Assembly (NCBI GenBank): GCA_038851035.1
Contig: JAWCLH010000004.1
Coordinates: 1-64,000, forward strand
Length of the DNA: 64,000 nucleotides
From: Thermoplasmata archaeon
GTDB lineage: Archaea > Thermoplasmatota > DTKX01 > VGTL01
Direction of reading: 5' to 3'
Below the pieces are notes generated by a model. The model did not search any database and had not been told where the DNA came from. It saw only the letters and a program-made list of their open reading frames with translations. Below, in pieces: positions 1 to 64,000 of the stretch. Within the stretch, counting starts at the first letter, position 1, and each line of letters starts with the position of its first letter. The position numbers and the translations under genes were made by a program.

Positions 1-49
1 GGAAAAGGCGGTCGAGAAATATTGCCGAGATGCATAGGTATTTCGTCAT
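1..49 (-). CDS. csb2: Csb2 (Cas5-Cas6 type, I-G), first codons only
   Basis: Only the first 16 codons lie inside the window; the gene runs off the left edge. The ATG at 49-47 overlaps the csb1 stop (ATGA), and the peptide reads MTKYLCISAIFLDRLF, which resembles the start of Csb2/GSU0054 proteins of type I-G (old I-U) systems, where this gene normally follows csb1. Csb2 is thought to combine Cas5- and Cas6-like roles in crRNA processing and Cascade assembly. The call rests on 16 residues plus gene order, so it is moderate. Confidence 0.5.
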   Translation of the reverse strand, partial: MTKYLCISAIFLDRLF

Positions 50-1218
50 TCTCTTTGCTCCGGGCTTTCTTCAGTCTTGCCTTTTCTTCCTCTCTTTGGC
101 GTGGCTTTCACTGCCTTGATTGCCTCGATAGTTAGATTGCCGCTTCTGAGGAGTTTTTTTCTCTCATCTTCTTCAAGCTCTAAAAGAGCGCTGGCGACCT
201 CAGTGTTGAATGTCGCTTCTTTGTCTTCTTTACTGACTCCGAAAGCTTCCGCGGCGGCCTTTGCAAAGCTTAATGCTTCGTCGTGGGTAATCTTCAGCTC
301 TGAGCGGATACCATCATAATTTACGATTTTCCATTCTGTCGGTTTGTTCGGATCTTGGACTAACTCGCACCCTTGGCGTAGAAAGGTCTCTGTCGGTGCA
401 GTGAAAGCGACGAGCGAGAGGCCGAAGATATAGCGGCGGAGCTTCATCGTTTCCTCGGGCTGTCCGGGGACTCCTAGGGTTCGGAGGGCACTCAGATTAA
501 GAATTGCGTCCTTGCGTATCTCTCCTTGAACAAGAACACCCCCATGAGTGCCCGTGGAGGGCACATGAGCCAGCCCGAGCTCGGCTTTTGGACCCTTAAT
601 CTCTACCTCGGCTTCTCCACCAGCGAGTATTTCACCGGCGATCGTTGTATACTGGGCTGACCTGCGCAACGGTTTCACGTTAAATGCCCTGATCACCGAG
701 CGGACAATTCTAGGAATCTTGGCCTGTGTGGCGCGGGAGTCCCAGGAGCCGAACACTATCGATGTGGGGGCGATTTGAGCCAGAGGCCGTGCGTCTCCTT
801 CATTCTGATAGCTCCGAAAAGCCTTATGCAGAATTGGTCCTAGCTCTGAGAACCTCACTATCGCGTCTGCGGCGCGATGGCCGGCATCGAGAATGTCGAT
901 TCTTCTCTCCACGCCCTCAATTTTGGCTTTGATATAGACGTGGGGAACGAGTGCCCTGTATGGCTCTCGCTTGAAGATCGGCTCCATTCTATTGGCCTGC
1001 GAGCCAACGCTGTCTATCTGGCACACGCTCGTCCCGTCCTCCTCGAATTTATCGATATTGTACCCGCTCTGGTCGCGATCCAGCGGGTAGGTCGGAGGGA
1101 ATATCACGGCGTCCCTGCCCTCGGCGGGTAAAAACCACTGGCGCATCGTCAGTGCCGCCACCGGGCTGTCGTCCTTCAGCCACTCGTCGTATTTTTCTAT
1201 TTCTTTCCCGTCTGTCAT
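46..1218 (-). CDS. csb1: CRISPR-associated Csb1/Cas7 (GSU0053 family), type I-G
   Basis: Backbone (Cas7-type) subunit of the type I-G interference complex, expected to coat the crRNA. The protein of 390 aa opens with MTDGKEIEKYDEWLKDDSPV and contains the family hallmark LDAGHRAADA, followed by a region with FGSWDSRA. An open frame extends to 1326, but the ATG at 1218 is preferred: it has a GGGAGG ribosome binding site about 8 nt upstream, it lies 4 nt beyond the csb3 stop, and the longer form would overlap csb3 by about 100 nt. The C-terminus is Lys/Glu-rich. It is translationally linked to csb3 before it and csb2 after it. Confidence 0.88.
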   Translation of the reverse strand: MTDGKEIEKYDEWLKDDSPVAALTMRQWFLPAEGRDAVIFPPTYPLDRDQSGYNIDKFEEDGTSVCQIDSVGSQANRMEPIFKREPYRALVPHVYIKAKIEGVERRIDILDAGHRAADAIVRFSELGPILHKAFRSYQNEGDARPLAQIAPTSIVFGSWDSRATQAKIPRIVRSVIRAFNVKPLRRSAQYTTIAGEILAGGEAEVEIKGPKAELGLAHVPSTGTHGGVLVQGEIRKDAILNLSALRTLGVPGQPEETMKLRRYIFGLSLVAFTAPTETFLRQGCELVQDPNKPTEWKIVNYDGIRSELKITHDEALSFAKAAAEAFGVSKEDKEATFNTEVASALLELEEDERKKLLRSGNLTIEAIKAVKATPKRGRKGKTEESPEQRE

Positions 1219-1222
1219 TTTC

Positions 1223-1996
1223 TCAGCCTCCCAATTTTCTCGCAAAATCGAACCCTTTATAACGGTCTTGTGCATCTCTTGAAAGAAGACGGAATCTATA
1301 TGTTTCTCCTCCGGGAATGATTCCATGGAGTGCGGCCGGTGCGATGATAGTGTTAAGGGGCACGGACCATATAGTGTATCTGAAAGTCCTTCGCGAATCA
1401 GGTACAGGGCGGAACCTTTGCAGCCCTATAAGGGTAAAGAATTCGACGGCCGGGAATGCTGGAACGTCCATGCCGAGCGTATCAGTGGAAAAACCCGTGT
1501 GCAATGCATGGACGAATCTTCGGGGGTCAAAATAAAATGGATCTACTGCTTTTTTCTTTTCTATATCTTTAACTATCGTTTGGTAGTTCAGGATATCGCT
1601 ATGTTTTGGGCAATCGATCAGGGCGATTTTCATTGCCTTAGCGATATCAATTACTCGTTGTTGACCTGCCCATGTCTTTAATTCATTGCCGCCAGTCTCT
1701 TCGTCAAGCCACCAATCCAGTCGAATATTGAATGGGTCCCCGAGCCTGAAAGGGCATATCTTTAGGTCGACGTTATCCTTGTCCGTGATTAATGGAGCCA
1801 TGCGGAGTTTTTCTAAAAATTTAGAAAAGAGTTCATTTTGTTCTGTTGGAATTTCAAGAGTGAATAGTTCGCTATTGAAGTATCCTTCCGCTCCAGGCCA
1901 TAATCTGTTAAATAGCTCGAGCAGACCGCAGCAAGCGAAGAAATGGCCCGGATTGGTTGGGTCAATATTTATAGAGATGTTCTGAATGATAGTCAT
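1223..1996 (-). CDS. csb3: CRISPR-associated Csb3 (Cas8u2-like), type I-G
   Basis: Predicted Cas8-like subunit of the type I-G complex; 257 aa. The N-terminal stretch DPTNPGHFFACCGLLEL, with LWPGAEGYF just after it, is characteristic of Csb3 proteins of cas3-csb1-csb2-csb3 loci. The ATG overlaps the cas3 stop (ATGA at 1996-1993), so the genes are coupled. Downstream csb1 begins 4 nt after its stop. The exact role of Csb3 in target recognition is inferred from its position as the only candidate large-subunit gene here. It looks intact. Confidence 0.8.
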   Translation of the reverse strand: MTIIQNISINIDPTNPGHFFACCGLLELFNRLWPGAEGYFNSELFTLEIPTEQNELFSKFLEKLRMAPLITDKDNVDLKICPFRLGDPFNIRLDWWLDEETGGNELKTWAGQQRVIDIAKAMKIALIDCPKHSDILNYQTIVKDIEKKKAVDPFYFDPRRFVHALHTGFSTDTLGMDVPAFPAVEFFTLIGLQRFRPVPDSRRTFRYTIWSVPLNTIIAPAALHGIIPGGETYRFRLLSRDAQDRYKGFDFARKLGG

Positions 1997-4704
1997 TTCT
2001 GAGCACCTTCCAGTAAATTATTACTACGGTCAGAGCCAACGGGTCGGGAAGCGGCTATATCTGCACATCTTAGAAGAGCCTCGAGCCATGCCAGGGTCCA
2101 CCAGCCGTAGTGTTGCTGAAGCCGAGCGAATCTACGCGAAACTTCAACAGAAATGCGCTCGTTTTCCGCTGTTGCCTGAGTTTGATCATATGCGCTAGGC
2201 TCAAAGTGAGGCCGTGCCCATCCATGATGAGCGGCTATTAAATGAAGAATCAGCTCCATATCGGGATTTGTATTAACGACCTCACTTTTAACAGCGTCGA
2301 TCAAAGAACCGAACTCATGTCTGTAGCCACCCAATAGGCGCCAATTGGAATAGTTATCGGATTTGGCCAAGGGTTCGTTTGAATTCTGATTTTTCGCGAA
2401 CAACTGCCAAACGCGACGGCTCTTGCCGCTGTCGTGCCATTGCGCCGCTATCATCAGTGGAGCTCTAATGGTTTCGCTCAACCCCAAGGCATCACAGATG
2501 CGTTTAGTGTATTCCTTAACAAGTAGATTATGGTCATTCAACTTCTGTCTGAATTTGACGAGTTCGGGGTCTTCAATAGATGTTCTCCGCCCCTCCACTA
2601 AAAGAACGAGATATTTGAATTCTCCTCCCTCCTCAATGGCTTCAGGCGGCTCGCTGAGCGTAATGCGCTCAACTTCCTGGAGGTCTTCAGGGGGCGAAGC
2701 GTACTTTTCTCCCGTTAGAAGTCTGATCCATGTAGATTGGCCGCTCGATGCAATGTGAAGCCACCTCTCTCTTCTCCGCGTACCTTCCCGAGCGGCTTCG
2801 GCCACGTCCATGCTCTCTATAGCTGTGTCCGCGCTCAGCATGCCCTCCTGCGTCAGGCCTCCGACCACGGTTGGCATTATCACCGTGAGGTATTCCAAAT
2901 CGAATTCTTTCTGCACTATCTCTGAAAGGCGTTTGTGTTCGACATTTCCCCGCTCATCCAACAGAATAACGGTGAAATCGCGATTCGGTTCCGCTTTGCG
3001 GTGCTTTTCAAGCAATGACTTTAGAACTTTTTTAACGACATCAGTGCGCTCTCTCAATCTCTCATGGCTCTCGATGCGACAGGCACGGAACCAGTCCTCG
3101 AGAGGGGCATCGTCTATACCTTCCAAATGGGGAACCTCCAGCCTCCAGACTAGGAATGTCTCAGGAGGGTCTTGAGTGATGCCGTGGAGGTACTGTGATA
3201 CCTGAGGCCTGCCAGGCATAGGTTTACTAATGCTCGTCATGGACCAATGATCAAGAAGAATCTCGGTCAGGGGTTTTATTTCCCCTCTGGGAGAGAATGC
3301 ACCCGCTCTCTCGTCAGTGTCTAAAGATGAGAGTAAATTAAGAAGGTCGCGGGAGCTCGCACTATATCCCCCATTTGATGTACTTGGTAAACGTGTTAGA
3401 ATATCTTTTGTTCTCGCAATTGCGGTAAAGAGTGGGCTCGTTGCCTTTTTTTGATTGTCCTCTGAGGTCACAATGTCCACTCTTGCCCTTCGCTCCATTC
3501 CCGCTCTACCAACACCCCCACAGCGATTCACCCTCCCGAGTCTCTGGATCATAGAGTCCAGCGGGACAAGGTCGCAGACAAGATGGTCAGCGTCAAAATC
3601 AACCCCTACTTCTCCTGCGGATGTGCTGACTAGATAAACCGTCTGGTCAATTGCTTCCTCATGATTCATAAGGGCACGGTATACTTTGTTCTCCCGAACC
3701 AATTTGTCTCTCTCATAACCCCGGATGGTTCCTGTAAGAATAGCGATACGGTTTTCGGAGCCTCTGCCGAGGTGTTTTTGCAACTCATTCGATACTTTTC
3801 GAGCCATCTCCGGAGAATAGACATATATCAAAACTTTTGATGGTGGAGTCTCATGTTGTATCGCAATCTCGACGATTTTTGAAATATATAGCCTCTCTTC
3901 TACGCTGTGGAAAAAGAGCGTCTTACTAGCACAAATCCGCTGCCTTACTATCTCCTCCTCCTCGTCCTGTGGCTCAAGGCCCATGGTGTTGGGGAGGCTA
4001 GAGCCCGGGGTCGCCGAAAGTTCCATAATTCGAATGGGCCGAACACCGCTATTGTTACGCTGTAGTTTAGAGATCTGAGCGAGCAGCTCACCAAATGCCG
4101 GTGTCAGATGAGATTCATCATGGATTATCAGCGAATCTTGTCCCAGCAGGCCTGCATGATGAGCACGGTGGTATCTACCATCTCCGTATCCGCTGAATAG
4201 GATTTTACTGCCAATCATATCGATTGTTCCGATAATTATTGCCGGTCGAGCAGGGTCCATTTTCCACTCTTCGTTATCAGCCACTTCACCCCTTAGAGTG
4301 CTTATCGCCAAAGGGTTTTTGTCTATTCCGGAAGATAAATTATATAATCGTCCAGAAATCTCGGTTAGAATTTTTTTATGTTCTTCATCTTGAACAATAT
4401 CGGGATTGAGCAGGCGCTCTCTTAATTTTAAGGCTATTTCTGTGGCCTGATCGACCACGGTCCGCCTGTTGACAATATATATTAATTTTCGAGGAATAGA
4501 GCCGTTCCCGCATTTTCCATTCGTGACTAGACTAATCAGCCAAATTGGAATGACTGAAGTTTTCCCCAACCCAGTGGGTATATTTATAATATCTGGGAAG
4601 TTGCCATTCGAGATATTCTGATAGAGTCTTGTTTGCCATCGCATTGGTGAGTGGTCCGTGAGCGCCTTAAAGGACTCTTCAAAAAAGGTTTCTCTGAGGC
4701 TCAT
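1993..4704 (-). CDS. cas3: Cas3 helicase-nuclease with C-terminal HD domain, type I-G
   Basis: Effector helicase-nuclease that unwinds and degrades DNA marked by the crRNA complex; 903 aa. The N-terminal SF2 helicase shows Walker A (IPTGLGKTS, about residue 42), a DESH Walker B-like box, a SATPGS motif III and an RLGRVNRCGG motif VI. The HD nuclease comes last, with WHDSGKSRRVWQ, HEFGS and AAHHGW near residues 760-860. This helicase-then-HD order is typical of type I-G and the reverse of most Cas3 proteins. A TATA-like TTATAAAAA at 4749-4741 and GGAG upstream of the ATG suggest that transcription can start just before it. All visible motifs are intact. Confidence 0.92.
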   Translation of the reverse strand: MSLRETFFEESFKALTDHSPMRWQTRLYQNISNGNFPDIINIPTGLGKTSVIPIWLISLVTNGKCGNGSIPRKLIYIVNRRTVVDQATEIALKLRERLLNPDIVQDEEHKKILTEISGRLYNLSSGIDKNPLAISTLRGEVADNEEWKMDPARPAIIIGTIDMIGSKILFSGYGDGRYHRAHHAGLLGQDSLIIHDESHLTPAFGELLAQISKLQRNNSGVRPIRIMELSATPGSSLPNTMGLEPQDEEEEIVRQRICASKTLFFHSVEERLYISKIVEIAIQHETPPSKVLIYVYSPEMARKVSNELQKHLGRGSENRIAILTGTIRGYERDKLVRENKVYRALMNHEEAIDQTVYLVSTSAGEVGVDFDADHLVCDLVPLDSMIQRLGRVNRCGGVGRAGMERRARVDIVTSEDNQKKATSPLFTAIARTKDILTRLPSTSNGGYSASSRDLLNLLSSLDTDERAGAFSPRGEIKPLTEILLDHWSMTSISKPMPGRPQVSQYLHGITQDPPETFLVWRLEVPHLEGIDDAPLEDWFRACRIESHERLRERTDVVKKVLKSLLEKHRKAEPNRDFTVILLDERGNVEHKRLSEIVQKEFDLEYLTVIMPTVVGGLTQEGMLSADTAIESMDVAEAAREGTRRRERWLHIASSGQSTWIRLLTGEKYASPPEDLQEVERITLSEPPEAIEEGGEFKYLVLLVEGRRTSIEDPELVKFRQKLNDHNLLVKEYTKRICDALGLSETIRAPLMIAAQWHDSGKSRRVWQLFAKNQNSNEPLAKSDNYSNWRLLGGYRHEFGSLIDAVKSEVVNTNPDMELILHLIAAHHGWARPHFEPSAYDQTQATAENERISVEVSRRFARLQQHYGWWTLAWLEALLRCADIAASRPVGSDRSNNLLEGAQK

Positions 4705-4740
4705 AGAAATTCTCCAACTATTAAATAAGGGATATCTTCA

Positions 4741-4749
4741 TTTTTATAA
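4741..4749 (-). promoter_or_regulatory. TATA box before cas3
   Basis: The minus strand reads TTATAAAAA about 26 nt before the expected start site near 4719. The leader of about 15 nt would contain GGAG ahead of the cas3 ATG at 4704. This would drive the whole cas operon. Confidence 0.5.
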
Positions 4750-4759
4750 TAGGTATTAA

Positions 4760-4969
4760 TCAATTTATCACCCCGCATTGCTTGTATTCTGTATATGGGT
4801 TTAACAAGGCTTTAGTTCCCAACTCGGTTATAAAGAACGGTGTCCTCGCTCTTATATGGAGCGTATGCTCCCTCCGGTCATCGCGCACAATCCCGCATCG
4901 CACCAGCATCCCAGACGCCGCCCTTCTGAGTCTTTCCAGCGCGAGATTTCTCCTCCATTCCCGGGTCAT
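4760..4969 (-). CDS. small possible winged-helix protein upstream of cas3
   Basis: Not assigned to a named family. The 69-aa reading starts at ATG 4969, which has a GGAGG five nt upstream; the same frame stays open to 5185 but the extra N-terminus looks unlike protein. A basic helix region (EWRRNLALERLRRAASGMLV) is followed by a beta-rich part with TLHIRARTPFFITELGTKAL, reminiscent of a recognition helix, wing and final helix of a winged helix-turn-helix. Lying just upstream of cas3 on the same strand, it could be a regulator of the cas operon; that is inference. It could also be a chance frame. Confidence 0.35.
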   Translation of the reverse strand: MTREWRRNLALERLRRAASGMLVRCGIVRDDRREHTLHIRARTPFFITELGTKALLNPYTEYKQCGVIN

Positions 4970-5214
4970 TACAACCTCCACTGGGATATCCTGAGAGTGC
5001 GGCGGTCCCTCTGATATCACAAATTCTCTCCAGCACGGGGTTGGCTTGCAGCCACCGATCTGGATTGGAAGCCTTCTTGAAACGGTCTCTTCGGCTCCGG
5101 AATCTGGCCGTCGTGGTGACGCTCCTAACAACCTTCTCCGCTCCTGGACGAGGCCTAAGGGGGGAAAGTGAATACAATTGTTCATTATTAAACTTTTCGA
5201 CCTTTTCGCCGGGG

Positions 5215-5370
5215 GCGCATATTGAGGTTATTCATACCCACTGCACGCCCAGCGGCAGCCCTCCGGGCCCGGGACTGCTCCTTTGGCGGTTCACCTAGAG
5301 CCCGAGCTATTAGCCCGGCACAAGGCGGCCCTGAGCGGCAGGCCATGCACCTTGCGAACTAAATCTGCAG
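5215..5370 (-). ncRNA. candidate structured RNA (unknown class)
   Basis: On the minus strand this stretch contains several self-complementary segments in close order: GCAAGG with CCUUGUGC, GCCGGGCU with AGCUCGGGC, GCAGUCCC with GGGCUGC, and GGGCGUGCA with UAUGCGCCC, with GCCGGG...CCCGGC able to close the last three. A TATA-like TTTAATC near 5395 is at the right distance for a start around 5368, and an AT-rich stretch follows near 5190. I could not match it to SRP RNA, RNase P RNA, tRNA or a known riboswitch. Simple GC richness could also give such pairings. Confidence 0.25.
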
Positions 5371-5375
5371 AAATT

Positions 5376-5931
5376 GACCCTAGTAAGATTAAAGTCTGAA
5401 TTCGCTTCCCCTGCCGCTTCGGATCGCTGCCTCTCACGAAAGCCCAACCTTCTCTCCGATGCCACTTTCCTTCCTCGCTTGAATTTCTAGTCTCTCCATA
5501 CTGGTGAGAGACCGCATTGATTCTGCGTGTGTGATACCTCGAATTCAATCGCCCCCGTAAATTCCGTGCGCCTCCCTTCAACGCATCGCCCTCTGTCCTG
5601 GCGGTCTTGGGAGAGAACCTCCCTTCCCCGGGTCTCAATTGCTTCATGGGCGCCGTCGTCGTCTCCCCCCGCCCCCGCCCGGGACCCGAGAGCGCCGTAC
5701 CGCGCTCCGCTCTCTTCGGGCCCTTCGGGGTGCGCCTCCCCCGGTGACGGCTTTTCTGTTGTCCGTTTGCGACCGCCTCTGGGGCCGCCCGCAGCCGTAG
5801 CGCCGCCCACGGTTTCCCGGACGGCGTGACATCGGAGACCGCCGGCTGCGCGGGGCGTTTTCTCCGGGAGGGGACGGTGCGGAGAATGATTCAGGCCAAC
5901 CTTTATAATCCCACCTGCGAATTACCCGGCG
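5376..5931. other. intergenic stretch without a recognised gene
   Basis: This stretch, between the candidate RNA and the small gene at 5932, is pyrimidine-rich on the plus strand. The open frames on both strands have arginine-rich, low-complexity translations with no ribosome binding sites, and I do not accept them. I see no tRNA, repeat array or insertion sequence. A TATA box for the next gene lies at its right end. Confidence 0.5.
5902..5909 (+). promoter_or_regulatory. TATA box, leaderless start of the 5932 gene
   Basis: TTTATAAT is centred 26 nt before the GTG at 5932, so the transcript would begin at the start codon. No Shine-Dalgarno sequence precedes that GTG. Confidence 0.55.
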
Positions 5932-6294
5932 GTGGTTTCCCTGCCGAGATTGACCTACACGGAGAGGGTTGGCTTCGCGCGGTCGCTTCTCGAGTTCATC
6001 GGCTCCAACGGTCCGATGCTTAGGCAGGCCGGGCTGGACCCCGAGAGGATGGCGAGAGAGCTCGAGGGCGCGATTCAGAGGACGGTGGCCGAGAACGAGA
6101 GGCAGGAGGCGCTGAAGGCCTCGCTGAAGGCGCAGACCAAGAAGCTCAACGAGGCCGACAGGGCGATGTACGTCCTCGCCTCGGGGCAGCTCGACATGAT
6201 TCAGGGCGCGGTGGGCAAGGGGACGCCCGCGGCCGCGACGATACGCAGGCTCAGGAGCAGGGTGAGGGCGGGCCCGAGGGCGCGGGGCGCCTGA
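5932..6294 (+). CDS. small helical protein of unknown function
   Basis: Not recognised. The 120-aa product is mostly alpha-helical by composition, with a charged central part (about residues 40-85, rich in Glu, Lys, Gln and Ala) that could form a coiled coil and a basic, Arg-rich tail. No cysteine motif, signal peptide or membrane segment is seen. The GTG start is chosen because a TATA box sits 26 nt upstream, which fits a leaderless mRNA. It stands alone between non-coding stretches. Confidence 0.6.
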   Translation: MVSLPRLTYTERVGFARSLLEFIGSNGPMLRQAGLDPERMARELEGAIQRTVAENERQEALKASLKAQTKKLNEADRAMYVLASGQLDMIQGAVGKGTPAAATIRRLRSRVRAGPRARGA

Positions 6295-6751
6295 GGGTTC
6301 CGCGGCGTGCCCGTCTGGTAAGGTATTGCGCGGGGGCGTCTGCGCGCGCTCCCGCGGCCTCGCGGGGCCGGCGGCTCCCGGCCGTTTGCGAGGCGATTCC
6401 GCCGGCGGCTCCAGCCCTTGATGACGGGCCGCCGCGCGCCCCCGCGGCTTGGCCGTGCGCGCCCGCGGGTGTCACGCTCGTCCAAGGAGGTTTCGTCCGC
6501 GTTTCCGATGTAGCCATTTGCGCCCCCGCGGGGCACACGCAAGCCTACGCCGAGATCGCGCGCGTCCCAACGGGTATCGAGTTCGTCCCGGGCGGGGCAC
6601 AGGAATTCATCTCGGCGCGGCGCTTTTTCCGACGGTGGAGCCGGCTGCGGTCCTCGCAGGTCATCTCCTCCGTCCCCGCGGGGAGACCGCCTGTCCCCCT
6701 GGGGAAATTCGAAAATTATATCTACCACTTCGGTGATATAAATTCGTTCCC
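6295..6751. other. GC-rich intergenic stretch
   Basis: About 460 nt of very GC-rich DNA with CCGCGG-type short palindromes. Open frames across it on both strands translate to Arg/Pro/Ala-rich sequence and lack ribosome binding sites. The only signal I can support is the AT-rich promoter area at 6712-6744 serving the zinc-ribbon gene. Confidence 0.5.
6712..6744 (+). promoter_or_regulatory. TATA elements before the zinc-ribbon gene
   Basis: AAAATTATATC at 6712-6722 is placed for a start near 6745, seven nt before the ATG at 6752. A second AT-rich element, GATATAAATT, lies at 6735-6744. Both stand out sharply from the GC-rich surroundings. Confidence 0.45.
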
Positions 6752-6919
6752 ATGCTCGACAGGAGCCACTTCTGCGGGAAGTGCGGAACCTACAAGCGCT
6801 ACGACCCTGTGAAAAAGAGGAAGTATTGCCCCAGATGCCGCCATAGGGAGGAGCACGAGGCGCTGGTGCACGGCAGGGGCAGGGTCGAGCGCGCGGGCGC
6901 GGTCCAGAACGGCGCGTGA
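6752..6919 (+). CDS. 55-aa zinc-ribbon protein
   Basis: A very short gene encoding MLDRSHFCGKCGTYKRYDPV and onward, with a second knuckle YCPRC. The pairs C8/C11 and C26/C29 form a four-cysteine zinc ribbon in the first half; the rest is basic (His/Arg/Glu) and probably disordered. Small archaeal zinc ribbons often bind nucleic acid or ribosomes, but nothing here fixes its job. The ATG follows two TATA-like elements by a short distance. It is a conserved-looking protein in an otherwise empty GC-rich stretch. Confidence 0.65.
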   Translation: MLDRSHFCGKCGTYKRYDPVKKRKYCPRCRHREEHEALVHGRGRVERAGAVQNGA

Positions 6920-7151
6920 CGGAGCCCACTGACCCGGGTTCCCCGCTGACGTCGAGTCCTCGAGCCCGAGCCATGCCGGTGTTATTGGTCCTGAGTTCGT
7001 CCGCGCGCCCGGGTCTGATGGGGCCCGCAGCGGTTTTTTTCTTATATGAGCGAGGGGAGCCGGGGCGGCTGGGCATTGGTGTTCCCGGGCTCGGGTCTCG
7101 CCGTGGAGCGCCCCAAGGGCCCTGGAGGTCCCGGTCGCCGGAGGGGCTACC

Positions 7152-7159
7152 AATAAATT
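7152..7159 (+). promoter_or_regulatory. TATA box, leaderless start of antiporter gene
   Basis: AATAAATT is centred about 26 nt before the ATG at 7182, giving a leaderless transcript. This favours 7182 over the in-frame ATG at 7197. Confidence 0.45.
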
Positions 7160-7181
7160 CACGCACCGCAATGACCGGCCG

Positions 7182-9062
7182 ATGGCGGGGGAGGCAATGT
7201 ATCTCGCGGACTTCGCTTTGGTCATGGGCGCGGCCGCCGTCGTGGCGCTCCTCTTCCGCCACCTCCGGCTCCCCCTGCTCCCCGGTTATATTCTCGCTGG
7301 AGTGATTCTGGCGACGGTGGTCCCGCGAACGGGGCTGGTGAGCAGCGCCTCGTCCATCGACCTGATGTCGTCGCTGGGCATGGCCCTTCTCTTCTTCTCC
7401 ATCGGCCTGAAGTTCAGCCTTCGCAGGCTTCGGAGCTACGGCCTTCTCGTCGTTTTCATTGCGTGCATCGAGGTCTCTCTGTGCCTCGCGGGCGGGTATT
7501 GGCTCGGGCTCATTCTCGGCTGGAGCGGAGCGGAGGCGGCGGCGCTCGGCGGGATGGTGGCCGTCACATCCACGGTGATGATATACCGCCAGCTCGCCCG
7601 GACGGGGAGGCTGCGCTGGCCGAGCAGCCGCCTGATGCTCGGAATCGCTATCGTCGAGGACGCGGCCGCCGTCGTCATCATCGCCTTCTTCTCATCGGTC
7701 GAGGCCGGGCTCGAGATGCCGCTGGGCGGTGTTCTGATGACCGTCCTTAGGATGGTCCTCTTCGCAGTCTTTGCGATTGCGCTCGGGGCCTACGTGGTCC
7801 CGCGGGGCGTGGACTGGGTGGCGCGGCGGCGCAGCCGCGAGCTCACCGTCCTGACGGCGCTGGGGCTCTGCTTCGGGATGGCTGGTCTGGCGCAGGCGCT
7901 CGGGATGTCCGCTTCAATAGGGGCCTTCGTGATGGGCGTCATCGCGGGCGAGGCTCGCAGCGCGAGAATGGTCGAGAGAGAGATGGGGGCTGTTAGGGAC
8001 TTCTTCATCGCCCTCTTCTTCGTCACCATCGGCTTCTACGCCACGCTGGGCGAGCTCTTATCCGCCCTGCCCCTCGGCCTGCTCGTCGCGACGGCCTTCA
8101 TCGGCCTGAACTTTGGCTCCATCGCATTCGCCTGTCTTCTGGGCGGGAGGAGCCGCGAGGCCGCGCTGCGCGTGTCCCTCGGCATGCTCGCGATGGGCGA
8201 GTTCTCCTTCGTCATCGCAATGACCGCCGAGGCCTCGGGCTCGGTAACAAAGCCCCTGCTCGCCGTGGCGCTCATCGCCTCCCTAGTGACGAGTGCTCTC
8301 CACCCGTACATGGTCAGGGCCGGGGACGCTCTCGTCGCCCGCGCCACGCGCTCCCGGCCATCTGGCCTGGGCATATACTGCTCCACGAGCGCGGAGTGGG
8401 TGGGCGTCCTCAAAAAGAGGATGAAAAGAAACCCCGCGCTCCTTCGCGGCGCGGCGCGCTTCGCCCGCAGCATGTTCCTGAGCGGGCTCATCATAGCGGC
8501 CACGGCCCTCGCGGCTGGGTGGGCGGTCCCGCAGGCAGGGTGGGTGGCGGAGCGGCTCAGCATGGACCCGTTCCATGTCCAGCTCAGTTTCCTCCTCCCA
8601 GCCCTCGCAGTCCTCCTCGTCCAGTCGGTCATTATCGCACGGAGAGTCCAGAGGTTCATCGCGCAGGTATCCTCCGCCGTCGTCCACGGCTCGAGCAGCG
8701 CCCGCGCGGCGGGCGAGGGCCTGGTCAGGCGCTTCTTCGCTAACGTGGCAGCGGCGTCCCTCTCCGTCGTCCTGATGGCCTTCCTGAGCCTTCTCCTCCC
8801 GTTCTCCCCCGTCCAGAGAACTCTCGCGGGCGCCATTGCGATAGCGCTTCTGGTCGCGGCCGCCTACTTCTTCGAGGATTCCCTTCACCGCGTCAACAGG
8901 AGGCTCGAGGGGCTCCTGCTCTCCCCCGGGAGGCATCAGGCCGCGCCCCGGCCTTTCCGGGGCCACCGAAACCATAATCACGTCGGAGCCGAATACCCAG
9001 CACGTGGCGCGGGAGCGGAAGAGGACTTCCGGGGGCCGGGAGGGACGGGAGGAGCGCACTGA
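7182..9062 (+). CDS. CPA2-family Na+/H+ or K+/H+ antiporter
   Basis: Membrane cation/proton exchanger of the KefB/CPA2 type; 626 aa. The N-terminal half has about 12 hydrophobic segments with family features: LPGYILAG in the first hairpin, GLKFSLRRL, TSTVMI, and the paired acidic site IVEDAAAV (about residue 160). The usual C-terminal TrkA-N nucleotide-binding domain is absent. Instead, after a soluble stretch, there are about four more hydrophobic helices (residues 425-570) and a low-complexity tail. The end overlaps the longest RfcL reading by 59 nt. Ion choice cannot be read from the sequence. Confidence 0.85.
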   Translation: MAGEAMYLADFALVMGAAAVVALLFRHLRLPLLPGYILAGVILATVVPRTGLVSSASSIDLMSSLGMALLFFSIGLKFSLRRLRSYGLLVVFIACIEVSLCLAGGYWLGLILGWSGAEAAALGGMVAVTSTVMIYRQLARTGRLRWPSSRLMLGIAIVEDAAAVVIIAFFSSVEAGLEMPLGGVLMTVLRMVLFAVFAIALGAYVVPRGVDWVARRRSRELTVLTALGLCFGMAGLAQALGMSASIGAFVMGVIAGEARSARMVEREMGAVRDFFIALFFVTIGFYATLGELLSALPLGLLVATAFIGLNFGSIAFACLLGGRSREAALRVSLGMLAMGEFSFVIAMTAEASGSVTKPLLAVALIASLVTSALHPYMVRAGDALVARATRSRPSGLGIYCSTSAEWVGVLKKRMKRNPALLRGAARFARSMFLSGLIIAATALAAGWAVPQAGWVAERLSMDPFHVQLSFLLPALAVLLVQSVIIARRVQRFIAQVSSAVVHGSSSARAAGEGLVRRFFANVAAASLSVVLMAFLSLLLPFSPVQRTLAGAIAIALLVAAAYFFEDSLHRVNRRLEGLLLSPGRHQAAPRPFRGHRNHNHVGAEYPARGAGAEEDFRGPGGTGGAH

Positions 9063-10725
9063 GGGTGAGGAGAGCGATAGCCATGGGCGCGTCGAGGGGG
9101 GGGCGGGGCGCGAGAGGGGCCGGGCCGGGGGCTCGCCGTTGGCTGGCGCCCAGCGGGCCTCGAGCGAGTCATGGGCCGAGAAGTACAGGCCCCGCCGCCT
9201 CGAAGACGTTCTCGGCAATCCCCGGGCCCTCGCGGAGCTGAGGAGGTGGGCCGAGAACTGGGAGCACGGCCACCCGCAGAAGAAGGCTGCGATTCTCGTG
9301 GGCCCTCCGGGCACCGGAAAGACGAGCGCCGCGCTCGCGCTGGCGGAGGACATGGGCTGGGGGGTTCTGGAGCTCAACGCATCCGACGCCCGGAACTATG
9401 CCGTCATTAAGAAGGTGGCGCTCTCAGGCGCCCTCCACGACACATTCACCGACGACGGCGACTACATATCTTCGAGGAGCGGCGGGAGGAAGCTGGTGAT
9501 TCTCGACGAGGCCGACAACCTCTACGAGCAGGCGGCGCGCGTGAGCGTGGCCAGGGGGGAGGGGGGTGAGAGGGGGGAGCCCCCGCCGGCCGGGACAAAA
9601 GACGTGGGCGACAGGGGTGGGAAGAGGGCCATTGTGGAGACTGTGCTCGGCACCCGCCAGCCGATTCTGCTGATCGTCAACGATGCCTATGCCCTGACGA
9701 AAGGCGGGGGAGAGGCGCTGAAGGGCCTTTGCCAGCTCATCAAATTCGATAGAATTAATAAGAACGTGATTCGGGCCGCCCTGCGGAGAATCTGCGAGGC
9801 CGAGGGGGTCTCGGCCAGCCCCGACGCGCTCGAGGAGCTCTCGGTGCGCGCCCGCGGGGATCTGCGCGCCGCGATCAACGACCTCCAGTCGCTCTGCGAG
9901 GGCACGAAGGTCCTGAGGATGGAGAGCCTGAAGGCGCTGGGCGAGAGGGACGAGAGGGCCGGCATCTACGACGTCGTCGTGGACATCCTGAAGGGAACGA
10001 GCGTCGAGAGGGCGAGGGCCGCGATGAAGAGGGTGGAGGAGCCGCCGGATTTCGTGCTGCTCTGGCTCGACGAAAACCTGCCCGTCGAGTACAGGGACCC
10101 TGGGGATCTGGCGGCGGGGTTCGACGCTCTCTCGAGAGCCGACATTTTTCTCGGCAGAGCCCAGAGGCTTCAGGCCTACAGCCTTTGGGCATATGCAAGC
10201 GATCTGATGAGCGCTGGGGTGGCGCTCGCCAAGAGGCACAGGTACAGAGAGTTCAATAAGTACAGGTTCCCGCTCTGGCTTGTCAAGAGGTCCAGGGCGC
10301 TCGCCGCAGGGAGGGTCGAGGCCGAGGTTCTCGCAGGGCTCGCCTCCTACACACATCTCTCGACTCATCAGGCGAGGCAAGTGATGCTCCCCGTGTTCAA
10401 GCACCTCTTCAAGACCGACAGGGCATTCGCTTGCGAGTTCATCAGGAGGCTCAGGCTCGAGGAGGAGCACGTCGCGCTCCTGCTTGACGCAGAGAGCACA
10501 TCGCCGGCGGTCCGTAACCTTCTGATGCTGGCGTCGGGGGAGGGCTCGGTCCCGAGGCGCGTGGCGGAGTTCGGAACTCCGTCGGAGGAGGAGCGCTCGG
10601 CCCGGAGCGCTCGTCGCGCTGGAAAGGAGGGCGGTGGCGAGGGTGGCGCAGAGGAGGGCGAGGAGGAGACTGCGAGGGGCGGGAAGAGAGGGGCTTCGGA
10701 CCAAAAGACCCTGCTGGACTACTGA
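9004..10725 (+). CDS. rfcL: replication factor C large subunit
   Basis: AAA+ clamp-loader subunit that opens the PCNA ring with RfcS at primed DNA. The conserved core begins at SWAEKYRPRRLEDVLGN; Walker A is GPPGTGKTS, Walker B VILDEADN, followed by lid and collar domains. The C-terminus ends in QKTLLDY, a PCNA-interacting (PIP) box. The GTG at 9004 gives 573 aa with an odd charged leader overlapping the antiporter gene; TTG at 9139 would start 10 residues before the core and may be the true start. An insertion rich in Gly/Glu/Arg lies between Walker B and sensor 1 (nt 9550-9625), and a Glu/Gly/Arg-rich linker precedes the PIP box. Confidence 0.92.
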   Translation: MARERKRTSGGREGREERTEGEESDSHGRVEGGAGRERGRAGGSPLAGAQRASSESWAEKYRPRRLEDVLGNPRALAELRRWAENWEHGHPQKKAAILVGPPGTGKTSAALALAEDMGWGVLELNASDARNYAVIKKVALSGALHDTFTDDGDYISSRSGGRKLVILDEADNLYEQAARVSVARGEGGERGEPPPAGTKDVGDRGGKRAIVETVLGTRQPILLIVNDAYALTKGGGEALKGLCQLIKFDRINKNVIRAALRRICEAEGVSASPDALEELSVRARGDLRAAINDLQSLCEGTKVLRMESLKALGERDERAGIYDVVVDILKGTSVERARAAMKRVEEPPDFVLLWLDENLPVEYRDPGDLAAGFDALSRADIFLGRAQRLQAYSLWAYASDLMSAGVALAKRHRYREFNKYRFPLWLVKRSRALAAGRVEAEVLAGLASYTHLSTHQARQVMLPVFKHLFKTDRAFACEFIRRLRLEEEHVALLLDAESTSPAVRNLLMLASGEGSVPRRVAEFGTPSEEERSARSARRAGKEGGGEGGAEEGEEETARGGKRGASDQKTLLDY

Positions 10726-10788
10726 GCCGCTCGTCCCGGGGAGGAGACCGATGATGGGCCTGAGGGGGCGGAATGGTTGGGGGTGCCC

Positions 10789-11496
10789 ATGAGCGGGAGG
10801 AGGATGGGTGAGAAAGGGCGAGGCAAGCGAAGCGGTGTCCGGCCGGAGGGAATTCGCGTCGGCGTGGGCGCTGTGGTGCTGGACGACGCGGGCCGGGTCC
10901 TGCTCGTGAAGCACCACCCCTCCGATGATCCCCGGAAACGCTTCTGGAGAGGTCGCTGGATCTGCCCCGGCGGGATGCTCGAGTTCGGCGAGACTCTGGA
11001 GGAGGGGGCGAGGCGGGAGGTGAGGGAGGAGACCGGGCTCGATATCGACATCGTCCGCGCGCTGGAGCCCTCGGACAGGCTGATTCGCTGGTGGGGCAGG
11101 AAATTCATGCAGGTCGTCTACATTGACTTTCTGGCGCGGGTGAGTGGGCGCGTGGCGGCGGATGAGACGGGGTGCAACTCGGGGATTGGAAAGGGAGGGA
11201 GGGGGGAAGGATGGGGTGCGGGTGCGCGGGCCGGAGCGGGGCCTAAGGACCGGCCCCAGGCCCGGGCGAGCCGGGGAGAACTCCAGGGAGCGGACGACGA
11301 TGGGGGAGCAGCGGGGCCGGCGCGGGGCGGGGACTTTGGGCCGAGGCCGGGGAGCGACGTGGCTGTGGCGAGGTGGTTCACCGTAGAAGAGATTCGGGCG
11401 CTCGGCGACGAGCTCCACGGGGACACGAGGGAGCTGCTCGAGAGGGCGGGGGTGCTCCCGTCCCGCAGGCGCCGGGCCCGCGGGGGCGGAGGGTGA
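10789..11496 (+). CDS. Nudix hydrolase
   Basis: Hydrolase for a nucleoside diphosphate linked to some moiety; 235 aa. The Nudix box is complete: [18 protein letters not shown] followed by REETGLDI matches Gx5Ex7REUxEExGU, with the metal-binding glutamates present. The fold starts at [20 protein letters not shown]. The ATG at 10789 follows GGGGGTG by a few nt; an in-frame TTG at 10777 is less likely. A Gly/Ala/Arg-rich insertion of about 65 residues (nt 11150-11345) interrupts the domain after the Nudix helix before [11 protein letters not shown] resumes. Substrate unknown. Confidence 0.88.
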
Positions 11497-11517
11497 CCCC
11501 GTCCCGGCAAAGCATCC

Positions 11518-11533
11518 AAAATTTATTAATAAT
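11518..11533 (+). promoter_or_regulatory. TATA box for the hdr regulator/hdrACB operon
   Basis: AAATTTATTAATAATA stands out from GC-rich flanks and should start transcription near 11553, leaving a leader of about 85 nt before the ATG at 11640. The genes that follow to 25946 are tightly packed, so this may serve a very long operon. Confidence 0.5.
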
Positions 11534-11639
11534 AATATTGTCTTCCATCGTTGTGCCGGACGTGGCGAGCGCAAATTGAGGGGAACAGCCACATCAGCTA
11601 CTGGAGCAATGGAATGAAAAGCGGGGACTGGGGTTCGCC

Positions 11640-12104
11640 ATGGGGGACGAGTCACGCCTGCTCAGGGCGGCGGAGAGGGTCGTCAGGGGGGACAGGGTCA
11701 GGTGGCTCCTCGGAAAAAGGAAGGAGCTGGTCGAGAGGGGGAACGTCTTCGGAAAGACGCTCACTGACGCGCGCTTCGACCACCTGATGGACGAGATAGG
11801 CAGGGTGGAGCTGGAGCGCGAGCTGATAATGATGGAGCTGGAGGGCGGCGAGAGGACGATACCCGAGCTGGTCCGCGCGACCGGGCTGGACAGGAGCGCG
11901 GTCCACAGGCACCTTCTGATGCTGCTCAGGGCGCGCAGGGTCGAGACGAGGGGCGAGAGGGCCGGGCTCCAGCTCTTCGGCACCGGCCCCGTGCAGGCGA
12001 CCGGTGCAGGTGCGGGCGGGCCGGCCGTCAGCGGCGCCGGGGCCGCGGGGGGCGGAGAGGGGGAGAGCCTTCGGGGAGGGGCGCGCGCGGGGTCTCAGCG
12101 ATGA
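11640..12104 (+). CDS. winged-helix regulator of the hdr cluster
   Basis: Putative DNA-binding protein, 154 aa. A helical segment (LVERGNVFGKTLTDARFDHL) is followed by a winged helix-turn-helix with TIPELVRATGLDRSAVHRHL as helix-turn-helix and LLRARRVETRG as wing. The last 45 residues are Gly/Ala-rich. The same two-part arrangement is fused to MvhD in the gene at 31094 (LVEKGNVYGERLKREEMDQT, then SVKALAGATSLPAHEVLRHI), so the two are homologous. As first gene before hdrA it is well placed to control the cluster; the signal it senses is unknown, and it has no cysteines. Confidence 0.75.
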   Translation: MGDESRLLRAAERVVRGDRVRWLLGKRKELVERGNVFGKTLTDARFDHLMDEIGRVELERELIMMELEGGERTIPELVRATGLDRSAVHRHLLMLLRARRVETRGERAGLQLFGTGPVQATGAGAGGPAVSGAGAAGGGEGESLRGGARAGSQR

Positions 12105-12188
12105 GAGGGGCGGAGAGTGCGGATGTGAGAATTCGGGAAGGAGGCGAGCGCGGGGCCAGGGTCGGGAGCGAGACGGAGGGAGGATGCT

Positions 12189-14222
12189 TTGGGGGATAGG
12201 GGGGGGGCCGGGGGGCCAAGGATAGGGGTCTTCGTCTGCCATTGCGGCTCCAACATCGGTGGCACGGTGGACTGCCCGGCCGTGGCCGAGTATGCTACCA
12301 CGCTGGAGAACGTGGTCGTGGCCAGGGCCAACATCTACACCTGCTCCACCGTCGGTCAGGAAGAAATAAAGAAGCAGATAAGGGAGCACGGTCTGGACAG
12401 AATCGTGGTCGCCTCCTGCACTCCGCGGCTCCACGAGGCGACATTCAAGAGGGTGGGGGAGGAGGCTGGCCTGAATCCGTACATGGTCCACATGGTCAAC
12501 CTGCGCGAGCAGTGCTCCTGGGTCCACCAGGGCGATAAAGAGAGGGCGACGGAGAAGGCGAAGGAGCTCGTCAGGATGGGCGTGGCGAGGGCGAGGATGC
12601 TCGAGCCCCTCACCGCGCAGGAGCTCGGGGTCGAGAGGAGGGTTCTGGTCATTGGGGGGGGCATCGCGGGCATCCAGGCCTCTCTCGACCTCGCCGCGCA
12701 GGGATTGGAGGTCGTGCTCGTCGAGAGGCTCCCGAGCATCGGTGGAAGGATGGCCCAGCTCGACAAGACCTTTCCCACGGGCGACTGCGCGATATGCGTT
12801 CTGGCGCCGAAGATGGTCGAGGTGCTGCACACCCCGGGCATCCGGCTGATGACCTACTCCGAGGTCAGGGAGGTCGCCGGCCACGCGGGCAGCTTCGACG
12901 TCAGGATAGAGAGGAAACCGCGCTACGTTGACGAGAGCAAATGCGTCGGCTGCGGCATCTGCGCCGAGAATTGCCCCGGCGGCGCCCCGAGCGAGTTCGA
13001 CATGGGCATCGGGAGGAGGAAGGCGATCTACGTCCCCTTCCCGCAGGCCGCGCCCCTGAAGTACACGATAGACCCCGCGAGCTGCATACACTTCAAAACG
13101 GGCAAGTGCGGCCTCTGCAGGAAGAACTGCCCGACGGGCGCCATCGACTTCGAAATGAAGCCGCAGGAGGTAAGGGTCAGGGTGGGCGCGATCATAGTCG
13201 CCACGGGTTTCGACCCCTACACCCCCCACGTCCACGGCTACTGGGGCTACAGGGAGTTCGCAAACGTCATCACGGCCCTCGAGCTGGAGAGGATGATAAA
13301 CGCCTCTGGCCCGACGAGGGGGGAGGTGCGCAGACCCTCGGACGGGGCGGCGCCGAAGCGGGTGGCGTTCATCCAGTGCGTGGGCTCGCGCAACTGGAAG
13401 GCGACCTCGAACAAGTACTGCTCCCGCGTCTGCTGCATGTACACGATGAAGCTCGCCCAGCTCCTGAAGGAGCACTACCAGGACATCAGCACCTCGGTCT
13501 ACTACATTGACATCCGGGCCTTCGGGAAGGGCTTCGAGGAGTTCTACCACAGGGTCAGGTCAATGGCCGGTGTCGAGTACATCCGGGGCAGGCCCGCTCG
13601 CCTGACCGAGGACCCGCGGACGAAGAACATCACCATCCGCGCCGAGGAGACCCTGCTGAACAAAATCACCGAGAGGGAGTTCGACCTTGTGGTCCTCTCG
13701 ATCGGAATGGTACCCTCCGAAGGGACGGAGGCGCTGGGCCGGATGCTCGGAATTCCGAGGAGCCCGGACGGCTTCTTCCAAGAGGTCCATCCGAAGCTCA
13801 GGCCCGTGGACACCTCGCGCGACGGGGTCTTCATATGCGGCTGCGCCCAGGGGCCCAAGGACATCCCGGACACCGTTGCGCAGGCCAAGGCCGCGGCCTC
13901 GAGCGCGGCGGCGATGCTGGCGCGCGGGAAGGTAATCCTCGAGCCCACCACGGCGGAGGTGGACGAGGCGCTGTGCGAGGGCTGCGGGCTCTGCGCCAGC
14001 CTTTGCCCCTACGGCGCGCCCTCGCTCGTGGAGACCGGGAGCGGCAAAAAGGCGAGAATTCAGAAAGCCCTCTGCCACGGCTGTGGCACCTGCGCCGCGG
14101 CCTGCCCGCGCCTGGCGATAACCGTCAGGGGCTTCAGCGACGAGCAGCTCGAGAGCGAGATGGCTGCGGCGCTCCCGGGCGAGGGGGAGAAAGTGGAGAA
14201 CGGAAGGGGGGTGGGAGGATAG
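12189..14222 (+). CDS. hdrA: heterodisulfide reductase subunit A (HdrA)
   Basis: FAD/iron-sulfur subunit that carries the bifurcating flavin in Hdr complexes; 677 aa, usual length. Order: N-terminal Cys domain (C17, C19, C52, C77, C109), FAD-binding Rossmann GGGIAG at 156-161, the QLDKTFPTGDC segment, an inserted ferredoxin domain (C252-C262 and C307-C314), the FIQCVGSR flavoprotein motif, and two C-terminal [4Fe-4S] motifs CEGCGLCASLCP and CHGCGTCAAACP. TTG at 12189 is used, with GGGAGG a few nt upstream. Followed directly by hdrC and hdrB, it forms the only plain HdrACB set in single-gene form in this block. Confidence 0.93.
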   Translation: MGDRGGAGGPRIGVFVCHCGSNIGGTVDCPAVAEYATTLENVVVARANIYTCSTVGQEEIKKQIREHGLDRIVVASCTPRLHEATFKRVGEEAGLNPYMVHMVNLREQCSWVHQGDKERATEKAKELVRMGVARARMLEPLTAQELGVERRVLVIGGGIAGIQASLDLAAQGLEVVLVERLPSIGGRMAQLDKTFPTGDCAICVLAPKMVEVLHTPGIRLMTYSEVREVAGHAGSFDVRIERKPRYVDESKCVGCGICAENCPGGAPSEFDMGIGRRKAIYVPFPQAAPLKYTIDPASCIHFKTGKCGLCRKNCPTGAIDFEMKPQEVRVRVGAIIVATGFDPYTPHVHGYWGYREFANVITALELERMINASGPTRGEVRRPSDGAAPKRVAFIQCVGSRNWKATSNKYCSRVCCMYTMKLAQLLKEHYQDISTSVYYIDIRAFGKGFEEFYHRVRSMAGVEYIRGRPARLTEDPRTKNITIRAEETLLNKITEREFDLVVLSIGMVPSEGTEALGRMLGIPRSPDGFFQEVHPKLRPVDTSRDGVFICGCAQGPKDIPDTVAQAKAAASSAAAMLARGKVILEPTTAEVDEALCEGCGLCASLCPYGAPSLVETGSGKKARIQKALCHGCGTCAAACPRLAITVRGFSDEQLESEMAAALPGEGEKVENGRGVGG

Positions 14223-14305
14223 AGAAGAGCGAGAAGAGGGCGACACAGGGGGGCAGGGCCGAGGGGGGGAGCGGGAACAGCGCCGGGGCGGAGGAGGCCC
14301 TGATC

Positions 14306-14830
14306 GTGGAGGACAGCGTCCTGACGGGTCAGGAGCACGACCCCGACTTCGTCTCGCAGATAATCAGGTACGGCGGGCACGACGTCCAGACCTGCCTCCA
14401 GTGCGGGAACTGCACGGGCGTCTGCCCCGTCTCGCTCAAGACGCCCTACAAGACCCGGAACCTGATAAAGCTCTGCCAGTACGGCTACAAAAAAATATTT
14501 TTCTCGATACCCTGGATCTGCGCGGGGTGCCACCGCTGCTACGAGCACTGCCCCGCGGACATCGACCCCGCGGAGGTGTTCGTCGCGATCCGGCACATAC
14601 AGGTCAGGGAGAGGGGCGTGCCCCGCTGGATAAGGGACAACGTCGGCCTGATTCTCAGGAATGGGTTCGGCGCGGTGCCGAGCGACGATATAAGGAGGTA
14701 CAGGGAGAGGCAGGGCCTCGAGCCCCTGCCCAACACCCTGCCGGGCTACAGGACTGCGCTCGAGGAGCTCGCGACGATATTCCGCCGGACGGGGTTCGAC
14801 AGAATTCTAGGTCTGGAGGAGAAGAAATGA
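14306..14830 (+). CDS. hdrC: heterodisulfide reductase subunit C (HdrC)
   Basis: Iron-sulfur subunit that relays electrons from HdrA to HdrB; 174 aa. It carries two [4Fe-4S] motifs, CLQCGNCTGVCP and CAGCHRCYEHCP, the classic HdrC pattern. The frame stays open far upstream, over hdrA, but the GTG at 14306 (VEDSVLTGQEHDPDF) is chosen because GGAGG lies about 10 nt before it and HdrC proteins begin close to this point. The C-terminal 60 residues are helical. The adjacent genes are hdrA before and hdrB 79 nt after. Confidence 0.88.
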   Translation: MEDSVLTGQEHDPDFVSQIIRYGGHDVQTCLQCGNCTGVCPVSLKTPYKTRNLIKLCQYGYKKIFFSIPWICAGCHRCYEHCPADIDPAEVFVAIRHIQVRERGVPRWIRDNVGLILRNGFGAVPSDDIRRYRERQGLEPLPNTLPGYRTALEELATIFRRTGFDRILGLEEKK

Positions 14831-14909
14831 GCGCGGCGGGCCGCGGGGAGAAGGCCGGTGAGGGCCGCCGGAAGGGGGCCGGAAAGAGCCGGGGCGAGGG
14901 TGTGCGGAA

Positions 14910-15836
14910 ATGAGGTACGCGCTTTTCTCTGGCTGCACGATACCCAACAGGTTCCCGGGTGTGGAGTACGCGACGAGGGAGATTCTCGGCGAGAGATACC
15001 TGGGCGCGGAGCTCCTGGATGTGAAGGAGTTCACCTGCTGCCCCGCGCTCCCCACATTCTACTCGTCCGACAGGTTCACCTGGCTCACCGTGGCGGCCCG
15101 GAACCTGACGGTCGTCCAGGATCTGGGCGCGGACCTGGTGACGATATGCAACGGCTGCTTCTCTTCTCTCCTCAAGGCCTCGGAGGAGCTTCAGAACGTT
15201 CTGAAGTGCAACATGGTCAACAACGTCCTGGCCGACATAGGGAGGCAGTACAGGGGCAGGCTGGTCCGCACCGAGGGCCACAGGAACTTCTACGAGCCCG
15301 TGCGGGTCAGGCACATCATCGAGGTCCTGTACAATGACTTCGGGAGAAAGAGGATAGAGGCGCTCGTGAGGAACCCGATGAGGGGCGTGAGGGCGGCCGT
15401 TCACTACGGCTGCCACTACCTGAGGCCGACCATCCGCACCACGATAGACGACCCCGCGAACCCCGTGATGCTGGACGAGCTCGTCGAGGCGACCGGGGCG
15501 GAGAGCGTGAGGTACCCGGAGAAGCTCGCCTGCTGCGGCGCCGGGGGAGGGGTCAGGCTGCAGGTGCCGCGGCTCGCCAACGCCATAACAAAGGACAAGC
15601 TCGACAGCATGCTGGCGGCGGGGGCCGAGTGCATCGTAACAGGGTGCCCCTACTGCCTCTTCCAGTTCGACCATGCCCAGAGGGAGCTGAGAATCTCGTC
15701 GCTTCCCGTGCTCCACATCTCCGAGCTGCTGGCCCTGGCCTTCGGCATAGACCCCGACAGGCTTGGCTTCGAGTGGCACTTCGTGACCGTGCGGCCCTTC
15801 CTCAAGAGGCTCTATCCGTCGGTGGTGGAGGGATGA
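14910..15836 (+). CDS. hdrB: heterodisulfide reductase subunit B (HdrB)
   Basis: Catalytic subunit; in methanogens it cleaves CoM-S-S-CoB on two non-cubane [4Fe-4S] clusters. Both CCG domains look complete in this 308-aa protein: GCTIPNR with FTCCPALP and CNGC in the first, and GCHYLRP with CCGAGGG and CPYC in the second. All cysteines expected for both clusters are present. With no methyl-CoM reductase genes in view, the substrate may be another disulfide or a different acceptor. A 76-nt gap separates it from the first CBS gene. Confidence 0.92.
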   Translation: MRYALFSGCTIPNRFPGVEYATREILGERYLGAELLDVKEFTCCPALPTFYSSDRFTWLTVAARNLTVVQDLGADLVTICNGCFSSLLKASEELQNVLKCNMVNNVLADIGRQYRGRLVRTEGHRNFYEPVRVRHIIEVLYNDFGRKRIEALVRNPMRGVRAAVHYGCHYLRPTIRTTIDDPANPVMLDELVEATGAESVRYPEKLACCGAGGGVRLQVPRLANAITKDKLDSMLAAGAECIVTGCPYCLFQFDHAQRELRISSLPVLHISELLALAFGIDPDRLGFEWHFVTVRPFLKRLYPSVVEG

Positions 15837-15912
15837 CGCGGCCGCTTTTCAGTACGCTGGCTTTCTGCGGCGCCCGGCGGGGCGCATCTGGAGAGAAACC
15901 GGAGGGGGAGAG

Positions 15913-16464
15913 ATGACGCTGAGAGATCTGGAGCTGAAGGGGGATTATAAGACCATCAGTCCGGACGCGAGCGCCGCGGAGGCGATAGCGCTCATGGCGG
16001 AGTACAGGGTCCCCCTTCTCCTTGTGGAGAAGACCGGCCCGGGGGACACGGAGGGCGTCATTACCCGGCGCGACATCATCGGCAAGCTGATCGCCGAGGG
16101 CCTGGACCCGGAGAGGGTCACAGCGCGCGAGCTCGCCTCCAAGCCCCTGCTCATCCTGAACAACGTCGAGGTCGCCATCGAGTGGGTGGCGGCCGCAATG
16201 GCCCAGTGGGACGTCTCCTGCCTGGCCATATTCGACAGGGGGGAGTTCAGGGGCTTCGTCACGGACCGGGACGTTCTCCGGGGGTGGCTCAGGAGGCTGG
16301 AGGGCGGGGGGAAGGCGCAGGCCGGTGCTGAAATTGGAGCGGGAGTCGGGGGCGAGGGCGCCGGCGGCGGAGCCGGAGGTCGCCGGGAGGGGCGGGAGGC
16401 TGTCCCGGGCGCGGGAGGCCGCGACGCGGGGGCGCGGGATGCGCGGGAGGGCGGTGCGCAATGA
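15913..16464 (+). CDS. CBS-domain protein 1
   Basis: Pair of CBS motifs (a Bateman module) in residues 1-130, shown by TISPDASAAEAIALMAEYRV and, in the second repeat, the FRGFVTDRDVLRG ending; then about 50 residues of Gly/Ala/Arg-rich tail. CBS pairs usually bind AMP, ATP or SAM and report energy state. The start has GGAGGGGGAG just upstream. Its stop overlaps the next gene's ATG (ATGA), and both CBS genes sit inside the hdr block, so they may tune an Hdr complex; no binding partner can be read from the sequence. Confidence 0.8.
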   Translation: MTLRDLELKGDYKTISPDASAAEAIALMAEYRVPLLLVEKTGPGDTEGVITRRDIIGKLIAEGLDPERVTARELASKPLLILNNVEVAIEWVAAAMAQWDVSCLAIFDRGEFRGFVTDRDVLRGWLRRLEGGGKAQAGAEIGAGVGGEGAGGGAGGRREGREAVPGAGGRDAGARDAREGGAQ

Positions 16465-16895
16465 TTCCTCTACAGAACGCTATAAAGAAGTTTAGAATCG
16501 ACACGATTCCGGCGGAGGCGACGGCGCTCGACGCCCTGAGAAAGATGGCGGCGTCCGACTTCGCCCCGCTCCTCGTTCCCAGAAAGGGCCGCAACGACGC
16601 CTATGGCATTGTGACCAGGGGGGACCTTCTGAAGAAGGTCTTCGCAGCCGGGAGGGACGCGAAGCAGGTCCGGGTCTCGGAGATAATGAGCAAGCCCCTG
16701 ATCACCGTGAACGATCTCACGATGGACCTCAGGTGGGCCGCCAGGCTGATGACGCGCTGCGGGGTATCGGCCCTGGCGGTGCTGGACAGGGGAGAGTTCT
16801 ACGGCTTCATCACCGACGCCTGCATTATAGAGGAATATTTCAACGAGATGAGGAGGGAGAAGGTCCACAGGACGGGGGAGATGCTGTCGTGCTAG
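16461..16895 (+). CDS. CBS-domain protein 2
   Basis: Second Bateman module, 144 aa, without the low-complexity tail of its neighbour. The two CBS repeats end in YGIVTRGDLLKKV and FYGFITDACIIEEY. Similar order and length to the first gene suggest a tandem duplication, and the two could pair as a heterodimer. It stops with TAG, uncommon in this window. The next gene, an hdrA variant, starts 68 nt later. Confidence 0.82.
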   Translation: MIPLQNAIKKFRIDTIPAEATALDALRKMAASDFAPLLVPRKGRNDAYGIVTRGDLLKKVFAAGRDAKQVRVSEIMSKPLITVNDLTMDLRWAARLMTRCGVSALAVLDRGEFYGFITDACIIEEYFNEMRREKVHRTGEMLSC

Positions 16896-16962
16896 GGAAT
16901 TCGGAGGCGCCGGAGGATGGCGCGGGGGGCCGGGGAGCGGGGGCGAGCCCGGGGGTGGTCAC

Positions 16963-18792
16963 GTGACCACTGGGGCGCTGGGAGCGCCGGCGGGGCGGAA
17001 GGAGGGTGGCGGGGCGAGGGTCGCGGTCTTCCTCTGCACCTGCAAGAGCGAGCTGGGGAAACACCTCGACATGGAGAGGCTGGCCCCAGCGATATCAGAG
17101 CTCCCCGGAGTGGCGATGGTGAGGGTCCAGGAGGCCCTCTGCGTCCCGGAGGGCCAGAAGGAGATGGTCGAGGCCTGGAAAGCGTCGGGGGCGGACAGGG
17201 TCGTTGTCGGGGCCTGCACGCCGAACATACAGGGCCTGATAATGCGCGACGCCCTCGAGCGCGCCGGGCTGAACAGGTACCTCTACGAGCAGGTCAACAT
17301 ACGCGAGCTCTGCGGCTGGGTCCACGGCGACAGGGCGGTCGCGACGGAGAAGGCCCTGAGGCTCCTGAAAGCCGCCGTCGCGCGGTCCGCGGAGCTCGAG
17401 CCGCTCCAGGACGTCGAGCTCGCGGTGGTTCCCGAGGCGCTCGTCGTTGGAGGAGGGGTTGCGGGGATGGAGGCGGCGCTTTGCATCGCAGAGAGGGGCT
17501 TCAGGGTCCATTTGGTCGAGAGGAGCGACAGACTCGGTGGGAGGGCCTACAGCCTGAGCGTGACCTTCCCCACCCACAACTGCGGAATCTGCTGCATGCA
17601 GTACTGCAAGGAGTGCGTGCTCACGCCCAAGGTGGAGAGCGTTCTCCAGAACCCCCGAGTCAATGTCTACCTGTGTAGCGAGGTCGAGTCCATCGAGGGC
17701 GGCTTCGGGGACAGGAGGATCAGGCTCAGGACGCCCGGGGGCCCCGTGGAGCTGAGGGTCGGGACGATAGTCGTCGCCTGCGGCTCGGACGTTTTCGACG
17801 CCCGGAGAATTCCCGAGTACGGCTACGGCGTCTACAAAGACGTGGTCACGACCATGGACCTGGAGAAGATGCTCGCCCGGGAGAGGGAGTTCCTAGGGAG
17901 GCTCGTCAGGCCCTCGACGGGCGAGGTGCCGCGCAGGGTGAACTTCATCCAGTGCGTCGGCTCCAGGGACAGGGTGAAGGGGAACCTCCACTGCTCCCTC
18001 GTCTGCTGCACCTACGCGATAGGACAGGCGAGGGAGATCCGGAAGCTCCACCCGCAGACCGAGGTCTTCGTTCACTACATTGACCTCAGGGGACCCTACA
18101 GGGGGTTCGAGGAGTTCTGCGAGCAGGCCAAGGCCGAGGGTGTGGTTTTCGTCCGGGGCCGGGTGTCGGAGGTCAGGGAGACGAAGGAGGGGCTGAGAAT
18201 TCGGTTCGAGGACACCGACCTCGGGAAGGTCCTGGACATGCCAACTGATCTCGTGGTGCTGGCGGTAGGGCAGGAGCCCGCGGCGGGCTCGAAGGAGCTT
18301 GCGAAGCTCCTCCACCTCCAGCTCGACCAGGACGGGTTCATAAAGGATCTCAACCCCAACTTCCCGGCGGAGTACAGGAGGGGGGTCTTCGTGGCGGGCT
18401 GCGCCGAGGGCCCCAAGGGGATAAGGTACTCCATCGAGGACGCCAAGATCGCGGCCTCCGCCGCCGCCGACATGATGGCCGCGGGCAGGATAAGGAAGAC
18501 CCGGGCCATCGCGGTCGTGGACGAGGAGAGGTGCCGGGGCTGCGGGAGGTGCGAGGAGCTCTGCGAGTACGGCGCCGCGAAAGTGGTCGAGAAGGGCGGC
18601 AGGATGGTCTCGGTGCGAGACGAGGCGCGCTGCGAGGGCTGCGGGGCCTGCGCCGCGCAGTGCTGCAGCCGCGCGATTCAGATAAAGCACTTCACGAGGC
18701 CGCAGATGGAGGCGGAGATGAGGGAGCTGCTGGAGAGGGCGGGGTCGAGGGAGAAGGGGGGCGGGGGCCGGGCGGGGGAGGGCGCGGCATGA
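16963..18792 (+). CDS. hdrA: HdrA variant lacking the inserted ferredoxin domain
   Basis: HdrA-family flavoprotein, 609 aa. The N-terminal Cys domain is present (VAVFLCTC, GACTPN), then the FAD motif GGGVAGMEA near residue 163, FIQCVGSRD, and two C-terminal [4Fe-4S] motifs CRGCGRCEELC and CEGCGACAAQCC. In place of the inserted ferredoxin domain of normal HdrA there is only a short Cys-rich strip, NCGICCMQYCKEC, and the segment QLDKTFP is changed to SLSVTFP. The electron path must therefore differ from canonical HdrA. Start GTG 16963. It precedes mvhD and an HdrD-like gene. Confidence 0.88.
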   Translation: MTTGALGAPAGRKEGGGARVAVFLCTCKSELGKHLDMERLAPAISELPGVAMVRVQEALCVPEGQKEMVEAWKASGADRVVVGACTPNIQGLIMRDALERAGLNRYLYEQVNIRELCGWVHGDRAVATEKALRLLKAAVARSAELEPLQDVELAVVPEALVVGGGVAGMEAALCIAERGFRVHLVERSDRLGGRAYSLSVTFPTHNCGICCMQYCKECVLTPKVESVLQNPRVNVYLCSEVESIEGGFGDRRIRLRTPGGPVELRVGTIVVACGSDVFDARRIPEYGYGVYKDVVTTMDLEKMLAREREFLGRLVRPSTGEVPRRVNFIQCVGSRDRVKGNLHCSLVCCTYAIGQAREIRKLHPQTEVFVHYIDLRGPYRGFEEFCEQAKAEGVVFVRGRVSEVRETKEGLRIRFEDTDLGKVLDMPTDLVVLAVGQEPAAGSKELAKLLHLQLDQDGFIKDLNPNFPAEYRRGVFVAGCAEGPKGIRYSIEDAKIAASAAADMMAAGRIRKTRAIAVVDEERCRGCGRCEELCEYGAAKVVEKGGRMVSVRDEARCEGCGACAAQCCSRAIQIKHFTRPQMEAEMRELLERAGSREKGGGGRAGEGAA

Positions 18793-18805
18793 CGGAGGGC
18801 GGCGC

Positions 18806-19354
18806 ATGAGCGGCGGCGAGGAGACCGGGGGCGCCGGGGCGGGGGCCGGGGGGCCGGGCGCGGCCGGCTTCGAGCCCTCGATAGTGGCCTTCACCTGCGC
18901 CTGGTGCGGCTACCCATCCGCGGTGCTGGCGGGCGTGAACAGAATCGAGTACCCGCCCGGCGTCATGATCATCAGGGTGATGTGCTCCGGGATGGTGGAG
19001 CCGGCCTACATCATGAAGGCCTTCGAGTACGGCGCCGATGGAGTGATCATCGTCGGCTGCCAGATGGACAACTGCCACTACATGGTCGGGAACAAGAGGG
19101 CGGAGGAGAGAGCCGCGATGATGCGCGAGCTGCTCGACCTGCTCGGAATCGGTTCGGCGAGGCTCAGGACGGAGTGGATAAACGCCTCCCAGAGGGTCGA
19201 GTTCGCCAGGGCGATGAACGAGTTCTCGGCGCGGCTGAGGGAGCTGGGGCCCGGCCCGGTTAGCCCTGGATGTAGAGACGGGGGAGTGGAGGATAGTATG
19301 GTGGAGCGGCCGGGGAGGGATGGGGCCCTTGGAGAGAGGTACCTGAATGAGTGA
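18806..19354 (+). CDS. mvhD: MvhD-type iron-sulfur adaptor
   Basis: Delta subunit that links a hydrogenase or dehydrogenase to HdrA through a [2Fe-2S] cluster; 182 aa. The motif order is CAWCGY, VMCSGM, GCQMDNCHY. The first motif differs from the CCNWCSY of the other copies in this window. Gly/Ala-rich residues precede the domain and an extra 38-residue tail follows ELGPG. The stop overlaps the next gene by 8 nt, so MvhD and the HdrD-like protein are probably made together. Confidence 0.85.
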   Translation: MSGGEETGGAGAGAGGPGAAGFEPSIVAFTCAWCGYPSAVLAGVNRIEYPPGVMIIRVMCSGMVEPAYIMKAFEYGADGVIIVGCQMDNCHYMVGNKRAEERAAMMRELLDLLGIGSARLRTEWINASQRVEFARAMNEFSARLRELGPGPVSPGCRDGGVEDSMVERPGRDGALGERYLNE

Positions 19355-20528
19355 GAAGGTGGTCAGGAGAATCATCGAGGACACGCACGCCTTCGACTGC
19401 GTCGAGTGCGGCAAGTGCACCTCGGTCTGCCCCCTGACCAAGCACAACCCGGACTTCGCCCCCAGGCTGATGGTGGTCAGGGCCCTAGACCGCCCGGACC
19501 CGGAGGCCCTTGCGGGGGAGAGGGATCTCTGGACCTGCACGACCTGCGGCATGTGCACCTCGATGTGTCCCTACAAAGTGGACTACACGGAGTTCATCAG
19601 GGCCCTGAGGGCCGAGGGCGTTCTCAGGGGCGTGGACCCCGAGTGCTCCCAGGGCGGCCTGCTTCATTCGATGATGAGGGTGATGGCGAAGGGCGCGCTG
19701 GTCCAGAACCGCCTCGGCTGGGTTACGGATGGACTGAAGGTCGCGGAGAGGGGGGAGCTGTACTACTTCACCGGCTGCGCGAGGCACCTGGCCACGGTGT
19801 TCAGGGACAGGAAGGGGCTGGACATCGGCGGCGTCCCGGGGGCCGCGGTCAGGATAATGAACGCCGCCGGGGTGGTTCCAGCGATGAGCCGGGAGGAGGT
19901 CTGCTGCGGCCACGACCTGAACTGGATGGGGGACGAGGAGCACTTCGCCATGCTGGTTGACAGGAACGTGGCCGCGATCAAAGCGACGGGAGCGAAGCGC
20001 GTGGTTTTCACCTGTCCCGAGGGCCTGCGCACGTTCAGGAAGGACTACCCGCTCGTCGCGGAGGAGGACATCCCCTTCACCGCGGTGCACATATCGGAGC
20101 TCATGGCGGCCTGGGTGCGCGAGGGGAGGCTGAGGTTCAGGGAGACAAAGAAGAGGGTCGCCTACCACGATGCCTGCAGGCTCGGGAGGCATATGGGTAT
20201 ATACGACGCTCCGAGGGAGCTCCTGAGGGCGATTCCGGGCCTGGAGCTCGTCGAGATGGAGGGCTCGCGCGAGAGGTGCCTCTGCTGCGGGGTGTCGGGC
20301 TGGATGGGCTGCGGGGCTGGCACAAAGCTCCTCCAGATGGACAAGCTGATGGAGGCGAAGAGGACGGGCGCGGAGGTGATGCTGACCTTCTGCCCGAAGT
20401 GCCAGATACATCTGGACTGCGCCGCGGCGGACAAGGTTCCTGTGGACCGCGCTCTGGTCGACATCCCGGTGAGGGACTTCACGGTCTTCACGGCGGACGC
20501 GCTGGAGAAACGGAGGTCTGAGCCTTGA
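19347..20528 (+). CDS. HdrC-HdrB fusion (HdrD-like)
   Basis: One chain with the HdrC-type dicluster domain (CVECGKCTSVCP, CTTCGMCTSMCP) followed by two CCG domains as in HdrB/HdrD; 393 aa. The first CCG domain has GCARH and VCCGHD but only CPEG where CxxC is expected, so it lacks one ligand; the second is complete (DACRLGRH, CCGVSGWMGC, CPKC). Probably only one non-cubane cluster forms. Related proteins reduce disulfides or oxidise hydroxy acids; the substrate here is open. ATG at 19347; the stop overlaps the following mvhD (TTGA). Confidence 0.87.
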   Translation: MSEKVVRRIIEDTHAFDCVECGKCTSVCPLTKHNPDFAPRLMVVRALDRPDPEALAGERDLWTCTTCGMCTSMCPYKVDYTEFIRALRAEGVLRGVDPECSQGGLLHSMMRVMAKGALVQNRLGWVTDGLKVAERGELYYFTGCARHLATVFRDRKGLDIGGVPGAAVRIMNAAGVVPAMSREEVCCGHDLNWMGDEEHFAMLVDRNVAAIKATGAKRVVFTCPEGLRTFRKDYPLVAEEDIPFTAVHISELMAAWVREGRLRFRETKKRVAYHDACRLGRHMGIYDAPRELLRAIPGLELVEMEGSRERCLCCGVSGWMGCGAGTKLLQMDKLMEAKRTGAEVMLTFCPKCQIHLDCAAADKVPVDRALVDIPVRDFTVFTADALEKRRSEP

Positions 20529-20965
20529 CGGACTTCGAGCCAAGAATTCTCGCGTTTTGCTGCAACTGGTGCGCCTATGCCGGAGCTGATCTGGCGGGCG
20601 TGAGCAGAATTCAGTACCCGCCCAACGTCAGAATCGTCAGGGTGATGTGCTCGGGGCGGGTGGACATGGCGCACGTCGTCAGGGCCTTCAGGCAGGGAGC
20701 GGACGGGGTGCTCGTCGCGGGCTGCCACCCGGGAGACTGCCACTACATCAGCGGGAACGAGAGCGCCAAAGCGAGGATGGATTTCCTGCGCAGGTTCCTC
20801 GAGGGCGTCGGCATCGAGCGCGAGCGCCTCAGGCTGGAGTGGATAGCGGGCTCGGAGGGGGCGAAGTTCGCCCGCGTTGTTCAGGAGATGGTGGAGCAGA
20901 TTCGGGCGCTGGGGCCGCTCCGGCAGGGGCCGGGGCAGCACCGGACGGGAGGTGGGGGGGCTTGA
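20525..20965 (+). CDS. mvhD: MvhD-type iron-sulfur adaptor
   Basis: 146-aa adaptor with CCNWCAYAGADLAGVSR, VMCSGR and GCHPGDCHY, the full set of [2Fe-2S] ligands. It starts at TTG 20525, overlapping the stop of the HdrD-like gene, and ends overlapping the ATG of the tandem HdrA (TGATG). Coupling to that gene suggests it docks on the tandem HdrA. Its sequence is close to the MvhD part of the triple fusion at 24267. Confidence 0.88.
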   Translation: MTDFEPRILAFCCNWCAYAGADLAGVSRIQYPPNVRIVRVMCSGRVDMAHVVRAFRQGADGVLVAGCHPGDCHYISGNESAKARMDFLRRFLEGVGIERERLRLEWIAGSEGAKFARVVQEMVEQIRALGPLRQGPGQHRTGGGGA

Positions 20966-23900
20966 TGGAGAGCGCGGGAGAGAGGGCGCCCGGGGCGGGA
21001 GGGGAGGGGCCGGTGGATGCGGAGGGGGCCGGGCGGCCGGATGCGGCGGGCGGGGCCCCCGCAGATGGCACCCCCGGCGCAAGGGTCGGTGCGGTTCTTG
21101 TGGTGGGTGGCGGGGTGGCCGGCATTCAGGCCGCGCTGGATCTGGCGGAGGGCGGTTTCAAAGTCTACGTGGTTGAGAAAACGCCCAGCATCGGCGGCGT
21201 CATGGCCCAGCTCGACAAGACCTTCCCGACGAACGACTGCGCGATGTGCATACTCGCGCCCAAGCTTGTCGAGACGGGCAGGCACAGGAACATCGAGATA
21301 ATCAATAACGCGGAGGTCGAGGGGGTCGACGGGGGGCCGGGGAGATTCACGGTCACAGTGAAGCGAAGGCTCCCGTACATCAACCCGGGGAAGTGCACCG
21401 CCTGCGGCCGCTGCGCAGAGCTCTGCCCGATAGAGACCCCGTCGGCCTTCGAGGAGGGGATGTGCGACAGGAAGGCGGTTTTTATACCCTTCCCTCAGGC
21501 TGTGCCCCTTTGCTACACGATTGACAGGAGGGCCTGCGTCGGCTGCGGCCGCTGCGCGGCGGTCTGCCCCGCAAAAGCGGTGGAGTTCAGCCCCGAGGAG
21601 ACCGAGACCAGGACGCTAGAGGTCGGCTCCATCGTCCTTGCACCCGGCTTCGAGAAGTTCGACCCGAGAATGCTCAGGGAGTTCGGCTACAGGGTGTTCC
21701 CTAACGTGATCACGAGTATAGAGCTCGAGAGGATGCTGAGCGCCTCGGGGCCCACGAGAGGCCATATATTCCGGCCATCCGACGGAAAGATTCCCGAAAA
21801 GCTCGCTTTCATCCAGTGCGTTGGCTCGCGTTTCGGGGAGCTGAGGCAGAGGTATTGCTCCGCGGTGTGCTGCATGCTCAGCGTGAAGGAGGCGCTCATC
21901 GCGCAGGAGCACGTGCGCGGGCTGAGGAGCACGATATTCTTCATGGACATGAGGGCGTTCGGGAAGGACTTCGACGAGTACTACAGGCGCGCTGAGAGGG
22001 AGTACGGCGTGAGGTTCGTCATGTGGAGGCCCTCGCACATAACCGAGAAACCCGGGAGCCTCAACCTAGAGCTCACCTACGAGACGGCCGAGGGTAAGCT
22101 CGTAAAGGAAGAATTCGACATGGTCGTCCTCGCCGCGGGCATCAGGCCCCCGGCGGAGGCCCGGAGCCTCGCCAGGGTAATGGGCATAAAGCTCAATCCC
22201 TACGGCTTCTGCCAGACCGGCACCTTCACCCCGACCGAGACATCGAGACCAGGAATCTATGTCGCAGGCGCATTCGCGGTCCCCCAGGACGTCCCCGACT
22301 CCGTCGCGAACGCTTCGGGCGCCGCGGCGAGGGCGGCCTCCGTCATTGCTACAGTGAGGGGGAAGCTCGTCCAGCCCCCCGCCCTGCCCCCCGAGACCGA
22401 CGTCTCAGGCCAGGAACCCCGCGTCGGGGTCTTCGTCTGCCGCTGCGGGATTAACATCGCCGGCACGGTGGACGTGGCGAGGGTCGTCGAAGCGATCAAA
22501 AAGGAGAAGGGGGTCGTCTACGCCGCCGAGAACACCTACACCTGCTCTCAGGACACGCTGAAGAACATCCAGGCGAGAATCAAGGAGTACTCGCTGAACA
22601 GAATCGTCGTGGCCTCCTGCACCCCGAGGACACACGCGCCCCTCTTCCAGGCGACGATGAGGGAGGCCGGGCTCAACCCCTACCTCTTCGAGATGGCGAA
22701 CCTGCGCGAGCAGTGCTCCTGGGTACACATGCTCGAGAGGGAGGAGGCGACGGAGAAGGCGATAGCTCTGGTCAGGATGGCCGTGGCCCGGGCCCGGACG
22801 CTCCAGCCGCTCCAGAGGCTCAGGACGCCGGTGAAGAAGAGCGCGCTGGTGATCGGGGGCGGAATCTCGGGGATGACCGCGGCCCTCGAGATGGCGGCGC
22901 AGGGGTACCCAGTCACCCTCGTCGAGAGGGAGCCGGAGCTCGGAGGAATCTCGAGGAGGATACACTACACACTCGACGGTCTCGACGTGCGCGGCCATCT
23001 GGAAGACTTGATAAAAAGGGTCGAGAGTGCTCTTCTCGTGCGCGTCCTGAAGAGCACAGAAGTCAAGGCGGTCGAGGGGTTCGTAGGGAATTTCAGGGCG
23101 GTGGTCGGCCCGAGCGGGCGGGGGGCGGGAGCGGAGGGGGTTGTGGAGGCCGGCGTGATAATCGTCGCCACCGGCGGAAGGGAGTACAGACCGGAGGAGC
23201 ACCTCTTCGGAAAAAATGAGAGGGTCATCACCCAGCTGGACCTCGAGGAGAGGATTGCCTCAGGAGCCCTCCCGTCCCTCAAAACGGTCGTAATGATTCA
23301 GTGCGTGGGCAGCAGGAACGAGAGGAGGACCTACTGCAGCCGCGTGTGCTGCACCGAGACAATCAAGAACGCGCTCAGGCTGAAGAGGGAAAGGCCGGAG
23401 GTTCAGATATTCATCTTGTACAGGGACATGAGGACCTACGGCTTCAGGGAGGAGTGGTTCAGGGAGGCCAGGGAGCTCGGCATCAACTTCATCAGACACG
23501 AGGACGCCGAGCCGCCACTAGTGGAGGAAGAGGGCGGCGGTCTGAGGGTGACGGTCCGGGACCCGGTCATCGGGAGGCGGGTGGTGATTCGCCCCGACCT
23601 GGTCGTTCTCGCCGTGGCCACCCTCCCCGCCGAGGGCGCGGAGGAGCTGGCCAGAATGCTCAAGGTACCTTTGAACAAGAGCGGCTTCTTCCTGGAGGCG
23701 CACGTCAAGCTCAGGCCGCTGGACTTCGCCACTGATGGAATATTTCTCTGCGGCCTCGCCCACTCGCCGAAATTTGTGGAGGAGTGCATATTCCAGGCCC
23801 AGGGGGCGGTCGCGAGGGCATGCGGAATTCTGTCGAAGGACGAGCTGGAGGCGGAGGCCGCGGTGGCTGTCGTGGACGAGGCGAGGTGCAGGGCCTGCGG

Positions 23901-24270
23901 GACGTGCGTGAAGGCCTGCGACTTCCGGGCCCCGGAGCTCGTGGATAAAGGGGACGGGAGGAGGGTGTCGCGCATAAATCCGGCGCTCTGCAAGGGCTGC
24001 GGGAAGTGCGTGGCTCTATGCTGCAATAGGGCGATATCCATCCTTCACTTCGGGACGGAACAGATAATGGCGGCGGTGGAGGCGGCGCTGTGCGGCCCAT
24101 GCGATGGCCCGGAAGGAGGGCCCGACGCCGCCAAGACGGTCGAGGGTGTAGGTGCGAGCGGGGGCGAGAAGGGTGAGGCTGCGGGTGAGGGAGCGAGCGG
24201 GGGAGGGGGCGGCGCCGGTGGGATGGAGGAGAGACAGGGTTCTGGACCGGGCGGGGGGATGAGGGAGTGA
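20965..24270 (+). CDS. hdrA: tandem HdrA-HdrA fusion, 1,101 aa
   Basis: Two HdrA modules in one chain. Module 1 (to about residue 470) has the FAD motif VVGGGVAGIQA, QLDKTFPTNDC and an inserted ferredoxin domain (CTACGRCAELCP, CVGCGRCAAVCP) but neither the N-terminal Cys domain nor C-terminal clusters. Module 2 starts with the N-terminal Cys domain (RVGVFVCRCGINIAG, about 485), has a second FAD motif (GGGISGM, about 628), and ends in two [4Fe-4S] motifs (CRACGTCVKAC, CKGCGKCVALCC). The halves complement each other. Start ATG 20965; the frame stays open upstream over mvhD. A Gly-rich tail of about 60 residues follows. Confidence 0.9.
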   Translation: MESAGERAPGAGGEGPVDAEGAGRPDAAGGAPADGTPGARVGAVLVVGGGVAGIQAALDLAEGGFKVYVVEKTPSIGGVMAQLDKTFPTNDCAMCILAPKLVETGRHRNIEIINNAEVEGVDGGPGRFTVTVKRRLPYINPGKCTACGRCAELCPIETPSAFEEGMCDRKAVFIPFPQAVPLCYTIDRRACVGCGRCAAVCPAKAVEFSPEETETRTLEVGSIVLAPGFEKFDPRMLREFGYRVFPNVITSIELERMLSASGPTRGHIFRPSDGKIPEKLAFIQCVGSRFGELRQRYCSAVCCMLSVKEALIAQEHVRGLRSTIFFMDMRAFGKDFDEYYRRAEREYGVRFVMWRPSHITEKPGSLNLELTYETAEGKLVKEEFDMVVLAAGIRPPAEARSLARVMGIKLNPYGFCQTGTFTPTETSRPGIYVAGAFAVPQDVPDSVANASGAAARAASVIATVRGKLVQPPALPPETDVSGQEPRVGVFVCRCGINIAGTVDVARVVEAIKKEKGVVYAAENTYTCSQDTLKNIQARIKEYSLNRIVVASCTPRTHAPLFQATMREAGLNPYLFEMANLREQCSWVHMLEREEATEKAIALVRMAVARARTLQPLQRLRTPVKKSALVIGGGISGMTAALEMAAQGYPVTLVEREPELGGISRRIHYTLDGLDVRGHLEDLIKRVESALLVRVLKSTEVKAVEGFVGNFRAVVGPSGRGAGAEGVVEAGVIIVATGGREYRPEEHLFGKNERVITQLDLEERIASGALPSLKTVVMIQCVGSRNERRTYCSRVCCTETIKNALRLKRERPEVQIFILYRDMRTYGFREEWFREARELGINFIRHEDAEPPLVEEEGGGLRVTVRDPVIGRRVVIRPDLVVLAVATLPAEGAEELARMLKVPLNKSGFFLEAHVKLRPLDFATDGIFLCGLAHSPKFVEECIFQAQGAVARACGILSKDELEAEAAVAVVDEARCRACGTCVKACDFRAPELVDKGDGRRVSRINPALCKGCGKCVALCCNRAISILHFGTEQIMAAVEAALCGPCDGPEGGPDAAKTVEGVGASGGEKGEAAGEGASGGGGGAGGMEERQGSGPGGGMRE

Positions 24271-25946
24271 GCGGCCGGGAAAGAGGGGGTACTGTGGCGG
24301 AGGCGGGTGGGGGCGCGCCGGGCAGCTCGAAGGGCTTCAAGCCGAGAATACTGGCCTTCTGCTGCAACTGGTGCTCCTACGCGGGCGCGGACCTCGCGGG
24401 CGTCTCGAGGCTCCAGTACCCCCCCGACATAAAAATCGTGAGGCTGATGTGCTCTGGCCGGGTGGAGCCAGTGATAATTCTCCGGAGCTTCGAGCTCGGC
24501 GCGGATGGGGTCCTCGTCATGGGCTGCCACCCCGGCGACTGTCACTATATCAGCGGCAACCTGGAGGCCGAGAAGAACATCAGGAAGACGCACGGCGTGC
24601 TCGAGGTTCTGGGTATCGAGAGGGACAGGCTGAGGCTGGAGTGGGTCTCGGCCTCGGAGGGCCAGAAGTTCGCGGAGACCGTGAGGGAGTTCGTTGGAAG
24701 AATAAAGGGGCTGGGCCCGCTCCCCCTTGTACGCGGAGGTGCGGGAGCCTCGGGAGCTGCGGGGGCGGCGGGGAGAGCGGCGTGCGTGGGCCTGGCGAAG
24801 GAAAAGCTGGACAAATTGATAGAGAGGACCGGCGCCTTCAACTGCGTCGAGTGCGGCAAGTGCACCTCGCTCTGCCCCGTGACCAAATACAATCAGGAAT
24901 TCGCGCCCAGGCTCCTCGTGGTCAGGGCCCAGGAGGGCATGGGGGCGGAGGCCGGGAGCGAGAAGGATCTCTGGACCTGCCTGAGCTGCGCGCGGTGCAG
25001 CGCCAAGTGCCCCTATAAAGTGAAGTACAACGAGTTCGTGAGGGCGCTGAGGGAGGAGGCCTTCAGGGCGGGCGCGGGACCGGTCTGCTCCGAGGGGGGG
25101 CTGCTCAGGACGATATCGAGAATTCAGGCCAGGCCCGGGCTCAAGCAGAACAGGCTTGGTTGGCTGACGCCGGATCTGAGGGTTACAGAGAGCGGGGAAA
25201 CTGTGCTCTTCATAGGCTGCGTGCCGTACTTCGAAAAAATCTTCTCGGAGAAGCACCCCGGACTGCTCGAATCTCCAAGGGCTGCGGTGAGAATTCTGAA
25301 CAAGCTGGGCGTGACGCCGGTCGTCAGTGGCGAGGAGAGGTGCTGCGGCCACGACGTCTACTGGACCGGGGACACGGAGACCTTCGAGGCGCTGGCGAGG
25401 CTGAACATCGAGTGGATGAGGAGAGCAGGAGCGAAGACCGTCATCGCCATCTGCCCCGAGGGATTCCGGACGCTCCTGAAGGACTATCAGAAGGTCGACC
25501 CGGGCTTCGACGCCGAGGTGCTGCACATCAGCGAGTACCTCGCCGACGCGCTTGAGGACGGGAAGCTGAAGTTCACGAAAGAGGTGAGAGAGACGGTCAC
25601 TTACCATGACGGCTGCAGGCTCGGCAGGCACATCGGGGTCGTCGAGGAGCCCAGGATGCTGCTGGAGAAGGTGCCGGGCCTGAGGCTCGTCGAGATGGAG
25701 AACTCTGGCGAGGACACCGCGTGCTGCGGCGTGAGCGCGTTCGCGGGCTGCGATTCAGTGTCGAAGCGCCTCCAGGTGGACAGGCTCAGGCAGGCGAAAA
25801 AAACCGGCGCAACGAAAATGCTGAGCTTCTGCCCCAAGTGCCAGATACATTTCAGGTGCTGCCTCTCAGGAGAACTCCCTTTGCCCAAGGAGGAGGTTGA
25901 GGTGGAGATTGTGGACTTTCTCGCGCTACTGGAAAGGGCGATATGA
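24267..25946 (+). CDS. MvhD-HdrC-HdrB triple fusion
   Basis: 559-aa protein joining three usually separate subunits: MvhD (residues 1-155; CCNWCSYAGADLAG, LMCSGR, GCHPGDCHY), a Gly/Ala linker, HdrC-type dicluster (CVECGKCTSLCP, CLSCARCSAKCP), and two CCG domains. As in the gene at 19347, the first CCG domain ends in CPEG and lacks a ligand, while the second is complete (GCRLGRH, CCGVSAFAGC, CPKC). GTG start overlaps the stop of the tandem HdrA. It looks like a fusion of copies of the 19347 and 20525 genes. Electrons could pass from [2Fe-2S] to disulfide site in one chain, with HdrA bound between. Confidence 0.88.
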   Translation: MSGRERGGTVAEAGGGAPGSSKGFKPRILAFCCNWCSYAGADLAGVSRLQYPPDIKIVRLMCSGRVEPVIILRSFELGADGVLVMGCHPGDCHYISGNLEAEKNIRKTHGVLEVLGIERDRLRLEWVSASEGQKFAETVREFVGRIKGLGPLPLVRGGAGASGAAGAAGRAACVGLAKEKLDKLIERTGAFNCVECGKCTSLCPVTKYNQEFAPRLLVVRAQEGMGAEAGSEKDLWTCLSCARCSAKCPYKVKYNEFVRALREEAFRAGAGPVCSEGGLLRTISRIQARPGLKQNRLGWLTPDLRVTESGETVLFIGCVPYFEKIFSEKHPGLLESPRAAVRILNKLGVTPVVSGEERCCGHDVYWTGDTETFEALARLNIEWMRRAGAKTVIAICPEGFRTLLKDYQKVDPGFDAEVLHISEYLADALEDGKLKFTKEVRETVTYHDGCRLGRHIGVVEEPRMLLEKVPGLRLVEMENSGEDTACCGVSAFAGCDSVSKRLQVDRLRQAKKTGATKMLSFCPKCQIHFRCCLSGELPLPKEEVEVEIVDFLALLERAI

Positions 25947-25964
25947 CAACACAATTTTCCACGA

Positions 25965-25979
25965 CATATATAAATATAA
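25965..25979 (+). promoter_or_regulatory. internal TATA box within the hdr block
   Basis: ATATATAAATATAAT is a strong archaeal TATA region in the only AT-rich gap of the hdr block. A start is expected near 25997, right at an ATG (25996) in frame with the small Cys-cluster gene. It divides the block into two transcription units. Confidence 0.6.
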
Positions 25980-26022
25980 TAACGGTATTAGCAACATGCC
26001 CGCATGGCGGGTGAGGGGGGAA

Positions 26023-26271
26023 ATGGCCGAGATAAAGGAAAGGGAGGATGAGAAAATACCAGAGGTGCCAGATGGGGACAGAAGGATAGTCATGATAGAG
26101 CTTTCCTGCGCCCACAGGAATTGCAGCCCCTGCACCTACCCCAACTGCCAGAGATACGTCAGGGAGACGAGAGGAAAAAAGCCCATGGTCGCAAAGGTCA
26201 TCGAGCTCAGCGCGGAGGAGTATGAAAGAATAAGGAGAGGGCAGAGCGGTGCTCCGAGGTCTGTTGAGTAG
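26023..26271 (+). CDS. small Cys-cluster protein in hdr block
   Basis: Not recognised; 82 aa. A hydrophobic strand leads into CAHRNCSPCTYPNC (a C-x4-C-x2-C-x4-C pattern), then a basic helix and VAKVIELSAEEYERI. Four close cysteines could hold iron-sulfur or zinc. ATG 26023 follows GGTGAGGGGGG; an in-frame ATG at 25996 would fit a leaderless transcript and add nine residues (MPAWRVRGE), so the start is open. It is the first gene behind the internal promoter and precedes the split HdrA pair by 31 nt, which suggests a role with that complex. Confidence 0.7.
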   Translation: MAEIKEREDEKIPEVPDGDRRIVMIELSCAHRNCSPCTYPNCQRYVRETRGKKPMVAKVIELSAEEYERIRRGQSGAPRSVE

Positions 26272-26302
26272 GTGATGGTGGCAGAGTCGGGAGGGCGGTT
26301 TA

Positions 26303-27625
26303 ATGAATGTGAGCGCTCTTGTTATCGGCGGGGGAATCGCGGGCATACAGGCGGCCCTTGACCTGGCGGAATCAGGAGTTAAGGTGCACCTCGTAGAGAG
26401 GAGCCCGAGCATCGGCGGAAGGATGGCCCAGCTCGACAAGACCTTTCCGACAAACGACTGCTCGATCTGCATCCTTGCGCCGAAGATGGCCGACTGCTAC
26501 GGCCACCCGAACATCAACGTCCTGACCTACTCGGAGCTCATCGAGCTCCACGGCGAGGCGGGGAACTTCACGGCCCGGATAATGAAAAGGGCGCGCTACG
26601 TCGACGAGGACAGGTGCACTGGATGCGGTGAGTGCATGGACAAGTGCCCGACCAAGGTGCCCAATGAGTTCGAATATGGGATGTCGGTCCGCAAGGCGAT
26701 ATACATTCCATTCATGCAGGCCGTTCCCCGCGTCGCTCTGATAGACAGGGACCGCTGCCTCATGCTCACCAAGGGCAAGTGCGGCCTCTGTCAGAAGACA
26801 TGCAAGCGGGGCGCGGTGGATTACGAGATGAAGGACGTAATATTGGAGGTGAACATAGGCGCGGTGGTCGTTGCTGTGGGCTTCGACCTCTGGGACCCGT
26901 CGGTGGCCTCTGAGTACGGCTATGGAAAGTACCCGAACGTCTTCACTTCCATGGAGTACGAGAGGATGCTCAACGCCTCCGGCCCGACCGGGGGCCAACT
27001 GAGGCGCAGGAGCGACGGCGAGAGACCGAAGAGGGTCGCATTTATACAGTGCGTCGGCTCGCGCAACCCGAGCCTCGGCCACCCCTACTGCTGCGCTGTC
27101 TGCTGCATGCACTCGACCAAGCAGGCGATAATATCGAGAGAGCACTACGACGACATAGAGAGCACGATTTTCTACAAGGACATCCGCACCCCCGGCAAGG
27201 GCTTCAACGAGTACATGGAAAGGGCCAGGAGCGAATATGGAGTGAGGTACATAAACTCTGACGCGACTGTGGAGGAGAAACCCGAGAATCACAATCTTTA
27301 TGTTCTTTACGACGTCGCCGGGAAGAGCGCAAGGGAGGAGTTCGATGCAGTCGTGCTAGCGGTGACGCTCGTTCCAAGGAAAGGTGTAGATAGCCTGGCC
27401 CGTGTGCTAGGGATATCCATCACGGAGCACGGATTCTTCAAATCCGCGGACAGAATTCTGAGGCCGTCCGACTCGACGAGGGAGGGGATTTTCCTTGCGG
27501 GCTACTGCGCCTCGCCGGTGGACATACCCGAATCCGTGGCCCAGGGCTCGGCCGCCGCGGCGAGGGCGATGGATGTGATTCTCTCGACCGCCAAAAGGAA
27601 AGGGGAAGCGGAGGTGAGGGCTTGA
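26303..27625 (+). CDS. hdrA: short HdrA (QmoA-like): FAD plus inserted ferredoxin
   Basis: 440-aa flavoprotein matching module 1 of the tandem HdrA proteins. It begins directly with the FAD motif ALVIGGGIAGIQA, has QLDKTFPTNDC, a ferredoxin insertion (CTGCGECMDKCP; CGLCQKTCKRGA) and FIQCVGSRN, then stops without C-terminal clusters. Its size and lack of N-terminal domain recall QmoA of sulfate reducers. GGAGGGCGG precedes the ATG, and the stop overlaps the next start (TTGA). With the 27622 gene it forms the separate-gene version of the fused HdrAs at 20965 and 31869. Confidence 0.88.
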   Translation: MNVSALVIGGGIAGIQAALDLAESGVKVHLVERSPSIGGRMAQLDKTFPTNDCSICILAPKMADCYGHPNINVLTYSELIELHGEAGNFTARIMKRARYVDEDRCTGCGECMDKCPTKVPNEFEYGMSVRKAIYIPFMQAVPRVALIDRDRCLMLTKGKCGLCQKTCKRGAVDYEMKDVILEVNIGAVVVAVGFDLWDPSVASEYGYGKYPNVFTSMEYERMLNASGPTGGQLRRRSDGERPKRVAFIQCVGSRNPSLGHPYCCAVCCMHSTKQAIISREHYDDIESTIFYKDIRTPGKGFNEYMERARSEYGVRYINSDATVEEKPENHNLYVLYDVAGKSAREEFDAVVLAVTLVPRKGVDSLARVLGISITEHGFFKSADRILRPSDSTREGIFLAGYCASPVDIPESVAQGSAAAARAMDVILSTAKRKGEAEVRA

Positions 27626-29658
27626 GCAGCCAGGATGAGAGAGACGCCGCTCGCCCCGGAATCGGCACCTGCGACGCCGGGTCCGAAGAAGGGGCCGAGA
27701 GAGCACGGGGCGGAGGAGGGGAGACGAGGGGAGGCCCGGCCGGAGGGGCTGAAGAAGGACTTAGAATCGGAGTCTTCGTGTGCCACTGCGGACACAACAT
27801 CGGTGGCTTTGTCGACGTGCCGGCGGTGACCGAGTACGCGAGGAATCTACCCGGCGTGGTCTACGCCACCCACAACCTCTACACCTGCGCCGAGGACGGT
27901 TTGGCATCGATAAAAAACGCGATAAAGGAGCACAATCTGAACAGGGTCGTGGTAGCCTCCTGCACCCCCAGAACACACCAGCCCCTGTTCCAGTCGGTCT
28001 GCGAGGAGGCGGGACTGAACAAGTACCTCTTCAACTTCGTGAACATACGCGAGCAGTGCTCGTGGGTTCATATGAAAGAGAAAGAGAAGGCAACGGAGAA
28101 GGCGAAGGATTTGATAAGGATGGGCGTGGCCCGAGCCGCCATGCTCACGCCCGAGACCGAGTCCAGGGTGCCAGTCGAGCCTTCGTCTCTTGTCATAGGC
28201 GGGGGAATCAGCGGGATGACAGCCGCCCTCTCTCTGGCCGACAAGGGCTTTCAGGTTTATCTTGTGGAGAAGGAAGCGGAGCTCGGGGGGTTCGTGCGCA
28301 ACCTCCACAACCTTTTTCTCGAGGGTGGGGACCCGATGGAGACCCTCAAGCCCATCATAGACCGGGTGACGTCTCACCCGAAGATAACTATATTCCTGAG
28401 CTCACGCGTGGCTGGGGTGGATGGCTACGTCGGGAACTTCAGGGTGAGAATCGCTCCTTCGCCCCCAGCCGGGCCCGAGGCCGGGGGTCCCTCCGGAGCC
28501 ACGGTCGCTCCCGCGGCTGCGCCCCACGGAAATGAGCGGGAAGTGAAGGTGGGTACGATAATAGTCGCGACTGGCGCGCTGGACTACATGCCCGAGGGGC
28601 TCTACGGCTACGACACATATGACAACGTGGTCAACCTGACAGAGTTCGAGATTTTGTGCAAGAAGAAGAAGCTGCCAAAGATAAGCAGCATCGCCTTCAT
28701 CCAGTGCGTCGGCTCAAGGGGTGAAAAGTTTTCCTATTGCTCGCGAATCTGTTGCAACGTCGCGATCAAGAACGCCATCAACCTCATGGACAACTTGAAC
28801 AACATGCTTGGGAGGGAGGTTGTCGAGGGGCAGGAGCAGCTCATCAGCAGGATATCCGTGGAAGAGAAGGCGCCGGAGGACATCACGGACCGCAGGCGGC
28901 GGAGGAGGAGGATGGCTGCCGAGGAGGAGTCGCCAGTCTCTGTCACGGCCCCGGCGGGCGCGGGGGTCGAGGTCACGATATTCAACAGAAGCATCACGGC
29001 CTACGGAGTCGAGCACGAGCTCTATTACAACAAGGCGAGGGAGAAGAGAATTCGCTTCGTCAGGTACACGCCCGACCACAAGCCCACCGTCACGAGGGAG
29101 GGGGAGAAGCTCGTCGTGACCTACTGGCACGAAACCCTGAAGACGGAGAGGAAGCTCCCTGTGGACATGGTCGTCCTTAGCACCCCGCTCGTCCCCCAGC
29201 CCGACGCCGGCGAGCTCTCGAAGATTCTCAAGGTCCCGCTGGGCCAAGACGGCTTCTTCCTAGAGGCCCACGTAAAGCTCAGGCCTGTTGACTTCGCGAC
29301 GGACGGTATATTCGTATGCGGAACCGCTCGGGGACCGGCGGACATCACCGAGTGCGTGCACCAGGCGCTCGCGGCCGCTTCAAGGGCTGCTATCCCGATG
29401 ATGCGGGGCTACGTGCAGGCGGAGGCCCTGACCTCAATGGTTGACGAGGAGAAATGCACCGGCTGCCACACCTGCGAGTGGGTCTGTCCCTACTCGGCGA
29501 TACAGGTTGACCCCGGGAGCGGGAAGGCAAAGGTCACGGAAGTGATGTGCAAAGGCTGTGGGACCTGCGCGGCCTCCTGTCCGCAGGGAGCGATAAAGAT
29601 GAAATCATACACCACAGAGGGCCTCGTCGCCCAGATCAAGGCGCTCTCAGGAGGGTGA
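27622..29658 (+). CDS. hdrA: HdrA with N-terminal Cys domain and C-terminal clusters
   Basis: 678 aa, matching module 2 of the tandem HdrA proteins. After about 45 low-complexity residues come the N-terminal Cys domain (RIGVFVCHCGHNIGG; SCTPRTH), FAD motif VIGGGISGM near 191, FIQCVGSRG, and two C-terminal [4Fe-4S] motifs CTGCHTCEWVCP and CKGCGTCAASCP. It lacks the inserted ferredoxin domain. Two insertions occur: an Ala/Pro/Gly-rich loop (nt 28455-28545) and a longer one containing DRRRRRRRMAAEEE (nt 28795-28975). TTG start overlapping the previous stop, GGAGGTGA upstream. Confidence 0.88.
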   Translation: MSSQDERDAARPGIGTCDAGSEEGAERARGGGGETRGGPAGGAEEGLRIGVFVCHCGHNIGGFVDVPAVTEYARNLPGVVYATHNLYTCAEDGLASIKNAIKEHNLNRVVVASCTPRTHQPLFQSVCEEAGLNKYLFNFVNIREQCSWVHMKEKEKATEKAKDLIRMGVARAAMLTPETESRVPVEPSSLVIGGGISGMTAALSLADKGFQVYLVEKEAELGGFVRNLHNLFLEGGDPMETLKPIIDRVTSHPKITIFLSSRVAGVDGYVGNFRVRIAPSPPAGPEAGGPSGATVAPAAAPHGNEREVKVGTIIVATGALDYMPEGLYGYDTYDNVVNLTEFEILCKKKKLPKISSIAFIQCVGSRGEKFSYCSRICCNVAIKNAINLMDNLNNMLGREVVEGQEQLISRISVEEKAPEDITDRRRRRRRMAAEEESPVSVTAPAGAGVEVTIFNRSITAYGVEHELYYNKAREKRIRFVRYTPDHKPTVTREGEKLVVTYWHETLKTERKLPVDMVVLSTPLVPQPDAGELSKILKVPLGQDGFFLEAHVKLRPVDFATDGIFVCGTARGPADITECVHQALAAASRAAIPMMRGYVQAEALTSMVDEEKCTGCHTCEWVCPYSAIQVDPGSGKAKVTEVMCKGCGTCAASCPQGAIKMKSYTTEGLVAQIKALSGG

Positions 29659-29662
29659 TGAA

Positions 29663-30208
29663 TTGCCAGAGGACGTAATCGACGCAAGCGAGCTGGACCC
29701 GGAGTTCAAGTTCGAGATAGCGAGACAGCCGGGCGGGGAGAACATAAAGCTGTGCTTCCAGTGCGGAACTTGCAGCGGAACCTGCCCGGTGAGGGCAATA
29801 AACGACCGCTACAACCCGAGGCGCATCATACGGATGGCACTGCTGGGGATGAGAAAAGAGGTTCTGTGCAGCGACTTCATATGGTTGTGCTCCACTTGCT
29901 ACGCCTGCCACGAGCGCTGCCCCCAGAACGTCCGCATCCCAGAGCTGATGATGGCCATCCGGAACATCGCAATAAAAGAAGGCAACGTACATCCCCTGTA
30001 CAAATCGTACGTTGAGATGCTGGACAAGCACGGTAGACTCCTCGAGGTCGGGGAGTTCGAGAACGAGAAAAGGAGGAAGCTCGGACTGCCCGAGGTGGCC
30101 ACGGACGTCGAGAGGGTGCGCAAGGTGTTCGACGCCACGAGAATTCGCGAAAAGGTTGAGGGGAAGCTGGCTGAGAGGGTTTGCACCACGGGGGAGGGGT
30201 CGAAATGA
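29663..30208 (+). CDS. hdrC: heterodisulfide reductase subunit C (HdrC)
   Basis: 181-aa relay subunit with two [4Fe-4S] motifs, CFQCGTCSGTCP and CSTCYACHERCP, followed by a helical C-terminus. The TTG start at 29663 follows GGAGGGTGATGAA, and the stop overlaps the hdrB ATG (ATGA). It is the second separate HdrC of the block; spacing to the neighbours is tighter than in the first set, consistent with one complex from 26023 to 35429. Confidence 0.9.
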   Translation: MPEDVIDASELDPEFKFEIARQPGGENIKLCFQCGTCSGTCPVRAINDRYNPRRIIRMALLGMRKEVLCSDFIWLCSTCYACHERCPQNVRIPELMMAIRNIAIKEGNVHPLYKSYVEMLDKHGRLLEVGEFENEKRRKLGLPEVATDVERVRKVFDATRIREKVEGKLAERVCTTGEGSK

Positions 30209-31083
30209 AGGACTATGCCCTTTTCCTGGGCTGCACCGTTCCCGTCAGGGCACTCCACTACGAAGCCCCAGCCCGGAAGGTCGCGGAGAAACTGGGAATT
30301 CGGTTCATTGACATCAAGGAGTTCGGGTGCTGCGGGTTCCCGCTGGAGGGCGCGGACCACCTAACACACCTCGTGATGGCCGCCCTGAATCTGGTGGCGG
30401 CAGAGAAGCGTGAGCTCGAGATCGTCACGCTCTGCAGCGCCTGCACCGCCACCCTGACCAAGGCCGACAGAGTGCTCAAAGAAAACGCCCACCTCAGGGA
30501 GGAGGTCAACAAGGCACTGAAGGCCCACGGCGAAGAGTTCAGGGGAAAGACAAGGGTCAGACACTTCGCCCGTGTGCTCCTGGAGGAGGTTGGGCTGGAC
30601 AAACTGAAGGCCTCCGTGACCAACCCATTGACGGGCATCAAAATAGCCTCTCACTACGGCTGCCACTACCTCAAGCCCTCGGAGATATACGACGGCTTCG
30701 ACAGCCCGGAGAGACCCGAGACACTCGACAAACTGGTGGCCGCCACCGGGGCCACTCCCGTTGACTATGAGGACAAGCTCCAGTGCTGCGGCGGCGGAAT
30801 TCTGGGAATCGACGAGATGACGGCATTCAAGATGTCACAACAGAAGCTTACGCACATAAAGGAGGCGGGCGCGGACGCGATGACATTCATCTGCCCCTTC
30901 TGCGCCGTAATGTATGACATCAACCAAAAGGCGATAGAGACCAAGGTTGGGGGCAAGTTCTCCATTCCGGGGCTCTACTACCCGCAGCTGCTCGGCATCG
31001 CGATGGGATTCAGCCCGGCCGAGATGGCCATCAACCTGAATCGCACGCGAGTGACGATAAAATTCCCGGAGCCGAAGGGATAG
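30205..31083 (+). CDS. hdrB: heterodisulfide reductase subunit B (HdrB)
   Basis: 292-aa catalytic-type subunit with both CCG domains complete: LGCTVPVR, GCCGFP and CSAC in the first; GCHYLKPSE, CCGGGILG and CPFC in the second. The ATG at 30205 is preceded by GGGGGAGGGG and overlaps the hdrC stop; the frame is open a little further upstream without a better start. It differs clearly from the copy at 14910, for example in the CCG loop sequences, so the two may handle different substrates. Confidence 0.92.
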   Translation: MKDYALFLGCTVPVRALHYEAPARKVAEKLGIRFIDIKEFGCCGFPLEGADHLTHLVMAALNLVAAEKRELEIVTLCSACTATLTKADRVLKENAHLREEVNKALKAHGEEFRGKTRVRHFARVLLEEVGLDKLKASVTNPLTGIKIASHYGCHYLKPSEIYDGFDSPERPETLDKLVAATGATPVDYEDKLQCCGGGILGIDEMTAFKMSQQKLTHIKEAGADAMTFICPFCAVMYDINQKAIETKVGGKFSIPGLYYPQLLGIAMGFSPAEMAINLNRTRVTIKFPEPKG

Positions 31084-31093
31084 GGGGGAGGCG

Positions 31094-31867
31094 ATGGGGG
31101 ACTTTGAGCCCAAAATACTGGGTTTTCTGTGCAACTGGTGCTCCTACGCCGGAGCCGACCTCGCCGGCGTGAGCAGGATGCAGTATCCCCCCACGCTGCG
31201 CGTCATCAGGGTGATGTGCTCGGGCCGTGTTGACCCTGTTCTCGTGGTCGAGGCGCTTCTTTCCGGAATCGATGGGGTCCTCGTCGCGGGCTGCCACATA
31301 GGCGACTGCCACTATATAGCAGGAAACCATTATACCGAGAAGCGCATGGGTGTTCTGATGGGCCTTCTGGATAAAACCGCGTTCAGGGGCAGGGTCCGGC
31401 TGGAGTGGGTTTCCGCCTCGGAGGGCTCGCGCTTCGCGGAAGTCGTGCGCTCCCTCTCGGAACAGATCTCGGCCCTCGGTCCCAATCCACTCAAGGAGCA
31501 CCCGGAACTCAGGCCGGAGCTGCAGGCGATAAAGGACACAATGGCGAACAAGAGGGTTAGGAACGTGCTAAACAAGTTCCTCCACCTCGTGGAGAAGGGG
31601 AACGTCTATGGGGAGCGGTTGAAGCGGGAGGAAATGGACCAGACAATCGCGGAGGTCGTGAGGGCGGAGCACGCGCGCGCCCTCATCTTCAACCGGGCGC
31701 TCGAGAGACCCATGTCAGTAAAGGCGCTGGCTGGAGCTACCTCCCTCCCCGCCCACGAGGTGCTGAGGCATATCGCTGTGATGAAGAAGAAGGGCCTGGT
31801 CGAGCTCTGCGGGCAGGAGGGGCAGTACCCTCTCTTTGCAGCGGTCAGTCGGGAGAGGGGGGTATAA
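31094..31867 (+). CDS. MvhD fused to a winged-helix domain
   Basis: 257 aa. Residues 1-135 are MvhD (CNWCSYAGADLAG, VMCSGR, GCHIGDCHY). After a helical linker, residues 160-250 form a helical segment plus winged helix homologous to the regulator at 11640: KGNVYGERLKREEMDQT, SVKALAGATSLPAHEVLRHI, then the wing KKKGLVELCGQEGQYPLF. An electron-transfer adaptor and a DNA-binding type fold in one chain suggests redox-linked gene control, or a winged helix re-used for protein contacts. GGGGGGAG precedes the ATG. The stop is 1 nt before the next start. Confidence 0.88.
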   Translation: MGDFEPKILGFLCNWCSYAGADLAGVSRMQYPPTLRVIRVMCSGRVDPVLVVEALLSGIDGVLVAGCHIGDCHYIAGNHYTEKRMGVLMGLLDKTAFRGRVRLEWVSASEGSRFAEVVRSLSEQISALGPNPLKEHPELRPELQAIKDTMANKRVRNVLNKFLHLVEKGNVYGERLKREEMDQTIAEVVRAEHARALIFNRALERPMSVKALAGATSLPAHEVLRHIAVMKKKGLVELCGQEGQYPLFAAVSRERGV

Positions 31868-31868
31868 A

Positions 31869-34800
31869 ATGGCGGGAGTGCCGGAGGGAGAGCGGGGTGG
31901 GGGCGCGACCCCTGGAGGCTCGGGAAACGCTGGAGCACTTGGCGCACCTAGGGATAAGGTAGGTGCGGTGCTAGTGGTCGGGGGAGGAATCGCCGGGATG
32001 CAGGCTTCCCTGGACCTCGCGGACGCGGGCTTCAAGGTATATCTCCTCGACAACAAGCCATCGATAGGCGGCGTGATGGCCCAGCTCGACAAGACTTTCC
32101 CGACCAACGACTGCTCGATGTGCATCATGGCGCCCAAGCTCGTGGGGGTCGGGAGGCACCACAACATAGAGGTTATCACCAACGCTGAGCTCCTCGACGC
32201 TGAGGGGAGCGCTGGCAATTTCAGGGTCAGAATCGCCCGCCACCCGCGCTACATCGACCCTTCTAAATGCACCGGCTGCGGCACCTGCGCCCAGGAGTGC
32301 CCCGTGGAGGCGATCGATGAATACAACGAGGGGATGACCGAAAGGGCCGCGATATCGGTTCGATACCCCCAAGCCGTTCCCCTCGTGTACTCCATAGATA
32401 AAAACAGGTGCATCGGCTGTGGGAGCTGCGAATATGCTTGTAGGGCGAGGGCGATAAGATATGACGACAGAACAAAGGAGGAGGCTCTCGACGTCGGCGC
32501 GATCATCCTCTGCCCAGGCTTCGAGGTCTACAGGCCCCGCCCTGGGAACCCCTACGGTTACGGCGTCTTCAAGAATGTCGTGACGAGCATGGAGTTCGAG
32601 AGAATTCTGAGCGCCACCGGCCCCTACGCTGGACATGTGATGAGGCCCTCCGACGGGAAGGAGCCGGAGAGTGTGGCCTTCATCCAGTGCGTAGGGAGCA
32701 GGGACCAGAGGAGCAACCTCTACTGCTCGGCCGTTTGCTGCATGTACGCCACTAAAGAGGCGATAATAGCGCAGGAGCACGCCCGCGGTCTGAGGGCAAC
32801 GATCTTCTTCATGGACATGAGGGCCTTCGGGAAGGAGTTTGACTACTACTACAAGAGGGCTCAGGAAGAGTATGGTATTAGATACGTTCGCTCCCGGGCC
32901 CCCTCTGTTTCCGAGCTCCCGGACGGCGGCCTGAAAATAAAGTACGAAGACGAGAATGGGGAGATGAGGGAGGAGACATTTGACATGGTCGTCCTCTCAG
33001 TCGGTCTTTGCCCGCCCCGGGGCCTCGAGGAGTTGGCGGCCAGGCTCAAGGTCAAACTCAATCAGGACGGTTTTGTCGACACAACCATGGCCTCCCCTCT
33101 CTGCACAAATGTCCCGGGAATATTTGTGTGCGGCGTGGCCCAGTCCCCCAAGGACATCCCGGACACCGTGGCCCAGGCCTCTGGGGCGGCGGCCCTGGCG
33201 GCGAGCGTCATCGCTCCCGCTAGGGGCACTAGGGTCAGTCCGAAGGAGTACCCCCAGGAGCTCGACGTCTCGGGCGAGGAGCCCCGCATCGGGGTCTTCG
33301 TGTGCCACTGCGGTATCAACATCGGCGGCGTCGTTGATGTGCCATCTGTGGTGGAGTACGCAAGAACGCTTCCAAACGTCGTCTATGCGGAGAACAATCT
33401 CTACACCTGCTCTGACGACACCCAGAAGAGAATTAAGGAAAAAATAAAAGAGCACAGGCTGAACAGGGTCGTCGTAGCCTCCTGTACACCAAGAACGCAC
33501 GAGCCGCTCTTCATGGACACCTGCAGGGAGGCGGGGCTGAACCCCTATCTCTTCGAGATGGCGAACATAAGGGACCAGTGCTCCTGGGTCCACATGAATG
33601 AGCCCAAAAAAGCGACAAAGAAGGCCAAGGACCTCGTCCGGATGGCGGTCGCGAAGGCCCGGAAGCACGTACCTTTGAAGAAGGGCACCCTGCCCGTGAA
33701 GCAGTCTGCGCTCGTGGTCGGGGGGGGGCTGGCTGGGATGGCCGCTGCGCACAATCTTGCGGAGCAGGGCTTCGAGGTTCACCTCGTCGAGAGAGAGAAG
33801 GAGCTCGGCGGGAATCTGCGCCGGAGCCGCTTCCTCCTTTCTAAAAAGGACGACCCGAGGGCGATTCTCAAAGAATTTATCGGTAAGGTGACTGGGCACC
33901 CAAGAATAAAGGTGCATCTGGCGACCGAGATAAGGGGACTGGAGGGGTTCATCGGGAACTTCAGGACCACGCTGGGGCCTGCAGAGGGGAGCTCGCACGT
34001 GGAGGAGGTCGTCGAGCACGGGGTCGTCATCGTCGCCACGGGCGGCGTGGAGTATGTGCCGACCGAGTACCACTACGGGAAGGACCCGCGCATAGTGACC
34101 CAGCGGCAGCTCGAGGAGCTGCTGGCCGACGGGAAATTCAAGGGAAAGAATGTGGTGATGATCCAATGTGTCGGCTCGAGGGACGAGAAGAACCCCTCCT
34201 GCTCTAGGATATGCTGCGGCCAGGCCATCAAAAACGCGTTGAAGGTCAGGGAGCTCTCGCCATCAACGAGCGTTTATGTGCTATACAAGGACATAAGGAC
34301 ATACGGGTTCAGGGAGGAATACTATCGCGAGGCGTCTGAGAAGGGCGTGGTATTCCTGAGGTGGGACGACAGCGCGAAACCGGAGGTGACTCTAGGGAAG
34401 GAGCTCAGGGTGAGGGTCAGGGACCCACTGCTGGGCAGGGACATGTCCATCCCTGCCGACTGGCTCGTACTCAGCGCGGCCGTCAGGCCGGCACCAACCA
34501 ACCCCCGCATCTCCGAGCTTCTGAAGGTCCCTCTGAACCGCGATGGCTTTTTCCTCGAGGCCCACATGAAGCTAAGGCCTGTGGACTTCGCTACCGAAGG
34601 GGTTTTCCTTTGCGGGATGGCCCACGGCCCCAAGTTCATTGACGAGGCGCTCTCGCAAGCCTACGGTGCCGCCTCGCGCGCCGCCACCGTTCTCTCACGA
34701 GACACGCTTGAGATCGAGCCAACGATATCCACCGTCATCGATGCCAACTGCGACGGCTGCGCCTACTGCGTAGACCCCTGCCCATTCAAGGCCATCACGC

Positions 34801-34982
34801 TGGTCGAGTACGAGAAGGACGGCCAAACGAAGAAGACGGTGAGGGTGAACGAGGCGCTTTGCAAGGGCTGCGGCTGCTGCATGGCAACCTGCCCGAAGAA
34901 GGGGATTTACGTAAAGAGATTCAGTCTGGAGCAGCTCTCGGACATGGTGGACGCCGCTCTCGAGTCGCCGGAGGTGGAGTGA
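31869..34982 (+). CDS. hdrA: tandem HdrA-HdrA fusion, 1,037 aa
   Basis: Second double HdrA, same architecture as the 20965 gene. Module 1: FAD motif VVGGGIAGMQA (about 37), QLDKTFPTNDC, ferredoxin insertion (CTGCGTCAQECP, CIGCGSCEYACR). Module 2: N-terminal Cys domain (RIGVFVCHCGINIGG, about 473), FAD motif VVGGGLAGMAA (about 617), C-terminal clusters CDGCAYCVDPCP and CKGCGCCMATCP. The inserted ferredoxin here is cleaner than in the first copy. ATG 31869 lies 1 nt after the previous gene; the next gene, mvhD, starts on the base after its stop, so the pair is strongly coupled. Confidence 0.91.
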   Translation: MAGVPEGERGGGATPGGSGNAGALGAPRDKVGAVLVVGGGIAGMQASLDLADAGFKVYLLDNKPSIGGVMAQLDKTFPTNDCSMCIMAPKLVGVGRHHNIEVITNAELLDAEGSAGNFRVRIARHPRYIDPSKCTGCGTCAQECPVEAIDEYNEGMTERAAISVRYPQAVPLVYSIDKNRCIGCGSCEYACRARAIRYDDRTKEEALDVGAIILCPGFEVYRPRPGNPYGYGVFKNVVTSMEFERILSATGPYAGHVMRPSDGKEPESVAFIQCVGSRDQRSNLYCSAVCCMYATKEAIIAQEHARGLRATIFFMDMRAFGKEFDYYYKRAQEEYGIRYVRSRAPSVSELPDGGLKIKYEDENGEMREETFDMVVLSVGLCPPRGLEELAARLKVKLNQDGFVDTTMASPLCTNVPGIFVCGVAQSPKDIPDTVAQASGAAALAASVIAPARGTRVSPKEYPQELDVSGEEPRIGVFVCHCGINIGGVVDVPSVVEYARTLPNVVYAENNLYTCSDDTQKRIKEKIKEHRLNRVVVASCTPRTHEPLFMDTCREAGLNPYLFEMANIRDQCSWVHMNEPKKATKKAKDLVRMAVAKARKHVPLKKGTLPVKQSALVVGGGLAGMAAAHNLAEQGFEVHLVEREKELGGNLRRSRFLLSKKDDPRAILKEFIGKVTGHPRIKVHLATEIRGLEGFIGNFRTTLGPAEGSSHVEEVVEHGVVIVATGGVEYVPTEYHYGKDPRIVTQRQLEELLADGKFKGKNVVMIQCVGSRDEKNPSCSRICCGQAIKNALKVRELSPSTSVYVLYKDIRTYGFREEYYREASEKGVVFLRWDDSAKPEVTLGKELRVRVRDPLLGRDMSIPADWLVLSAAVRPAPTNPRISELLKVPLNRDGFFLEAHMKLRPVDFATEGVFLCGMAHGPKFIDEALSQAYGAASRAATVLSRDTLEIEPTISTVIDANCDGCAYCVDPCPFKAITLVEYEKDGQTKKTVRVNEALCKGCGCCMATCPKKGIYVKRFSLEQLSDMVDAALESPEVE

Positions 34983-35429
34983 ATGGGCGAGGCAGAGGGT
35001 CAGGAAACCGCGAAGGAGAGGCCCTTCGAGCCTTTGATAATCACTTTCTGCTGCAACTGGTGCTCCTACGCCGGCGCGGACCTTGCAGGGACATCGAGAA
35101 TTCAGTATCCGCCGAACATACGAATTATAAGGGTGATGTGCTCCGGTATGGTCCATCCAAATCTGGTGATCGATGCCCTCACCAAGGGCGCCGACGGCGT
35201 CCTGATATGCGGCTGCCATATCGGCGACTGTCACTATCTGGACGGGAACAAAAAGGCGCAGCAGAGGGCCGAGGCCATCAAGCTGATGCTCATGGACCTC
35301 GGGATAGAGGAGGAAAGGTTCAGGCTGGAGTGGGTCTCGGCTTCGGAGGGCCAGCGGTTCGCCGAGGTCGTGAGGGACTTTGTGGAGAAGGTCAGGGCGC
35401 TGGGACCGAGCCCGTACAGGCAGAGATAA
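34983..35429 (+). CDS. mvhD: MvhD-type iron-sulfur adaptor
   Basis: 148-aa adaptor, the last gene of the plus-strand block: CCNWCSYAGADLAG, VMCSGM, GCHIGDCHY. It starts immediately after the stop of the tandem HdrA. Convergent to it, 350 nt away, ends mvhA. As the MvhD nearest the hydrogenase genes it is the best candidate to bind MvhAG, but the other four MvhD modules could compete for the same site. Confidence 0.9.
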   Translation: MGEAEGQETAKERPFEPLIITFCCNWCSYAGADLAGTSRIQYPPNIRIIRVMCSGMVHPNLVIDALTKGADGVLICGCHIGDCHYLDGNKKAQQRAEAIKLMLMDLGIEEERFRLEWVSASEGQRFAEVVRDFVEKVRALGPSPYRQR

Positions 35430-35452
35430 CAGCGCATAGATTTGAGCAGCGC

Positions 35453-35728
35453 TCACCGGCTACGGGGTCTCCTCTGGCTCCTCCCCCACTTTTCGGCCAT
35501 TCGTCTTATCACCTTTATGTCACCGGCCATTGCCCCAAGCGCATTTCCAAACCGGTCTTACTTGATGCCAGGCCTGTCGAATTCCTCGCCCATGTGCCTG
35601 TCCATGGCTTTTATCGCTCCTAAAGTTGTCCTTTCCCACGCTCCCATCCCTCTGGTTCCTTTCGTAACCGGTTATCTCAAGTGGGGGGCGAGCTCATCAA
35701 CGAGTTCCCGATAAGCCACCGCCTTCAT
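35453..35728 (-). pseudogene. possible decayed small gene (two in-frame TAA)
   Basis: Read from ATG 35728 to TGA 35453 this frame gives a protein-like 91-codon sequence (MKAVAYRELVDELAPHLR, stop, then a segment with GAIKAMDRHMGEEF, stop, then GDIKVIRRMAEKWGRS). TAA codons interrupt it at 35674-35672 and 35560-35558. A TATA-like TTTTTTATACG lies about 25 nt before the ATG, as for leaderless genes here. I do not recognise the family. It fills the gap between the convergent mvhD and mvhA and may be a broken gene or chance. Confidence 0.25.
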
Positions 35729-35779
35729 TATAGCTTTCGCTGAGCGTATAAAAAACGGCGAGCCCGCGAGGGGCCACCA

Positions 35780-37231
35780 TCAATTCCTGAAGCTGTCCAG
35801 CAGGACCCCCCTGTGGTCCCTAATGTCCACCTGGACCTGAACCCTCCCGTCGAGGGTGTGGGTGGCGCAGGCGAGGCACGGGTCGTAGGCCCTTATCGCC
35901 ACCTCGATCTCATTGAGAATGGTCTCGTCGTAGTGCCCGTTCTTGATGAGACTTTTAGCCGCCTGCTTGACTGACATGTTGATCGGCCCGTTGTTGTGTG
36001 TGGTCCCCACAATAAGGTTCACTTCCTTGATGAGGCCCTTCTCGTCGGTGGTGTAGTCGTGTATCAGCGTCCCCCTCGGCGCCTCCACGGAGCCTATGCC
36101 TCTGGCGGCTCTGACAGTCACAGCCTTCCGGGTGTCGGTGCTGGTGATTTCGGGATCGTCTAGTAGCTGGTTCAGGTGCTCTGCGTTGTAGAGGAGCTCT
36201 ATCAGCCTGGCCCAGTTGTATAGAAGAGTCTGCTGGGCGGGCCTTCCGAATGTCTTCCTGAATTCGTTCAGCTCCGCGTTTGCCAGAGGCGTCCGAATCT
36301 TGTCGCAGACGTTTATCCGGGCCAGAGTGTTGGTCCTGTACATTCCGCCTGGGTTGTCGGGGTCCAAGGAGTAGGGGCCGAGCTCCGGAGCGTAGGGGAA
36401 CTTCAGGTAGCTCCAAGGCTCTACGTGCTCTTTGATGTGTTTGTCATAATCCGTGACCGGGAACTCCTTTATATCCCCGCCGGCGCTCATCAGCCTGATT
36501 TTCCCGTCGTAGAGGTCGAGGGCCCCCTCCTTGTCCACAGTGCCCATGAAGCCCGTCCTGATGACGCCCAGAGTCTTCACGAGGTCGATATATTTCGGGA
36601 ATATATTCTCCTTGGCGTTCTTGATGGAGAACTGGGCGATGTCCAGCAGCTCCCTCCCCCACTCCTTGAGCTTCTCCCTCTCTGTAGAGCTCAGGGGCTT
36701 GCTGAAGCCGCCCGGCGTCGCGGCGACGGGATGAATCGACCGCCCGCCGATTATCTCGACCGCCTTGTTGGCGTGGAGGCGCGCCATGGCCACCTTGGTC
36801 GCGACATCCGGCATCTTCTTGATTATCCCGAAAATGTTCCTCTCGCCCACGGGGGCTCCGGGGCCCATGATAAAGTCGGGGGCAGCGAGGAAGTAGAAGT
36901 GCAGGAGATGCTCTTCGACGTATGCAAAGGCGTTGAGCAGCTCGCGCAGCTTCCTTGCAGCGGGCGGGATGTCCACGCCGAGCACTGCGTCCCCCGCCTT
37001 GGCGGATGCGAGGTGGTGCGAGACCGGGCAGACGCCGCAGATGCTCGTTGTTATACGCGGCATCTCCTCGACTGGTCTGCCCCTGCAAAACTCCTCAAAT
37101 CCGCGGAGAAGGGTTATGTGGAACTTTGCGTCGTCCACATTGCCCTCTGCATTCAGGTTTATCGTCACTTTGGCGTGGCCCTCGATTCTCGTTATCGGCT
37201 GTATGGTAATGGTCTTCTGCATCTCAATCAC
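35780..37231 (-). CDS. mvhA: [NiFe]-hydrogenase large subunit, MvhA type (group 3c)
   Basis: Catalytic subunit that splits H2 at the Ni-Fe site; 483 aa. The four metal-binding cysteines are present: SICGVCPVSHH near residue 65 and DPCLACATH near the end. After that His a 25-residue tail remains (ending LLDSFRN), the sort of extension removed during maturation; a matching protease gene lies at 38370. GTG 37231 overlaps the mvhG stop; ATG 37222, three codons later with GAGGTG upstream, is an equally good start. RITRIEGHAK-type N-terminus (PITRIEGHAKVTINL) is typical. Group 3c by its Hdr-linked context. Confidence 0.93.
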   Translation of the reverse strand: MIEMQKTITIQPITRIEGHAKVTINLNAEGNVDDAKFHITLLRGFEEFCRGRPVEEMPRITTSICGVCPVSHHLASAKAGDAVLGVDIPPAARKLRELLNAFAYVEEHLLHFYFLAAPDFIMGPGAPVGERNIFGIIKKMPDVATKVAMARLHANKAVEIIGGRSIHPVAATPGGFSKPLSSTEREKLKEWGRELLDIAQFSIKNAKENIFPKYIDLVKTLGVIRTGFMGTVDKEGALDLYDGKIRLMSAGGDIKEFPVTDYDKHIKEHVEPWSYLKFPYAPELGPYSLDPDNPGGMYRTNTLARINVCDKIRTPLANAELNEFRKTFGRPAQQTLLYNWARLIELLYNAEHLNQLLDDPEITSTDTRKAVTVRAARGIGSVEAPRGTLIHDYTTDEKGLIKEVNLIVGTTHNNGPINMSVKQAAKSLIKNGHYDETILNEIEVAIRAYDPCLACATHTLDGRVQVQVDIRDHRGVLLDSFRN

Positions 37232-38148
37232 CTCTTTGGAAGGGGTCTCAGGTTATTGTGCGCTCCAATGTACCTGTTGAAGTGGGCCATCCTGTCCTCG
37301 ATGAGCTTCGGGTCCAGTCCTATCGAGGACAGAGCGCCCATCATGTCCACCATGGGTTTCGCGCCTGCCCTGATCGGCCCGAAACACCCGCGACATGGCA
37401 TGTTGGCCTTGATGCACCTAGGCACTTTGTCCTCTCCCCCGCAGCCCGTCTTCGTGGCGGGACCGTTGCATAGAATTCCTTGCTCGTTGAAGCAGCGCAT
37501 CTCGCTCAGCGGCTTTGTGTAGTCCCTATCGGGGTTCTGGAGGGGCCTCTTGAGGTTTACCTGGGCCTTCTTCTCCCTCTTCGTCGGGCAGTCATCACAG
37601 ACGCTCCTCTCGGGCAAGGACCAGGGCTTGCCCTGCAGGAGGTGCGTGAGCGCGTTCGCGATGACTTCGGGCGAGGGAGGGCAGCCCGGTATCTGCATAT
37701 CAACCTTGACGACCTCGTCAACGGCATAGACGCGGTCAGTTAGGGGTGGTATGTCCTTGCCGGGCATGACCCCCTTCTCCGTCGTCGGGGTGTTGTACAC
37801 GGTGTTCATTATCTGGTCCCGGGTGGACAAATTCGCGAGGGCTGGAATTCCACCGTGGACCGCGCACGCACCCAGCGTGATGAGGGTCTTCACGTTCTTC
37901 CTCAGCTCCTGGGCGATGTGCCTGTCCTCCTCCGTCCTGATGCCACCTGTGATGATGCCCACATCGGCGCTTGCGACTTCGAGTCTCTCCTTCTCTCCCT
38001 TCTGCCCGAACCACTTTCTGTCCATCAGCACTTGGCAGTGGACGAAGTCTAGCTGGGGCAGCAGCTTCAAAAGGGTCTCGCCCATGTCCAGCACCGATAC
38101 CTCGCAACCCGTGCACACGGCAAAGTTCTCAATGGCTATTGTCGGCAT
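37228..38148 (-). CDS. mvhG: [NiFe]-hydrogenase small subunit, MvhG type
   Basis: 306-aa subunit with three iron-sulfur clusters that takes electrons from MvhA toward MvhD. Ligand motifs: FAVCTGCEVS near the start, GACAVHGG, IPGCPPSPE, and C-terminal CNGPATKTGCGG with CIKANMPCRGCFGP. No signal peptide, so the enzyme is cytoplasmic. GGTGAGG stands eight nt before the ATG, and a TATA box lies at 38210-38201. Gene order mvhG-mvhA without mvhD next to it is unusual; the mvhD genes are on the other strand. Confidence 0.93.
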   Translation of the reverse strand: MPTIAIENFAVCTGCEVSVLDMGETLLKLLPQLDFVHCQVLMDRKWFGQKGEKERLEVASADVGIITGGIRTEEDRHIAQELRKNVKTLITLGACAVHGGIPALANLSTRDQIMNTVYNTPTTEKGVMPGKDIPPLTDRVYAVDEVVKVDMQIPGCPPSPEVIANALTHLLQGKPWSLPERSVCDDCPTKREKKAQVNLKRPLQNPDRDYTKPLSEMRCFNEQGILCNGPATKTGCGGEDKVPRCIKANMPCRGCFGPIRAGAKPMVDMMGALSSIGLDPKLIEDRMAHFNRYIGAHNNLRPLPKR

Positions 38149-38200
38149 GTTATTCCCTCACCAGTCCCTGTGATATTATTTGTCATGGCATTGCGACTCT

Positions 38201-38210
38201 TTTATTTATA
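38201..38210 (-). promoter_or_regulatory. TATA box for mvhGA
   Basis: The minus strand reads TATAAATAAA, giving a start near 38180 and a leader of about 30 nt with GGTGAGG before the mvhG ATG. About 135 nt away, on the other strand, is the promoter for the maturation protease, so hydrogenase and maturation genes are transcribed divergently. Confidence 0.6.
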
Positions 38211-38340
38211 GATTATCAGATTACTAATATTTTGGTAGAAAAGCGCAGCAATCCGGGGCCCCCGCCGTTGGTCCAGTGCGAGCGCGTGGTGGGGGGACGA
38301 GCGCCGTTCGCGTCGGCTCCAGAGCGAATTCTGAACATCG

Positions 38341-38350
38341 ATTAAATATC
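38341..38350 (+). promoter_or_regulatory. TATA box, leaderless start of hydrogenase protease
   Basis: ATTAAATATC is centred 25 nt before the GTG at 38370. No leader is expected, although a GAGGGGGC run abuts the start codon. Confidence 0.5.
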
Positions 38351-38369
38351 ATCAGGTCTATGAGGGGGC

Positions 38370-38948
38370 GTGGAGAAACCTCGCGAAGAGCTCCCGTCCT
38401 ACTGCACCGCTGAAGTGCTCGTGCTCGGCTGCGGGAACCCGCTGGTCGGCGACGATGGCTTCGGACCCGCGGTGGCGGAGCTCCTGCTGTCCATGCAGGC
38501 CTCCGGGCGCCTCGTATCGGCACTTGGGGGCGAGAGCGGAGGAAAAATTGACGAAGGCGCCGTATGCATAATCAACGCCGGAACTGGCTCCCGCACCATC
38601 CTGTTCAACCTGCTGACCGGGCCTTCGAGACCGGCGGGCCTCATCATCGTTGACGCCCTGGACGCGGGGAGGGAGCCTGGCGAGCTCTTCTGGGTGCCAA
38701 TAGCTGCGCTGAGTCTGGAGAAGGCAGAGGACTTCTCGCTCCACATGACCCCCGCCTCCAACATGCTCTACCAGCTGGAGAAAATGGGTGTCGAGATAGG
38801 CATCCTGGCCTGCCAGCCATCCCCCCTCCCGGACAGGATGAGGGAGGGGCTCTCAGATGCGGTGGCCAGAGCGGTGGAGCGCGCGGCCGGAATGGTCCTC
38901 GAGAGGGCAGCGAGAATTCTGCGCAACGCCCGGACCCAGTCAGTATGA
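38370..38948 (+). CDS. hydrogenase maturation endopeptidase
   Basis: HycI/FrhD-type protease that trims the C-terminal tail of a [NiFe] large subunit after nickel insertion; 192 aa. The family signature LGCGNPLVGDDGFGPAVAE is near residue 25, with a conserved acidic VDALDAG and a His in LHMTPASN, which are the usual metal-sensing positions. The likely client is MvhA, which keeps a 25-residue tail past its last His. GTG 38370 is fixed by a TATA box 25 nt upstream. It faces mvhG divergently and opens the run of hyp genes. Confidence 0.87.
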   Translation: MEKPREELPSYCTAEVLVLGCGNPLVGDDGFGPAVAELLLSMQASGRLVSALGGESGGKIDEGAVCIINAGTGSRTILFNLLTGPSRPAGLIIVDALDAGREPGELFWVPIAALSLEKAEDFSLHMTPASNMLYQLEKMGVEIGILACQPSPLPDRMREGLSDAVARAVERAAGMVLERAARILRNARTQSV

Positions 38949-38988
38949 AGGGGCCGGCGCCAGCCGCTCGGAGGCCACGGCCGCCCAA

Positions 38989-38999
38989 AAATTATAATA
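38989..38999 (+). promoter_or_regulatory. TATA box for hypB
   Basis: AAATTATAATA in a GC-rich gap predicts a start near 39020 and a 35-nt leader with a GGGGGGTG site before the hypB ATG at 39055. Confidence 0.5.
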
Positions 39000-39054
39000 C
39001 CACGCTCCTCGGTGCTACAACGCCACCAGAGATAAAGGCGGGGGGTGTCCCCGA

Positions 39055-39708
39055 ATGCACAAAACGGTCGAAATCGGCCTTGGCGCCGACGTTCTGAGCG
39101 CCAACGCGAGAATCGCTGAGGAGAACCTCAAGCGCCTCCGGGCGAATGGAATCATTTCCTTCGACTTCATGGGCTCGATAGGCTCCGGTAAGACCCTGCT
39201 CATCGAGAGGATGATTGATGTGTTGAAGAAAAAGGGGAAGAGGGCCGCGGCCATCGCGGGCGATGTTGCCGGTGACGACGACTTCCAGAGATTCAGAGCG
39301 CACAGGGTCCCGGCCGTGAATGTCAACACCGGCAGGGAGTGCCATCTGGACGCACATCTCGTCGACCACGCATTAGAGCAACTCGACCTTAAAAATCTGG
39401 ACGTGTTGTTCATAGAGAACGTCGGTAACCTCGTCTGCCCCACCGACTTCCCGCTGGGCACGGATAAGAGGGTGGTTGTGGTCTCGGTCACGGAGGGCGA
39501 CGACATGGTGCGCAAGCACCCCGTAATATTCTCTCTGGCCGACTTCATCATTATCAACAAGGTTGATCTGGCGAAAATAATCGGGGTGGACCCGAAGGTG
39601 CTTGTCAGGGACGCCCGGAGATTGAGGCCGAAAGCTCCTGTCTTTCTGACCAGCGCCAAGAGCGGACTGGGCGTTCCTAATCTAATGAGGGCGATGGGAA
39701 TCTGGTAG
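39055..39708 (+). CDS. hypB: HypB, nickel-insertion GTPase
   Basis: SIMIBI-class GTPase that works with HypA to load nickel into the hydrogenase; 217 aa. P-loop GSIGSGKT near residue 43, the metal-site CH region (TGRECHLDAHLVDHAL), FIENVGNLVCP, and the guanine-specificity INKVDL are present. There is no His-rich N-terminal nickel store. It ends with TAG, rare here. HypF follows after 80 nt. Confidence 0.94.
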   Translation: MHKTVEIGLGADVLSANARIAEENLKRLRANGIISFDFMGSIGSGKTLLIERMIDVLKKKGKRAAAIAGDVAGDDDFQRFRAHRVPAVNVNTGRECHLDAHLVDHALEQLDLKNLDVLFIENVGNLVCPTDFPLGTDKRVVVVSVTEGDDMVRKHPVIFSLADFIIINKVDLAKIIGVDPKVLVRDARRLRPKAPVFLTSAKSGLGVPNLMRAMGIW

Positions 39709-39788
39709 CGGGAACCGGAGGAGGCCGGGAGGTGGCGCGCGCCTGCGAGGCGAGAGGGGCTTGAGTAAATGGCAACGGGAGGCACTAG

Positions 39789-42194
39789 GTGAAGTTCACA
39801 CGCATTGTCTTTTTTGGAGTCGTGCAGGGCGTTGGGTTCAGGCCGACCGCGTATAGGGTCGCGAGGACGATGGGGCTGAAGGGATACGTCCGCAACAACG
39901 GCTCCAATGTGGAGGTTGTGGTCGACGGGAGGGCGCGCGAGTACGTTGACGCGCTTAAGAGGGCGCTCCCGCCGCTAGCGCGAATAGAGGAGGTGAGGTA
40001 CGAGTCTGCAGATGAGAGCGCGGTGCTCAGAGCGCTGGGCCGGAGGGCTGTGGAGGGGTTCAGCATCGTGCACAGCAGGTCTGGGTCAAGGGTATCGCCG
40101 ATTCCCCCGGACACGGCGATTTGCGACTCATGCCTCAAAGAGCTTCTCGACCCCTCGGACAGGCGCTACTTGTTCCCATTCACCAACTGCACCGACTGCG
40201 GCGCCAGATTCTCCGTGATACGCGACGTGCCCTACGATCGGAGGAACACGTCGATGGACGAGTTCCCGCTCTGCCCCTTGTGCCGTGCGGAGTACACCAG
40301 CCCGGACGACAGGCGCTTCCATGCCCAGACAATATCCTGCCCGCGCGACGGTCCCCAGTACGTGCTCCACGACGCCAAAGGAAGGGTGCTGGCCAGCGGG
40401 CTGGAGGCGATAGGGGAGGCAGCCAGAAGAATCGACGCAGGTCAGATCGGCGTTGTCAAGGGCTGGGGCGGGATGCACATCGTCTGCAGGCTAGAGGAAT
40501 GCACGCGACTGAGGAAATGGTACCGGAGGCCGGCCAAGCCATTCGCAGTGATGTTCCGAAATCTTGAAGCCGCAAAGAGGGTCGCGGATGTCGACGATTT
40601 CGCCGAGCGGCTTCTCACGTCGCCACAAAGGCCGATAGTCGTGCTCCCCAGAACGAAAGCGTCCTTAGCTATAGGGCACGAGCCCTGCGAGACGAGAGAG
40701 AGAGGCGAGGGAGGCGGCGAAGCCGGAGGAGGTTTCGATGCGGAGGGTGAGGTGGGTGAGACGGGCGCGGGTGGCGATGCGGTGCTGGATTGCGTTTCTC
40801 CCGGCCTGGGCAGCATCGGCTGCTACCTGCCCTATTCCGGCCTCCACCATGTGCTCTTCTCAATGATGCGCTCGGACGCAATTATTATGACCTCCGCCAA
40901 CCCCGCAGGCGAGCCCATGCTGATTAAGAACGAGGAGGCCTTTTCTCTGGGGCTTGACTTCTACCTCCTCCACAACAGGACCATCGTGAGCCGCACCGAC
41001 GACAGCGTTCTGATTCCATTCCGGGGGCGGAGGTTCTTCATAAGGAAATCGAGGGGCTGGGTGCCGGACGGAATTCCCGTGCCCTACAAAAGCCGGGTCC
41101 TATCCATGGGCGCTGAGAGGAACGTGACCTCCGCCGTCTCTAAGGACGGGAGGCTCTACGCTACCCAGTACATCGGGAACACGACAAGGTACAGCGTTCA
41201 GCTTTTCCAGGAGAGTGCTACCAGGCATCTGATGAGGCTTCTGGGAGTTCAGAGCATCGAGAGGGTCGTTGTGGACCTCCACCCCCAGTACGCAACACGA
41301 AAGCTGGGCGCAGAGCTGGCCCGGGAGTGGGGGGCGGAGGTTGACGAGGTCCAGCATCACTGGGCCCACGCGGCCTCGCTGATGCTCGACAACGGCGTCG
41401 AAAGGGATGAGCGCTTGGTCTGCATAGCGGCCGACGGCGCGGGCTATGGAGCCGACGGGACGGTCTGGGGCGGTGAGATTCTGCTTGCCTCCTATAGGGG
41501 CTTCGAGCGCGTGGGCACACTTGAGAGTTTCCCGCTGCTCGGTGGTGACGCTGCCGTCCGGGACCCACCCAGACTAGTTCTGGCTCTGCTTGGCCAAGCG
41601 GGGGTGGACTGGAGGGAATGGGAGCACCAGAGCCTCCTCGAGAGAGATAGGGCGGAGGTGTTGCTGAGGTTGAAGGGGAGCAGCCCACTCACCTCGAGCC
41701 TCGGGAGGGTTCTCGACGCAATCTCCTGCTACTTGGGCGTGGGGAAGGCGCGAACCTATGATGGGGAGCCAGCCATCAGGCTGGAGCTATATCTGGAAAA
41801 GGGGAGGGCAGTCCATAGGTTTGAAATGGAGGAGCTAGGAGGGGGAGGCACTTGCGCGACCCGCGTGATTCCCGTGACGCCTCTGTTCAGACAGCTGCAC
41901 ATGGCGGTGAAGGGAAGGGTGCTGACGGAGAGGGAGAGGGCGGACTGGGCCCGCTCCATTGTTGAGTCGTTAGTCGGGCAGATGGTAGACGTGGCAGCCG
42001 AAGCGGCCGAAAGGGAGGGGCTCAGGAGAATCGGCTGGACCGGTGGCGTTTCATACAACATACCGATAACGGAAATGGTTGTGAGGCGGGTGAGGGAGAG
42101 GGGGCTGGAGCCCCTCCTGCACGACAGAATTCCCAACGGCGACGGAGGCATTTCTGCGGGGCAAAATGTAATTATTGGTATTAGTGAATCGTGA
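39789..42194 (+). CDS. hypF: HypF carbamoyltransferase
   Basis: Makes the carbamoyl group that becomes the CN ligands of the Ni-Fe site, transferring it to HypE; 801 aa. Order: acylphosphatase domain (GVVQGVGFRPTAYRVA), zinc-finger pair (CDSCLKEL, CTDCGARFS; CPLCRAEY, SCPRDGP, with the last knuckle partly changed), YrdC-like domain, and Kae1-like domain with HHWAHAASLM and GAGYGADG. A Gly/Glu/Ala-rich insertion (nt 40690-40785) splits the YrdC domain. GTG start 39789. Confidence 0.93.
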   Translation: MKFTRIVFFGVVQGVGFRPTAYRVARTMGLKGYVRNNGSNVEVVVDGRAREYVDALKRALPPLARIEEVRYESADESAVLRALGRRAVEGFSIVHSRSGSRVSPIPPDTAICDSCLKELLDPSDRRYLFPFTNCTDCGARFSVIRDVPYDRRNTSMDEFPLCPLCRAEYTSPDDRRFHAQTISCPRDGPQYVLHDAKGRVLASGLEAIGEAARRIDAGQIGVVKGWGGMHIVCRLEECTRLRKWYRRPAKPFAVMFRNLEAAKRVADVDDFAERLLTSPQRPIVVLPRTKASLAIGHEPCETRERGEGGGEAGGGFDAEGEVGETGAGGDAVLDCVSPGLGSIGCYLPYSGLHHVLFSMMRSDAIIMTSANPAGEPMLIKNEEAFSLGLDFYLLHNRTIVSRTDDSVLIPFRGRRFFIRKSRGWVPDGIPVPYKSRVLSMGAERNVTSAVSKDGRLYATQYIGNTTRYSVQLFQESATRHLMRLLGVQSIERVVVDLHPQYATRKLGAELAREWGAEVDEVQHHWAHAASLMLDNGVERDERLVCIAADGAGYGADGTVWGGEILLASYRGFERVGTLESFPLLGGDAAVRDPPRLVLALLGQAGVDWREWEHQSLLERDRAEVLLRLKGSSPLTSSLGRVLDAISCYLGVGKARTYDGEPAIRLELYLEKGRAVHRFEMEELGGGGTCATRVIPVTPLFRQLHMAVKGRVLTERERADWARSIVESLVGQMVDVAAEAAEREGLRRIGWTGGVSYNIPITEMVVRRVRERGLEPLLHDRIPNGDGGISAGQNVIIGISES

Positions 42195-42212
42195 TGGGGA
42201 GGAGGGACCGGA

Positions 42213-42485
42213 ATGGGCCTTATAGATAAGATGAAGGACGTGGGGAAAAAGGGAGTGGACCTTGGGGCGAAGGTCGGGAAGAAGGGCGTCGAGCTTGGAA
42301 AGAAGGGCGTGGAGGCCACGAAGGAGGCGGTCAGGAAGAAAACCTGCTCCGAGTGCAAGCACTACACAGCCCAGAGCGAGACGGAGGGCAGCTGCCCTAT
42401 CGCAGGCAAGAGGCTCCCGAGCGCGGACGCCGCCACCTGTCCCCAGAAGGCGTTCGAGCCGAGGCCCAGTGCGCCAACACAGTGA
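42213..42485 (+). CDS. small Lys/Gly-repeat, Cys-motif protein in hyp cluster
   Basis: Not recognised; 90 aa. The first half repeats a GKKGVxLG-like unit (VGKKGVDLG, VGKKGVELG, KKGVEA), likely a basic amphipathic helix. The second half has CSECKHY, then CPIAGKRL and CPQKAF, a four-cysteine set that could bind zinc or iron-sulfur. GGAGGAGGGACC precedes the ATG. It lies between hypF and hypC on the same strand, 18 nt after hypF, so a role in maturation or metal handling is possible but not shown. Confidence 0.7.
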   Translation: MGLIDKMKDVGKKGVDLGAKVGKKGVELGKKGVEATKEAVRKKTCSECKHYTAQSETEGSCPIAGKRLPSADAATCPQKAFEPRPSAPTQ

Positions 42486-42530
42486 GCTCTCACCCTTCGT
42501 GCGGCACCGGCGCCTCGTCCTAACCAAAAA

Positions 42531-42540
42531 CGCTTTATTC
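42531..42540 (+). promoter_or_regulatory. possible TATA box for hypC
   Basis: CGCTTTATTC is centred about 28 nt before the hypC ATG at 42564, which has no ribosome binding site, fitting a leaderless start. Confidence 0.35.
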
Positions 42541-42563
42541 GAGAAACGGGTTGCCAGCGGAGC

Positions 42564-42806
42564 ATGTGCCTGGGCATCCCAGCTCTCGTCTTGGAGAGGC
42601 GGGGCGACACAGGAAAGGTCGATTTCGGCGGAACGGTCCGAGAGGTCAATCTCTCTCTCGTCGATGCCACAGTGGGGGACTGGGTGATCGTCCATGCGGG
42701 CTTCGCCATCCAGCTCCTCGACGAGCGGCAGGCACTGGAGACCCTCGAGCTATTCAGGCAGGTCTTTGGTGGGGTTGAGGGGAGGCACGACGCCGGGAAT
42801 GCTTGA
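42564..42806 (+). CDS. hypC: HypC/HupF chaperone
   Basis: Small chaperone that holds the iron with HypD and delivers it to the large subunit; 80 aa. It begins MCLGIPALV, with the essential Cys2 exposed after Met removal, and has the OB-like core (VDFGGTVREVNL, VGDWVIVHAGFAI). HypC proteins end in a helix, here LETLELFRQVFGG. Start is certain because Cys2 is functional. HypA follows after about 80 nt. Confidence 0.93.
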   Translation: MCLGIPALVLERRGDTGKVDFGGTVREVNLSLVDATVGDWVIVHAGFAIQLLDERQALETLELFRQVFGGVEGRHDAGNA

Positions 42807-42889
42807 GGCGCGGGTGGCCGTGAGGGGGGAGGGGAAGCTGAATTCGGGGGTGCGGGAGGCGAGATGGCTATAGTCAAGGAGTGGGTCCG

Positions 42890-43513
42890 GTGCACGAGTT
42901 TTCCGTGATATCCCGTGTCGTCGAGGCCCTACTCAGCGAGCTCGAGGCGAGGAATGCAGGAGCCACTGAAGCAAGGCGAGGTGGTCCCGCGGAACATGAG
43001 GGGACCGACGCGGGGGTGGGAAGAGTCGGGTGCCAGACCCGAAAAGGAGTCGATAACACCAGCCACCCGAGAATCGCAAGCGTCGAGAGCGTGACACTTG
43101 AGGTTGGAGAGCTGACCATGCTCAGCGAAGAGCCGCTGAAGTTCGCGTGGGAACTCCTGACAGAGAATGGGCCTCTCAGGGGTTCGAAGCTAATGATTGT
43201 GAGGAGACCAGTGGTTCTTGAATGCCCGGCCTGTGGCTACAGGGGCGTGGGAAAGCCTCCCGAAGGGCTGGCCACCCATTTTTTTATTCCGGCTCTGAAC
43301 TGCCCGCGCTGCGGCGGCGATGTGAGGGTTGTTGGGGGGCGCGAGTGCTTAATACGGGAAATGAGGGTGGTTATGGAGGATGGAGGAGAGAAGTCGGAGC
43401 GAGAGGGGGCGGGGGGCCGGCGGGGTCGCGGGGGAGGCGTCCGGGGAGGGGGAGATGGAAGGGGAGGAGGAGCGGCGCAGATGAGTCTGAAAGGGCCGGG
43501 GGGTAGGCTGTGA
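42890..43513 (+). CDS. hypA: HypA, nickel metallochaperone
   Basis: Delivers nickel together with HypB; 207 aa, much longer than the usual 115-140. The GTG at 42890 is chosen over the upstream GTG at 42881 because it yields MHEFSVISRVVEALL, with the nickel-binding His2 in place, and AAGGAGTG sits just before it. The zinc domain has CPACGY and CPRCGG. A 40-residue insertion follows the first helix (nt 42945-43075), and a Gly/Arg-rich tail of about 50 residues ends the protein. Both additions are low-complexity, as seen in other enzymes here. Confidence 0.9.
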   Translation: MHEFSVISRVVEALLSELEARNAGATEARRGGPAEHEGTDAGVGRVGCQTRKGVDNTSHPRIASVESVTLEVGELTMLSEEPLKFAWELLTENGPLRGSKLMIVRRPVVLECPACGYRGVGKPPEGLATHFFIPALNCPRCGGDVRVVGGRECLIREMRVVMEDGGEKSEREGAGGRRGRGGGVRGGGDGRGGGAAQMSLKGPGGRL

Positions 43514-43558
43514 ATTCATCCACGTCTCTCGCTCGGAAAACTTTTGGGGGTTCCAAGA

Positions 43559-44662
43559 GTGTCTAGTGACTCACCCGGTAGATTCCATCTCCGGGACCCT
43601 TCCATGGCCCGCAGGCTCATTGAGAGATTGAGGTCTATGCACCTCAGCCTGAGAATCATGCACGTCTGCGGCACCCATCAGGACACATTGGTCAGGCACG
43701 GTCTGGAGCCCATGCTAAGGTCCGCGGGCGTCGAGATCAGGCAGGGCCCGGGCTGCCCAGTCTGCGTCACAACGCCTCGTGAGCTCGAAGAAATCCTCAC
43801 GCTTGCGCGGAGCGGAATGAGGGTGGCCGTTTTTGGCGACATGCTCAGGGTACCCAGCCCCTCCGGCTCTCTCGAGGAGGCCCGTGCAAGGGGTGCAGAC
43901 GTGAGAGTCGTTTACAGCGCCGAGGACGCCGTGCGACTCGCCCGCCGGGATAACAGGGAGACTGTTTTCATGGCTGTGGGCTTCGAGACGACGGCCCCAG
44001 GGACCGCTCTGGCTTTGAAGACCGGCCCGCCGGAGAACTTTTCCGTGCTCACCTGTCACAGAAACGTACCCCCAGCGCTGGAGGCCTTGCTCGGGATGGG
44101 CGAGCTCAGGCTTGATGGCCTGATTGAGCCCGGCCATGTCAGCACGATAATAGGCATCAGGCCCTACGAGCCCCTCTCGGAAAAGTACCGCATACCGCAG
44201 GTCGTGGCGGGCTTCGAGCCCCTCGACCTACTCATGGCCGTCTACATGCTCGGCCGACAGAAGCTGGAGGGGAGGGCGGAGGTCGAGAACGAGTACTCTC
44301 GGGTCGTGAGGCCCGAGGGCAATGCGAAGGCTCTCGAGCTGCTGGATAGGACATTCGAGGCCTGCGACGTGGAGTGGCGCGGGTTCCCGGTCATCCCCGG
44401 CAGCGGACTCAGGCTTCGCCCCGAGTTCGAGAAATGGGACGCCAGAAAGAAATTCGCAGAAGAGCTCGCGCCGCTGAGAGAAAAAGTGTTCCGGGAGCCA
44501 CCGGGTTGCCGTTGCGGGGAGGTCCTCAGGGGAATTCGCGAGCCAGAGAAGTGCCCTCTTTTCGGGAGAAAATGCAGACCGGAGAGCCCCGTGGGGCCAT
44601 GCATGGTCAGCGCGGAGGGCGGGTGCAACATTTTATATAAATACGGCAGGGATACCGGGTGA
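43559..44662 (+). CDS. hypD: HypD, Fe(CN)2CO assembly protein
   Basis: Scaffold on which the iron cofactor with its CN and CO ligands is built, together with HypC and HypE; 367 aa. Conserved motifs: MHVCGTHQDT, GPGCPVCVTTP, VGFETTAPG, HVSTIIG, and the C-terminal iron-sulfur cysteines in GCRCGEVLRG, CPLFGRKC and GPCMVSAEGGC. GTG 43559 gives a normal N-terminus (12 residues before DPSMARRLI) with GGGGG upstream; TTG 43544 is an alternative. Confidence 0.93.
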   Translation: MSSDSPGRFHLRDPSMARRLIERLRSMHLSLRIMHVCGTHQDTLVRHGLEPMLRSAGVEIRQGPGCPVCVTTPRELEEILTLARSGMRVAVFGDMLRVPSPSGSLEEARARGADVRVVYSAEDAVRLARRDNRETVFMAVGFETTAPGTALALKTGPPENFSVLTCHRNVPPALEALLGMGELRLDGLIEPGHVSTIIGIRPYEPLSEKYRIPQVVAGFEPLDLLMAVYMLGRQKLEGRAEVENEYSRVVRPEGNAKALELLDRTFEACDVEWRGFPVIPGSGLRLRPEFEKWDARKKFAEELAPLREKVFREPPGCRCGEVLRGIREPEKCPLFGRKCRPESPVGPCMVSAEGGCNILYKYGRDTG

Positions 44663-44737
44663 GGGCCGGGCGCCCTTCAGGTCCCCTTTGTTAGGCGAGG
44701 GGAGTGAAAGGCATTTTGCGCGACTTGGATAGAGCCC

Positions 44738-45817
44738 TCAGCAGATGCGCGGTATCGGGTCCCCGGCGGGCTGCTCCAGAATTCTCCTCCCGCCTACGGA
44801 GGTCGCCAGCACCACCCTTCCTGGCCTGATGTCCCTCCGGACCTCGCCGATGACGGCCGCGCGCCTCCCCTCCCTCATCCTCCTCAGGGCGCGCAAAACC
44901 TCCTCAGCCATCTCCTCCACGACCCCCAGAACAACCTTTCCCTCGTTTCCTATGATGAGCGGGTCGAGACCAAGCATCTCGCAGGCGCTGCGGACGCCGT
45001 CGGAGACAGGGATCGACTCCTCATATACCTCTATCCCCACCATGGATTTCTGGGCCCACTCGTTGAGCAGGTTGGCGAGGCCTCCGCGCGTGGGGTCCTT
45101 GGCCGACACAACACCCCCCACCCTCAGGACCGCCTCCATCAAGCGGTTCAAGGGAAGCACGTCCGATTTCACGACCGAATCAAAGCCGTAGCCCTCGCGC
45201 TTTGAGAGTACCGCGATTCCGTGGTCGCCAACCGTCCCAGACAGGATTATCTTGTCGCCGGGGCGGAGGTTGGAGTCGAGGAGCCACTCGTGCCTCACCT
45301 TGCGGTGGCGGCGCGCCTCCGCCAAATTCCGGTCTAGCAGGGGGTGGCGACAACCCACTCCGGAGGTGTTGATGATCATCTTCTGGACTGCGCCGCTCTC
45401 GACAACCTTCGTATCGCCTGTGACCACGGGGACGCCCGCCAGTCTGGCAGTAGAGGCCATGCTCCTGACGACCCTCTCCAGCTCCCCGAGCTCGATTCCC
45501 TCCTCGAGCACTAGGCCTGCGGAGAGGGCGAGAGCCCTTGCCCCGACGACCGCGAGGTCGTTGACGGTGCCCGCGATGGAGAGCGAGCCAATGTCGCCAC
45601 CCGGGAAGAAAATCGGTCTTACGGTGTGCGAATCGGTTGTGAAGACCGTCCCGTCCACGACCGCGCTGTCGTCGAGCGCGTCCAGCGGGACCCTTAGCCC
45701 CCGGACCCTCCATTTCTTATTTGACAGGATAGGGAGAATGACGGAGGATATCAACTCCTGCATCGCGGCTCCGCCGGCGCCGTGGGCCATGGTGACTCTG
45801 GAGAGCTCGCCGCTCAT
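44738..45817 (-). CDS. hypE: HypE, thiocarbamate dehydratase
   Basis: Converts the carbamoyl group from HypF into a cysteine-bound thiocyanate that donates CN to iron; 359 aa. It contains MAHGAGGAAM, DSAVVDG, FTTDSHTV, the GTVNDLAVVGA motif, and TRGGLA, and ends in PRIC, the reactive C-terminal cysteine. It is on the minus strand, convergent to hypD and 3 nt after the MFS gene, with which it must be cotranscribed. Confidence 0.94.
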   Translation of the reverse strand: MSGELSRVTMAHGAGGAAMQELISSVILPILSNKKWRVRGLRVPLDALDDSAVVDGTVFTTDSHTVRPIFFPGGDIGSLSIAGTVNDLAVVGARALALSAGLVLEEGIELGELERVVRSMASTARLAGVPVVTGDTKVVESGAVQKMIINTSGVGCRHPLLDRNLAEARRHRKVRHEWLLDSNLRPGDKIILSGTVGDHGIAVLSKREGYGFDSVVKSDVLPLNRLMEAVLRVGGVVSAKDPTRGGLANLLNEWAQKSMVGIEVYEESIPVSDGVRSACEMLGLDPLIIGNEGKVVLGVVEEMAEEVLRALRRMREGRRAAVIGEVRRDIRPGRVVLATSVGGRRILEQPAGDPIPRIC

Positions 45818-45820
45818 GAC

Positions 45821-47065
45821 TCACTCCTCCTCACCCAGTTTATCCTTTCTTGACTCGAAGTGCCTCAGCACGATGAAAAGGAATATCAGCCCCGCGCAAG
45901 CGCCGAAGAAGCCCAGTATCCCTGTAAGCCCGAAGGCGTTGAGGACCGCGCCTGAGGTCGGGACACCGACGACCATTCCCGCGGCTATCACCATACTATA
46001 GACGCTCATCGTCACCCCGTGCTGGCGCTTGCGTGCGACATCGCCCAACGAAGCAAGGGCAGCGGGGGCGAAGGCGAAGGCCATGAACGCGAACAGGGCG
46101 AGCAGGCCTAAGAAGGGCCCCCAGACCGGCATGTTGGCCTGAATGTCCTCCACAGTCGGGACCCCGACGATCGCGACCGCGACGCCGCTGAGCACGAGCC
46201 CTAGAATTCCTGAGGCGCCGGTGAGCATCAGAGGCGTCCTGCCGTATCTGTCGGACAGGCGGCCGAAGAAGCGCTGGGTGGTGACGAGCAGAACGCAGAG
46301 GCCCGCCATCCCCGCGCCGACCATCCATGCAGGGATATCGAGGTTGGCTCCCTCGAGGCCCGCGAACGCGAGCCCGGCGCCAATCATGGCGTAGATCAGT
46401 AGCCATGGCATTGTCAGGTAGATCACCGACTTTCTACCCAGCGCTGATACTATGTGCCGGGCGTCAAGCTGTCTCACGGTGTATTCGGTTTTCGCTGGCT
46501 CGGAGACCGCGAGCTGGGCATAGACGCAGCCTAGTGCGCCAATCGCGCCAGCGATGACGAAGCCTAGGTAGAGCTCCGACGCGAGGGTCTGGTTGACCAT
46601 CCCGCCGAGCAAGAAGCCAGCGCCCCAGCCCGCCATGTTGGCGCCGTCGAAGGTTCCCATCTCCTGCCCCCGCTGGTTGGCAGGGGCGTAGTCGGCGGCA
46701 AGCGCCAAAGAGGACGCGAGTATCGCTCCAGCGGAAATACCGTGGAAGGCATTGAAGATACCCACCGCGAGGGGGTCCTGCGTGAGCGCAATGAAAAACA
46801 TCATAAGCGTACCCAGAACGAGACCGGACATAAGCACAATTTTCCTGCCATATCTATCTATAATAGCCCCGATGAATATCACCGTGAAGAACTCGGCCCC
46901 GGGCGAGGCCGCCCATATTAGGCCGTAAAGAACGCGGTCGAGGTGGCTCAGGTAGAGCGGAAATACCATTATCATTATGGAGAAGGAGAAGCGAATCAAG
47001 AACGTGGCCGCGTAGAGCGGCCAGAGAAGGCCAGTTTCTCCTCCATGCCTCCCTTTCCCGCTCAT
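45821..47065 (-). CDS. MFS transporter
   Basis: Major facilitator with about 12 hydrophobic helices, 414 aa. Typical loop signatures follow helix 2 (IIDRYGRKIVL) and helix 8 (LSDRYGRTPLM). The sequence is closest in layout to drug/proton antiporters of the DHA1 kind; the substrate cannot be read from it. It is cotranscribed with hypE (3 nt apart), which hints at a link to hydrogenase maturation such as metal or small-molecule transport, but this may be accidental. The start ATG faces the e-MtaB gene divergently. Confidence 0.85.
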   Translation of the reverse strand: MSGKGRHGGETGLLWPLYAATFLIRFSFSIMIMVFPLYLSHLDRVLYGLIWAASPGAEFFTVIFIGAIIDRYGRKIVLMSGLVLGTLMMFFIALTQDPLAVGIFNAFHGISAGAILASSLALAADYAPANQRGQEMGTFDGANMAGWGAGFLLGGMVNQTLASELYLGFVIAGAIGALGCVYAQLAVSEPAKTEYTVRQLDARHIVSALGRKSVIYLTMPWLLIYAMIGAGLAFAGLEGANLDIPAWMVGAGMAGLCVLLVTTQRFFGRLSDRYGRTPLMLTGASGILGLVLSGVAVAIVGVPTVEDIQANMPVWGPFLGLLALFAFMAFAFAPAALASLGDVARKRQHGVTMSVYSMVIAAGMVVGVPTSGAVLNAFGLTGILGFFGACAGLIFLFIVLRHFESRKDKLGEEE

Positions 47066-47116
47066 CGCTACCGGATGGACCGGGGTGTAATAAGAATTTA
47101 TTGGCGGGCAAAAGGT

Positions 47117-47125
47117 GATAAATAG
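47117..47125 (+). promoter_or_regulatory. TATA box, leaderless start of e-MtaB gene
   Basis: GATAAATAG is centred 27 nt before the ATG at 47148. The same AT-rich gap probably also holds the promoter of the divergent MFS gene. Confidence 0.45.
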
Positions 47126-47147
47126 AGCCGGGCGCCATCAGGGAGCG

Positions 47148-48527
47148 ATGAGAATTTATGCCGAGACCTACGGATGCTCCCTGAACAGGGGCGAGAGCCG
47201 GGAGATGCTCGAAGCGGCGGAGGAGCGGGGGCACCGGATAGTGGCTTCGGTCGAGGAGGCCGATGTTCTCATTCTAGACACCTGCACCGTGATTCAGACC
47301 ACGGAGAACAGGATGCTGGACAGACTCAGACTGATGGCCCGGGCGGGAAAGCCCGTCGTCGTGGCGGGCTGTATGGCCTCCGCGCGGCCGGCGAGGGTGA
47401 GGGCGATCTGCGCCGGCGCAATTCTGCTCCCGCCGGACAAGCGGCGCGAGCTCCCCTCCTTATTAGAAACCCTGCGATGGCTCGTCCAAGCCGTGAACTC
47501 CTCGCCGGTGTCCGAGATGCCCGGCGGCGACCCTGAGAAGGGGCAGGAGGGTGAGGCCGGAGGGAAGGCGGCTGGAGCCGTGGGGGTGCTCTCGCCCGTA
47601 GTGCGTCCGGAAGGAGGAACTCTCCTTCGCGGTCCGGGACCGGGCGAGGCGGTCTGGGCCGAGCTACCCATAGCGAGCGGCTGCACCGGTGGATGCACCT
47701 ATTGCATCACGAGAATCGCCCGAGGGAAGCTCAGCAGCAGGAGCGTTGAGAGCCTCGTTGAGAGGGCGGCGGTTCTCCTTCGCAGGGGATACCGGGAGCT
47801 GAGGCTGGCAGCCCAAGACACCGCCACGTACGGCGTGGATATCCACACAAGCCTTCCGGAGCTCGTGTCCGGAATATGCTCGCTCGATGGAAACTTCCGG
47901 GTTAGGATAGGGATGATGAACCCCGGCAGTGCTCTGAGAATTCTTCCGGCGCTCATAGAGGTCATGCGGAGGCCGAAGGTCTTCAGGTTTCTTCACGTCC
48001 CCGTTCAGAGCGGTGACGATGGGATGCTCGAGGCGATGGGGCGCGGCTACACGGTCGAGGATTTCATGAAGGTCGTCGGGAAATTCAGGGAGGCGTTTCC
48101 CCTCGGCCTCCTCGCCACAGATGTGATTGTCGGCTTCCCGGGGGAGGGGGAAAGGGAATTCACCGCAACCCTCTCCCTCATTGAACAGACGGCGCCGGAT
48201 ATAATCAACATCAAGGCCTACTCCCCGAGGCCCGGGACGGCCGCGTGCCGCCTGCCGGGAAGACCGCCCCACTTGGAGGTTCGGCGGAGGATTTCGAGGC
48301 TAAGAGAGCTCCAAAGAAGAATCTCGCTGAAGAACAACGAGCGGCTTGTGGGAAGGGTGGAGGAGGTGCTTGTGAGCGAGATGGGCGCCAATGGAGGTGC
48401 GCTCGGAAGGACCGGGGGATACTATCCCGTGATTATTCCAGGCGGACCCGCTCCGGGGAGCATCTGCAATGTCAAAATCAGCGCGGCGAGGCCCGGATAT
48501 GTTTTGGGGGAGGCGGTGACCGGGTAA
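47148..48527 (+). CDS. tRNA t6A37 methylthiotransferase (e-MtaB type)
   Basis: Radical-SAM enzyme that adds a methylthio group to t6A37 in tRNAs; 459 aa. The N-terminal UPF0004 domain shows YGCSLNRGES, DTCTVIQTTE and VVAGCMAS, holding one cluster; the radical-SAM motif CTGGCTYC near residue 185 holds the other. A TRAM-like domain closes the protein (RVEEVLVSE to GEAVTG). A low-complexity stretch (nt 47510-47615) extends the linker between the two domains. ATG 47148 is favoured by the TATA spacing; the frame is open to 47115. Confidence 0.9.
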   Translation: MRIYAETYGCSLNRGESREMLEAAEERGHRIVASVEEADVLILDTCTVIQTTENRMLDRLRLMARAGKPVVVAGCMASARPARVRAICAGAILLPPDKRRELPSLLETLRWLVQAVNSSPVSEMPGGDPEKGQEGEAGGKAAGAVGVLSPVVRPEGGTLLRGPGPGEAVWAELPIASGCTGGCTYCITRIARGKLSSRSVESLVERAAVLLRRGYRELRLAAQDTATYGVDIHTSLPELVSGICSLDGNFRVRIGMMNPGSALRILPALIEVMRRPKVFRFLHVPVQSGDDGMLEAMGRGYTVEDFMKVVGKFREAFPLGLLATDVIVGFPGEGEREFTATLSLIEQTAPDIINIKAYSPRPGTAACRLPGRPPHLEVRRRISRLRELQRRISLKNNERLVGRVEEVLVSEMGANGGALGRTGGYYPVIIPGGPAPGSICNVKISAARPGYVLGEAVTG

Positions 48528-48614
48528 GTGGGAGTGATGCGGCGATCGGGCGGACGCGGCGGTCGAGTAGTCGAGAGAAAGAGAAGAGAGAATAGTGAGA
48601 ATATATTCAAATAA

Positions 48615-48624
48615 CATTTAAATT
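48615..48624 (+). promoter_or_regulatory. TATA box for M6 metalloprotease gene
   Basis: CATTTAAATT in an AT-rich gap predicts a start near 48645. AGGAG at 48648-48652 then precedes the ATG by about eight nt. A second element, TTTTTATAGG at 48641, is too close to the ATG to be the main box. Confidence 0.45.
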
Positions 48625-48660
48625 GATAATTACTCTATACTTTTTATAGGAGCTGAAAGT

Positions 48661-51600
48661 ATGGGAAGGGCGCCTCTATGGCTCATCTGTTTGCTCTCGG
48701 TCCTCTGTGCAGCGGGGTTCCAGTTTGCGGGGAACTGGAGGGGTGTGGAGCCGCGCTCGGCAGATTCAACAGCCCTAGTGGAGCCCTTAGAGTGGCCCCA
48801 CGCTGCGTCGGCCTCATCTCTGGAGGGTCCCAGAAACCTCGTGGCCCCTCCCCCATGGACCGGATACAATGCCTCCGACCCCCTCCACAAAATCAACAAG
48901 GAGCGCTTCCCCCAGTCCCCCTCGCCGCTCAACGCCGTCACTGGCAACGCTACAGTTCTTGTAATTCTCATCAAATTCAGTGACGTGAGCAATTCAAGCT
49001 CCCACACCCCGGCCTATTTTGAGAACCTCCTCTTCAACACGAGCCAGAACAGCATGGCGAAGTATTTCGCGGACAACTCCTTCAACACCTTCAACGTGAG
49101 CGGGACGGTGACTTCTAAGTTCTACACCGCCAACAACACGGAGGCCTGGTACGGGACCTACGAATTCTCCAGCCCCCCCGCCTCAGGCTATGGGAACGCC
49201 CAGAACCTGACCCTCGAGGCCGTCCTGAAGGCGGACGCGGACATAGACTACTCTAAATTCGACAAAGACGGCGATGGATACGTCGACCATCTAGTGATTG
49301 TCCACTCGGGTAAGGACGACGCCAACGACGGCGACTATAGCGGCCCCGCCGGCGACCCGCAGATGTGGTCTCACGCGTGGGCGATGAGCTCCGTCGTCTA
49401 TCTGGACGGCGTGAAGCTCTACTACTACACAATGCTCTCCGAGGACGACCCGATGGGCGTCTACGCCCACGAGTTCGGGCACGACATCGGCCTCCCGGAC
49501 CTCTACGACACCGATTACTCTTCCGACGGCGGCGTAGGCAAATGGGACCTGATGGCGAGTGGGAACTGGAACAACGGCGGCGCCACACCCGCGATGCTCT
49601 CGGCCTGGTGCAAAATCCAGCTCGGCTGGGTCAGCCCGACGGTGGTTAACTCGGACAGCCAGGGCCTGGAGGCAAAGAGGGCCGAGGACAACGCCGTGGT
49701 TTACAAGGTCTGGGTGAACTTCTCGAACAAGGAATATTTTCTTATCGAGAACAGGCAGCAGACGGGCTTCGACGCCAGCCTCCCGGGAAACGGTCTCTTG
49801 ATATGGCACGTCAACGACAGCGCGCCGAACAACAATCGGGACGCCTACCGGCTCGTGGACCTCGAGGAGGCCGACGACAATAACAAGGCCTCCGACCCCA
49901 CGGACCCATGGAAGAGCAATGCAACGGGCTTCACGCCGACCTCATCGCCAAACACGAATGATTATTCCGGAAAAAACACAGGAATCAGAATCTACAACAT
50001 CAGCGCCTCCGGGAACACCATGACCTTCGATGTGGACCTCGGCAACAGCCCTCCAAGCGCCCCCACCCCGGTCTCGCCCTCCGATGGTGCGTGGACCAAC
50101 AAGACGAAGCCCGCCCTGAACTGGACCTTCTCCGATTCGGACCCTGGCGACAGCCAGACCGCCTACCGCGTGCAGGTCGACGACGACTCTGGCTTCGGCT
50201 CTCCCCTATGGGATTCAGGGGATGTGGTGTCGAGCGCCAATGGCACAGCCGTGGGAACCGACCTCGGCGAGGGGAAATGGTACTGGCGCGTCAGAACGCG
50301 AGATAGCGGAGGCCTGTGGAGCAGCTACAGCCCTGCCCGGAGCCTCAATGTGGACCTGACCGCCCCAGCCGCCCCCTCCGGCGTCACGGTCTCCCCGTCG
50401 GGCTGGAGTGCGGTCAATTCCTTCACGATAGACTGGGTGTATCCGTCGGAGAGCGGGACATCGGGTATCGAACCCGGAATCTACTACAGGCTGGATTCCG
50501 CCCCTGCAAGCCCCACGGACGGGACCTGGAGCCCGTCGAAGCCGTTGGGGGGAATAACCGTCACCGGGTCCGGAGCACACACGATTTATCTGTGGCTCAG
50601 GGACAAAGCTGGGAATGTGAATCACGAGAACCGCACCAGCGCGATCCTTTATCTCGACCAGCTCCCGCCCTCCAGCCCCAGCTCCCTGACGAGCCCGACC
50701 CACGCCACATCGAGCTGGTCCAATCGCACTCTCATCACCATACGCTGGTCGGGCGCGTCGGACCAGCACAGCGGCGTCAGCGGATTCTCGTACCTATGGG
50801 ACGGGAGTCCCGCGACCTTTCCGGACGCCACGGCCGATTGCGACGGAAGTGCCTGCGAGCTAAACAGCACAATTCCAGCTGATGGCGCCTGGTACTTCCA
50901 TATCCGGGCCGTGGATGGCGCCGGTAATTGGGCAACTGAGGCCGCGCATCTTGGGCCCTTCTTGATAGACACCATACCCCCCTCAAGTCCCCGGGGCGCC
51001 TCGAGCCCCTCTCACACACCATCGGTCTGGTCCAATCTCACCACCGCAACAGTGCAGTGGTGGGGGGCCTCCGACTCGGGGAGCGGCCTCGCGGGCTACT
51101 CTCTGGTCTGGGACAACCTGCCCGACGCCCTTCCAGATGCTGTGATGGAGCTCGACGCCTCTGCTACCTCGACTACGAGCCCGCCATTGGCCGACAGCGA
51201 TTCCATATATTTCCACATACGCGCGGTCGACAGGGCCGGCAACTGGAACGAAACGGCGCTCCACTTTGGCCCGCTCTACATAGACACCGTCCCTCCCGCA
51301 AACCCGGGCTCTTTTGAAGTCCTCTCGGGCCATTCGATAGGCGGATGGTCCCGGATGGCCACTGTCAGGGTGGCCTGGAGCGGCTTCTCTGACAGCGCCA
51401 GTGGCGCGGACGGCTTCTCGATTCTCTGGGACACCGCAGCCCTCTCCTCCCCCGATTTCACAAAGGAGCTCGAGGAGGACGGGAACTGGAGCGAAATCAC
51501 CTTAATCAGTGGCAGATACTACCTCCATATCAGGGCGGTGGACCGGGCGGGCAACTGGAACCAGAGCGCATTTCACATCGGACCATTCCTCATCGACCTT

Positions 51601-53238
51601 CTACCTCCCGGGACCGTAGCCGCGCGTGACGATGGAGATTTCACGGGCTCACCTAGTGTGGTGTTCTCGTGGGAAGAAGCTTCCGACGAGCTGTCCGGTG
51701 TCGCCGGATACATAGTGTCAATCGGCACCTCCCCAGGAGCCGAGGACGTCCTGAGCGGGATGAGGACGTCGGAGCTGAGCTACTCTCTCGAGGGAGCCCT
51801 GGATGGGGTAACTTATTATCTGAGGGTAAAAGCCGTGGATCTGGCGGGCAATGAGGGCGCGTGGGGCGCCGAAAGCGATGGGATAACTGTGGACCTCTCG
51901 GCCCCCGGAAACCTCTCCGTGTCAATAAACGGTGGCTCCGTCCTGACTGCCGACCCCCGGCTCTTGCTCCAGCTCGCCGCCACGGACGCGGTCTCCGGGC
52001 CCTGGGAGATGCGGTTTAGTATGGATGCTAGGAACTGGACCAATTGGATTCCCTTCGCCACGGAGCACGAGATGACACTCACGCCGGGTGATGGGGAGAG
52101 GAGCATATTCTTCCAAGTGAGGGACAGGGTTGGCAACGAGGCCTCTCCCGTCAGCGCTACGATCATACTGGACACCACTGGTCCTGTTGTGACGCACTTT
52201 GAGGTTTCGGGGGGAATTACCATCGTCAACTCCACCGATTTGCTCCTCATCGTGGAGGCGGAGGATGCCATCTCGGGCGTAGCGTTTGTGAGACTCAGCA
52301 ACGACGGAAGCCTCTGGAGCGACTGGATGGACTACGCGGCCCATGGGCTTCCCTGGAGCCTCGAGGGAGGGGATGGTAAGAAGAGCGTTTTTGTCCAGGT
52401 GCGCGATGGCGCCGGCAACGATGGCGCTCCATCGGTGCTCGAGGTGACCCTGGACACAACGCCCCCTAGAAAGCCCTCCATCAGCTCGAGCACACACCCG
52501 AGAAGAGAGACATGGTACAATGTATCCACGCTGGAGCTCAGATGGAGCGCTGTCCAGGACCCCTCCGGTGTGGAGGTCTATGGCTACGAGCTTGCGAGGG
52601 AGGGGAGCATCGAGAAAAAGGGAGAGCTAAACGCGACGTCCATCGGGTTCGAGCTTGGGCGGGGTGGTGTGTGGATGTTCAGGTTGCGGGCTAAAGACGG
52701 CGCGGGCAACTGGGGCGAGTGGGCCGAACTAGAGGTGCTGGTGGACACGGAGGGCCCGGCCCCACCGCATCTCGAGCTACCAGAAAACGGCGCGAGACTA
52801 CCCCTCGAGCCCGTCGTGTTGAGGTGGGGGAACTCCACGGACCCCCAGAGCGGGCTCAGGGCCTACTATCTTGAGGTTGACGAAACGCCCTCGTTCGACT
52901 CACCCCTGTTTGCGGGTGTAGTGGAGGGCTGTAGCCACACGCTAGAACTGTCGGAGGGCACCTATCACTGGCGGGTCAGGGCGTTGGACATAGCAGGGAA
53001 CCGGGGCGCGTGGAGCGAGGAGTGGAGCTTCGTGGTCTCCAGACCGGGTGGGATTGGCACGGGCCACCCGTCGCCGTTCAGCCTTTCCGGCCAGCTGCTC
53101 TGGCTCCTCATCGCCGTCATGCTCGCAATCGCCGTCGCCGCAGCGGCCGGACTATTGAGAAGGAAAAAGGGGGAGCCCCCGGGAGGGAGTTCGCGCTATG
53201 AGGGAGCGCCGCGAGTGAGCTGGGAAGAAGGGGACTGA
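48661..53238 (+). CDS. secreted, membrane-anchored M6-type metalloprotease
   Basis: 1,525-aa surface protein. Signal peptide PLWLICLLSVLCAAGF at the start; a zinc-metalloprotease domain (about residues 95-450) with the catalytic HEFGHDIGLPDLYD near 270, typical of M6/immune-inhibitor-A proteases; then at least eight fibronectin/Ig-like repeats, most opening with a (L/I/V)DxxPP or similar step and containing SG(V/L) loops (about residues 464-1460); finally a membrane helix LLWLLIAVMLAIAVAAAAGLL followed by RRKK. It is therefore anchored with the protease outside. Probably used to degrade external protein. Confidence 0.87.
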   Translation: MGRAPLWLICLLSVLCAAGFQFAGNWRGVEPRSADSTALVEPLEWPHAASASSLEGPRNLVAPPPWTGYNASDPLHKINKERFPQSPSPLNAVTGNATVLVILIKFSDVSNSSSHTPAYFENLLFNTSQNSMAKYFADNSFNTFNVSGTVTSKFYTANNTEAWYGTYEFSSPPASGYGNAQNLTLEAVLKADADIDYSKFDKDGDGYVDHLVIVHSGKDDANDGDYSGPAGDPQMWSHAWAMSSVVYLDGVKLYYYTMLSEDDPMGVYAHEFGHDIGLPDLYDTDYSSDGGVGKWDLMASGNWNNGGATPAMLSAWCKIQLGWVSPTVVNSDSQGLEAKRAEDNAVVYKVWVNFSNKEYFLIENRQQTGFDASLPGNGLLIWHVNDSAPNNNRDAYRLVDLEEADDNNKASDPTDPWKSNATGFTPTSSPNTNDYSGKNTGIRIYNISASGNTMTFDVDLGNSPPSAPTPVSPSDGAWTNKTKPALNWTFSDSDPGDSQTAYRVQVDDDSGFGSPLWDSGDVVSSANGTAVGTDLGEGKWYWRVRTRDSGGLWSSYSPARSLNVDLTAPAAPSGVTVSPSGWSAVNSFTIDWVYPSESGTSGIEPGIYYRLDSAPASPTDGTWSPSKPLGGITVTGSGAHTIYLWLRDKAGNVNHENRTSAILYLDQLPPSSPSSLTSPTHATSSWSNRTLITIRWSGASDQHSGVSGFSYLWDGSPATFPDATADCDGSACELNSTIPADGAWYFHIRAVDGAGNWATEAAHLGPFLIDTIPPSSPRGASSPSHTPSVWSNLTTATVQWWGASDSGSGLAGYSLVWDNLPDALPDAVMELDASATSTTSPPLADSDSIYFHIRAVDRAGNWNETALHFGPLYIDTVPPANPGSFEVLSGHSIGGWSRMATVRVAWSGFSDSASGADGFSILWDTAALSSPDFTKELEEDGNWSEITLISGRYYLHIRAVDRAGNWNQSAFHIGPFLIDLLPPGTVAARDDGDFTGSPSVVFSWEEASDELSGVAGYIVSIGTSPGAEDVLSGMRTSELSYSLEGALDGVTYYLRVKAVDLAGNEGAWGAESDGITVDLSAPGNLSVSINGGSVLTADPRLLLQLAATDAVSGPWEMRFSMDARNWTNWIPFATEHEMTLTPGDGERSIFFQVRDRVGNEASPVSATIILDTTGPVVTHFEVSGGITIVNSTDLLLIVEAEDAISGVAFVRLSNDGSLWSDWMDYAAHGLPWSLEGGDGKKSVFVQVRDGAGNDGAPSVLEVTLDTTPPRKPSISSSTHPRRETWYNVSTLELRWSAVQDPSGVEVYGYELAREGSIEKKGELNATSIGFELGRGGVWMFRLRAKDGAGNWGEWAELEVLVDTEGPAPPHLELPENGARLPLEPVVLRWGNSTDPQSGLRAYYLEVDETPSFDSPLFAGVVEGCSHTLELSEGTYHWRVRALDIAGNRGAWSEEWSFVVSRPGGIGTGHPSPFSLSGQLLWLLIAVMLAIAVAAAAGLLRRKKGEPPGGSSRYEGAPRVSWEEGD

Positions 53239-53241
53239 ACC

Positions 53242-54147
53242 TCACCTGAATCTCTGCCCCGTCAGCCTCTCGAAAATATCGATATAGACGCGGCTGACCT
53301 CCTCGCGCACATCGTCTGGGAGGGGGGGAATCTCGGGCTCGCTCTCCCCCACGGCCCTCGCCCTCTCCAATCTCTCGTGATACCCAATTCTCCGGTAGTA
53401 CTGACGCACATACTCCTTGCTCAGCTCGACGAGCCTACCTTCGTCGTAGGCCTTCGCATCCCAGAAGCGGTCCTCATCGGCGGTGCCGAAGGTGTCCACC
53501 AGCATTAGATCCCTGTTCGCGTCAAATGCGAACTCCTTTTTCCCGTCGACGTGAATCAGGCCCCGGGGCCTAAGCTCACTCGCCATCTTCTCGTCTATCT
53601 TCAGCACAGTTTCCCGGATTCCGTTAAGCTCGTCCATTGTCAGGCCCGAGATTTTGAGCGCTTCCTCAGGACCCACGCTTCTATCGGTGGCCTCGAGCTT
53701 GGTCGTGACCTCAAAGAACGGCTCGGGGAGCTTCTCGCCGGCCGCGGGTGTGTGGCCCTTGGGAAACCCGAGCTCCTCGGAGGAGAGCTGCCCAGTCCTG
53801 AGTCTGTCCAGAAGGGAGCCGGCGACATAGTGCCTGCAGATGAACTCGAGCGGTATCAGGTAACTCCTGCCACAGATGCCCACCCTCGAGGGGTCATGAA
53901 TCACCTCGACCCTCTTGACCCTCATCTCAGTGGGGGACGGCGTGTCCACAAAGTGCGTCAGGATGCCCATCCTCTCCACAATCTCGAACCAGTGTGCGCT
54001 CGTCCTGCAGAGTGTCTCTCCCTTATGCGGTATCTCCGTCGGGACGAGCTTGTCGAAAACGGAGATGCGGTCCGTGAATTTGAAGCGGAGGAGCTCGGCC
54101 GACTCCTCGTAGACGTCCTTCACCTTCCCCCTCCGCACGAGATTCAT
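53242..54147 (-). CDS. purC: SAICAR synthetase
   Basis: Joins CAIR and aspartate with ATP in purine synthesis; 301 aa. Family motifs are clear: RRGKVKDVYE, FTDRISVFDK, PLEFICRHYVAGS, LIHVDGKKEFAFD and LVDTFGTADEDRFW. ATG 54147 is chosen as GGAGG lies five nt before it; a GTG at 54153 is also in frame. No other purine gene is next to it. It overlaps nothing and is convergent with the protease gene, 3 nt away. Confidence 0.95.
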   Translation of the reverse strand: MNLVRRGKVKDVYEESAELLRFKFTDRISVFDKLVPTEIPHKGETLCRTSAHWFEIVERMGILTHFVDTPSPTEMRVKRVEVIHDPSRVGICGRSYLIPLEFICRHYVAGSLLDRLRTGQLSSEELGFPKGHTPAAGEKLPEPFFEVTTKLEATDRSVGPEEALKISGLTMDELNGIRETVLKIDEKMASELRPRGLIHVDGKKEFAFDANRDLMLVDTFGTADEDRFWDAKAYDEGRLVELSKEYVRQYYRRIGYHERLERARAVGESEPEIPPLPDDVREEVSRVYIDIFERLTGQRFR

Positions 54148-54225
54148 GGTCACCTCCTTGCACCCGGCCTGAGGAGATGGGGTGCCAGCCGGGCCTCAAG
54201 CCTTTTCGTCTACCCTCTCCGGGCT

Positions 54226-54636
54226 TTACCGTATCTTCATCTCCCTGAGCTTCCTCTGCACCATTCTCTCATGTCTCGAGGATAGCTCCCACGCGAGTTC
54301 CTCGAGCTTTTCCCTGTTCATCACCAACTTCTGCCGGCTTGTCGTGTTTATAAGTCTGTGAAACTTTATTCTCTTATAAATATTATCCACAAAGTAGTAG
54401 CCGGCGATGATCAGTAGCAACAGCCCTACGCCGCCTACGCAAACATCCACCCTGCTGCTGCCGCGCAGGAACAGTCTCCAGTCCTCCGGGAGAGTCTCCT
54501 GAAACCAAAAGGAGAGGGCGCCAACGACCACCATGAAGAGACCGAGGACGAATCCTGTACCGCTCAGGCCTAGGGTCATGTCCCGAATAACTATCCTAAG
54601 CCTGCTCCAGCGCTTCTGCCATTCCTGGCTTACCAT
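54226..54636 (-). CDS. two-helix membrane protein of unknown function
   Basis: 136 aa. Two hydrophobic helices, GTGFVLGLFMVVVGALSFWF (about 27-46) and VGGVGLLLLIIAGYYFV (about 67-83), separated by a short outside loop, then a long charged helix (residues 88-136) likely to form a coiled coil in the cytoplasm. I cannot name it with certainty; small proteins of this layout are known as uncharacterised families in Thermoplasmata. AAGGGGTG precedes the ATG. Neighbours are gcvPB upstream and purC downstream, same strand. Confidence 0.7.
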   Translation of the reverse strand: MVSQEWQKRWSRLRIVIRDMTLGLSGTGFVLGLFMVVVGALSFWFQETLPEDWRLFLRGSSRVDVCVGGVGLLLLIIAGYYFVDNIYKRIKFHRLINTTSRQKLVMNREKLEELAWELSSRHERMVQRKLREMKIR

Positions 54637-54701
54637 TCACACCCCTTGGGTTGCTCTCGCAATGCAGTCGCTGGTAAAAACCCTTTCGATTCGGCCCCTC
54701 C

Positions 54702-56138
54702 TTACAGGTCCCTCCAAGTTAGAATGGGCTGCCTCGCCGCCTGTACATCATCCACTCTCCGCACCGCGCAGCTATGCGGTGCCGTTTTAACGAGCTCCGG
54801 GTTCTCATCCAGAATTCTTATCATGGCGTCGGCGAGGGCGTCGAGCGACTGTTTGCTCTCGCTCTCCGTGGGCTCTATCATCAGGGCCTCGCTCACTATC
54901 TGGGGGAAGTATATCGTCGGCGCATGGAAGCCGTAGTCCAGAAGGCGCTTGGCGAGGTCCAGGGTCCTCAGCCCCTTTTTCTTCAGCCCCTCTCCGCTGA
55001 GCACGAACTCGTGCTTGCGCAGCCGTCGGTGGGGGAGGTGAAAGTGCCTCTCGAGCCTCGCTCTAAGGTAATTGGAGTTCAGCACTGCCATTTCTGAGGC
55101 CTTTCTGAGACCTGAGGCGCCCATCAGCCGGATGTATATGTAGGCTCTGACGAGCACGCCGAAGTTGCCGTAGAGGCCCTTGACCTTTCCTATGGACTTT
55201 GGCCTGTCGTAATCGAAATAGTATTTTTCCCCATCGAACTCAACAGTCGGCACGGGCAGGAAGGGCTCGAGGGGTTTCTTAACGCCGACTGGTCCCGCGC
55301 CGGGGCCCCCGCCGCCGTGGGGGGTTGCGAATGTCTTGTGCAGGTTGAAGTGCACGATGTCGTAGTTCATGTCGCCGGGCCTCGCGCGGCCCATGATGGC
55401 GTTCAGGTTGGCCCCGTCGTAGTACAAGAGCGCCCCGGCGTCGTGGACGATTTTTGCAATCTCCAGCACCCTGTCCTCGAATATGCCAAGTGTGTTGGGG
55501 TTGGTCAGCATGAAGGCGGCAGTCCTGTCGGAGACCGCGGCCCTCAAGGCATCCAAATCCACACAACCGTCCTTTGATGGAATCTCGACCACCTCGAACC
55601 CAGCCATCGCCGCGCTCGCGGGGTTGGTGCCGTGCGCAGTGTCGGGAAGTACCACCTGTTTCCTCCTCTCAAGCTCGCCGTTCTCTTCGTGATAGGCCCT
55701 CGCTATCATCATTCCGGTATACTCCCCGGCTGCCCCTGCGGCAGGTTGGAGGGTAATGGCATCCATGCCCGAGAGCTCGCAGAGGTACCGGCCGAGCTCG
55801 TACATGAGCCTAAGGGCCCCCTGAACGGTTGCCTCGTCCTGATAGGGGTGGAGGTCCGCGACCTCCGGCCAGCCCGCTATCTCCTCGCAGATTTTTGGGT
55901 TGTACTTCATCGTGCAGGAGCCGAGGGGGTATGGGCCTGTGTCGACGCCGTAGTTCATCTGTGAGAGGCGGAGGAAATGCCTTACGACCTCGACCTCCGT
56001 CAGCTGCGGGAGCGCCAGCTCCCTCCTCTCTAGCGAAGGCGGCACCACTCCGGGCGGGAGGGGCTCCAGCTCGCTGCCGGGGTCGAGCTCCCTGAGCAGC
56101 GGCTCTTCGTATCTGGCCTGCCTATATCCCCCGCTCAC
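54702..56138 (-). CDS. gcvPB: glycine dehydrogenase subunit 2 (P-protein beta)
   Basis: PLP-bearing half of the split P-protein of the glycine cleavage system; 478 aa. The PLP lysine lies in [18 protein letters not shown] near residue 270; [11 protein letters not shown] and [10 protein letters not shown] are also conserved. The ATG overlaps the gcvPA stop (ATGA). No gcvT or gcvH is in the window. It supports glycine use or C1 supply to the folate/pterin pool. Confidence 0.95.
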
Positions 56139-57547
56139 TCTCTCACCCCCCGGAGTACGGAGGCGAGTCTCTCGAAGTCTTCCCTCGTGTGGGCTTCGCT
56201 GACGGTGACTAGAAGAGAGAAGCCGAGCTCGGGGTAGCGAGGCCTGAGCCTAACGCCCGCGAGAATTCCATGCCTCGCGGCGTGGGCGCAGACGCTTTTC
56301 ATCGAGACGGAGGAGCGGATGACGAACTCGTTGAAGTGGCTCCCCTCAAACAGAGGCGATTCAATCCCTTCGTTTCTCCCGAGTGCCCGCGCTAGCTCGC
56401 GGGCCTTCGTGGCTAGGCTGATTCCGAGTTGCCTGAGCCCCCTCCTGCCGAGCACGGAGAGGTAGGCGGCTGCAGCGATTGCGCAAAGGGCCTCATTTGA
56501 GCATATGTTCGAGGTTGCCTTCGCCCTGCGGATGTGCTGCTCTCGGGTCTGGAGGGTCATGCAGAATGCCCTCCTCCCCTCGGCGTCCCGGGTCATCCCT
56601 ATTAGGCGCCCCGGCATGTCGCGCACGAACCTCTTTCTTGTCGCCAGAATTCCAAAGCTCGGGCCTCCGAAGCTGAGAGGGTTGCCTAGGGGCTGGCCCT
56701 CGCCCACGACGATGTCCGCGCCGTAGTCGCCGGGCGCCCTAGCAATCCCAAGTGACAGGGGGTTGACGTCCGCGATGAGCAGTGCGTCGCCGATGATGCC
56801 CCTCAGCTCGGGCGCCTCCTCCTCCCAGACGCCGAACACGTTCGGGTTTGAGACAACGACTGCCGCTGTGTCGGCACCGAGCATCCCCTTCAGAGAGCTC
56901 CAGTCGGTCTTCCCGGTCCTGAGGTCGAAGGGCAGCTCCCTGACCCTGAGGCCCGGACCCCGCGCGTAGGTCCTGAGGACCTCCGCCTTCTCCCAGTGAA
57001 GGCTCCTAGGTATGATTATCTCCTTTTTTTTCGTTATGCGGGCGGCCATGAGGGCGGCCTCGCCAAGGGCTGTTGGGCCGTCGTACATCGAGGTGTTGGT
57101 CACCTCCATGCCCGTGAGCTCACATACCATGCTCTGGAACTCGAATAGGGCCTGCAGCATCCCCTGACTCGCCTCCGCCTGATAAGGGGTGTAGGCGGTA
57201 TAGAGCTCAGAGCGTGAGGTCACGGCCTTGACCGCAGCGGGGATGTAGGTCCTGTAGTAGCCCGCGCCGAGGAATGATAGGATATCGCGAGAAGTCTTGT
57301 TTGCACAAAGAAGTCTGCGCATGTGCTCCACAAGCTCGCACTCGGCCATCCCATCCGGGAGCGCACAGCCCTGAATTCGGAGCTCGGGGGGGATGTCGGC
57401 AAAGAGTTCCTCCACGCTGCTCACGCCGGCCCCCTTCAGCAATGCATCAAGGTCCCTGAGACCGGGCAGGAGCTTCTCGTATGTATGGTGGCAGGTCCGT
57501 TCCGTGTCCCTCTCGCTCCCTCCAGGAACCCTCTCCCGCTCTTCCAC
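56135..57547 (-). CDS. gcvPA: glycine dehydrogenase subunit 1 (P-protein alpha)
   Basis: Partner of GcvPB; 470 aa, intact. Motifs: [46 protein letters not shown] and [18 protein letters not shown]. The start is GTG 57547, with GGGGG seven nt upstream and a TATA box at 57602-57591. About 20 low-complexity residues precede the region where related proteins begin. Divergent from the beta-helix gene. Confidence 0.94.
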
Positions 57548-57590
57548 AATTCGACCCCCTTGTGTTCAGGCGCGGCGAATGCTGGGGCGG

Positions 57591-57602
57591 GATATATCTT
57601 TT
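57591..57602 (-). promoter_or_regulatory. TATA box for gcvPA-gcvPB
   Basis: Minus strand AAAGATATATCC gives a start near 57570 and a leader of about 23 nt carrying AAGGGGG before the GTG at 57547. Confidence 0.5.
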
Positions 57603-57629
57603 ACGTCGTCCGACGGGTTGGGAGCTTCA

Positions 57630-57637
57630 ATTTTATT
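57630..57637 (+). promoter_or_regulatory. TATA box, leaderless start of beta-helix gene
   Basis: ATTTTATT is centred about 28 nt before the ATG at 57662; no ribosome binding site precedes it. Confidence 0.45.
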
Positions 57638-57661
57638 AGGACACACACAAATTGATAAACA

Positions 57662-58831
57662 ATGTTGCCTTCTGAGACCGGGGAGCTCTCAGAGCTCATG
57701 CCCGGTCCACGGAGAGCGGGCTCGCGCTGGAGCCGCCTGTTCACGAACCCTGGGCTCCCGCTGGTCGGTATAATCGTTTTCCTGATTGTGTCGGTGCCAT
57801 ACCTTCACTACATCCTCACCCGTCCGCAGGAGAGAGAGGTGACGGGGGTCCCGCCCCCGGAGCCCTGGCGGCTGTGCATGGACGTGAAAAAGGACACCAT
57901 TATCGCCGACCGCGAGCTCACGATTCAGGGCGACATCATCGTGAGGGAGGGCGCATCGCTGACCCTCTTCCGGTGCAACGTGACTATGAACGGGACGTTC
58001 TATGTCTATGGGAAGCTGCGCCTAGACTGCAGCTCCTTCAAGGACTTCCCGCGCAAACACGGTTTCGGGTGCGACTTTGGCGGGCGAGAGCTTGTGCTCC
58101 TGACCAACCTCACGAATAGCAAGCGGGCGCGTCTGAATTTCATAGCTGAATACGAGACGGCTTCTGGCTCCTCTACCCGGCTGGACGTGGTGAGCGGTGG
58201 CCACAGGACAGAGGACATCTGGCACACCTCGGACGGCCCCGGCAACGTGACCGAGAACTGTAGCGTGGACCTCACCCCGTTCTGCGGTGGGGTGACCGAG
58301 CTCCGATTCGTCACCAGTTCCGTCAGGAACTACTATCGTTTTCACCTGATCGAGCCTGAAGTCGTCGCCGACCAATTCCGCACTGTGTCGAGCGACCTGA
58401 TATACAAAAAGCAGGGAAATGACTATCAGGGGTGGCATGCCGAGTGGCTCGAGTCCCCATTCATGGTCAAATGCGAGGGCGGCGAGGTCGTTTTAAAGAA
58501 TTGCCATTTTCAGTTCCTGAACTTCCGTGGCTGGATGGTCGACGCAAGGGGCGCGAGAGTCTGCATCGCCAACAGCTCCTTCGACCAGATAAAAGCGGAA
58601 GGGGGCGGGTGGCACACTCCTTTCATTCACGCGCAGTCCTGTCATGTCGAGATGAGCGGGTGCAAGATGAACAACGGCACTGGCCTCAGCGCCGACAACT
58701 CTGTTATCAAAGTCGTCTATTCCGGTTTCCACGGGCAGTACGAGGCCATCATAGTCACACATACACACCAATCTCTTAGTGGAGCGCTGCCGGGTCGAGG
58801 GGTGCGATTTTGGAATAGTTGGAGCGGTTGA
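57662..58831 (+). CDS. beta-helix surface protein, N-terminal part (frameshifted)
   Basis: 389-aa reading. A membrane helix (PLVGIIVFLIVSVPYLHYIL, about 31-50) is followed by a repeated strand-turn pattern with many Asn/Cys (for example VVLKNCHFQFLNF, VCIANSSFDQIKA, CHVEMSGCKMNNG) typical of a right-handed parallel beta-helix. The frame derails after IIVTHTHQS: the last 17 residues are unlike the rest, whereas the next frame continues the pattern (VERCRVEGCDFGIVGAV). A one-base change near 58760-58776 explains this. Intact promoter. A pseudogene, a sequencing error or programmed shift are all possible. Confidence 0.6.
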   Translation: MLPSETGELSELMPGPRRAGSRWSRLFTNPGLPLVGIIVFLIVSVPYLHYILTRPQEREVTGVPPPEPWRLCMDVKKDTIIADRELTIQGDIIVREGASLTLFRCNVTMNGTFYVYGKLRLDCSSFKDFPRKHGFGCDFGGRELVLLTNLTNSKRARLNFIAEYETASGSSTRLDVVSGGHRTEDIWHTSDGPGNVTENCSVDLTPFCGGVTELRFVTSSVRNYYRFHLIEPEVVADQFRTVSSDLIYKKQGNDYQGWHAEWLESPFMVKCEGGEVVLKNCHFQFLNFRGWMVDARGARVCIANSSFDQIKAEGGGWHTPFIHAQSCHVEMSGCKMNNGTGLSADNSVIKVVYSGFHGQYEAIIVTHTHQSLSGALPGRGVRFWNSWSG

Positions 58832-59141
58832 TATGGCTTGTGGGAACGGAACGGCCTCCATCCTCAACACCTCCATCCTCAGCAGAGAAACCTGCATCAT
58901 GCTGCGGAACCTGACGGTCTCAGTGGTGGGCTGCGGGCTCACGGGTCGTGTTCCATTGATGATATATCCGCCCGCGTGGCTGTCCCGTGAGAACTGCACG
59001 ATGGAGGCGTTCGCTCAAGTTCGTGGGAACACCTTCTGGGTCTCCGCCCACTACAGCGGCACAGGTCAGGCTGGAGCGGTGTCGCTGTTCAGCGCGATTC
59101 CGATAGAAGGCATCGAGAGAATGGTCCAGAATAACAGCTAG
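58779..59141 (+). pseudogene. beta-helix protein, middle part (out of frame with start)
   Basis: Continues the beta-helix gene in the next frame: VEGCDFGIVGAVDMACGNGT, ILNTSILSRETCIML and NLTVSVVGCGLTGR show the same repeat style. It ends at TAG 59139-59141; after that the same frame still reads as protein (TAEVPVARYMCLK), meets a second TAG at 59181, and then joins the frame of the 59259 part. It has no start signal of its own. Confidence 0.5.
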
Positions 59142-59258
59142 ACCGCCGAGGTGCCTGTGGCGCGCTACATGTGCCTAAAGTAGCCCGGCTTCAGGGATGA
59201 TCCCACAACCCATCTCTATTGCAACAGCACCGGCACGGAGGCGCTATTCGACCATTTC

Positions 59259-61100
59259 ATGAAAAAATTCGGCGAGGGGAGGTTCGACGATGGGTGGGTG
59301 GAGGTCTTTGGGAGAGGGCACAACGACCCGTTCCACGACTGGTACCTCGGGCCACCACTGGACTTTTCCCACCGCTTGAGGGCCGAGCTTATCCAGTCAA
59401 TGAGGAGCTCATACGTCTGGTGCAGGATGGACGAGGGCGCGCTTGAGTTCTGGCTCGAGACGGTCAACTCGATATCTTGGGGAACCATTGACGCACGGAC
59501 CTTGCTTTGTCCCCATGATGTACTCCAGCTGGCCGTCCCCGAGCAGCGCATCTGCGACCTGTCATTCGGGGAACCCAAGGTCAACCTAGACCCTGTGGAC
59601 ACTCTCCTCAACATCACCTTCCCCTACAGTTACAGGGGCGCGCAGTGCCTTGACTACTGCTGGAGCTGCGCTTTGGGCGACATAGAGCTTGAAGACCCCG
59701 CTCTCTGGTTCTGGGAGGGGGGCAGCCCAACCCTCAGCCTCAGCGCCGCCAGCCTCCCCTCAGGAGAACTAGTGCTGAGGGCCTCTCCGGTCGGCGTGGA
59801 GGATTTAGACCCGTCGAACAACGAGGTCCGCATCGCGATTCACTCCGTCAATGAATCGATGATAGTGTCGGATGAGACAAACCTCTCCGGTCTCTGGCTC
59901 CTTCAACCCGGTGTCAACGCGAGCTTCCAGAACGGTTCCTTTGGTCCCGAGGCCAGAAGTGTGTGGATTATGGGGATGGGGACTAACTCCATTGAGCTAA
60001 GCGGCTGCCGGCTCAACGTGTCCAGCCTTTGGCTCGAAGCGTCCGAGGGCGTGCTCCGGGACATGGAGCTGCTCCTGCCCTCTTACGGCATCTACGACGG
60101 CGTCGGGCGCTATCGCGCCCAGGTGTACTTGGGTGGAGGGGGCTGGGCGCTCGAGAAGGTGACGGCGGGCTGCGGGGGAGCGGAGTTCGCTCCACTGCGC
60201 GAGCTACTCCTCTCGGACCCGGGGTCCTTCTTTGAAGATTCCTCGAAGCTGCGGGGCTGCCTGCGGGAGCTATGTATGGACGCGGAGGTGGTGAATTTGT
60301 CCATCCTCAATTCCCGGGTCCTCGCGAGGGGCTACATCGAGCTCTCCGCAGGATGTTCGCTCACGCTCTCGGGAGTGTCCGTGGTTGGCCCCTACGAGCT
60401 CGAGCTCCGTGCACCCGACGTCACCCTCTCGCACTCCGATTTCAACCTCCTCTGGAGCATACGCGTCTTAGGCAACCTCAGAGCGGAAGGTAACACATTC
60501 AGGACCATCGTCAATAGCGTCTCCGCTGAGCGGTGCGGTCCCGGCAGCAGTCTCTGCAACAACACCTTCACGAGCGACCTACCTCCAGATACCCCCATTT
60601 CGTGGCGCTATGGGTCCCTTGGGACCCTCGGTCTATACCTCGAGGCGAGGGCGCCTCCGGTTCTCTCCGGCAACATCTTCTCAAATCTCGGCGCCGGTAT
60701 TCTTTTCAGCAACGCCAGCCACCTGGCATCTCTGGACGCCTACAACTCCTTCACAGACATCCGCTCCGCCACCGCGTGCCACATAAGGACCGTAACCCTC
60801 GAGCTCGACTACTACTCTCTCTGCCTGATACTCAACAGGGCCGTGAGCGTGCTCAAGATTTGCTGGAGCGACTGCATCTCCGCCCATGAGAGGAGCTACG
60901 ACCTTCGCTGGCGGGAGGGCCCCTCCGTCAGCATGAGAATCGAGCTCGTGGACCTGGCAACCGGCAGTGAAGCAACCCCGCGAAAGCTGGAGGCGATGTG
61001 CATCTGCCTGGCCGCCCTCTCGCCCTCTGGCAAGACGGACACTCTTGAATTCTCCATACCGGTGAGGGCAGAGGACGCCTGGTCCGAGAGAATCGGATGA
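59259..61100 (+). CDS. beta-helix surface protein, C-terminal part
   Basis: 613 aa from the first ATG after the second in-frame TAG. The protein-like frame begins earlier, at about 59184 (PGFRDDPTTHLYCNSTGT), so this is the tail of the gene at 57662, not an independent gene. Content: a CARDB-like segment (DLDPSNNEVRIAIHSV) between two beta-helix stretches (WIMGMGTNSIELSGCRLNVS; LTLSGVSVVGPYEL; LEARAPPVLSGNIFSNLG). No promoter or ribosome binding site is seen at 59259. It ends 20 nt before the convergent thiC. Confidence 0.5.
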   Translation: MKKFGEGRFDDGWVEVFGRGHNDPFHDWYLGPPLDFSHRLRAELIQSMRSSYVWCRMDEGALEFWLETVNSISWGTIDARTLLCPHDVLQLAVPEQRICDLSFGEPKVNLDPVDTLLNITFPYSYRGAQCLDYCWSCALGDIELEDPALWFWEGGSPTLSLSAASLPSGELVLRASPVGVEDLDPSNNEVRIAIHSVNESMIVSDETNLSGLWLLQPGVNASFQNGSFGPEARSVWIMGMGTNSIELSGCRLNVSSLWLEASEGVLRDMELLLPSYGIYDGVGRYRAQVYLGGGGWALEKVTAGCGGAEFAPLRELLLSDPGSFFEDSSKLRGCLRELCMDAEVVNLSILNSRVLARGYIELSAGCSLTLSGVSVVGPYELELRAPDVTLSHSDFNLLWSIRVLGNLRAEGNTFRTIVNSVSAERCGPGSSLCNNTFTSDLPPDTPISWRYGSLGTLGLYLEARAPPVLSGNIFSNLGAGILFSNASHLASLDAYNSFTDIRSATACHIRTVTLELDYYSLCLILNRAVSVLKICWSDCISAHERSYDLRWREGPSVSMRIELVDLATGSEATPRKLEAMCICLAALSPSGKTDTLEFSIPVRAEDAWSERIG

Positions 61101-61120
61101 TGGGGCTGAAGGGGCCGCTT

Positions 61121-62392
61121 CTATATAAACTCGTCATCTATCTTCATCGCGCATAGGTCCCCGCACATCGAGCATGTGTGCCTGCTCTTCCTTGGCATTC
61201 GCCTGCGCCGCAGCTCCATCGCCCGCTCCGGGTCTATCGCGAGCCTGAATTGTTGCTCCCAGTCGAGTGCCTTACGCGCTCTCGCCATCGCCAGGTCCAT
61301 CTCCCAACCAATTCCGCGCGCGAGGTCAGCAGCGTGCGCCGCTATTCTAGCGGCGACGGTCCCCTGCCTCACGTCCTCCACAGTGGGAAGGGAGAGGTGC
61401 TCCGCCGGCGTCACATAGCAGATGAAGTCCGCGCCGTACCAAGCGGCCAGCGCGCCGCCTATGGCGCTCGTGATGTGGTCGTAGCCCGGCGCAATGTCGG
61501 TCACGAGCGGGCCGAGGACATAGAATGGGGCGCCCCTGCAGACCGTCTTCTGAACGCGCACGTTAGCCTCTATCTGATTCATGGGCACGTGGCCTGGGCC
61601 TTCGACCATCGCCTGCACCCCCGCCCTCCTGCAGCGCTCGACCAGCTCCCCGAGGATTATGAGCTCCTGGAGCTGGGGCCTGTCCGTGGCGTCGGCGACG
61701 CACCCCGGCCTCAGACCGTCCCCGAGGCTGAGGGTCACGTCGTGCTCCGCCGCCAGTTCCAGCAGGCGGTCAAAATCCGAGTAGAGCGGGTTCTCTTTAT
61801 CGTTGTGAATTATCCATGCGGAGAGGAAAGCGCCGCCCCTGCTCACGATGTCCGCGATGCGGCCCGAGCGCCTGAGGCGCGAGACGCTCTCCCGGGTGAT
61901 GCCGCAGTGGACCGTCATGAAGTCAACCCCCTGCCTAGCCTGCTCCTCGACGGTCCTGAAAATGTCGTCCTCGGTCATGTCCACAATGGAGGAGCCCCTC
62001 TTCCTCAATGTCTCCAGAGCCGTCTCGTAAATCGGCACGGTCCCCACCGGGACCTTGACCACCTTGAGAATCGCCCTTCTTATGGCCCTCGTGTCGCCGC
62101 CGGTGCTGAGGTCCATCAGGGCGTCGGTCCCGAGGTGGACTGCCAGTCGGGCTTTCTTCAGCTCCTCCCTGAGGCTGCAGCAGTCCCGGCTGGTTCCGAT
62201 GTTGACATTGACCTTGACCCTGAGGCCCTCGCCTATTCCGCATGGAGCTGGGTCGTGGGCGGGATTGAAGGGAATCACAGCCCTCCCCGAAGCCACGAGA
62301 CGACGGAGGCGCTCGGGGTCGACGCCCTCCCGCCTCGCGGCGCGCCTGACAAGCTCCGGAGTCCCCCTCCCCGCGTCTTTCATGAGAGGCAT
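61121..62392 (-). CDS. thiC: ThiC, HMP-P synthase
   Basis: Radical-SAM enzyme that rearranges AIR into the pyrimidine of thiamine; 423 aa. The C-terminal cluster motif CSMCGDLCAMK is present, as are VNVNIGTSRDCC, EGPGHVPMNQIEANV and SLGDGLRPGC. ATG 62392 (MPLMKDAGRGTPELV) matches the start of archaeal ThiC and lies 8 nt after the rnp4 stop; the frame is open to 62479 but that would overlap rnp4. Confidence 0.95.
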   Translation of the reverse strand: MPLMKDAGRGTPELVRRAARREGVDPERLRRLVASGRAVIPFNPAHDPAPCGIGEGLRVKVNVNIGTSRDCCSLREELKKARLAVHLGTDALMDLSTGGDTRAIRRAILKVVKVPVGTVPIYETALETLRKRGSSIVDMTEDDIFRTVEEQARQGVDFMTVHCGITRESVSRLRRSGRIADIVSRGGAFLSAWIIHNDKENPLYSDFDRLLELAAEHDVTLSLGDGLRPGCVADATDRPQLQELIILGELVERCRRAGVQAMVEGPGHVPMNQIEANVRVQKTVCRGAPFYVLGPLVTDIAPGYDHITSAIGGALAAWYGADFICYVTPAEHLSLPTVEDVRQGTVAARIAAHAADLARGIGWEMDLAMARARKALDWEQQFRLAIDPERAMELRRRRMPRKSRHTCSMCGDLCAMKIDDEFI

Positions 62393-62400
62393 CGGGCGAG

Positions 62401-62760
62401 CTATGGCCTCTGCTTTAATAAATGTTTCCCGGTCGCAGGGGTCGTCGGGCGGCGGACGACCCTGCCGCATTTCAGGCATGAGCTAATTGCCCTGCCGGGC
62501 CTTATCCTCACTCTCAGCGTTCGGCCGGGAATAAGGAACGAGCCGCAGGTCCTGCAGTACAGACGCTTCAGTGGCGCTGGCGGGCGCACATTGTACCGCA
62601 TACCGATATTTCTTGCGAGCGCAACATAGCGGTCCGCGAGAGCTAGGTCTCCGACAAGGGCCCTCTCCCGAGCCATTTTAAAAAGAATGACCATCCTCTC
62701 TTGGGCTATCCGCACAATCTCCCGGGACCTCCGCCCGACCCTATGTCTCCTCTTGCCCAC
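62401..62760 (-). CDS. rnp4: RNase P protein component 4 (Rpp21)
   Basis: Zinc-ribbon protein of archaeal RNase P that helps bind the precursor tRNA with Rnp1/Rpp29; 119 aa. The helical N-terminus (RIAQERMVILFKMA, DRYVALARNIGMRYNVR) is followed by the zinc ribbon LYCRTCGSFLIPG and SSCLKCG. The ATG at 62760 is 30 nt from a TATA element, so it is close to leaderless. Cotranscribed with thiC. Confidence 0.92.
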   Translation of the reverse strand: MGKRRHRVGRRSREIVRIAQERMVILFKMARERALVGDLALADRYVALARNIGMRYNVRPPAPLKRLYCRTCGSFLIPGRTLRVRIRPGRAISSCLKCGRVVRRPTTPATGKHLLKQRP

Positions 62761-62785
62761 GGAAAGCCCAATGAGCTAAGGGGAG

Positions 62786-62796
62786 ATATTAATAAC
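62786..62796 (-). promoter_or_regulatory. TATA element for rnp4-thiC
   Basis: Minus strand TATTAATATC-type box about 30 nt before the rnp4 ATG at 62760, predicting a leader of a few nt at most. Confidence 0.45.
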
Positions 62797-62808
62797 GGTC
62801 GGAAGTCA

Positions 62809-62886
62809 ATGCCAAAGTTAGTGAAAGGGGCCCGGGTCTTCGGTGCGAAGGGGACGCCGGGGAGAATGGTCGTGTTGGTGGGCTGA
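62809..62886 (+). CDS. 25-codon open frame, doubtful
   Basis: A short frame encoding MPKLVKGARVFGAKGTPGRM and five more residues. The MPKLVKG start recalls the N-termini of some archaeal regulators, so it may be a remnant of a truncated gene, but it has no ribosome binding site and no recognised domain. Listed because the stretch between rnp4 and tbp is otherwise empty. Confidence 0.15.
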   Translation: MPKLVKGARVFGAKGTPGRMVVLVG

Positions 62887-62945
62887 CCCGCGTCGCCAGC
62901 TACGGAGCGCCAATGATTAGCAAAGGTATGCGGGGAAATAAGAGA

Positions 62946-62988
62946 ATATATAAGCAACTATATAAACCCCTTATATTATTTATAATGG
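62946..62988 (+). promoter_or_regulatory. multiple TATA boxes before tbp
   Basis: Three TATA-like elements in a row: AATATATAAG (62945-62954), CTATATAAACC (62957-62967) and TTTATAATG (62980-62988). The middle one is spaced for a start near 62988 and a short leader with GGGGAG before the ATG at 62999. Extra boxes would allow TBP to bind and repress or tune its own gene. Confidence 0.55.
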
Positions 62989-62998
62989 GGAGTCGGGC

Positions 62999-63553
62999 AT
63001 GGTGAAAATAAGAATCGAGAATGTCGTCGCAACCACCTCCGTCGGTGCGGAGCTTGACCTAAAAGCAATTGCGCTGGCACTGGACGGGGCGGAATACGAG
63101 CCCGAGCAGTTTCCCGGCATCGTTTATAGAATCAAAGAGCCTAAGACCGCCACACTCCTCTTCCGCAGCGGCAAGCTCGTCTGCACGGGCGCAAAGAGCA
63201 TTGACGACGTCCACACTGCGATCAGGACAGTGATTCAGAGGGTCTCGGAGGCCGGAATCAGAGTCAGCAAAGAGCCAAAAATCGAGGTCCAGAACATAGT
63301 TGCGTCCTCAGACCTACAGACCGACCTTAACCTGAACGCCATAGCGATAAGCTTAGGTCTTGACAGGGTGGAATACGAACCAGAGCAGTTTCCCGGGCTA
63401 GTGTATAGAATAGACGAGCCAAAGGTTGTAGCCCTTCTGTTCGGCTCTGGAAAAATCGTCTGCACTGGCGCAAAGAAGGTCGAGGACATTAAGGTCGCGG
63501 TGCAGAAGATATACGACGAGCTCAACACGGCGGGACTGCTCAAGCGCGCTTAG
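62999..63553 (+). CDS. tbp: TATA-box-binding protein
   Basis: General transcription factor that bends promoter DNA with TFB; 184 aa. The two-fold repeat is plain: VKIRIENVVATTSVGAELDL with YEPEQFPGIVYRI, and IEVQNIVASSDLQTDLNLNA with YEPEQFPGLVYRI. Both halves keep the DNA-contacting phenylalanine region (TLLFRSGKLVCTGA; ALLFGSGKIVCTGA). No acidic tail is present, unlike many archaeal TBPs. Confidence 0.96.
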   Translation: MVKIRIENVVATTSVGAELDLKAIALALDGAEYEPEQFPGIVYRIKEPKTATLLFRSGKLVCTGAKSIDDVHTAIRTVIQRVSEAGIRVSKEPKIEVQNIVASSDLQTDLNLNAIAISLGLDRVEYEPEQFPGLVYRIDEPKVVALLFGSGKIVCTGAKKVEDIKVAVQKIYDELNTAGLLKRA

Positions 63554-63597
63554 AGCGAATAGAGCAGTCCGGCGCCTTTGGAGTGGCCCGCTGGAGC

Positions 63598-63890
63598 TTA
63601 CCTCGGTGTTACCCAGTAACTGAGCCCAAGCATACACGAACCCGCCGCGCCATTGGTCGCAACCGCGTCTAGCGTGGAAGCGCCCTCCGTCCAATAAACG
63701 GTGGGGCTCTGCTGGAATTTTCAGGGTGACGGTAATTGTCAAACTGCCCTGATTGCCGGCGATATCCGTGGCGGAGACATCTATCGTGTTGCAACTGCCG
63801 GCTAGGAAAAGGCGCACCGTTAAGTTCCCCTCCGGATACACAAGCATGCCGCTCCCATTGACTTCTAGCCGAGCGCAGGGCTCTGTCTTT
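63598..63890 (-). pseudogene. remnant of an Ig-like surface protein
   Basis: On the minus strand a protein-like segment (LEVNGSGMLVYPEGNLTVRL, then SCNTIDVSATDIAGNQGSLT) with the look of a beta-sandwich repeat of a secreted protein runs to about 63720, then continues in another frame as SPTVYWTEGASTLDAVATNG and on to WVTPR, stop at 63598. A stop codon lies just upstream of its beginning. One frameshift and no start suggest decay. Confidence 0.35.
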
Positions 63891-64000
63891 CCCGTGAACT
63901 TTAAAAGCTTCTATCCGGGGTAATTATTATAGTGAGATTATAGTGAGCACATTGACCCCGCGCCAGATGCAGGCGTCCAGGGTTACACTGAAACTCTCGA

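Follow-up and report, generated by a model that had tools for sequence, protein, structure and literature searches.

A probable H2-linked array of soluble, putatively electron-bifurcating HdrA complexes in a non-methanogenic Thermoplasmatota archaeon

Fused (type II) HdrA proteins and tandem heterodimeric HdrA clusters are known from ANME archaea and methanogens, as in the HdrA3/4 and HdrA5/6 of Chadwick 2022 (PMC9012536). In Lyu 2025, the type II protein is A3 and its clusters add a type I HdrA and HdrD (PMC12054007). Type II HdrA is without biochemical study, and fused or tandem HdrA has been described mainly in methane- or alkane-metabolising archaea (PMC12054007). The published type II clusters have FdhB/Molybdop partners and sit in mcr-bearing genomes. 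The MvhADG-HdrABC complex of Methanothermococcus thermolithotrophicus (PDB 5ODC) contains one of each subunit. In Moorella and Sporomusa, MetVF-HdrBCA-MvhD combines two TrxR-type modules in HdrA with MvhD, its partner being MetVF and not a hydrogenase (PMC9430772, PMC9012536). Desulfobacterium autotrophicum HRM2 has many HdrA/HdrL proteins with MvhD partners, scattered among nine loci that each hold roughly one HdrA, and mvhAG at one locus (PMC2702500). Thor-, Loki- and TACK archaea carry HdrA-HdrA-MvhD fusions, in which a duplicated HdrA is joined to MvhD, in several copies per genome (PMC11237513); the part of that source drawn on here gives fusion counts per assembly, without a clustered array with mvhAG.

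We analysed a 64-kb stretch of DNA (the window) in which 20 plus-strand genes (11640-35429, about 24 kb) encode six HdrA proteins, which comprise eight HdrA modules. The same genes supply five MvhD domains, two pairs of HdrC with HdrB and two HdrD-like proteins; one winged-helix protein, two proteins with CBS domains and a conserved protein with four cysteines complete the set. The initial annotation had placed all of these parts correctly and counted 19 genes, one too few. It was also right that mvhG-mvhA lies convergent to the array; hydrogenase maturation genes come next. AT-rich, TATA-like stretches occur at only three sites in the block (11501-11560, 25941-26006 and 38170-38240), which suggests two plus-strand operons, 11640-25946 (A) and 26023-35429 (B), plus mvhGA on the minus strand. 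As a separate unit transcribed from the other strand, mvhAG would not be co-transcribed with the array. The features of the array are listed below, with orthologues from an independent metagenome-assembled genome (G001).

11640..12104, plus: winged-helix protein of HTH_5/ArsR-like type, opening operon A (Pfam HTH_5, E=1e-6; G001 orthologue 62% identical, same position)
12189..14222, plus: HdrA1, canonical and full-length (N-domain, Cys197, inserted Fd, E356/K409, C-terminal Fd)
about 14300..14830, plus: HdrC1, start approximate (TIGR03290, E=8.5e-31; G001 orthologue 81% identical)
14910..15836, plus: HdrB1, two complete CCG motifs (TIGR03288, E=1e-91; 307 bits, short of the cut-off of 345)
15913..16464, plus: CBS-domain protein 1 (PF00571)
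16461..16895, plus: CBS-domain protein 2 (PF00571)
16963..18792, plus: HdrA2, with N-domain and C-terminal Fd, lacking the inserted Fd; a Cys-rich insert at Cys197 and Gly in place of K409 (module table)
18806..19354, plus: MvhD1 (PF02662, E=4.7e-47)
19347..20528, plus: HdrD1, HdrC-HdrB type (PF02754), CCG motif 2 complete, motif 1 ending CPEG
20525..20965, plus: MvhD2 (PF02662, E=2.9e-58)
20965..24270, plus: HdrA3-HdrA4 fused pair (type II HdrA), complementary domains, 1-base overlap with MvhD2
24267..25946, plus: MvhD3-HdrD2 fusion (PF02662 and PF02754), its parts matched by two separate G001 genes
25941..26006, plus: TATA-like, AT-rich putative promoter region at the operon A/B junction
26023..26271, plus: small four-Cys protein, ELSCx4Cx2CTYPNCQRY, without a Pfam family, kept at eight loci beside HdrD and split HdrA5/A6
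26303..27625, plus: HdrA5, first half of the split pair (module table: Cys197 and inserted Fd, no N-domain, no C-terminal Fd), in a separate tree clade
27622..29658, plus: HdrA6, second half of the split pair (module table: N-domain and C-terminal Fd, no Cys197, no inserted Fd)
29663..30208, plus: HdrC2 (TIGR03290, E=1.6e-36)
30202..31083, plus: HdrB2, two complete CCG motifs (PDB HdrB matches, E=2e-69)
31094..31867, plus: MvhD4 fused to an ArsR-like winged-helix domain (PF02662)
31866..34982, plus: HdrA7-HdrA8 fused pair (type II HdrA; module table, AF2 model, 5odc_A as top PDB match)
34983..35429, plus: MvhD5 (PF02662), likely partner of MvhAG

HdrC1 is easily overlooked because a spurious ORF (14401-14913) overlaps it in another frame. 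A small ORF at 35442-35714 is probably non-coding, as its third-position GC is low, and Rfam and tRNA scans of the window gave no matches. The modelled HdrA3-HdrA4 protein has MESAGERAPG at its first Met. What had been called a regulator at 11640-12104 does carry a winged-helix domain, and a second such domain forms the C-terminal part of the MvhD protein at 31094-31867. In the AF2 model of this MvhD4 fusion (pLDDT 91, pTM 0.89), Foldseek matched the first part to 5odc_D and gave weak winged-helix matches for the second. Both the fusion and the small Cys protein are conserved, further parts of the array without a described function in the literature searched.

The eight HdrA modules had been taken as repeats of a complex needing one of each subunit, a reading that is not supported. 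They comprise one canonical HdrA, one HdrA2 without Lys409 and three complementary pairs (two fused, one split); that is, six of the eight are halves of three heterodimers. HdrA1 retains all cluster cysteines as well as K409 and E356, with 5odc_A as its top PDB match (E=3.7e-262). In the pairs, a cysteine table against 5odc_A shows A3/A5/A7 and A4/A6/A8 to be exactly complementary: Cys197 occurs together with the inserted ferredoxin domain in one half, and the N-terminal domain together with the C-terminal ferredoxin domain in the other. In HdrA7-8 the counterpart of Cys197 is Cys86. E356 is present in all eight modules (in A4/A6/A8 the alignment crosses a gapped region) and K409 in all except HdrA2, whose orthologues keep CCTYAIGQA and the Cys insert. 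Most pairing cysteines are invariant in an alignment of 49 HdrA7-8 sequences, and the AF2 model of HdrA7-8 packs both halves together (pLDDT 88.6, pTM 0.90). With two thioredoxin-reductase-type modules per chain or in adjacent genes, complementary losses, and K409 and E356 in both halves, the three paired units are, judged by sequence, of the published type II/heterodimeric design (PMC9012536, PMC12054007). Across the array, five C-terminal ferredoxin domains stand beside five MvhDs, and four inserted ferredoxin domains beside four HdrB-type acceptors; complete CCG motifs number two each in HdrB1 and HdrB2 and one each in HdrD1 and HdrD2.

Like the ANME and methanogen type II clusters, the block has fused and tandem HdrA with complementary Cys197/N-domain and C-Fd and with K409/E356 in both halves, and it contains HdrBC, MvhD, HdrD and extra type I HdrA. 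For example, a Methanosarcinales MAG (L112) has the order HdrCB-HdrA-MvhD-HdrD-HdrA5-HdrA6-HdrCB-HdrA7-8, and its HdrA5 shares a clade with HdrA5 of the block. Unlike those clusters, the block has mvhAG as partner, neither molybdopterin oxidoreductases nor mcr in its genome, and two fused pairs, one split pair, HdrA1, HdrA2 and five MvhDs together. All six subunit types of MvhADG-HdrABC are present (matched by HdrA1, HdrB1/B2, HdrC1/C2, MvhD5, MvhA and MvhG), including a two-CCG HdrB, but the block has five MvhDs and, besides HdrA2, four HdrA units, in a host without mcrA or ComA (a weak test for ComA). The two TrxR-type modules with MvhD recall Moorella and Sporomusa, and the many HdrA-MvhD units with a single mvhAG locus recall strain HRM2, whereas here the units are clustered. 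An HdrA-HdrA-MvhD fusion like those of the Thor, Loki and TACK lineages is encoded elsewhere in the host genome (locus C20).

The only electron-input enzyme encoded in the block is MvhAG; FdhAB, FrhB and NuoEF are absent from it. The hydrogenase and its maturation genes are as follows.

35780..37231, minus: MvhA, [NiFe]-hydrogenase large subunit (PF00374; VhuA is the best NCBIfam match at 438.8 bits, short of the cut-off of 800)
37228..38148, minus: MvhG, hydrogenase small subunit (PF01058; VhuG is the best NCBIfam match at 218.4 bits, short of the cut-off of 450)
38370..38948, plus: hydrogenase maturation protease (HycI; PF01750)
39055 onward, plus: HypB-like GTPase (39055), hypF (39789), hypA (42881) and hypD (43544), by Pfam, with hypF identified from sequence without a family scan
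44738-45817, minus: hypE (Pfam), the maturation set spanning 39055..45817

MvhA has the ligand motifs CGVC...DPCLAC and a C-terminal extension beyond them. These NiFe ligand motifs and the VhuA/VhuG best families, both scoring below the curated cut-offs, point to a group 3c-type (Mvh/Vhu) enzyme. TIGR02124 is over its cut-off among the maturation genes. PF00374 also matches at two other loci of the genome, one encoding a group 3b-like hydrogenase and the other a NuoD-like subunit of complex I. A common hydrogenase input, as first suggested, is plausible: related HdrA/MvhD arrays adjoin mvhAG-like genes in six genomes (G390, G346, G176, G392, G012 and G011). MvhD5 has the lowest dN/dS in the block (0.10). 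It alone of the five forms a clade with MvhDs that adjoin the closest mvhAG genes (G392, G390), so the hydrogenase may feed mainly MvhD5.

The lack of formate dehydrogenase and mcr in view extends to the whole genome (99% complete), which has no PF00384 or PF02249 match. In family searches of the genome, by which the remaining pathways were also sampled, mcrA, ComA, CdhC and molybdopterin oxidoreductases had no match; ComA is a weak test alone, M. acetivorans also being without a match. Without mcr and ComA, CoM-S-S-CoB is an unlikely acceptor. With no PF00384 match, and hence no FdhA-like molybdopterin oxidoreductase for an ANME-like FdhB/Molybdop-HdrA cluster, and no CdhC, a formate dehydrogenase or CdhC-type acetyl-CoA pathway was rejected as partner of the array. 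The locus and its syntenic relatives tie the type II HdrA design to a [NiFe] hydrogenase in archaea without methane machinery, so HdrA expansion need not concern CoM-S-S-CoB.

With confidence a little above even, we read the locus as coding for an array of soluble, electron-bifurcating HdrA complexes linked to H2, in an archaeon that is not a methanogen. Its complexes would most likely be bifurcating (or confurcating), hydrogenase-fed and devoted to non-methanogenic metabolism. Four units would be competent for bifurcation (HdrA1, fused HdrA3-4, split HdrA5/6 and fused HdrA7-8), and HdrA2 would be a fifth, probably a non-bifurcating relay. In a paired unit, electrons may enter from MvhD through the C-terminal ferredoxin domain of one half to FAD. 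Low-potential electrons would then pass through the N-domain cluster, to which the other half contributes Cys197, into the inserted ferredoxin domain of that other half and on to ferredoxin; high-potential electrons would leave via HdrC-HdrB or HdrD. H2 electrons from MvhAG would enter mainly by MvhD5, and the remaining MvhDs may connect other donors or neighbouring units. That the proteins form complexes, which way the electrons run, what each MvhD does and what the acceptor is (probably not CoM-S-S-CoB) are inferences. Sequence does not fix the direction (H2 oxidation or confurcating H2 production), and the genes of the block do not reveal the HdrB substrate. Being soluble and H2-linked, with a single apparent input and fixed numbers of docking sites (five each for MvhD and C-Fd, four each for inserted Fd and HdrB-type), the array makes the proposed double-bifurcation idea testable. 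Its units may be interchangeable or physically stacked, or may use different acceptors, as first suggested. In a bolder and quite improbable version, a single supercomplex would have distinct MvhDs wiring several HdrA heterodimers serially from the one hydrogenase, successive bifurcations giving ferredoxin of lower potential than one step; the same hydrogenase would, via the closely related C20 MvhD, also feed a 2-oxoacid oxidoreductase/fumarate reductase-like complex of the reductive TCA cycle.

A reading that we take seriously while leaning somewhat against it is that separate complexes share the locus: MvhAG would serve HdrA7-8/MvhD5 only, and the other MvhDs would be donor-specific adapters to other dehydrogenases. 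The five MvhDs are indeed only 43-64% alike and spread over different clades, ElpC, a second MvhD homologue of M. marburgensis, connects another donor with the same Hdr (PMC12350162), and at host locus C1, which also encodes a NuoF-like protein, an MvhD adjoins an FrhB/FdhB-like protein. MvhAG as the sole input enzyme of the block argues against it. Confurcation we consider unlikely. Here, reduced ferredoxin and a thiol or other higher-potential donor would be oxidised, MvhAG venting the electrons as H2 during amino- or fatty-acid fermentation. The lone HdrA of locus C38 lies beside an acyl-CoA dehydrogenase, a thioesterase and an Oxidored_FMN protein are near the C44 HdrA pair, Thermoplasmatota with mvh and hdr have been described as degrading amino acids and fatty acids (PMC12220078), and confurcation has been proposed for ANME Hdr clusters (PMC9012536); on the other hand, the ATP-citrate lyase/2-oxoacid oxidoreductase set of the host is consistent with reductive flux, and direction is not given by sequence.

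That the array is an assembly artefact or a set of decayed recent duplicates is almost certainly wrong: chimaeric joins could in principle inflate the paralogue count of a 50-contig assembly, but the same order recurs in an independent assembly, a complete chromosome carries comparable arrays, no paralogues exceed 55% identity, available dN/dS values (leaving out HdrD2) are 0.10-0.35, frames are open and metal ligands are intact. The initial annotation had named decay and assembly collapse as threats to its proposal; neither was found, and its conserved, hydrogenase-linked multi-Hdr cluster under purifying selection stands on this synteny and dN/dS. G001 (contig C12) is syntenic gene for gene up to the end of its contig after MvhD5, a comparison that therefore excludes mvhAG, and its match to HdrD2 is 65% identical. 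The core HdrD - small Cys protein - HdrA5 - HdrA6 - MvhD-HTH - HdrA7-8 - MvhD - mvhAG is repeated in G176, G346 and G390 and spans other Thermoplasmatota families, and the complete chromosome CP070739.1 has a tandem fused-HdrA/MvhD array adjoining mvhGA. The array is not unique: with up to 10 candidates scored per genome, 14 of 390 sampled Thermoplasmatota genomes have at least eight MvhD domains, and five or six MvhDs lie within 16-30 kb in G392, G079, G346 and G001.

The host genome (2.69 Mb in 50 contigs, 99% complete; its contig C4 opens with the 64-kb window) carries an unbroken series of 20 plus-strand genes, many of which overlap or are separated by gaps of a few bases.

11640–35429, plus strand, first part: winged-helix protein, HdrA1, HdrC1, HdrB1, CBS, CBS, HdrA2, MvhD1, HdrD1, MvhD2, HdrA3-4, MvhD3-HdrD2
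11640–35429, plus strand, second part: small Cys protein, HdrA5, HdrA6, HdrC2, HdrB2, MvhD4-winged helix, HdrA7-8, MvhD5
Downstream of MvhD5: convergent (minus-strand) mvhA and mvhG, then genes for a maturation protease, HypB, HypF, HypA, HypD and HypE

The block has just three AT-rich, TATA-like stretches, one each ahead of 11640, 26023 and mvhG, and the locus is therefore read as two plus-strand operons plus a separate hydrogenase operon. That the block is an artefact is ruled out by the identical gene set and order in a separate assembly, contig C12 of G001, the nearest genome to the host and a member of the same family. The G001 contig has one additional cassette (HdrD, HdrA5', HdrA6') between its MvhD3 and HdrD2 counterparts, and at this site the window has MvhD3 and HdrD2 fused; cassettes have thus been gained and lost. 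Against G001, the available dN/dS values are 0.10–0.35 (excluding HdrD2, for which the value is void), and identity between paralogous modules does not exceed 55%. A tree of A3/A5/A7-type modules pairs each window module with the one at the matching position in G001; in it, the split HdrA5 shares a clade with the HdrA5 proteins of a Methanosarcinales MAG and further Thermoplasmatota.

The eight HdrA modules do not amount to eight enzymes. In an alignment with reference HdrA (5odc_A), A4, A6 and A8 (N-terminal domain, C-terminal ferredoxin domain) display the reverse domain and cysteine pattern of their complementary halves A3, A5 and A7 (Cys197, inserted ferredoxin domain). The same complementarity is seen in tandem and fused HdrA of ANME archaea (PMC9012536) and in type II HdrA (PMC12054007). 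An AlphaFold2 model of HdrA7-8, built with 48 homologues, has a mean pLDDT of 88.6 and a pTM of 0.90, with 5odc_A as top PDB match. E356 is retained in all eight modules and K409, the bifurcation lysine, in every one except HdrA2. HdrA1 is a canonical HdrA. HdrA2 (16963–18792) has no inserted ferredoxin domain; it carries Gly instead of K409, and its Cys197 site holds a Cys-rich insert. Because this Gly is common to the orthologues in which the motif was readable, HdrA2 is probably a non-bifurcating relay. Module pairing therefore leaves as many C-terminal ferredoxin domains as MvhDs (five of each) and as many inserted ferredoxin domains as HdrB-type acceptors (four of each). Taken alone, this anatomy is near certain.

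Neither mcrA, molybdopterin oxidoreductase, CdhC nor ComA was found in the host genome, which makes methanogenesis, electron input from formate and a CdhC-type acetyl-CoA pathway unlikely; CoM-S-S-CoB is probably not the acceptor. MvhAG is the sole electron-input enzyme encoded at the locus. MvhD5 has the lowest dN/dS and clusters with MvhDs adjoining the closest mvhAG genes. Both CCG motifs are kept in HdrB1 and HdrB2, and one complete motif each in HdrD1 and HdrD2. Given these absences and features, we lean slightly towards an H2-linked set of bifurcating complexes, which could run in either direction.

A possible partner lies on contig C20 (1796–18445), where a reductive-TCA-type gene set (aconitase, isocitrate dehydrogenase, both ATP-citrate lyase subunits, 2-oxoacid:ferredoxin oxidoreductase (Kor) subunits) directly adjoins genes for HdrB, HdrC, a TfrA-like fumarate reductase flavoprotein and an HdrA-HdrA-MvhD fusion; the stretch also encodes an Fe-S protein. 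The MvhD domain of this fusion is 80% identical to MvhD5; all other MvhD pairs of the host reach at most 64%. In genome G009, a Kor-Tfr-FeS-HdrB-HdrC-HdrAA set (L145 6061–19796, and L146; 65–77% identical) borders directly on MvhD genes and tandem fused HdrA genes. For Thermoplasmatota, earlier work reports reductive TCA genes together with predicted H2 oxidation (PMC9802188), and in the class Ca. Penumbrarchaeia it reports mvh, hdr and partial rTCA genes (PMC12220078). A reductive TCA cycle driven by Hdr arrays is offered as a lead only.

A further Hdr locus on contig C1 (L046, 5119–16234), with an FrhB/FdhB-like protein, MvhD, HdrA2-type and fused HdrAs, NuoF-like and NuoE-like parts, HdrB and HdrC, is probably NAD(P)H- or F420-linked. 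Across the HdrA2 clade (L046, L143, L152, L162 and window 16963–18792), Gly replaces K409 and the Cys-rich insert at Cys197 is conserved.

The array is not unique to the window. Its core (HdrD, small Cys protein, HdrA5, HdrA6, MvhD-winged helix, HdrA7-8, MvhD, mvhAG) also occurs in genomes G176, G346 and G390; on the complete chromosome CP070739.1, four fused HdrAs and five MvhDs stand in tandem next to mvhGA. Smaller versions are present in Bathyarchaeota, Bacillota and Cloacimonadota, among others. Published work already covers the modules, how they pair, and clusters that hold additional HdrA and HdrD. Neither a hydrogenase-linked array from mcr-free archaea nor the MvhD-winged-helix fusion nor the conserved small Cys protein turned up in the open-licence papers searched, which is weak as a sign of absence.

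The small Cys protein (26023–26271) matched no Pfam family. Its motif, ELSCx4Cx2CTYP[ND]CQR[YF], recurs at L050, L051, L054, L055, L060, L164 and L166, near HdrD and split HdrA5/A6 genes and sometimes in tandem doublets. The fusion of MvhD to an ArsR-like winged helix (31094–31867) has 40 similar ORFs in loci L050–L129 of archaea and bacteria, mostly between HdrA genes, and an AF2 model backs both domains.

Elsewhere in the window, Type I-G (I-U/Dpsyc) CRISPR-Cas genes Cas7g, Cas8g and Cas3g (46–4704, minus strand) have a GC3 of 0.48–0.58 where computed, below the rest of the window, and 48661–53238 (plus strand) encodes a protein of 1525 aa that combines a peptidase M6 domain with Ig/fn3-like repeats.
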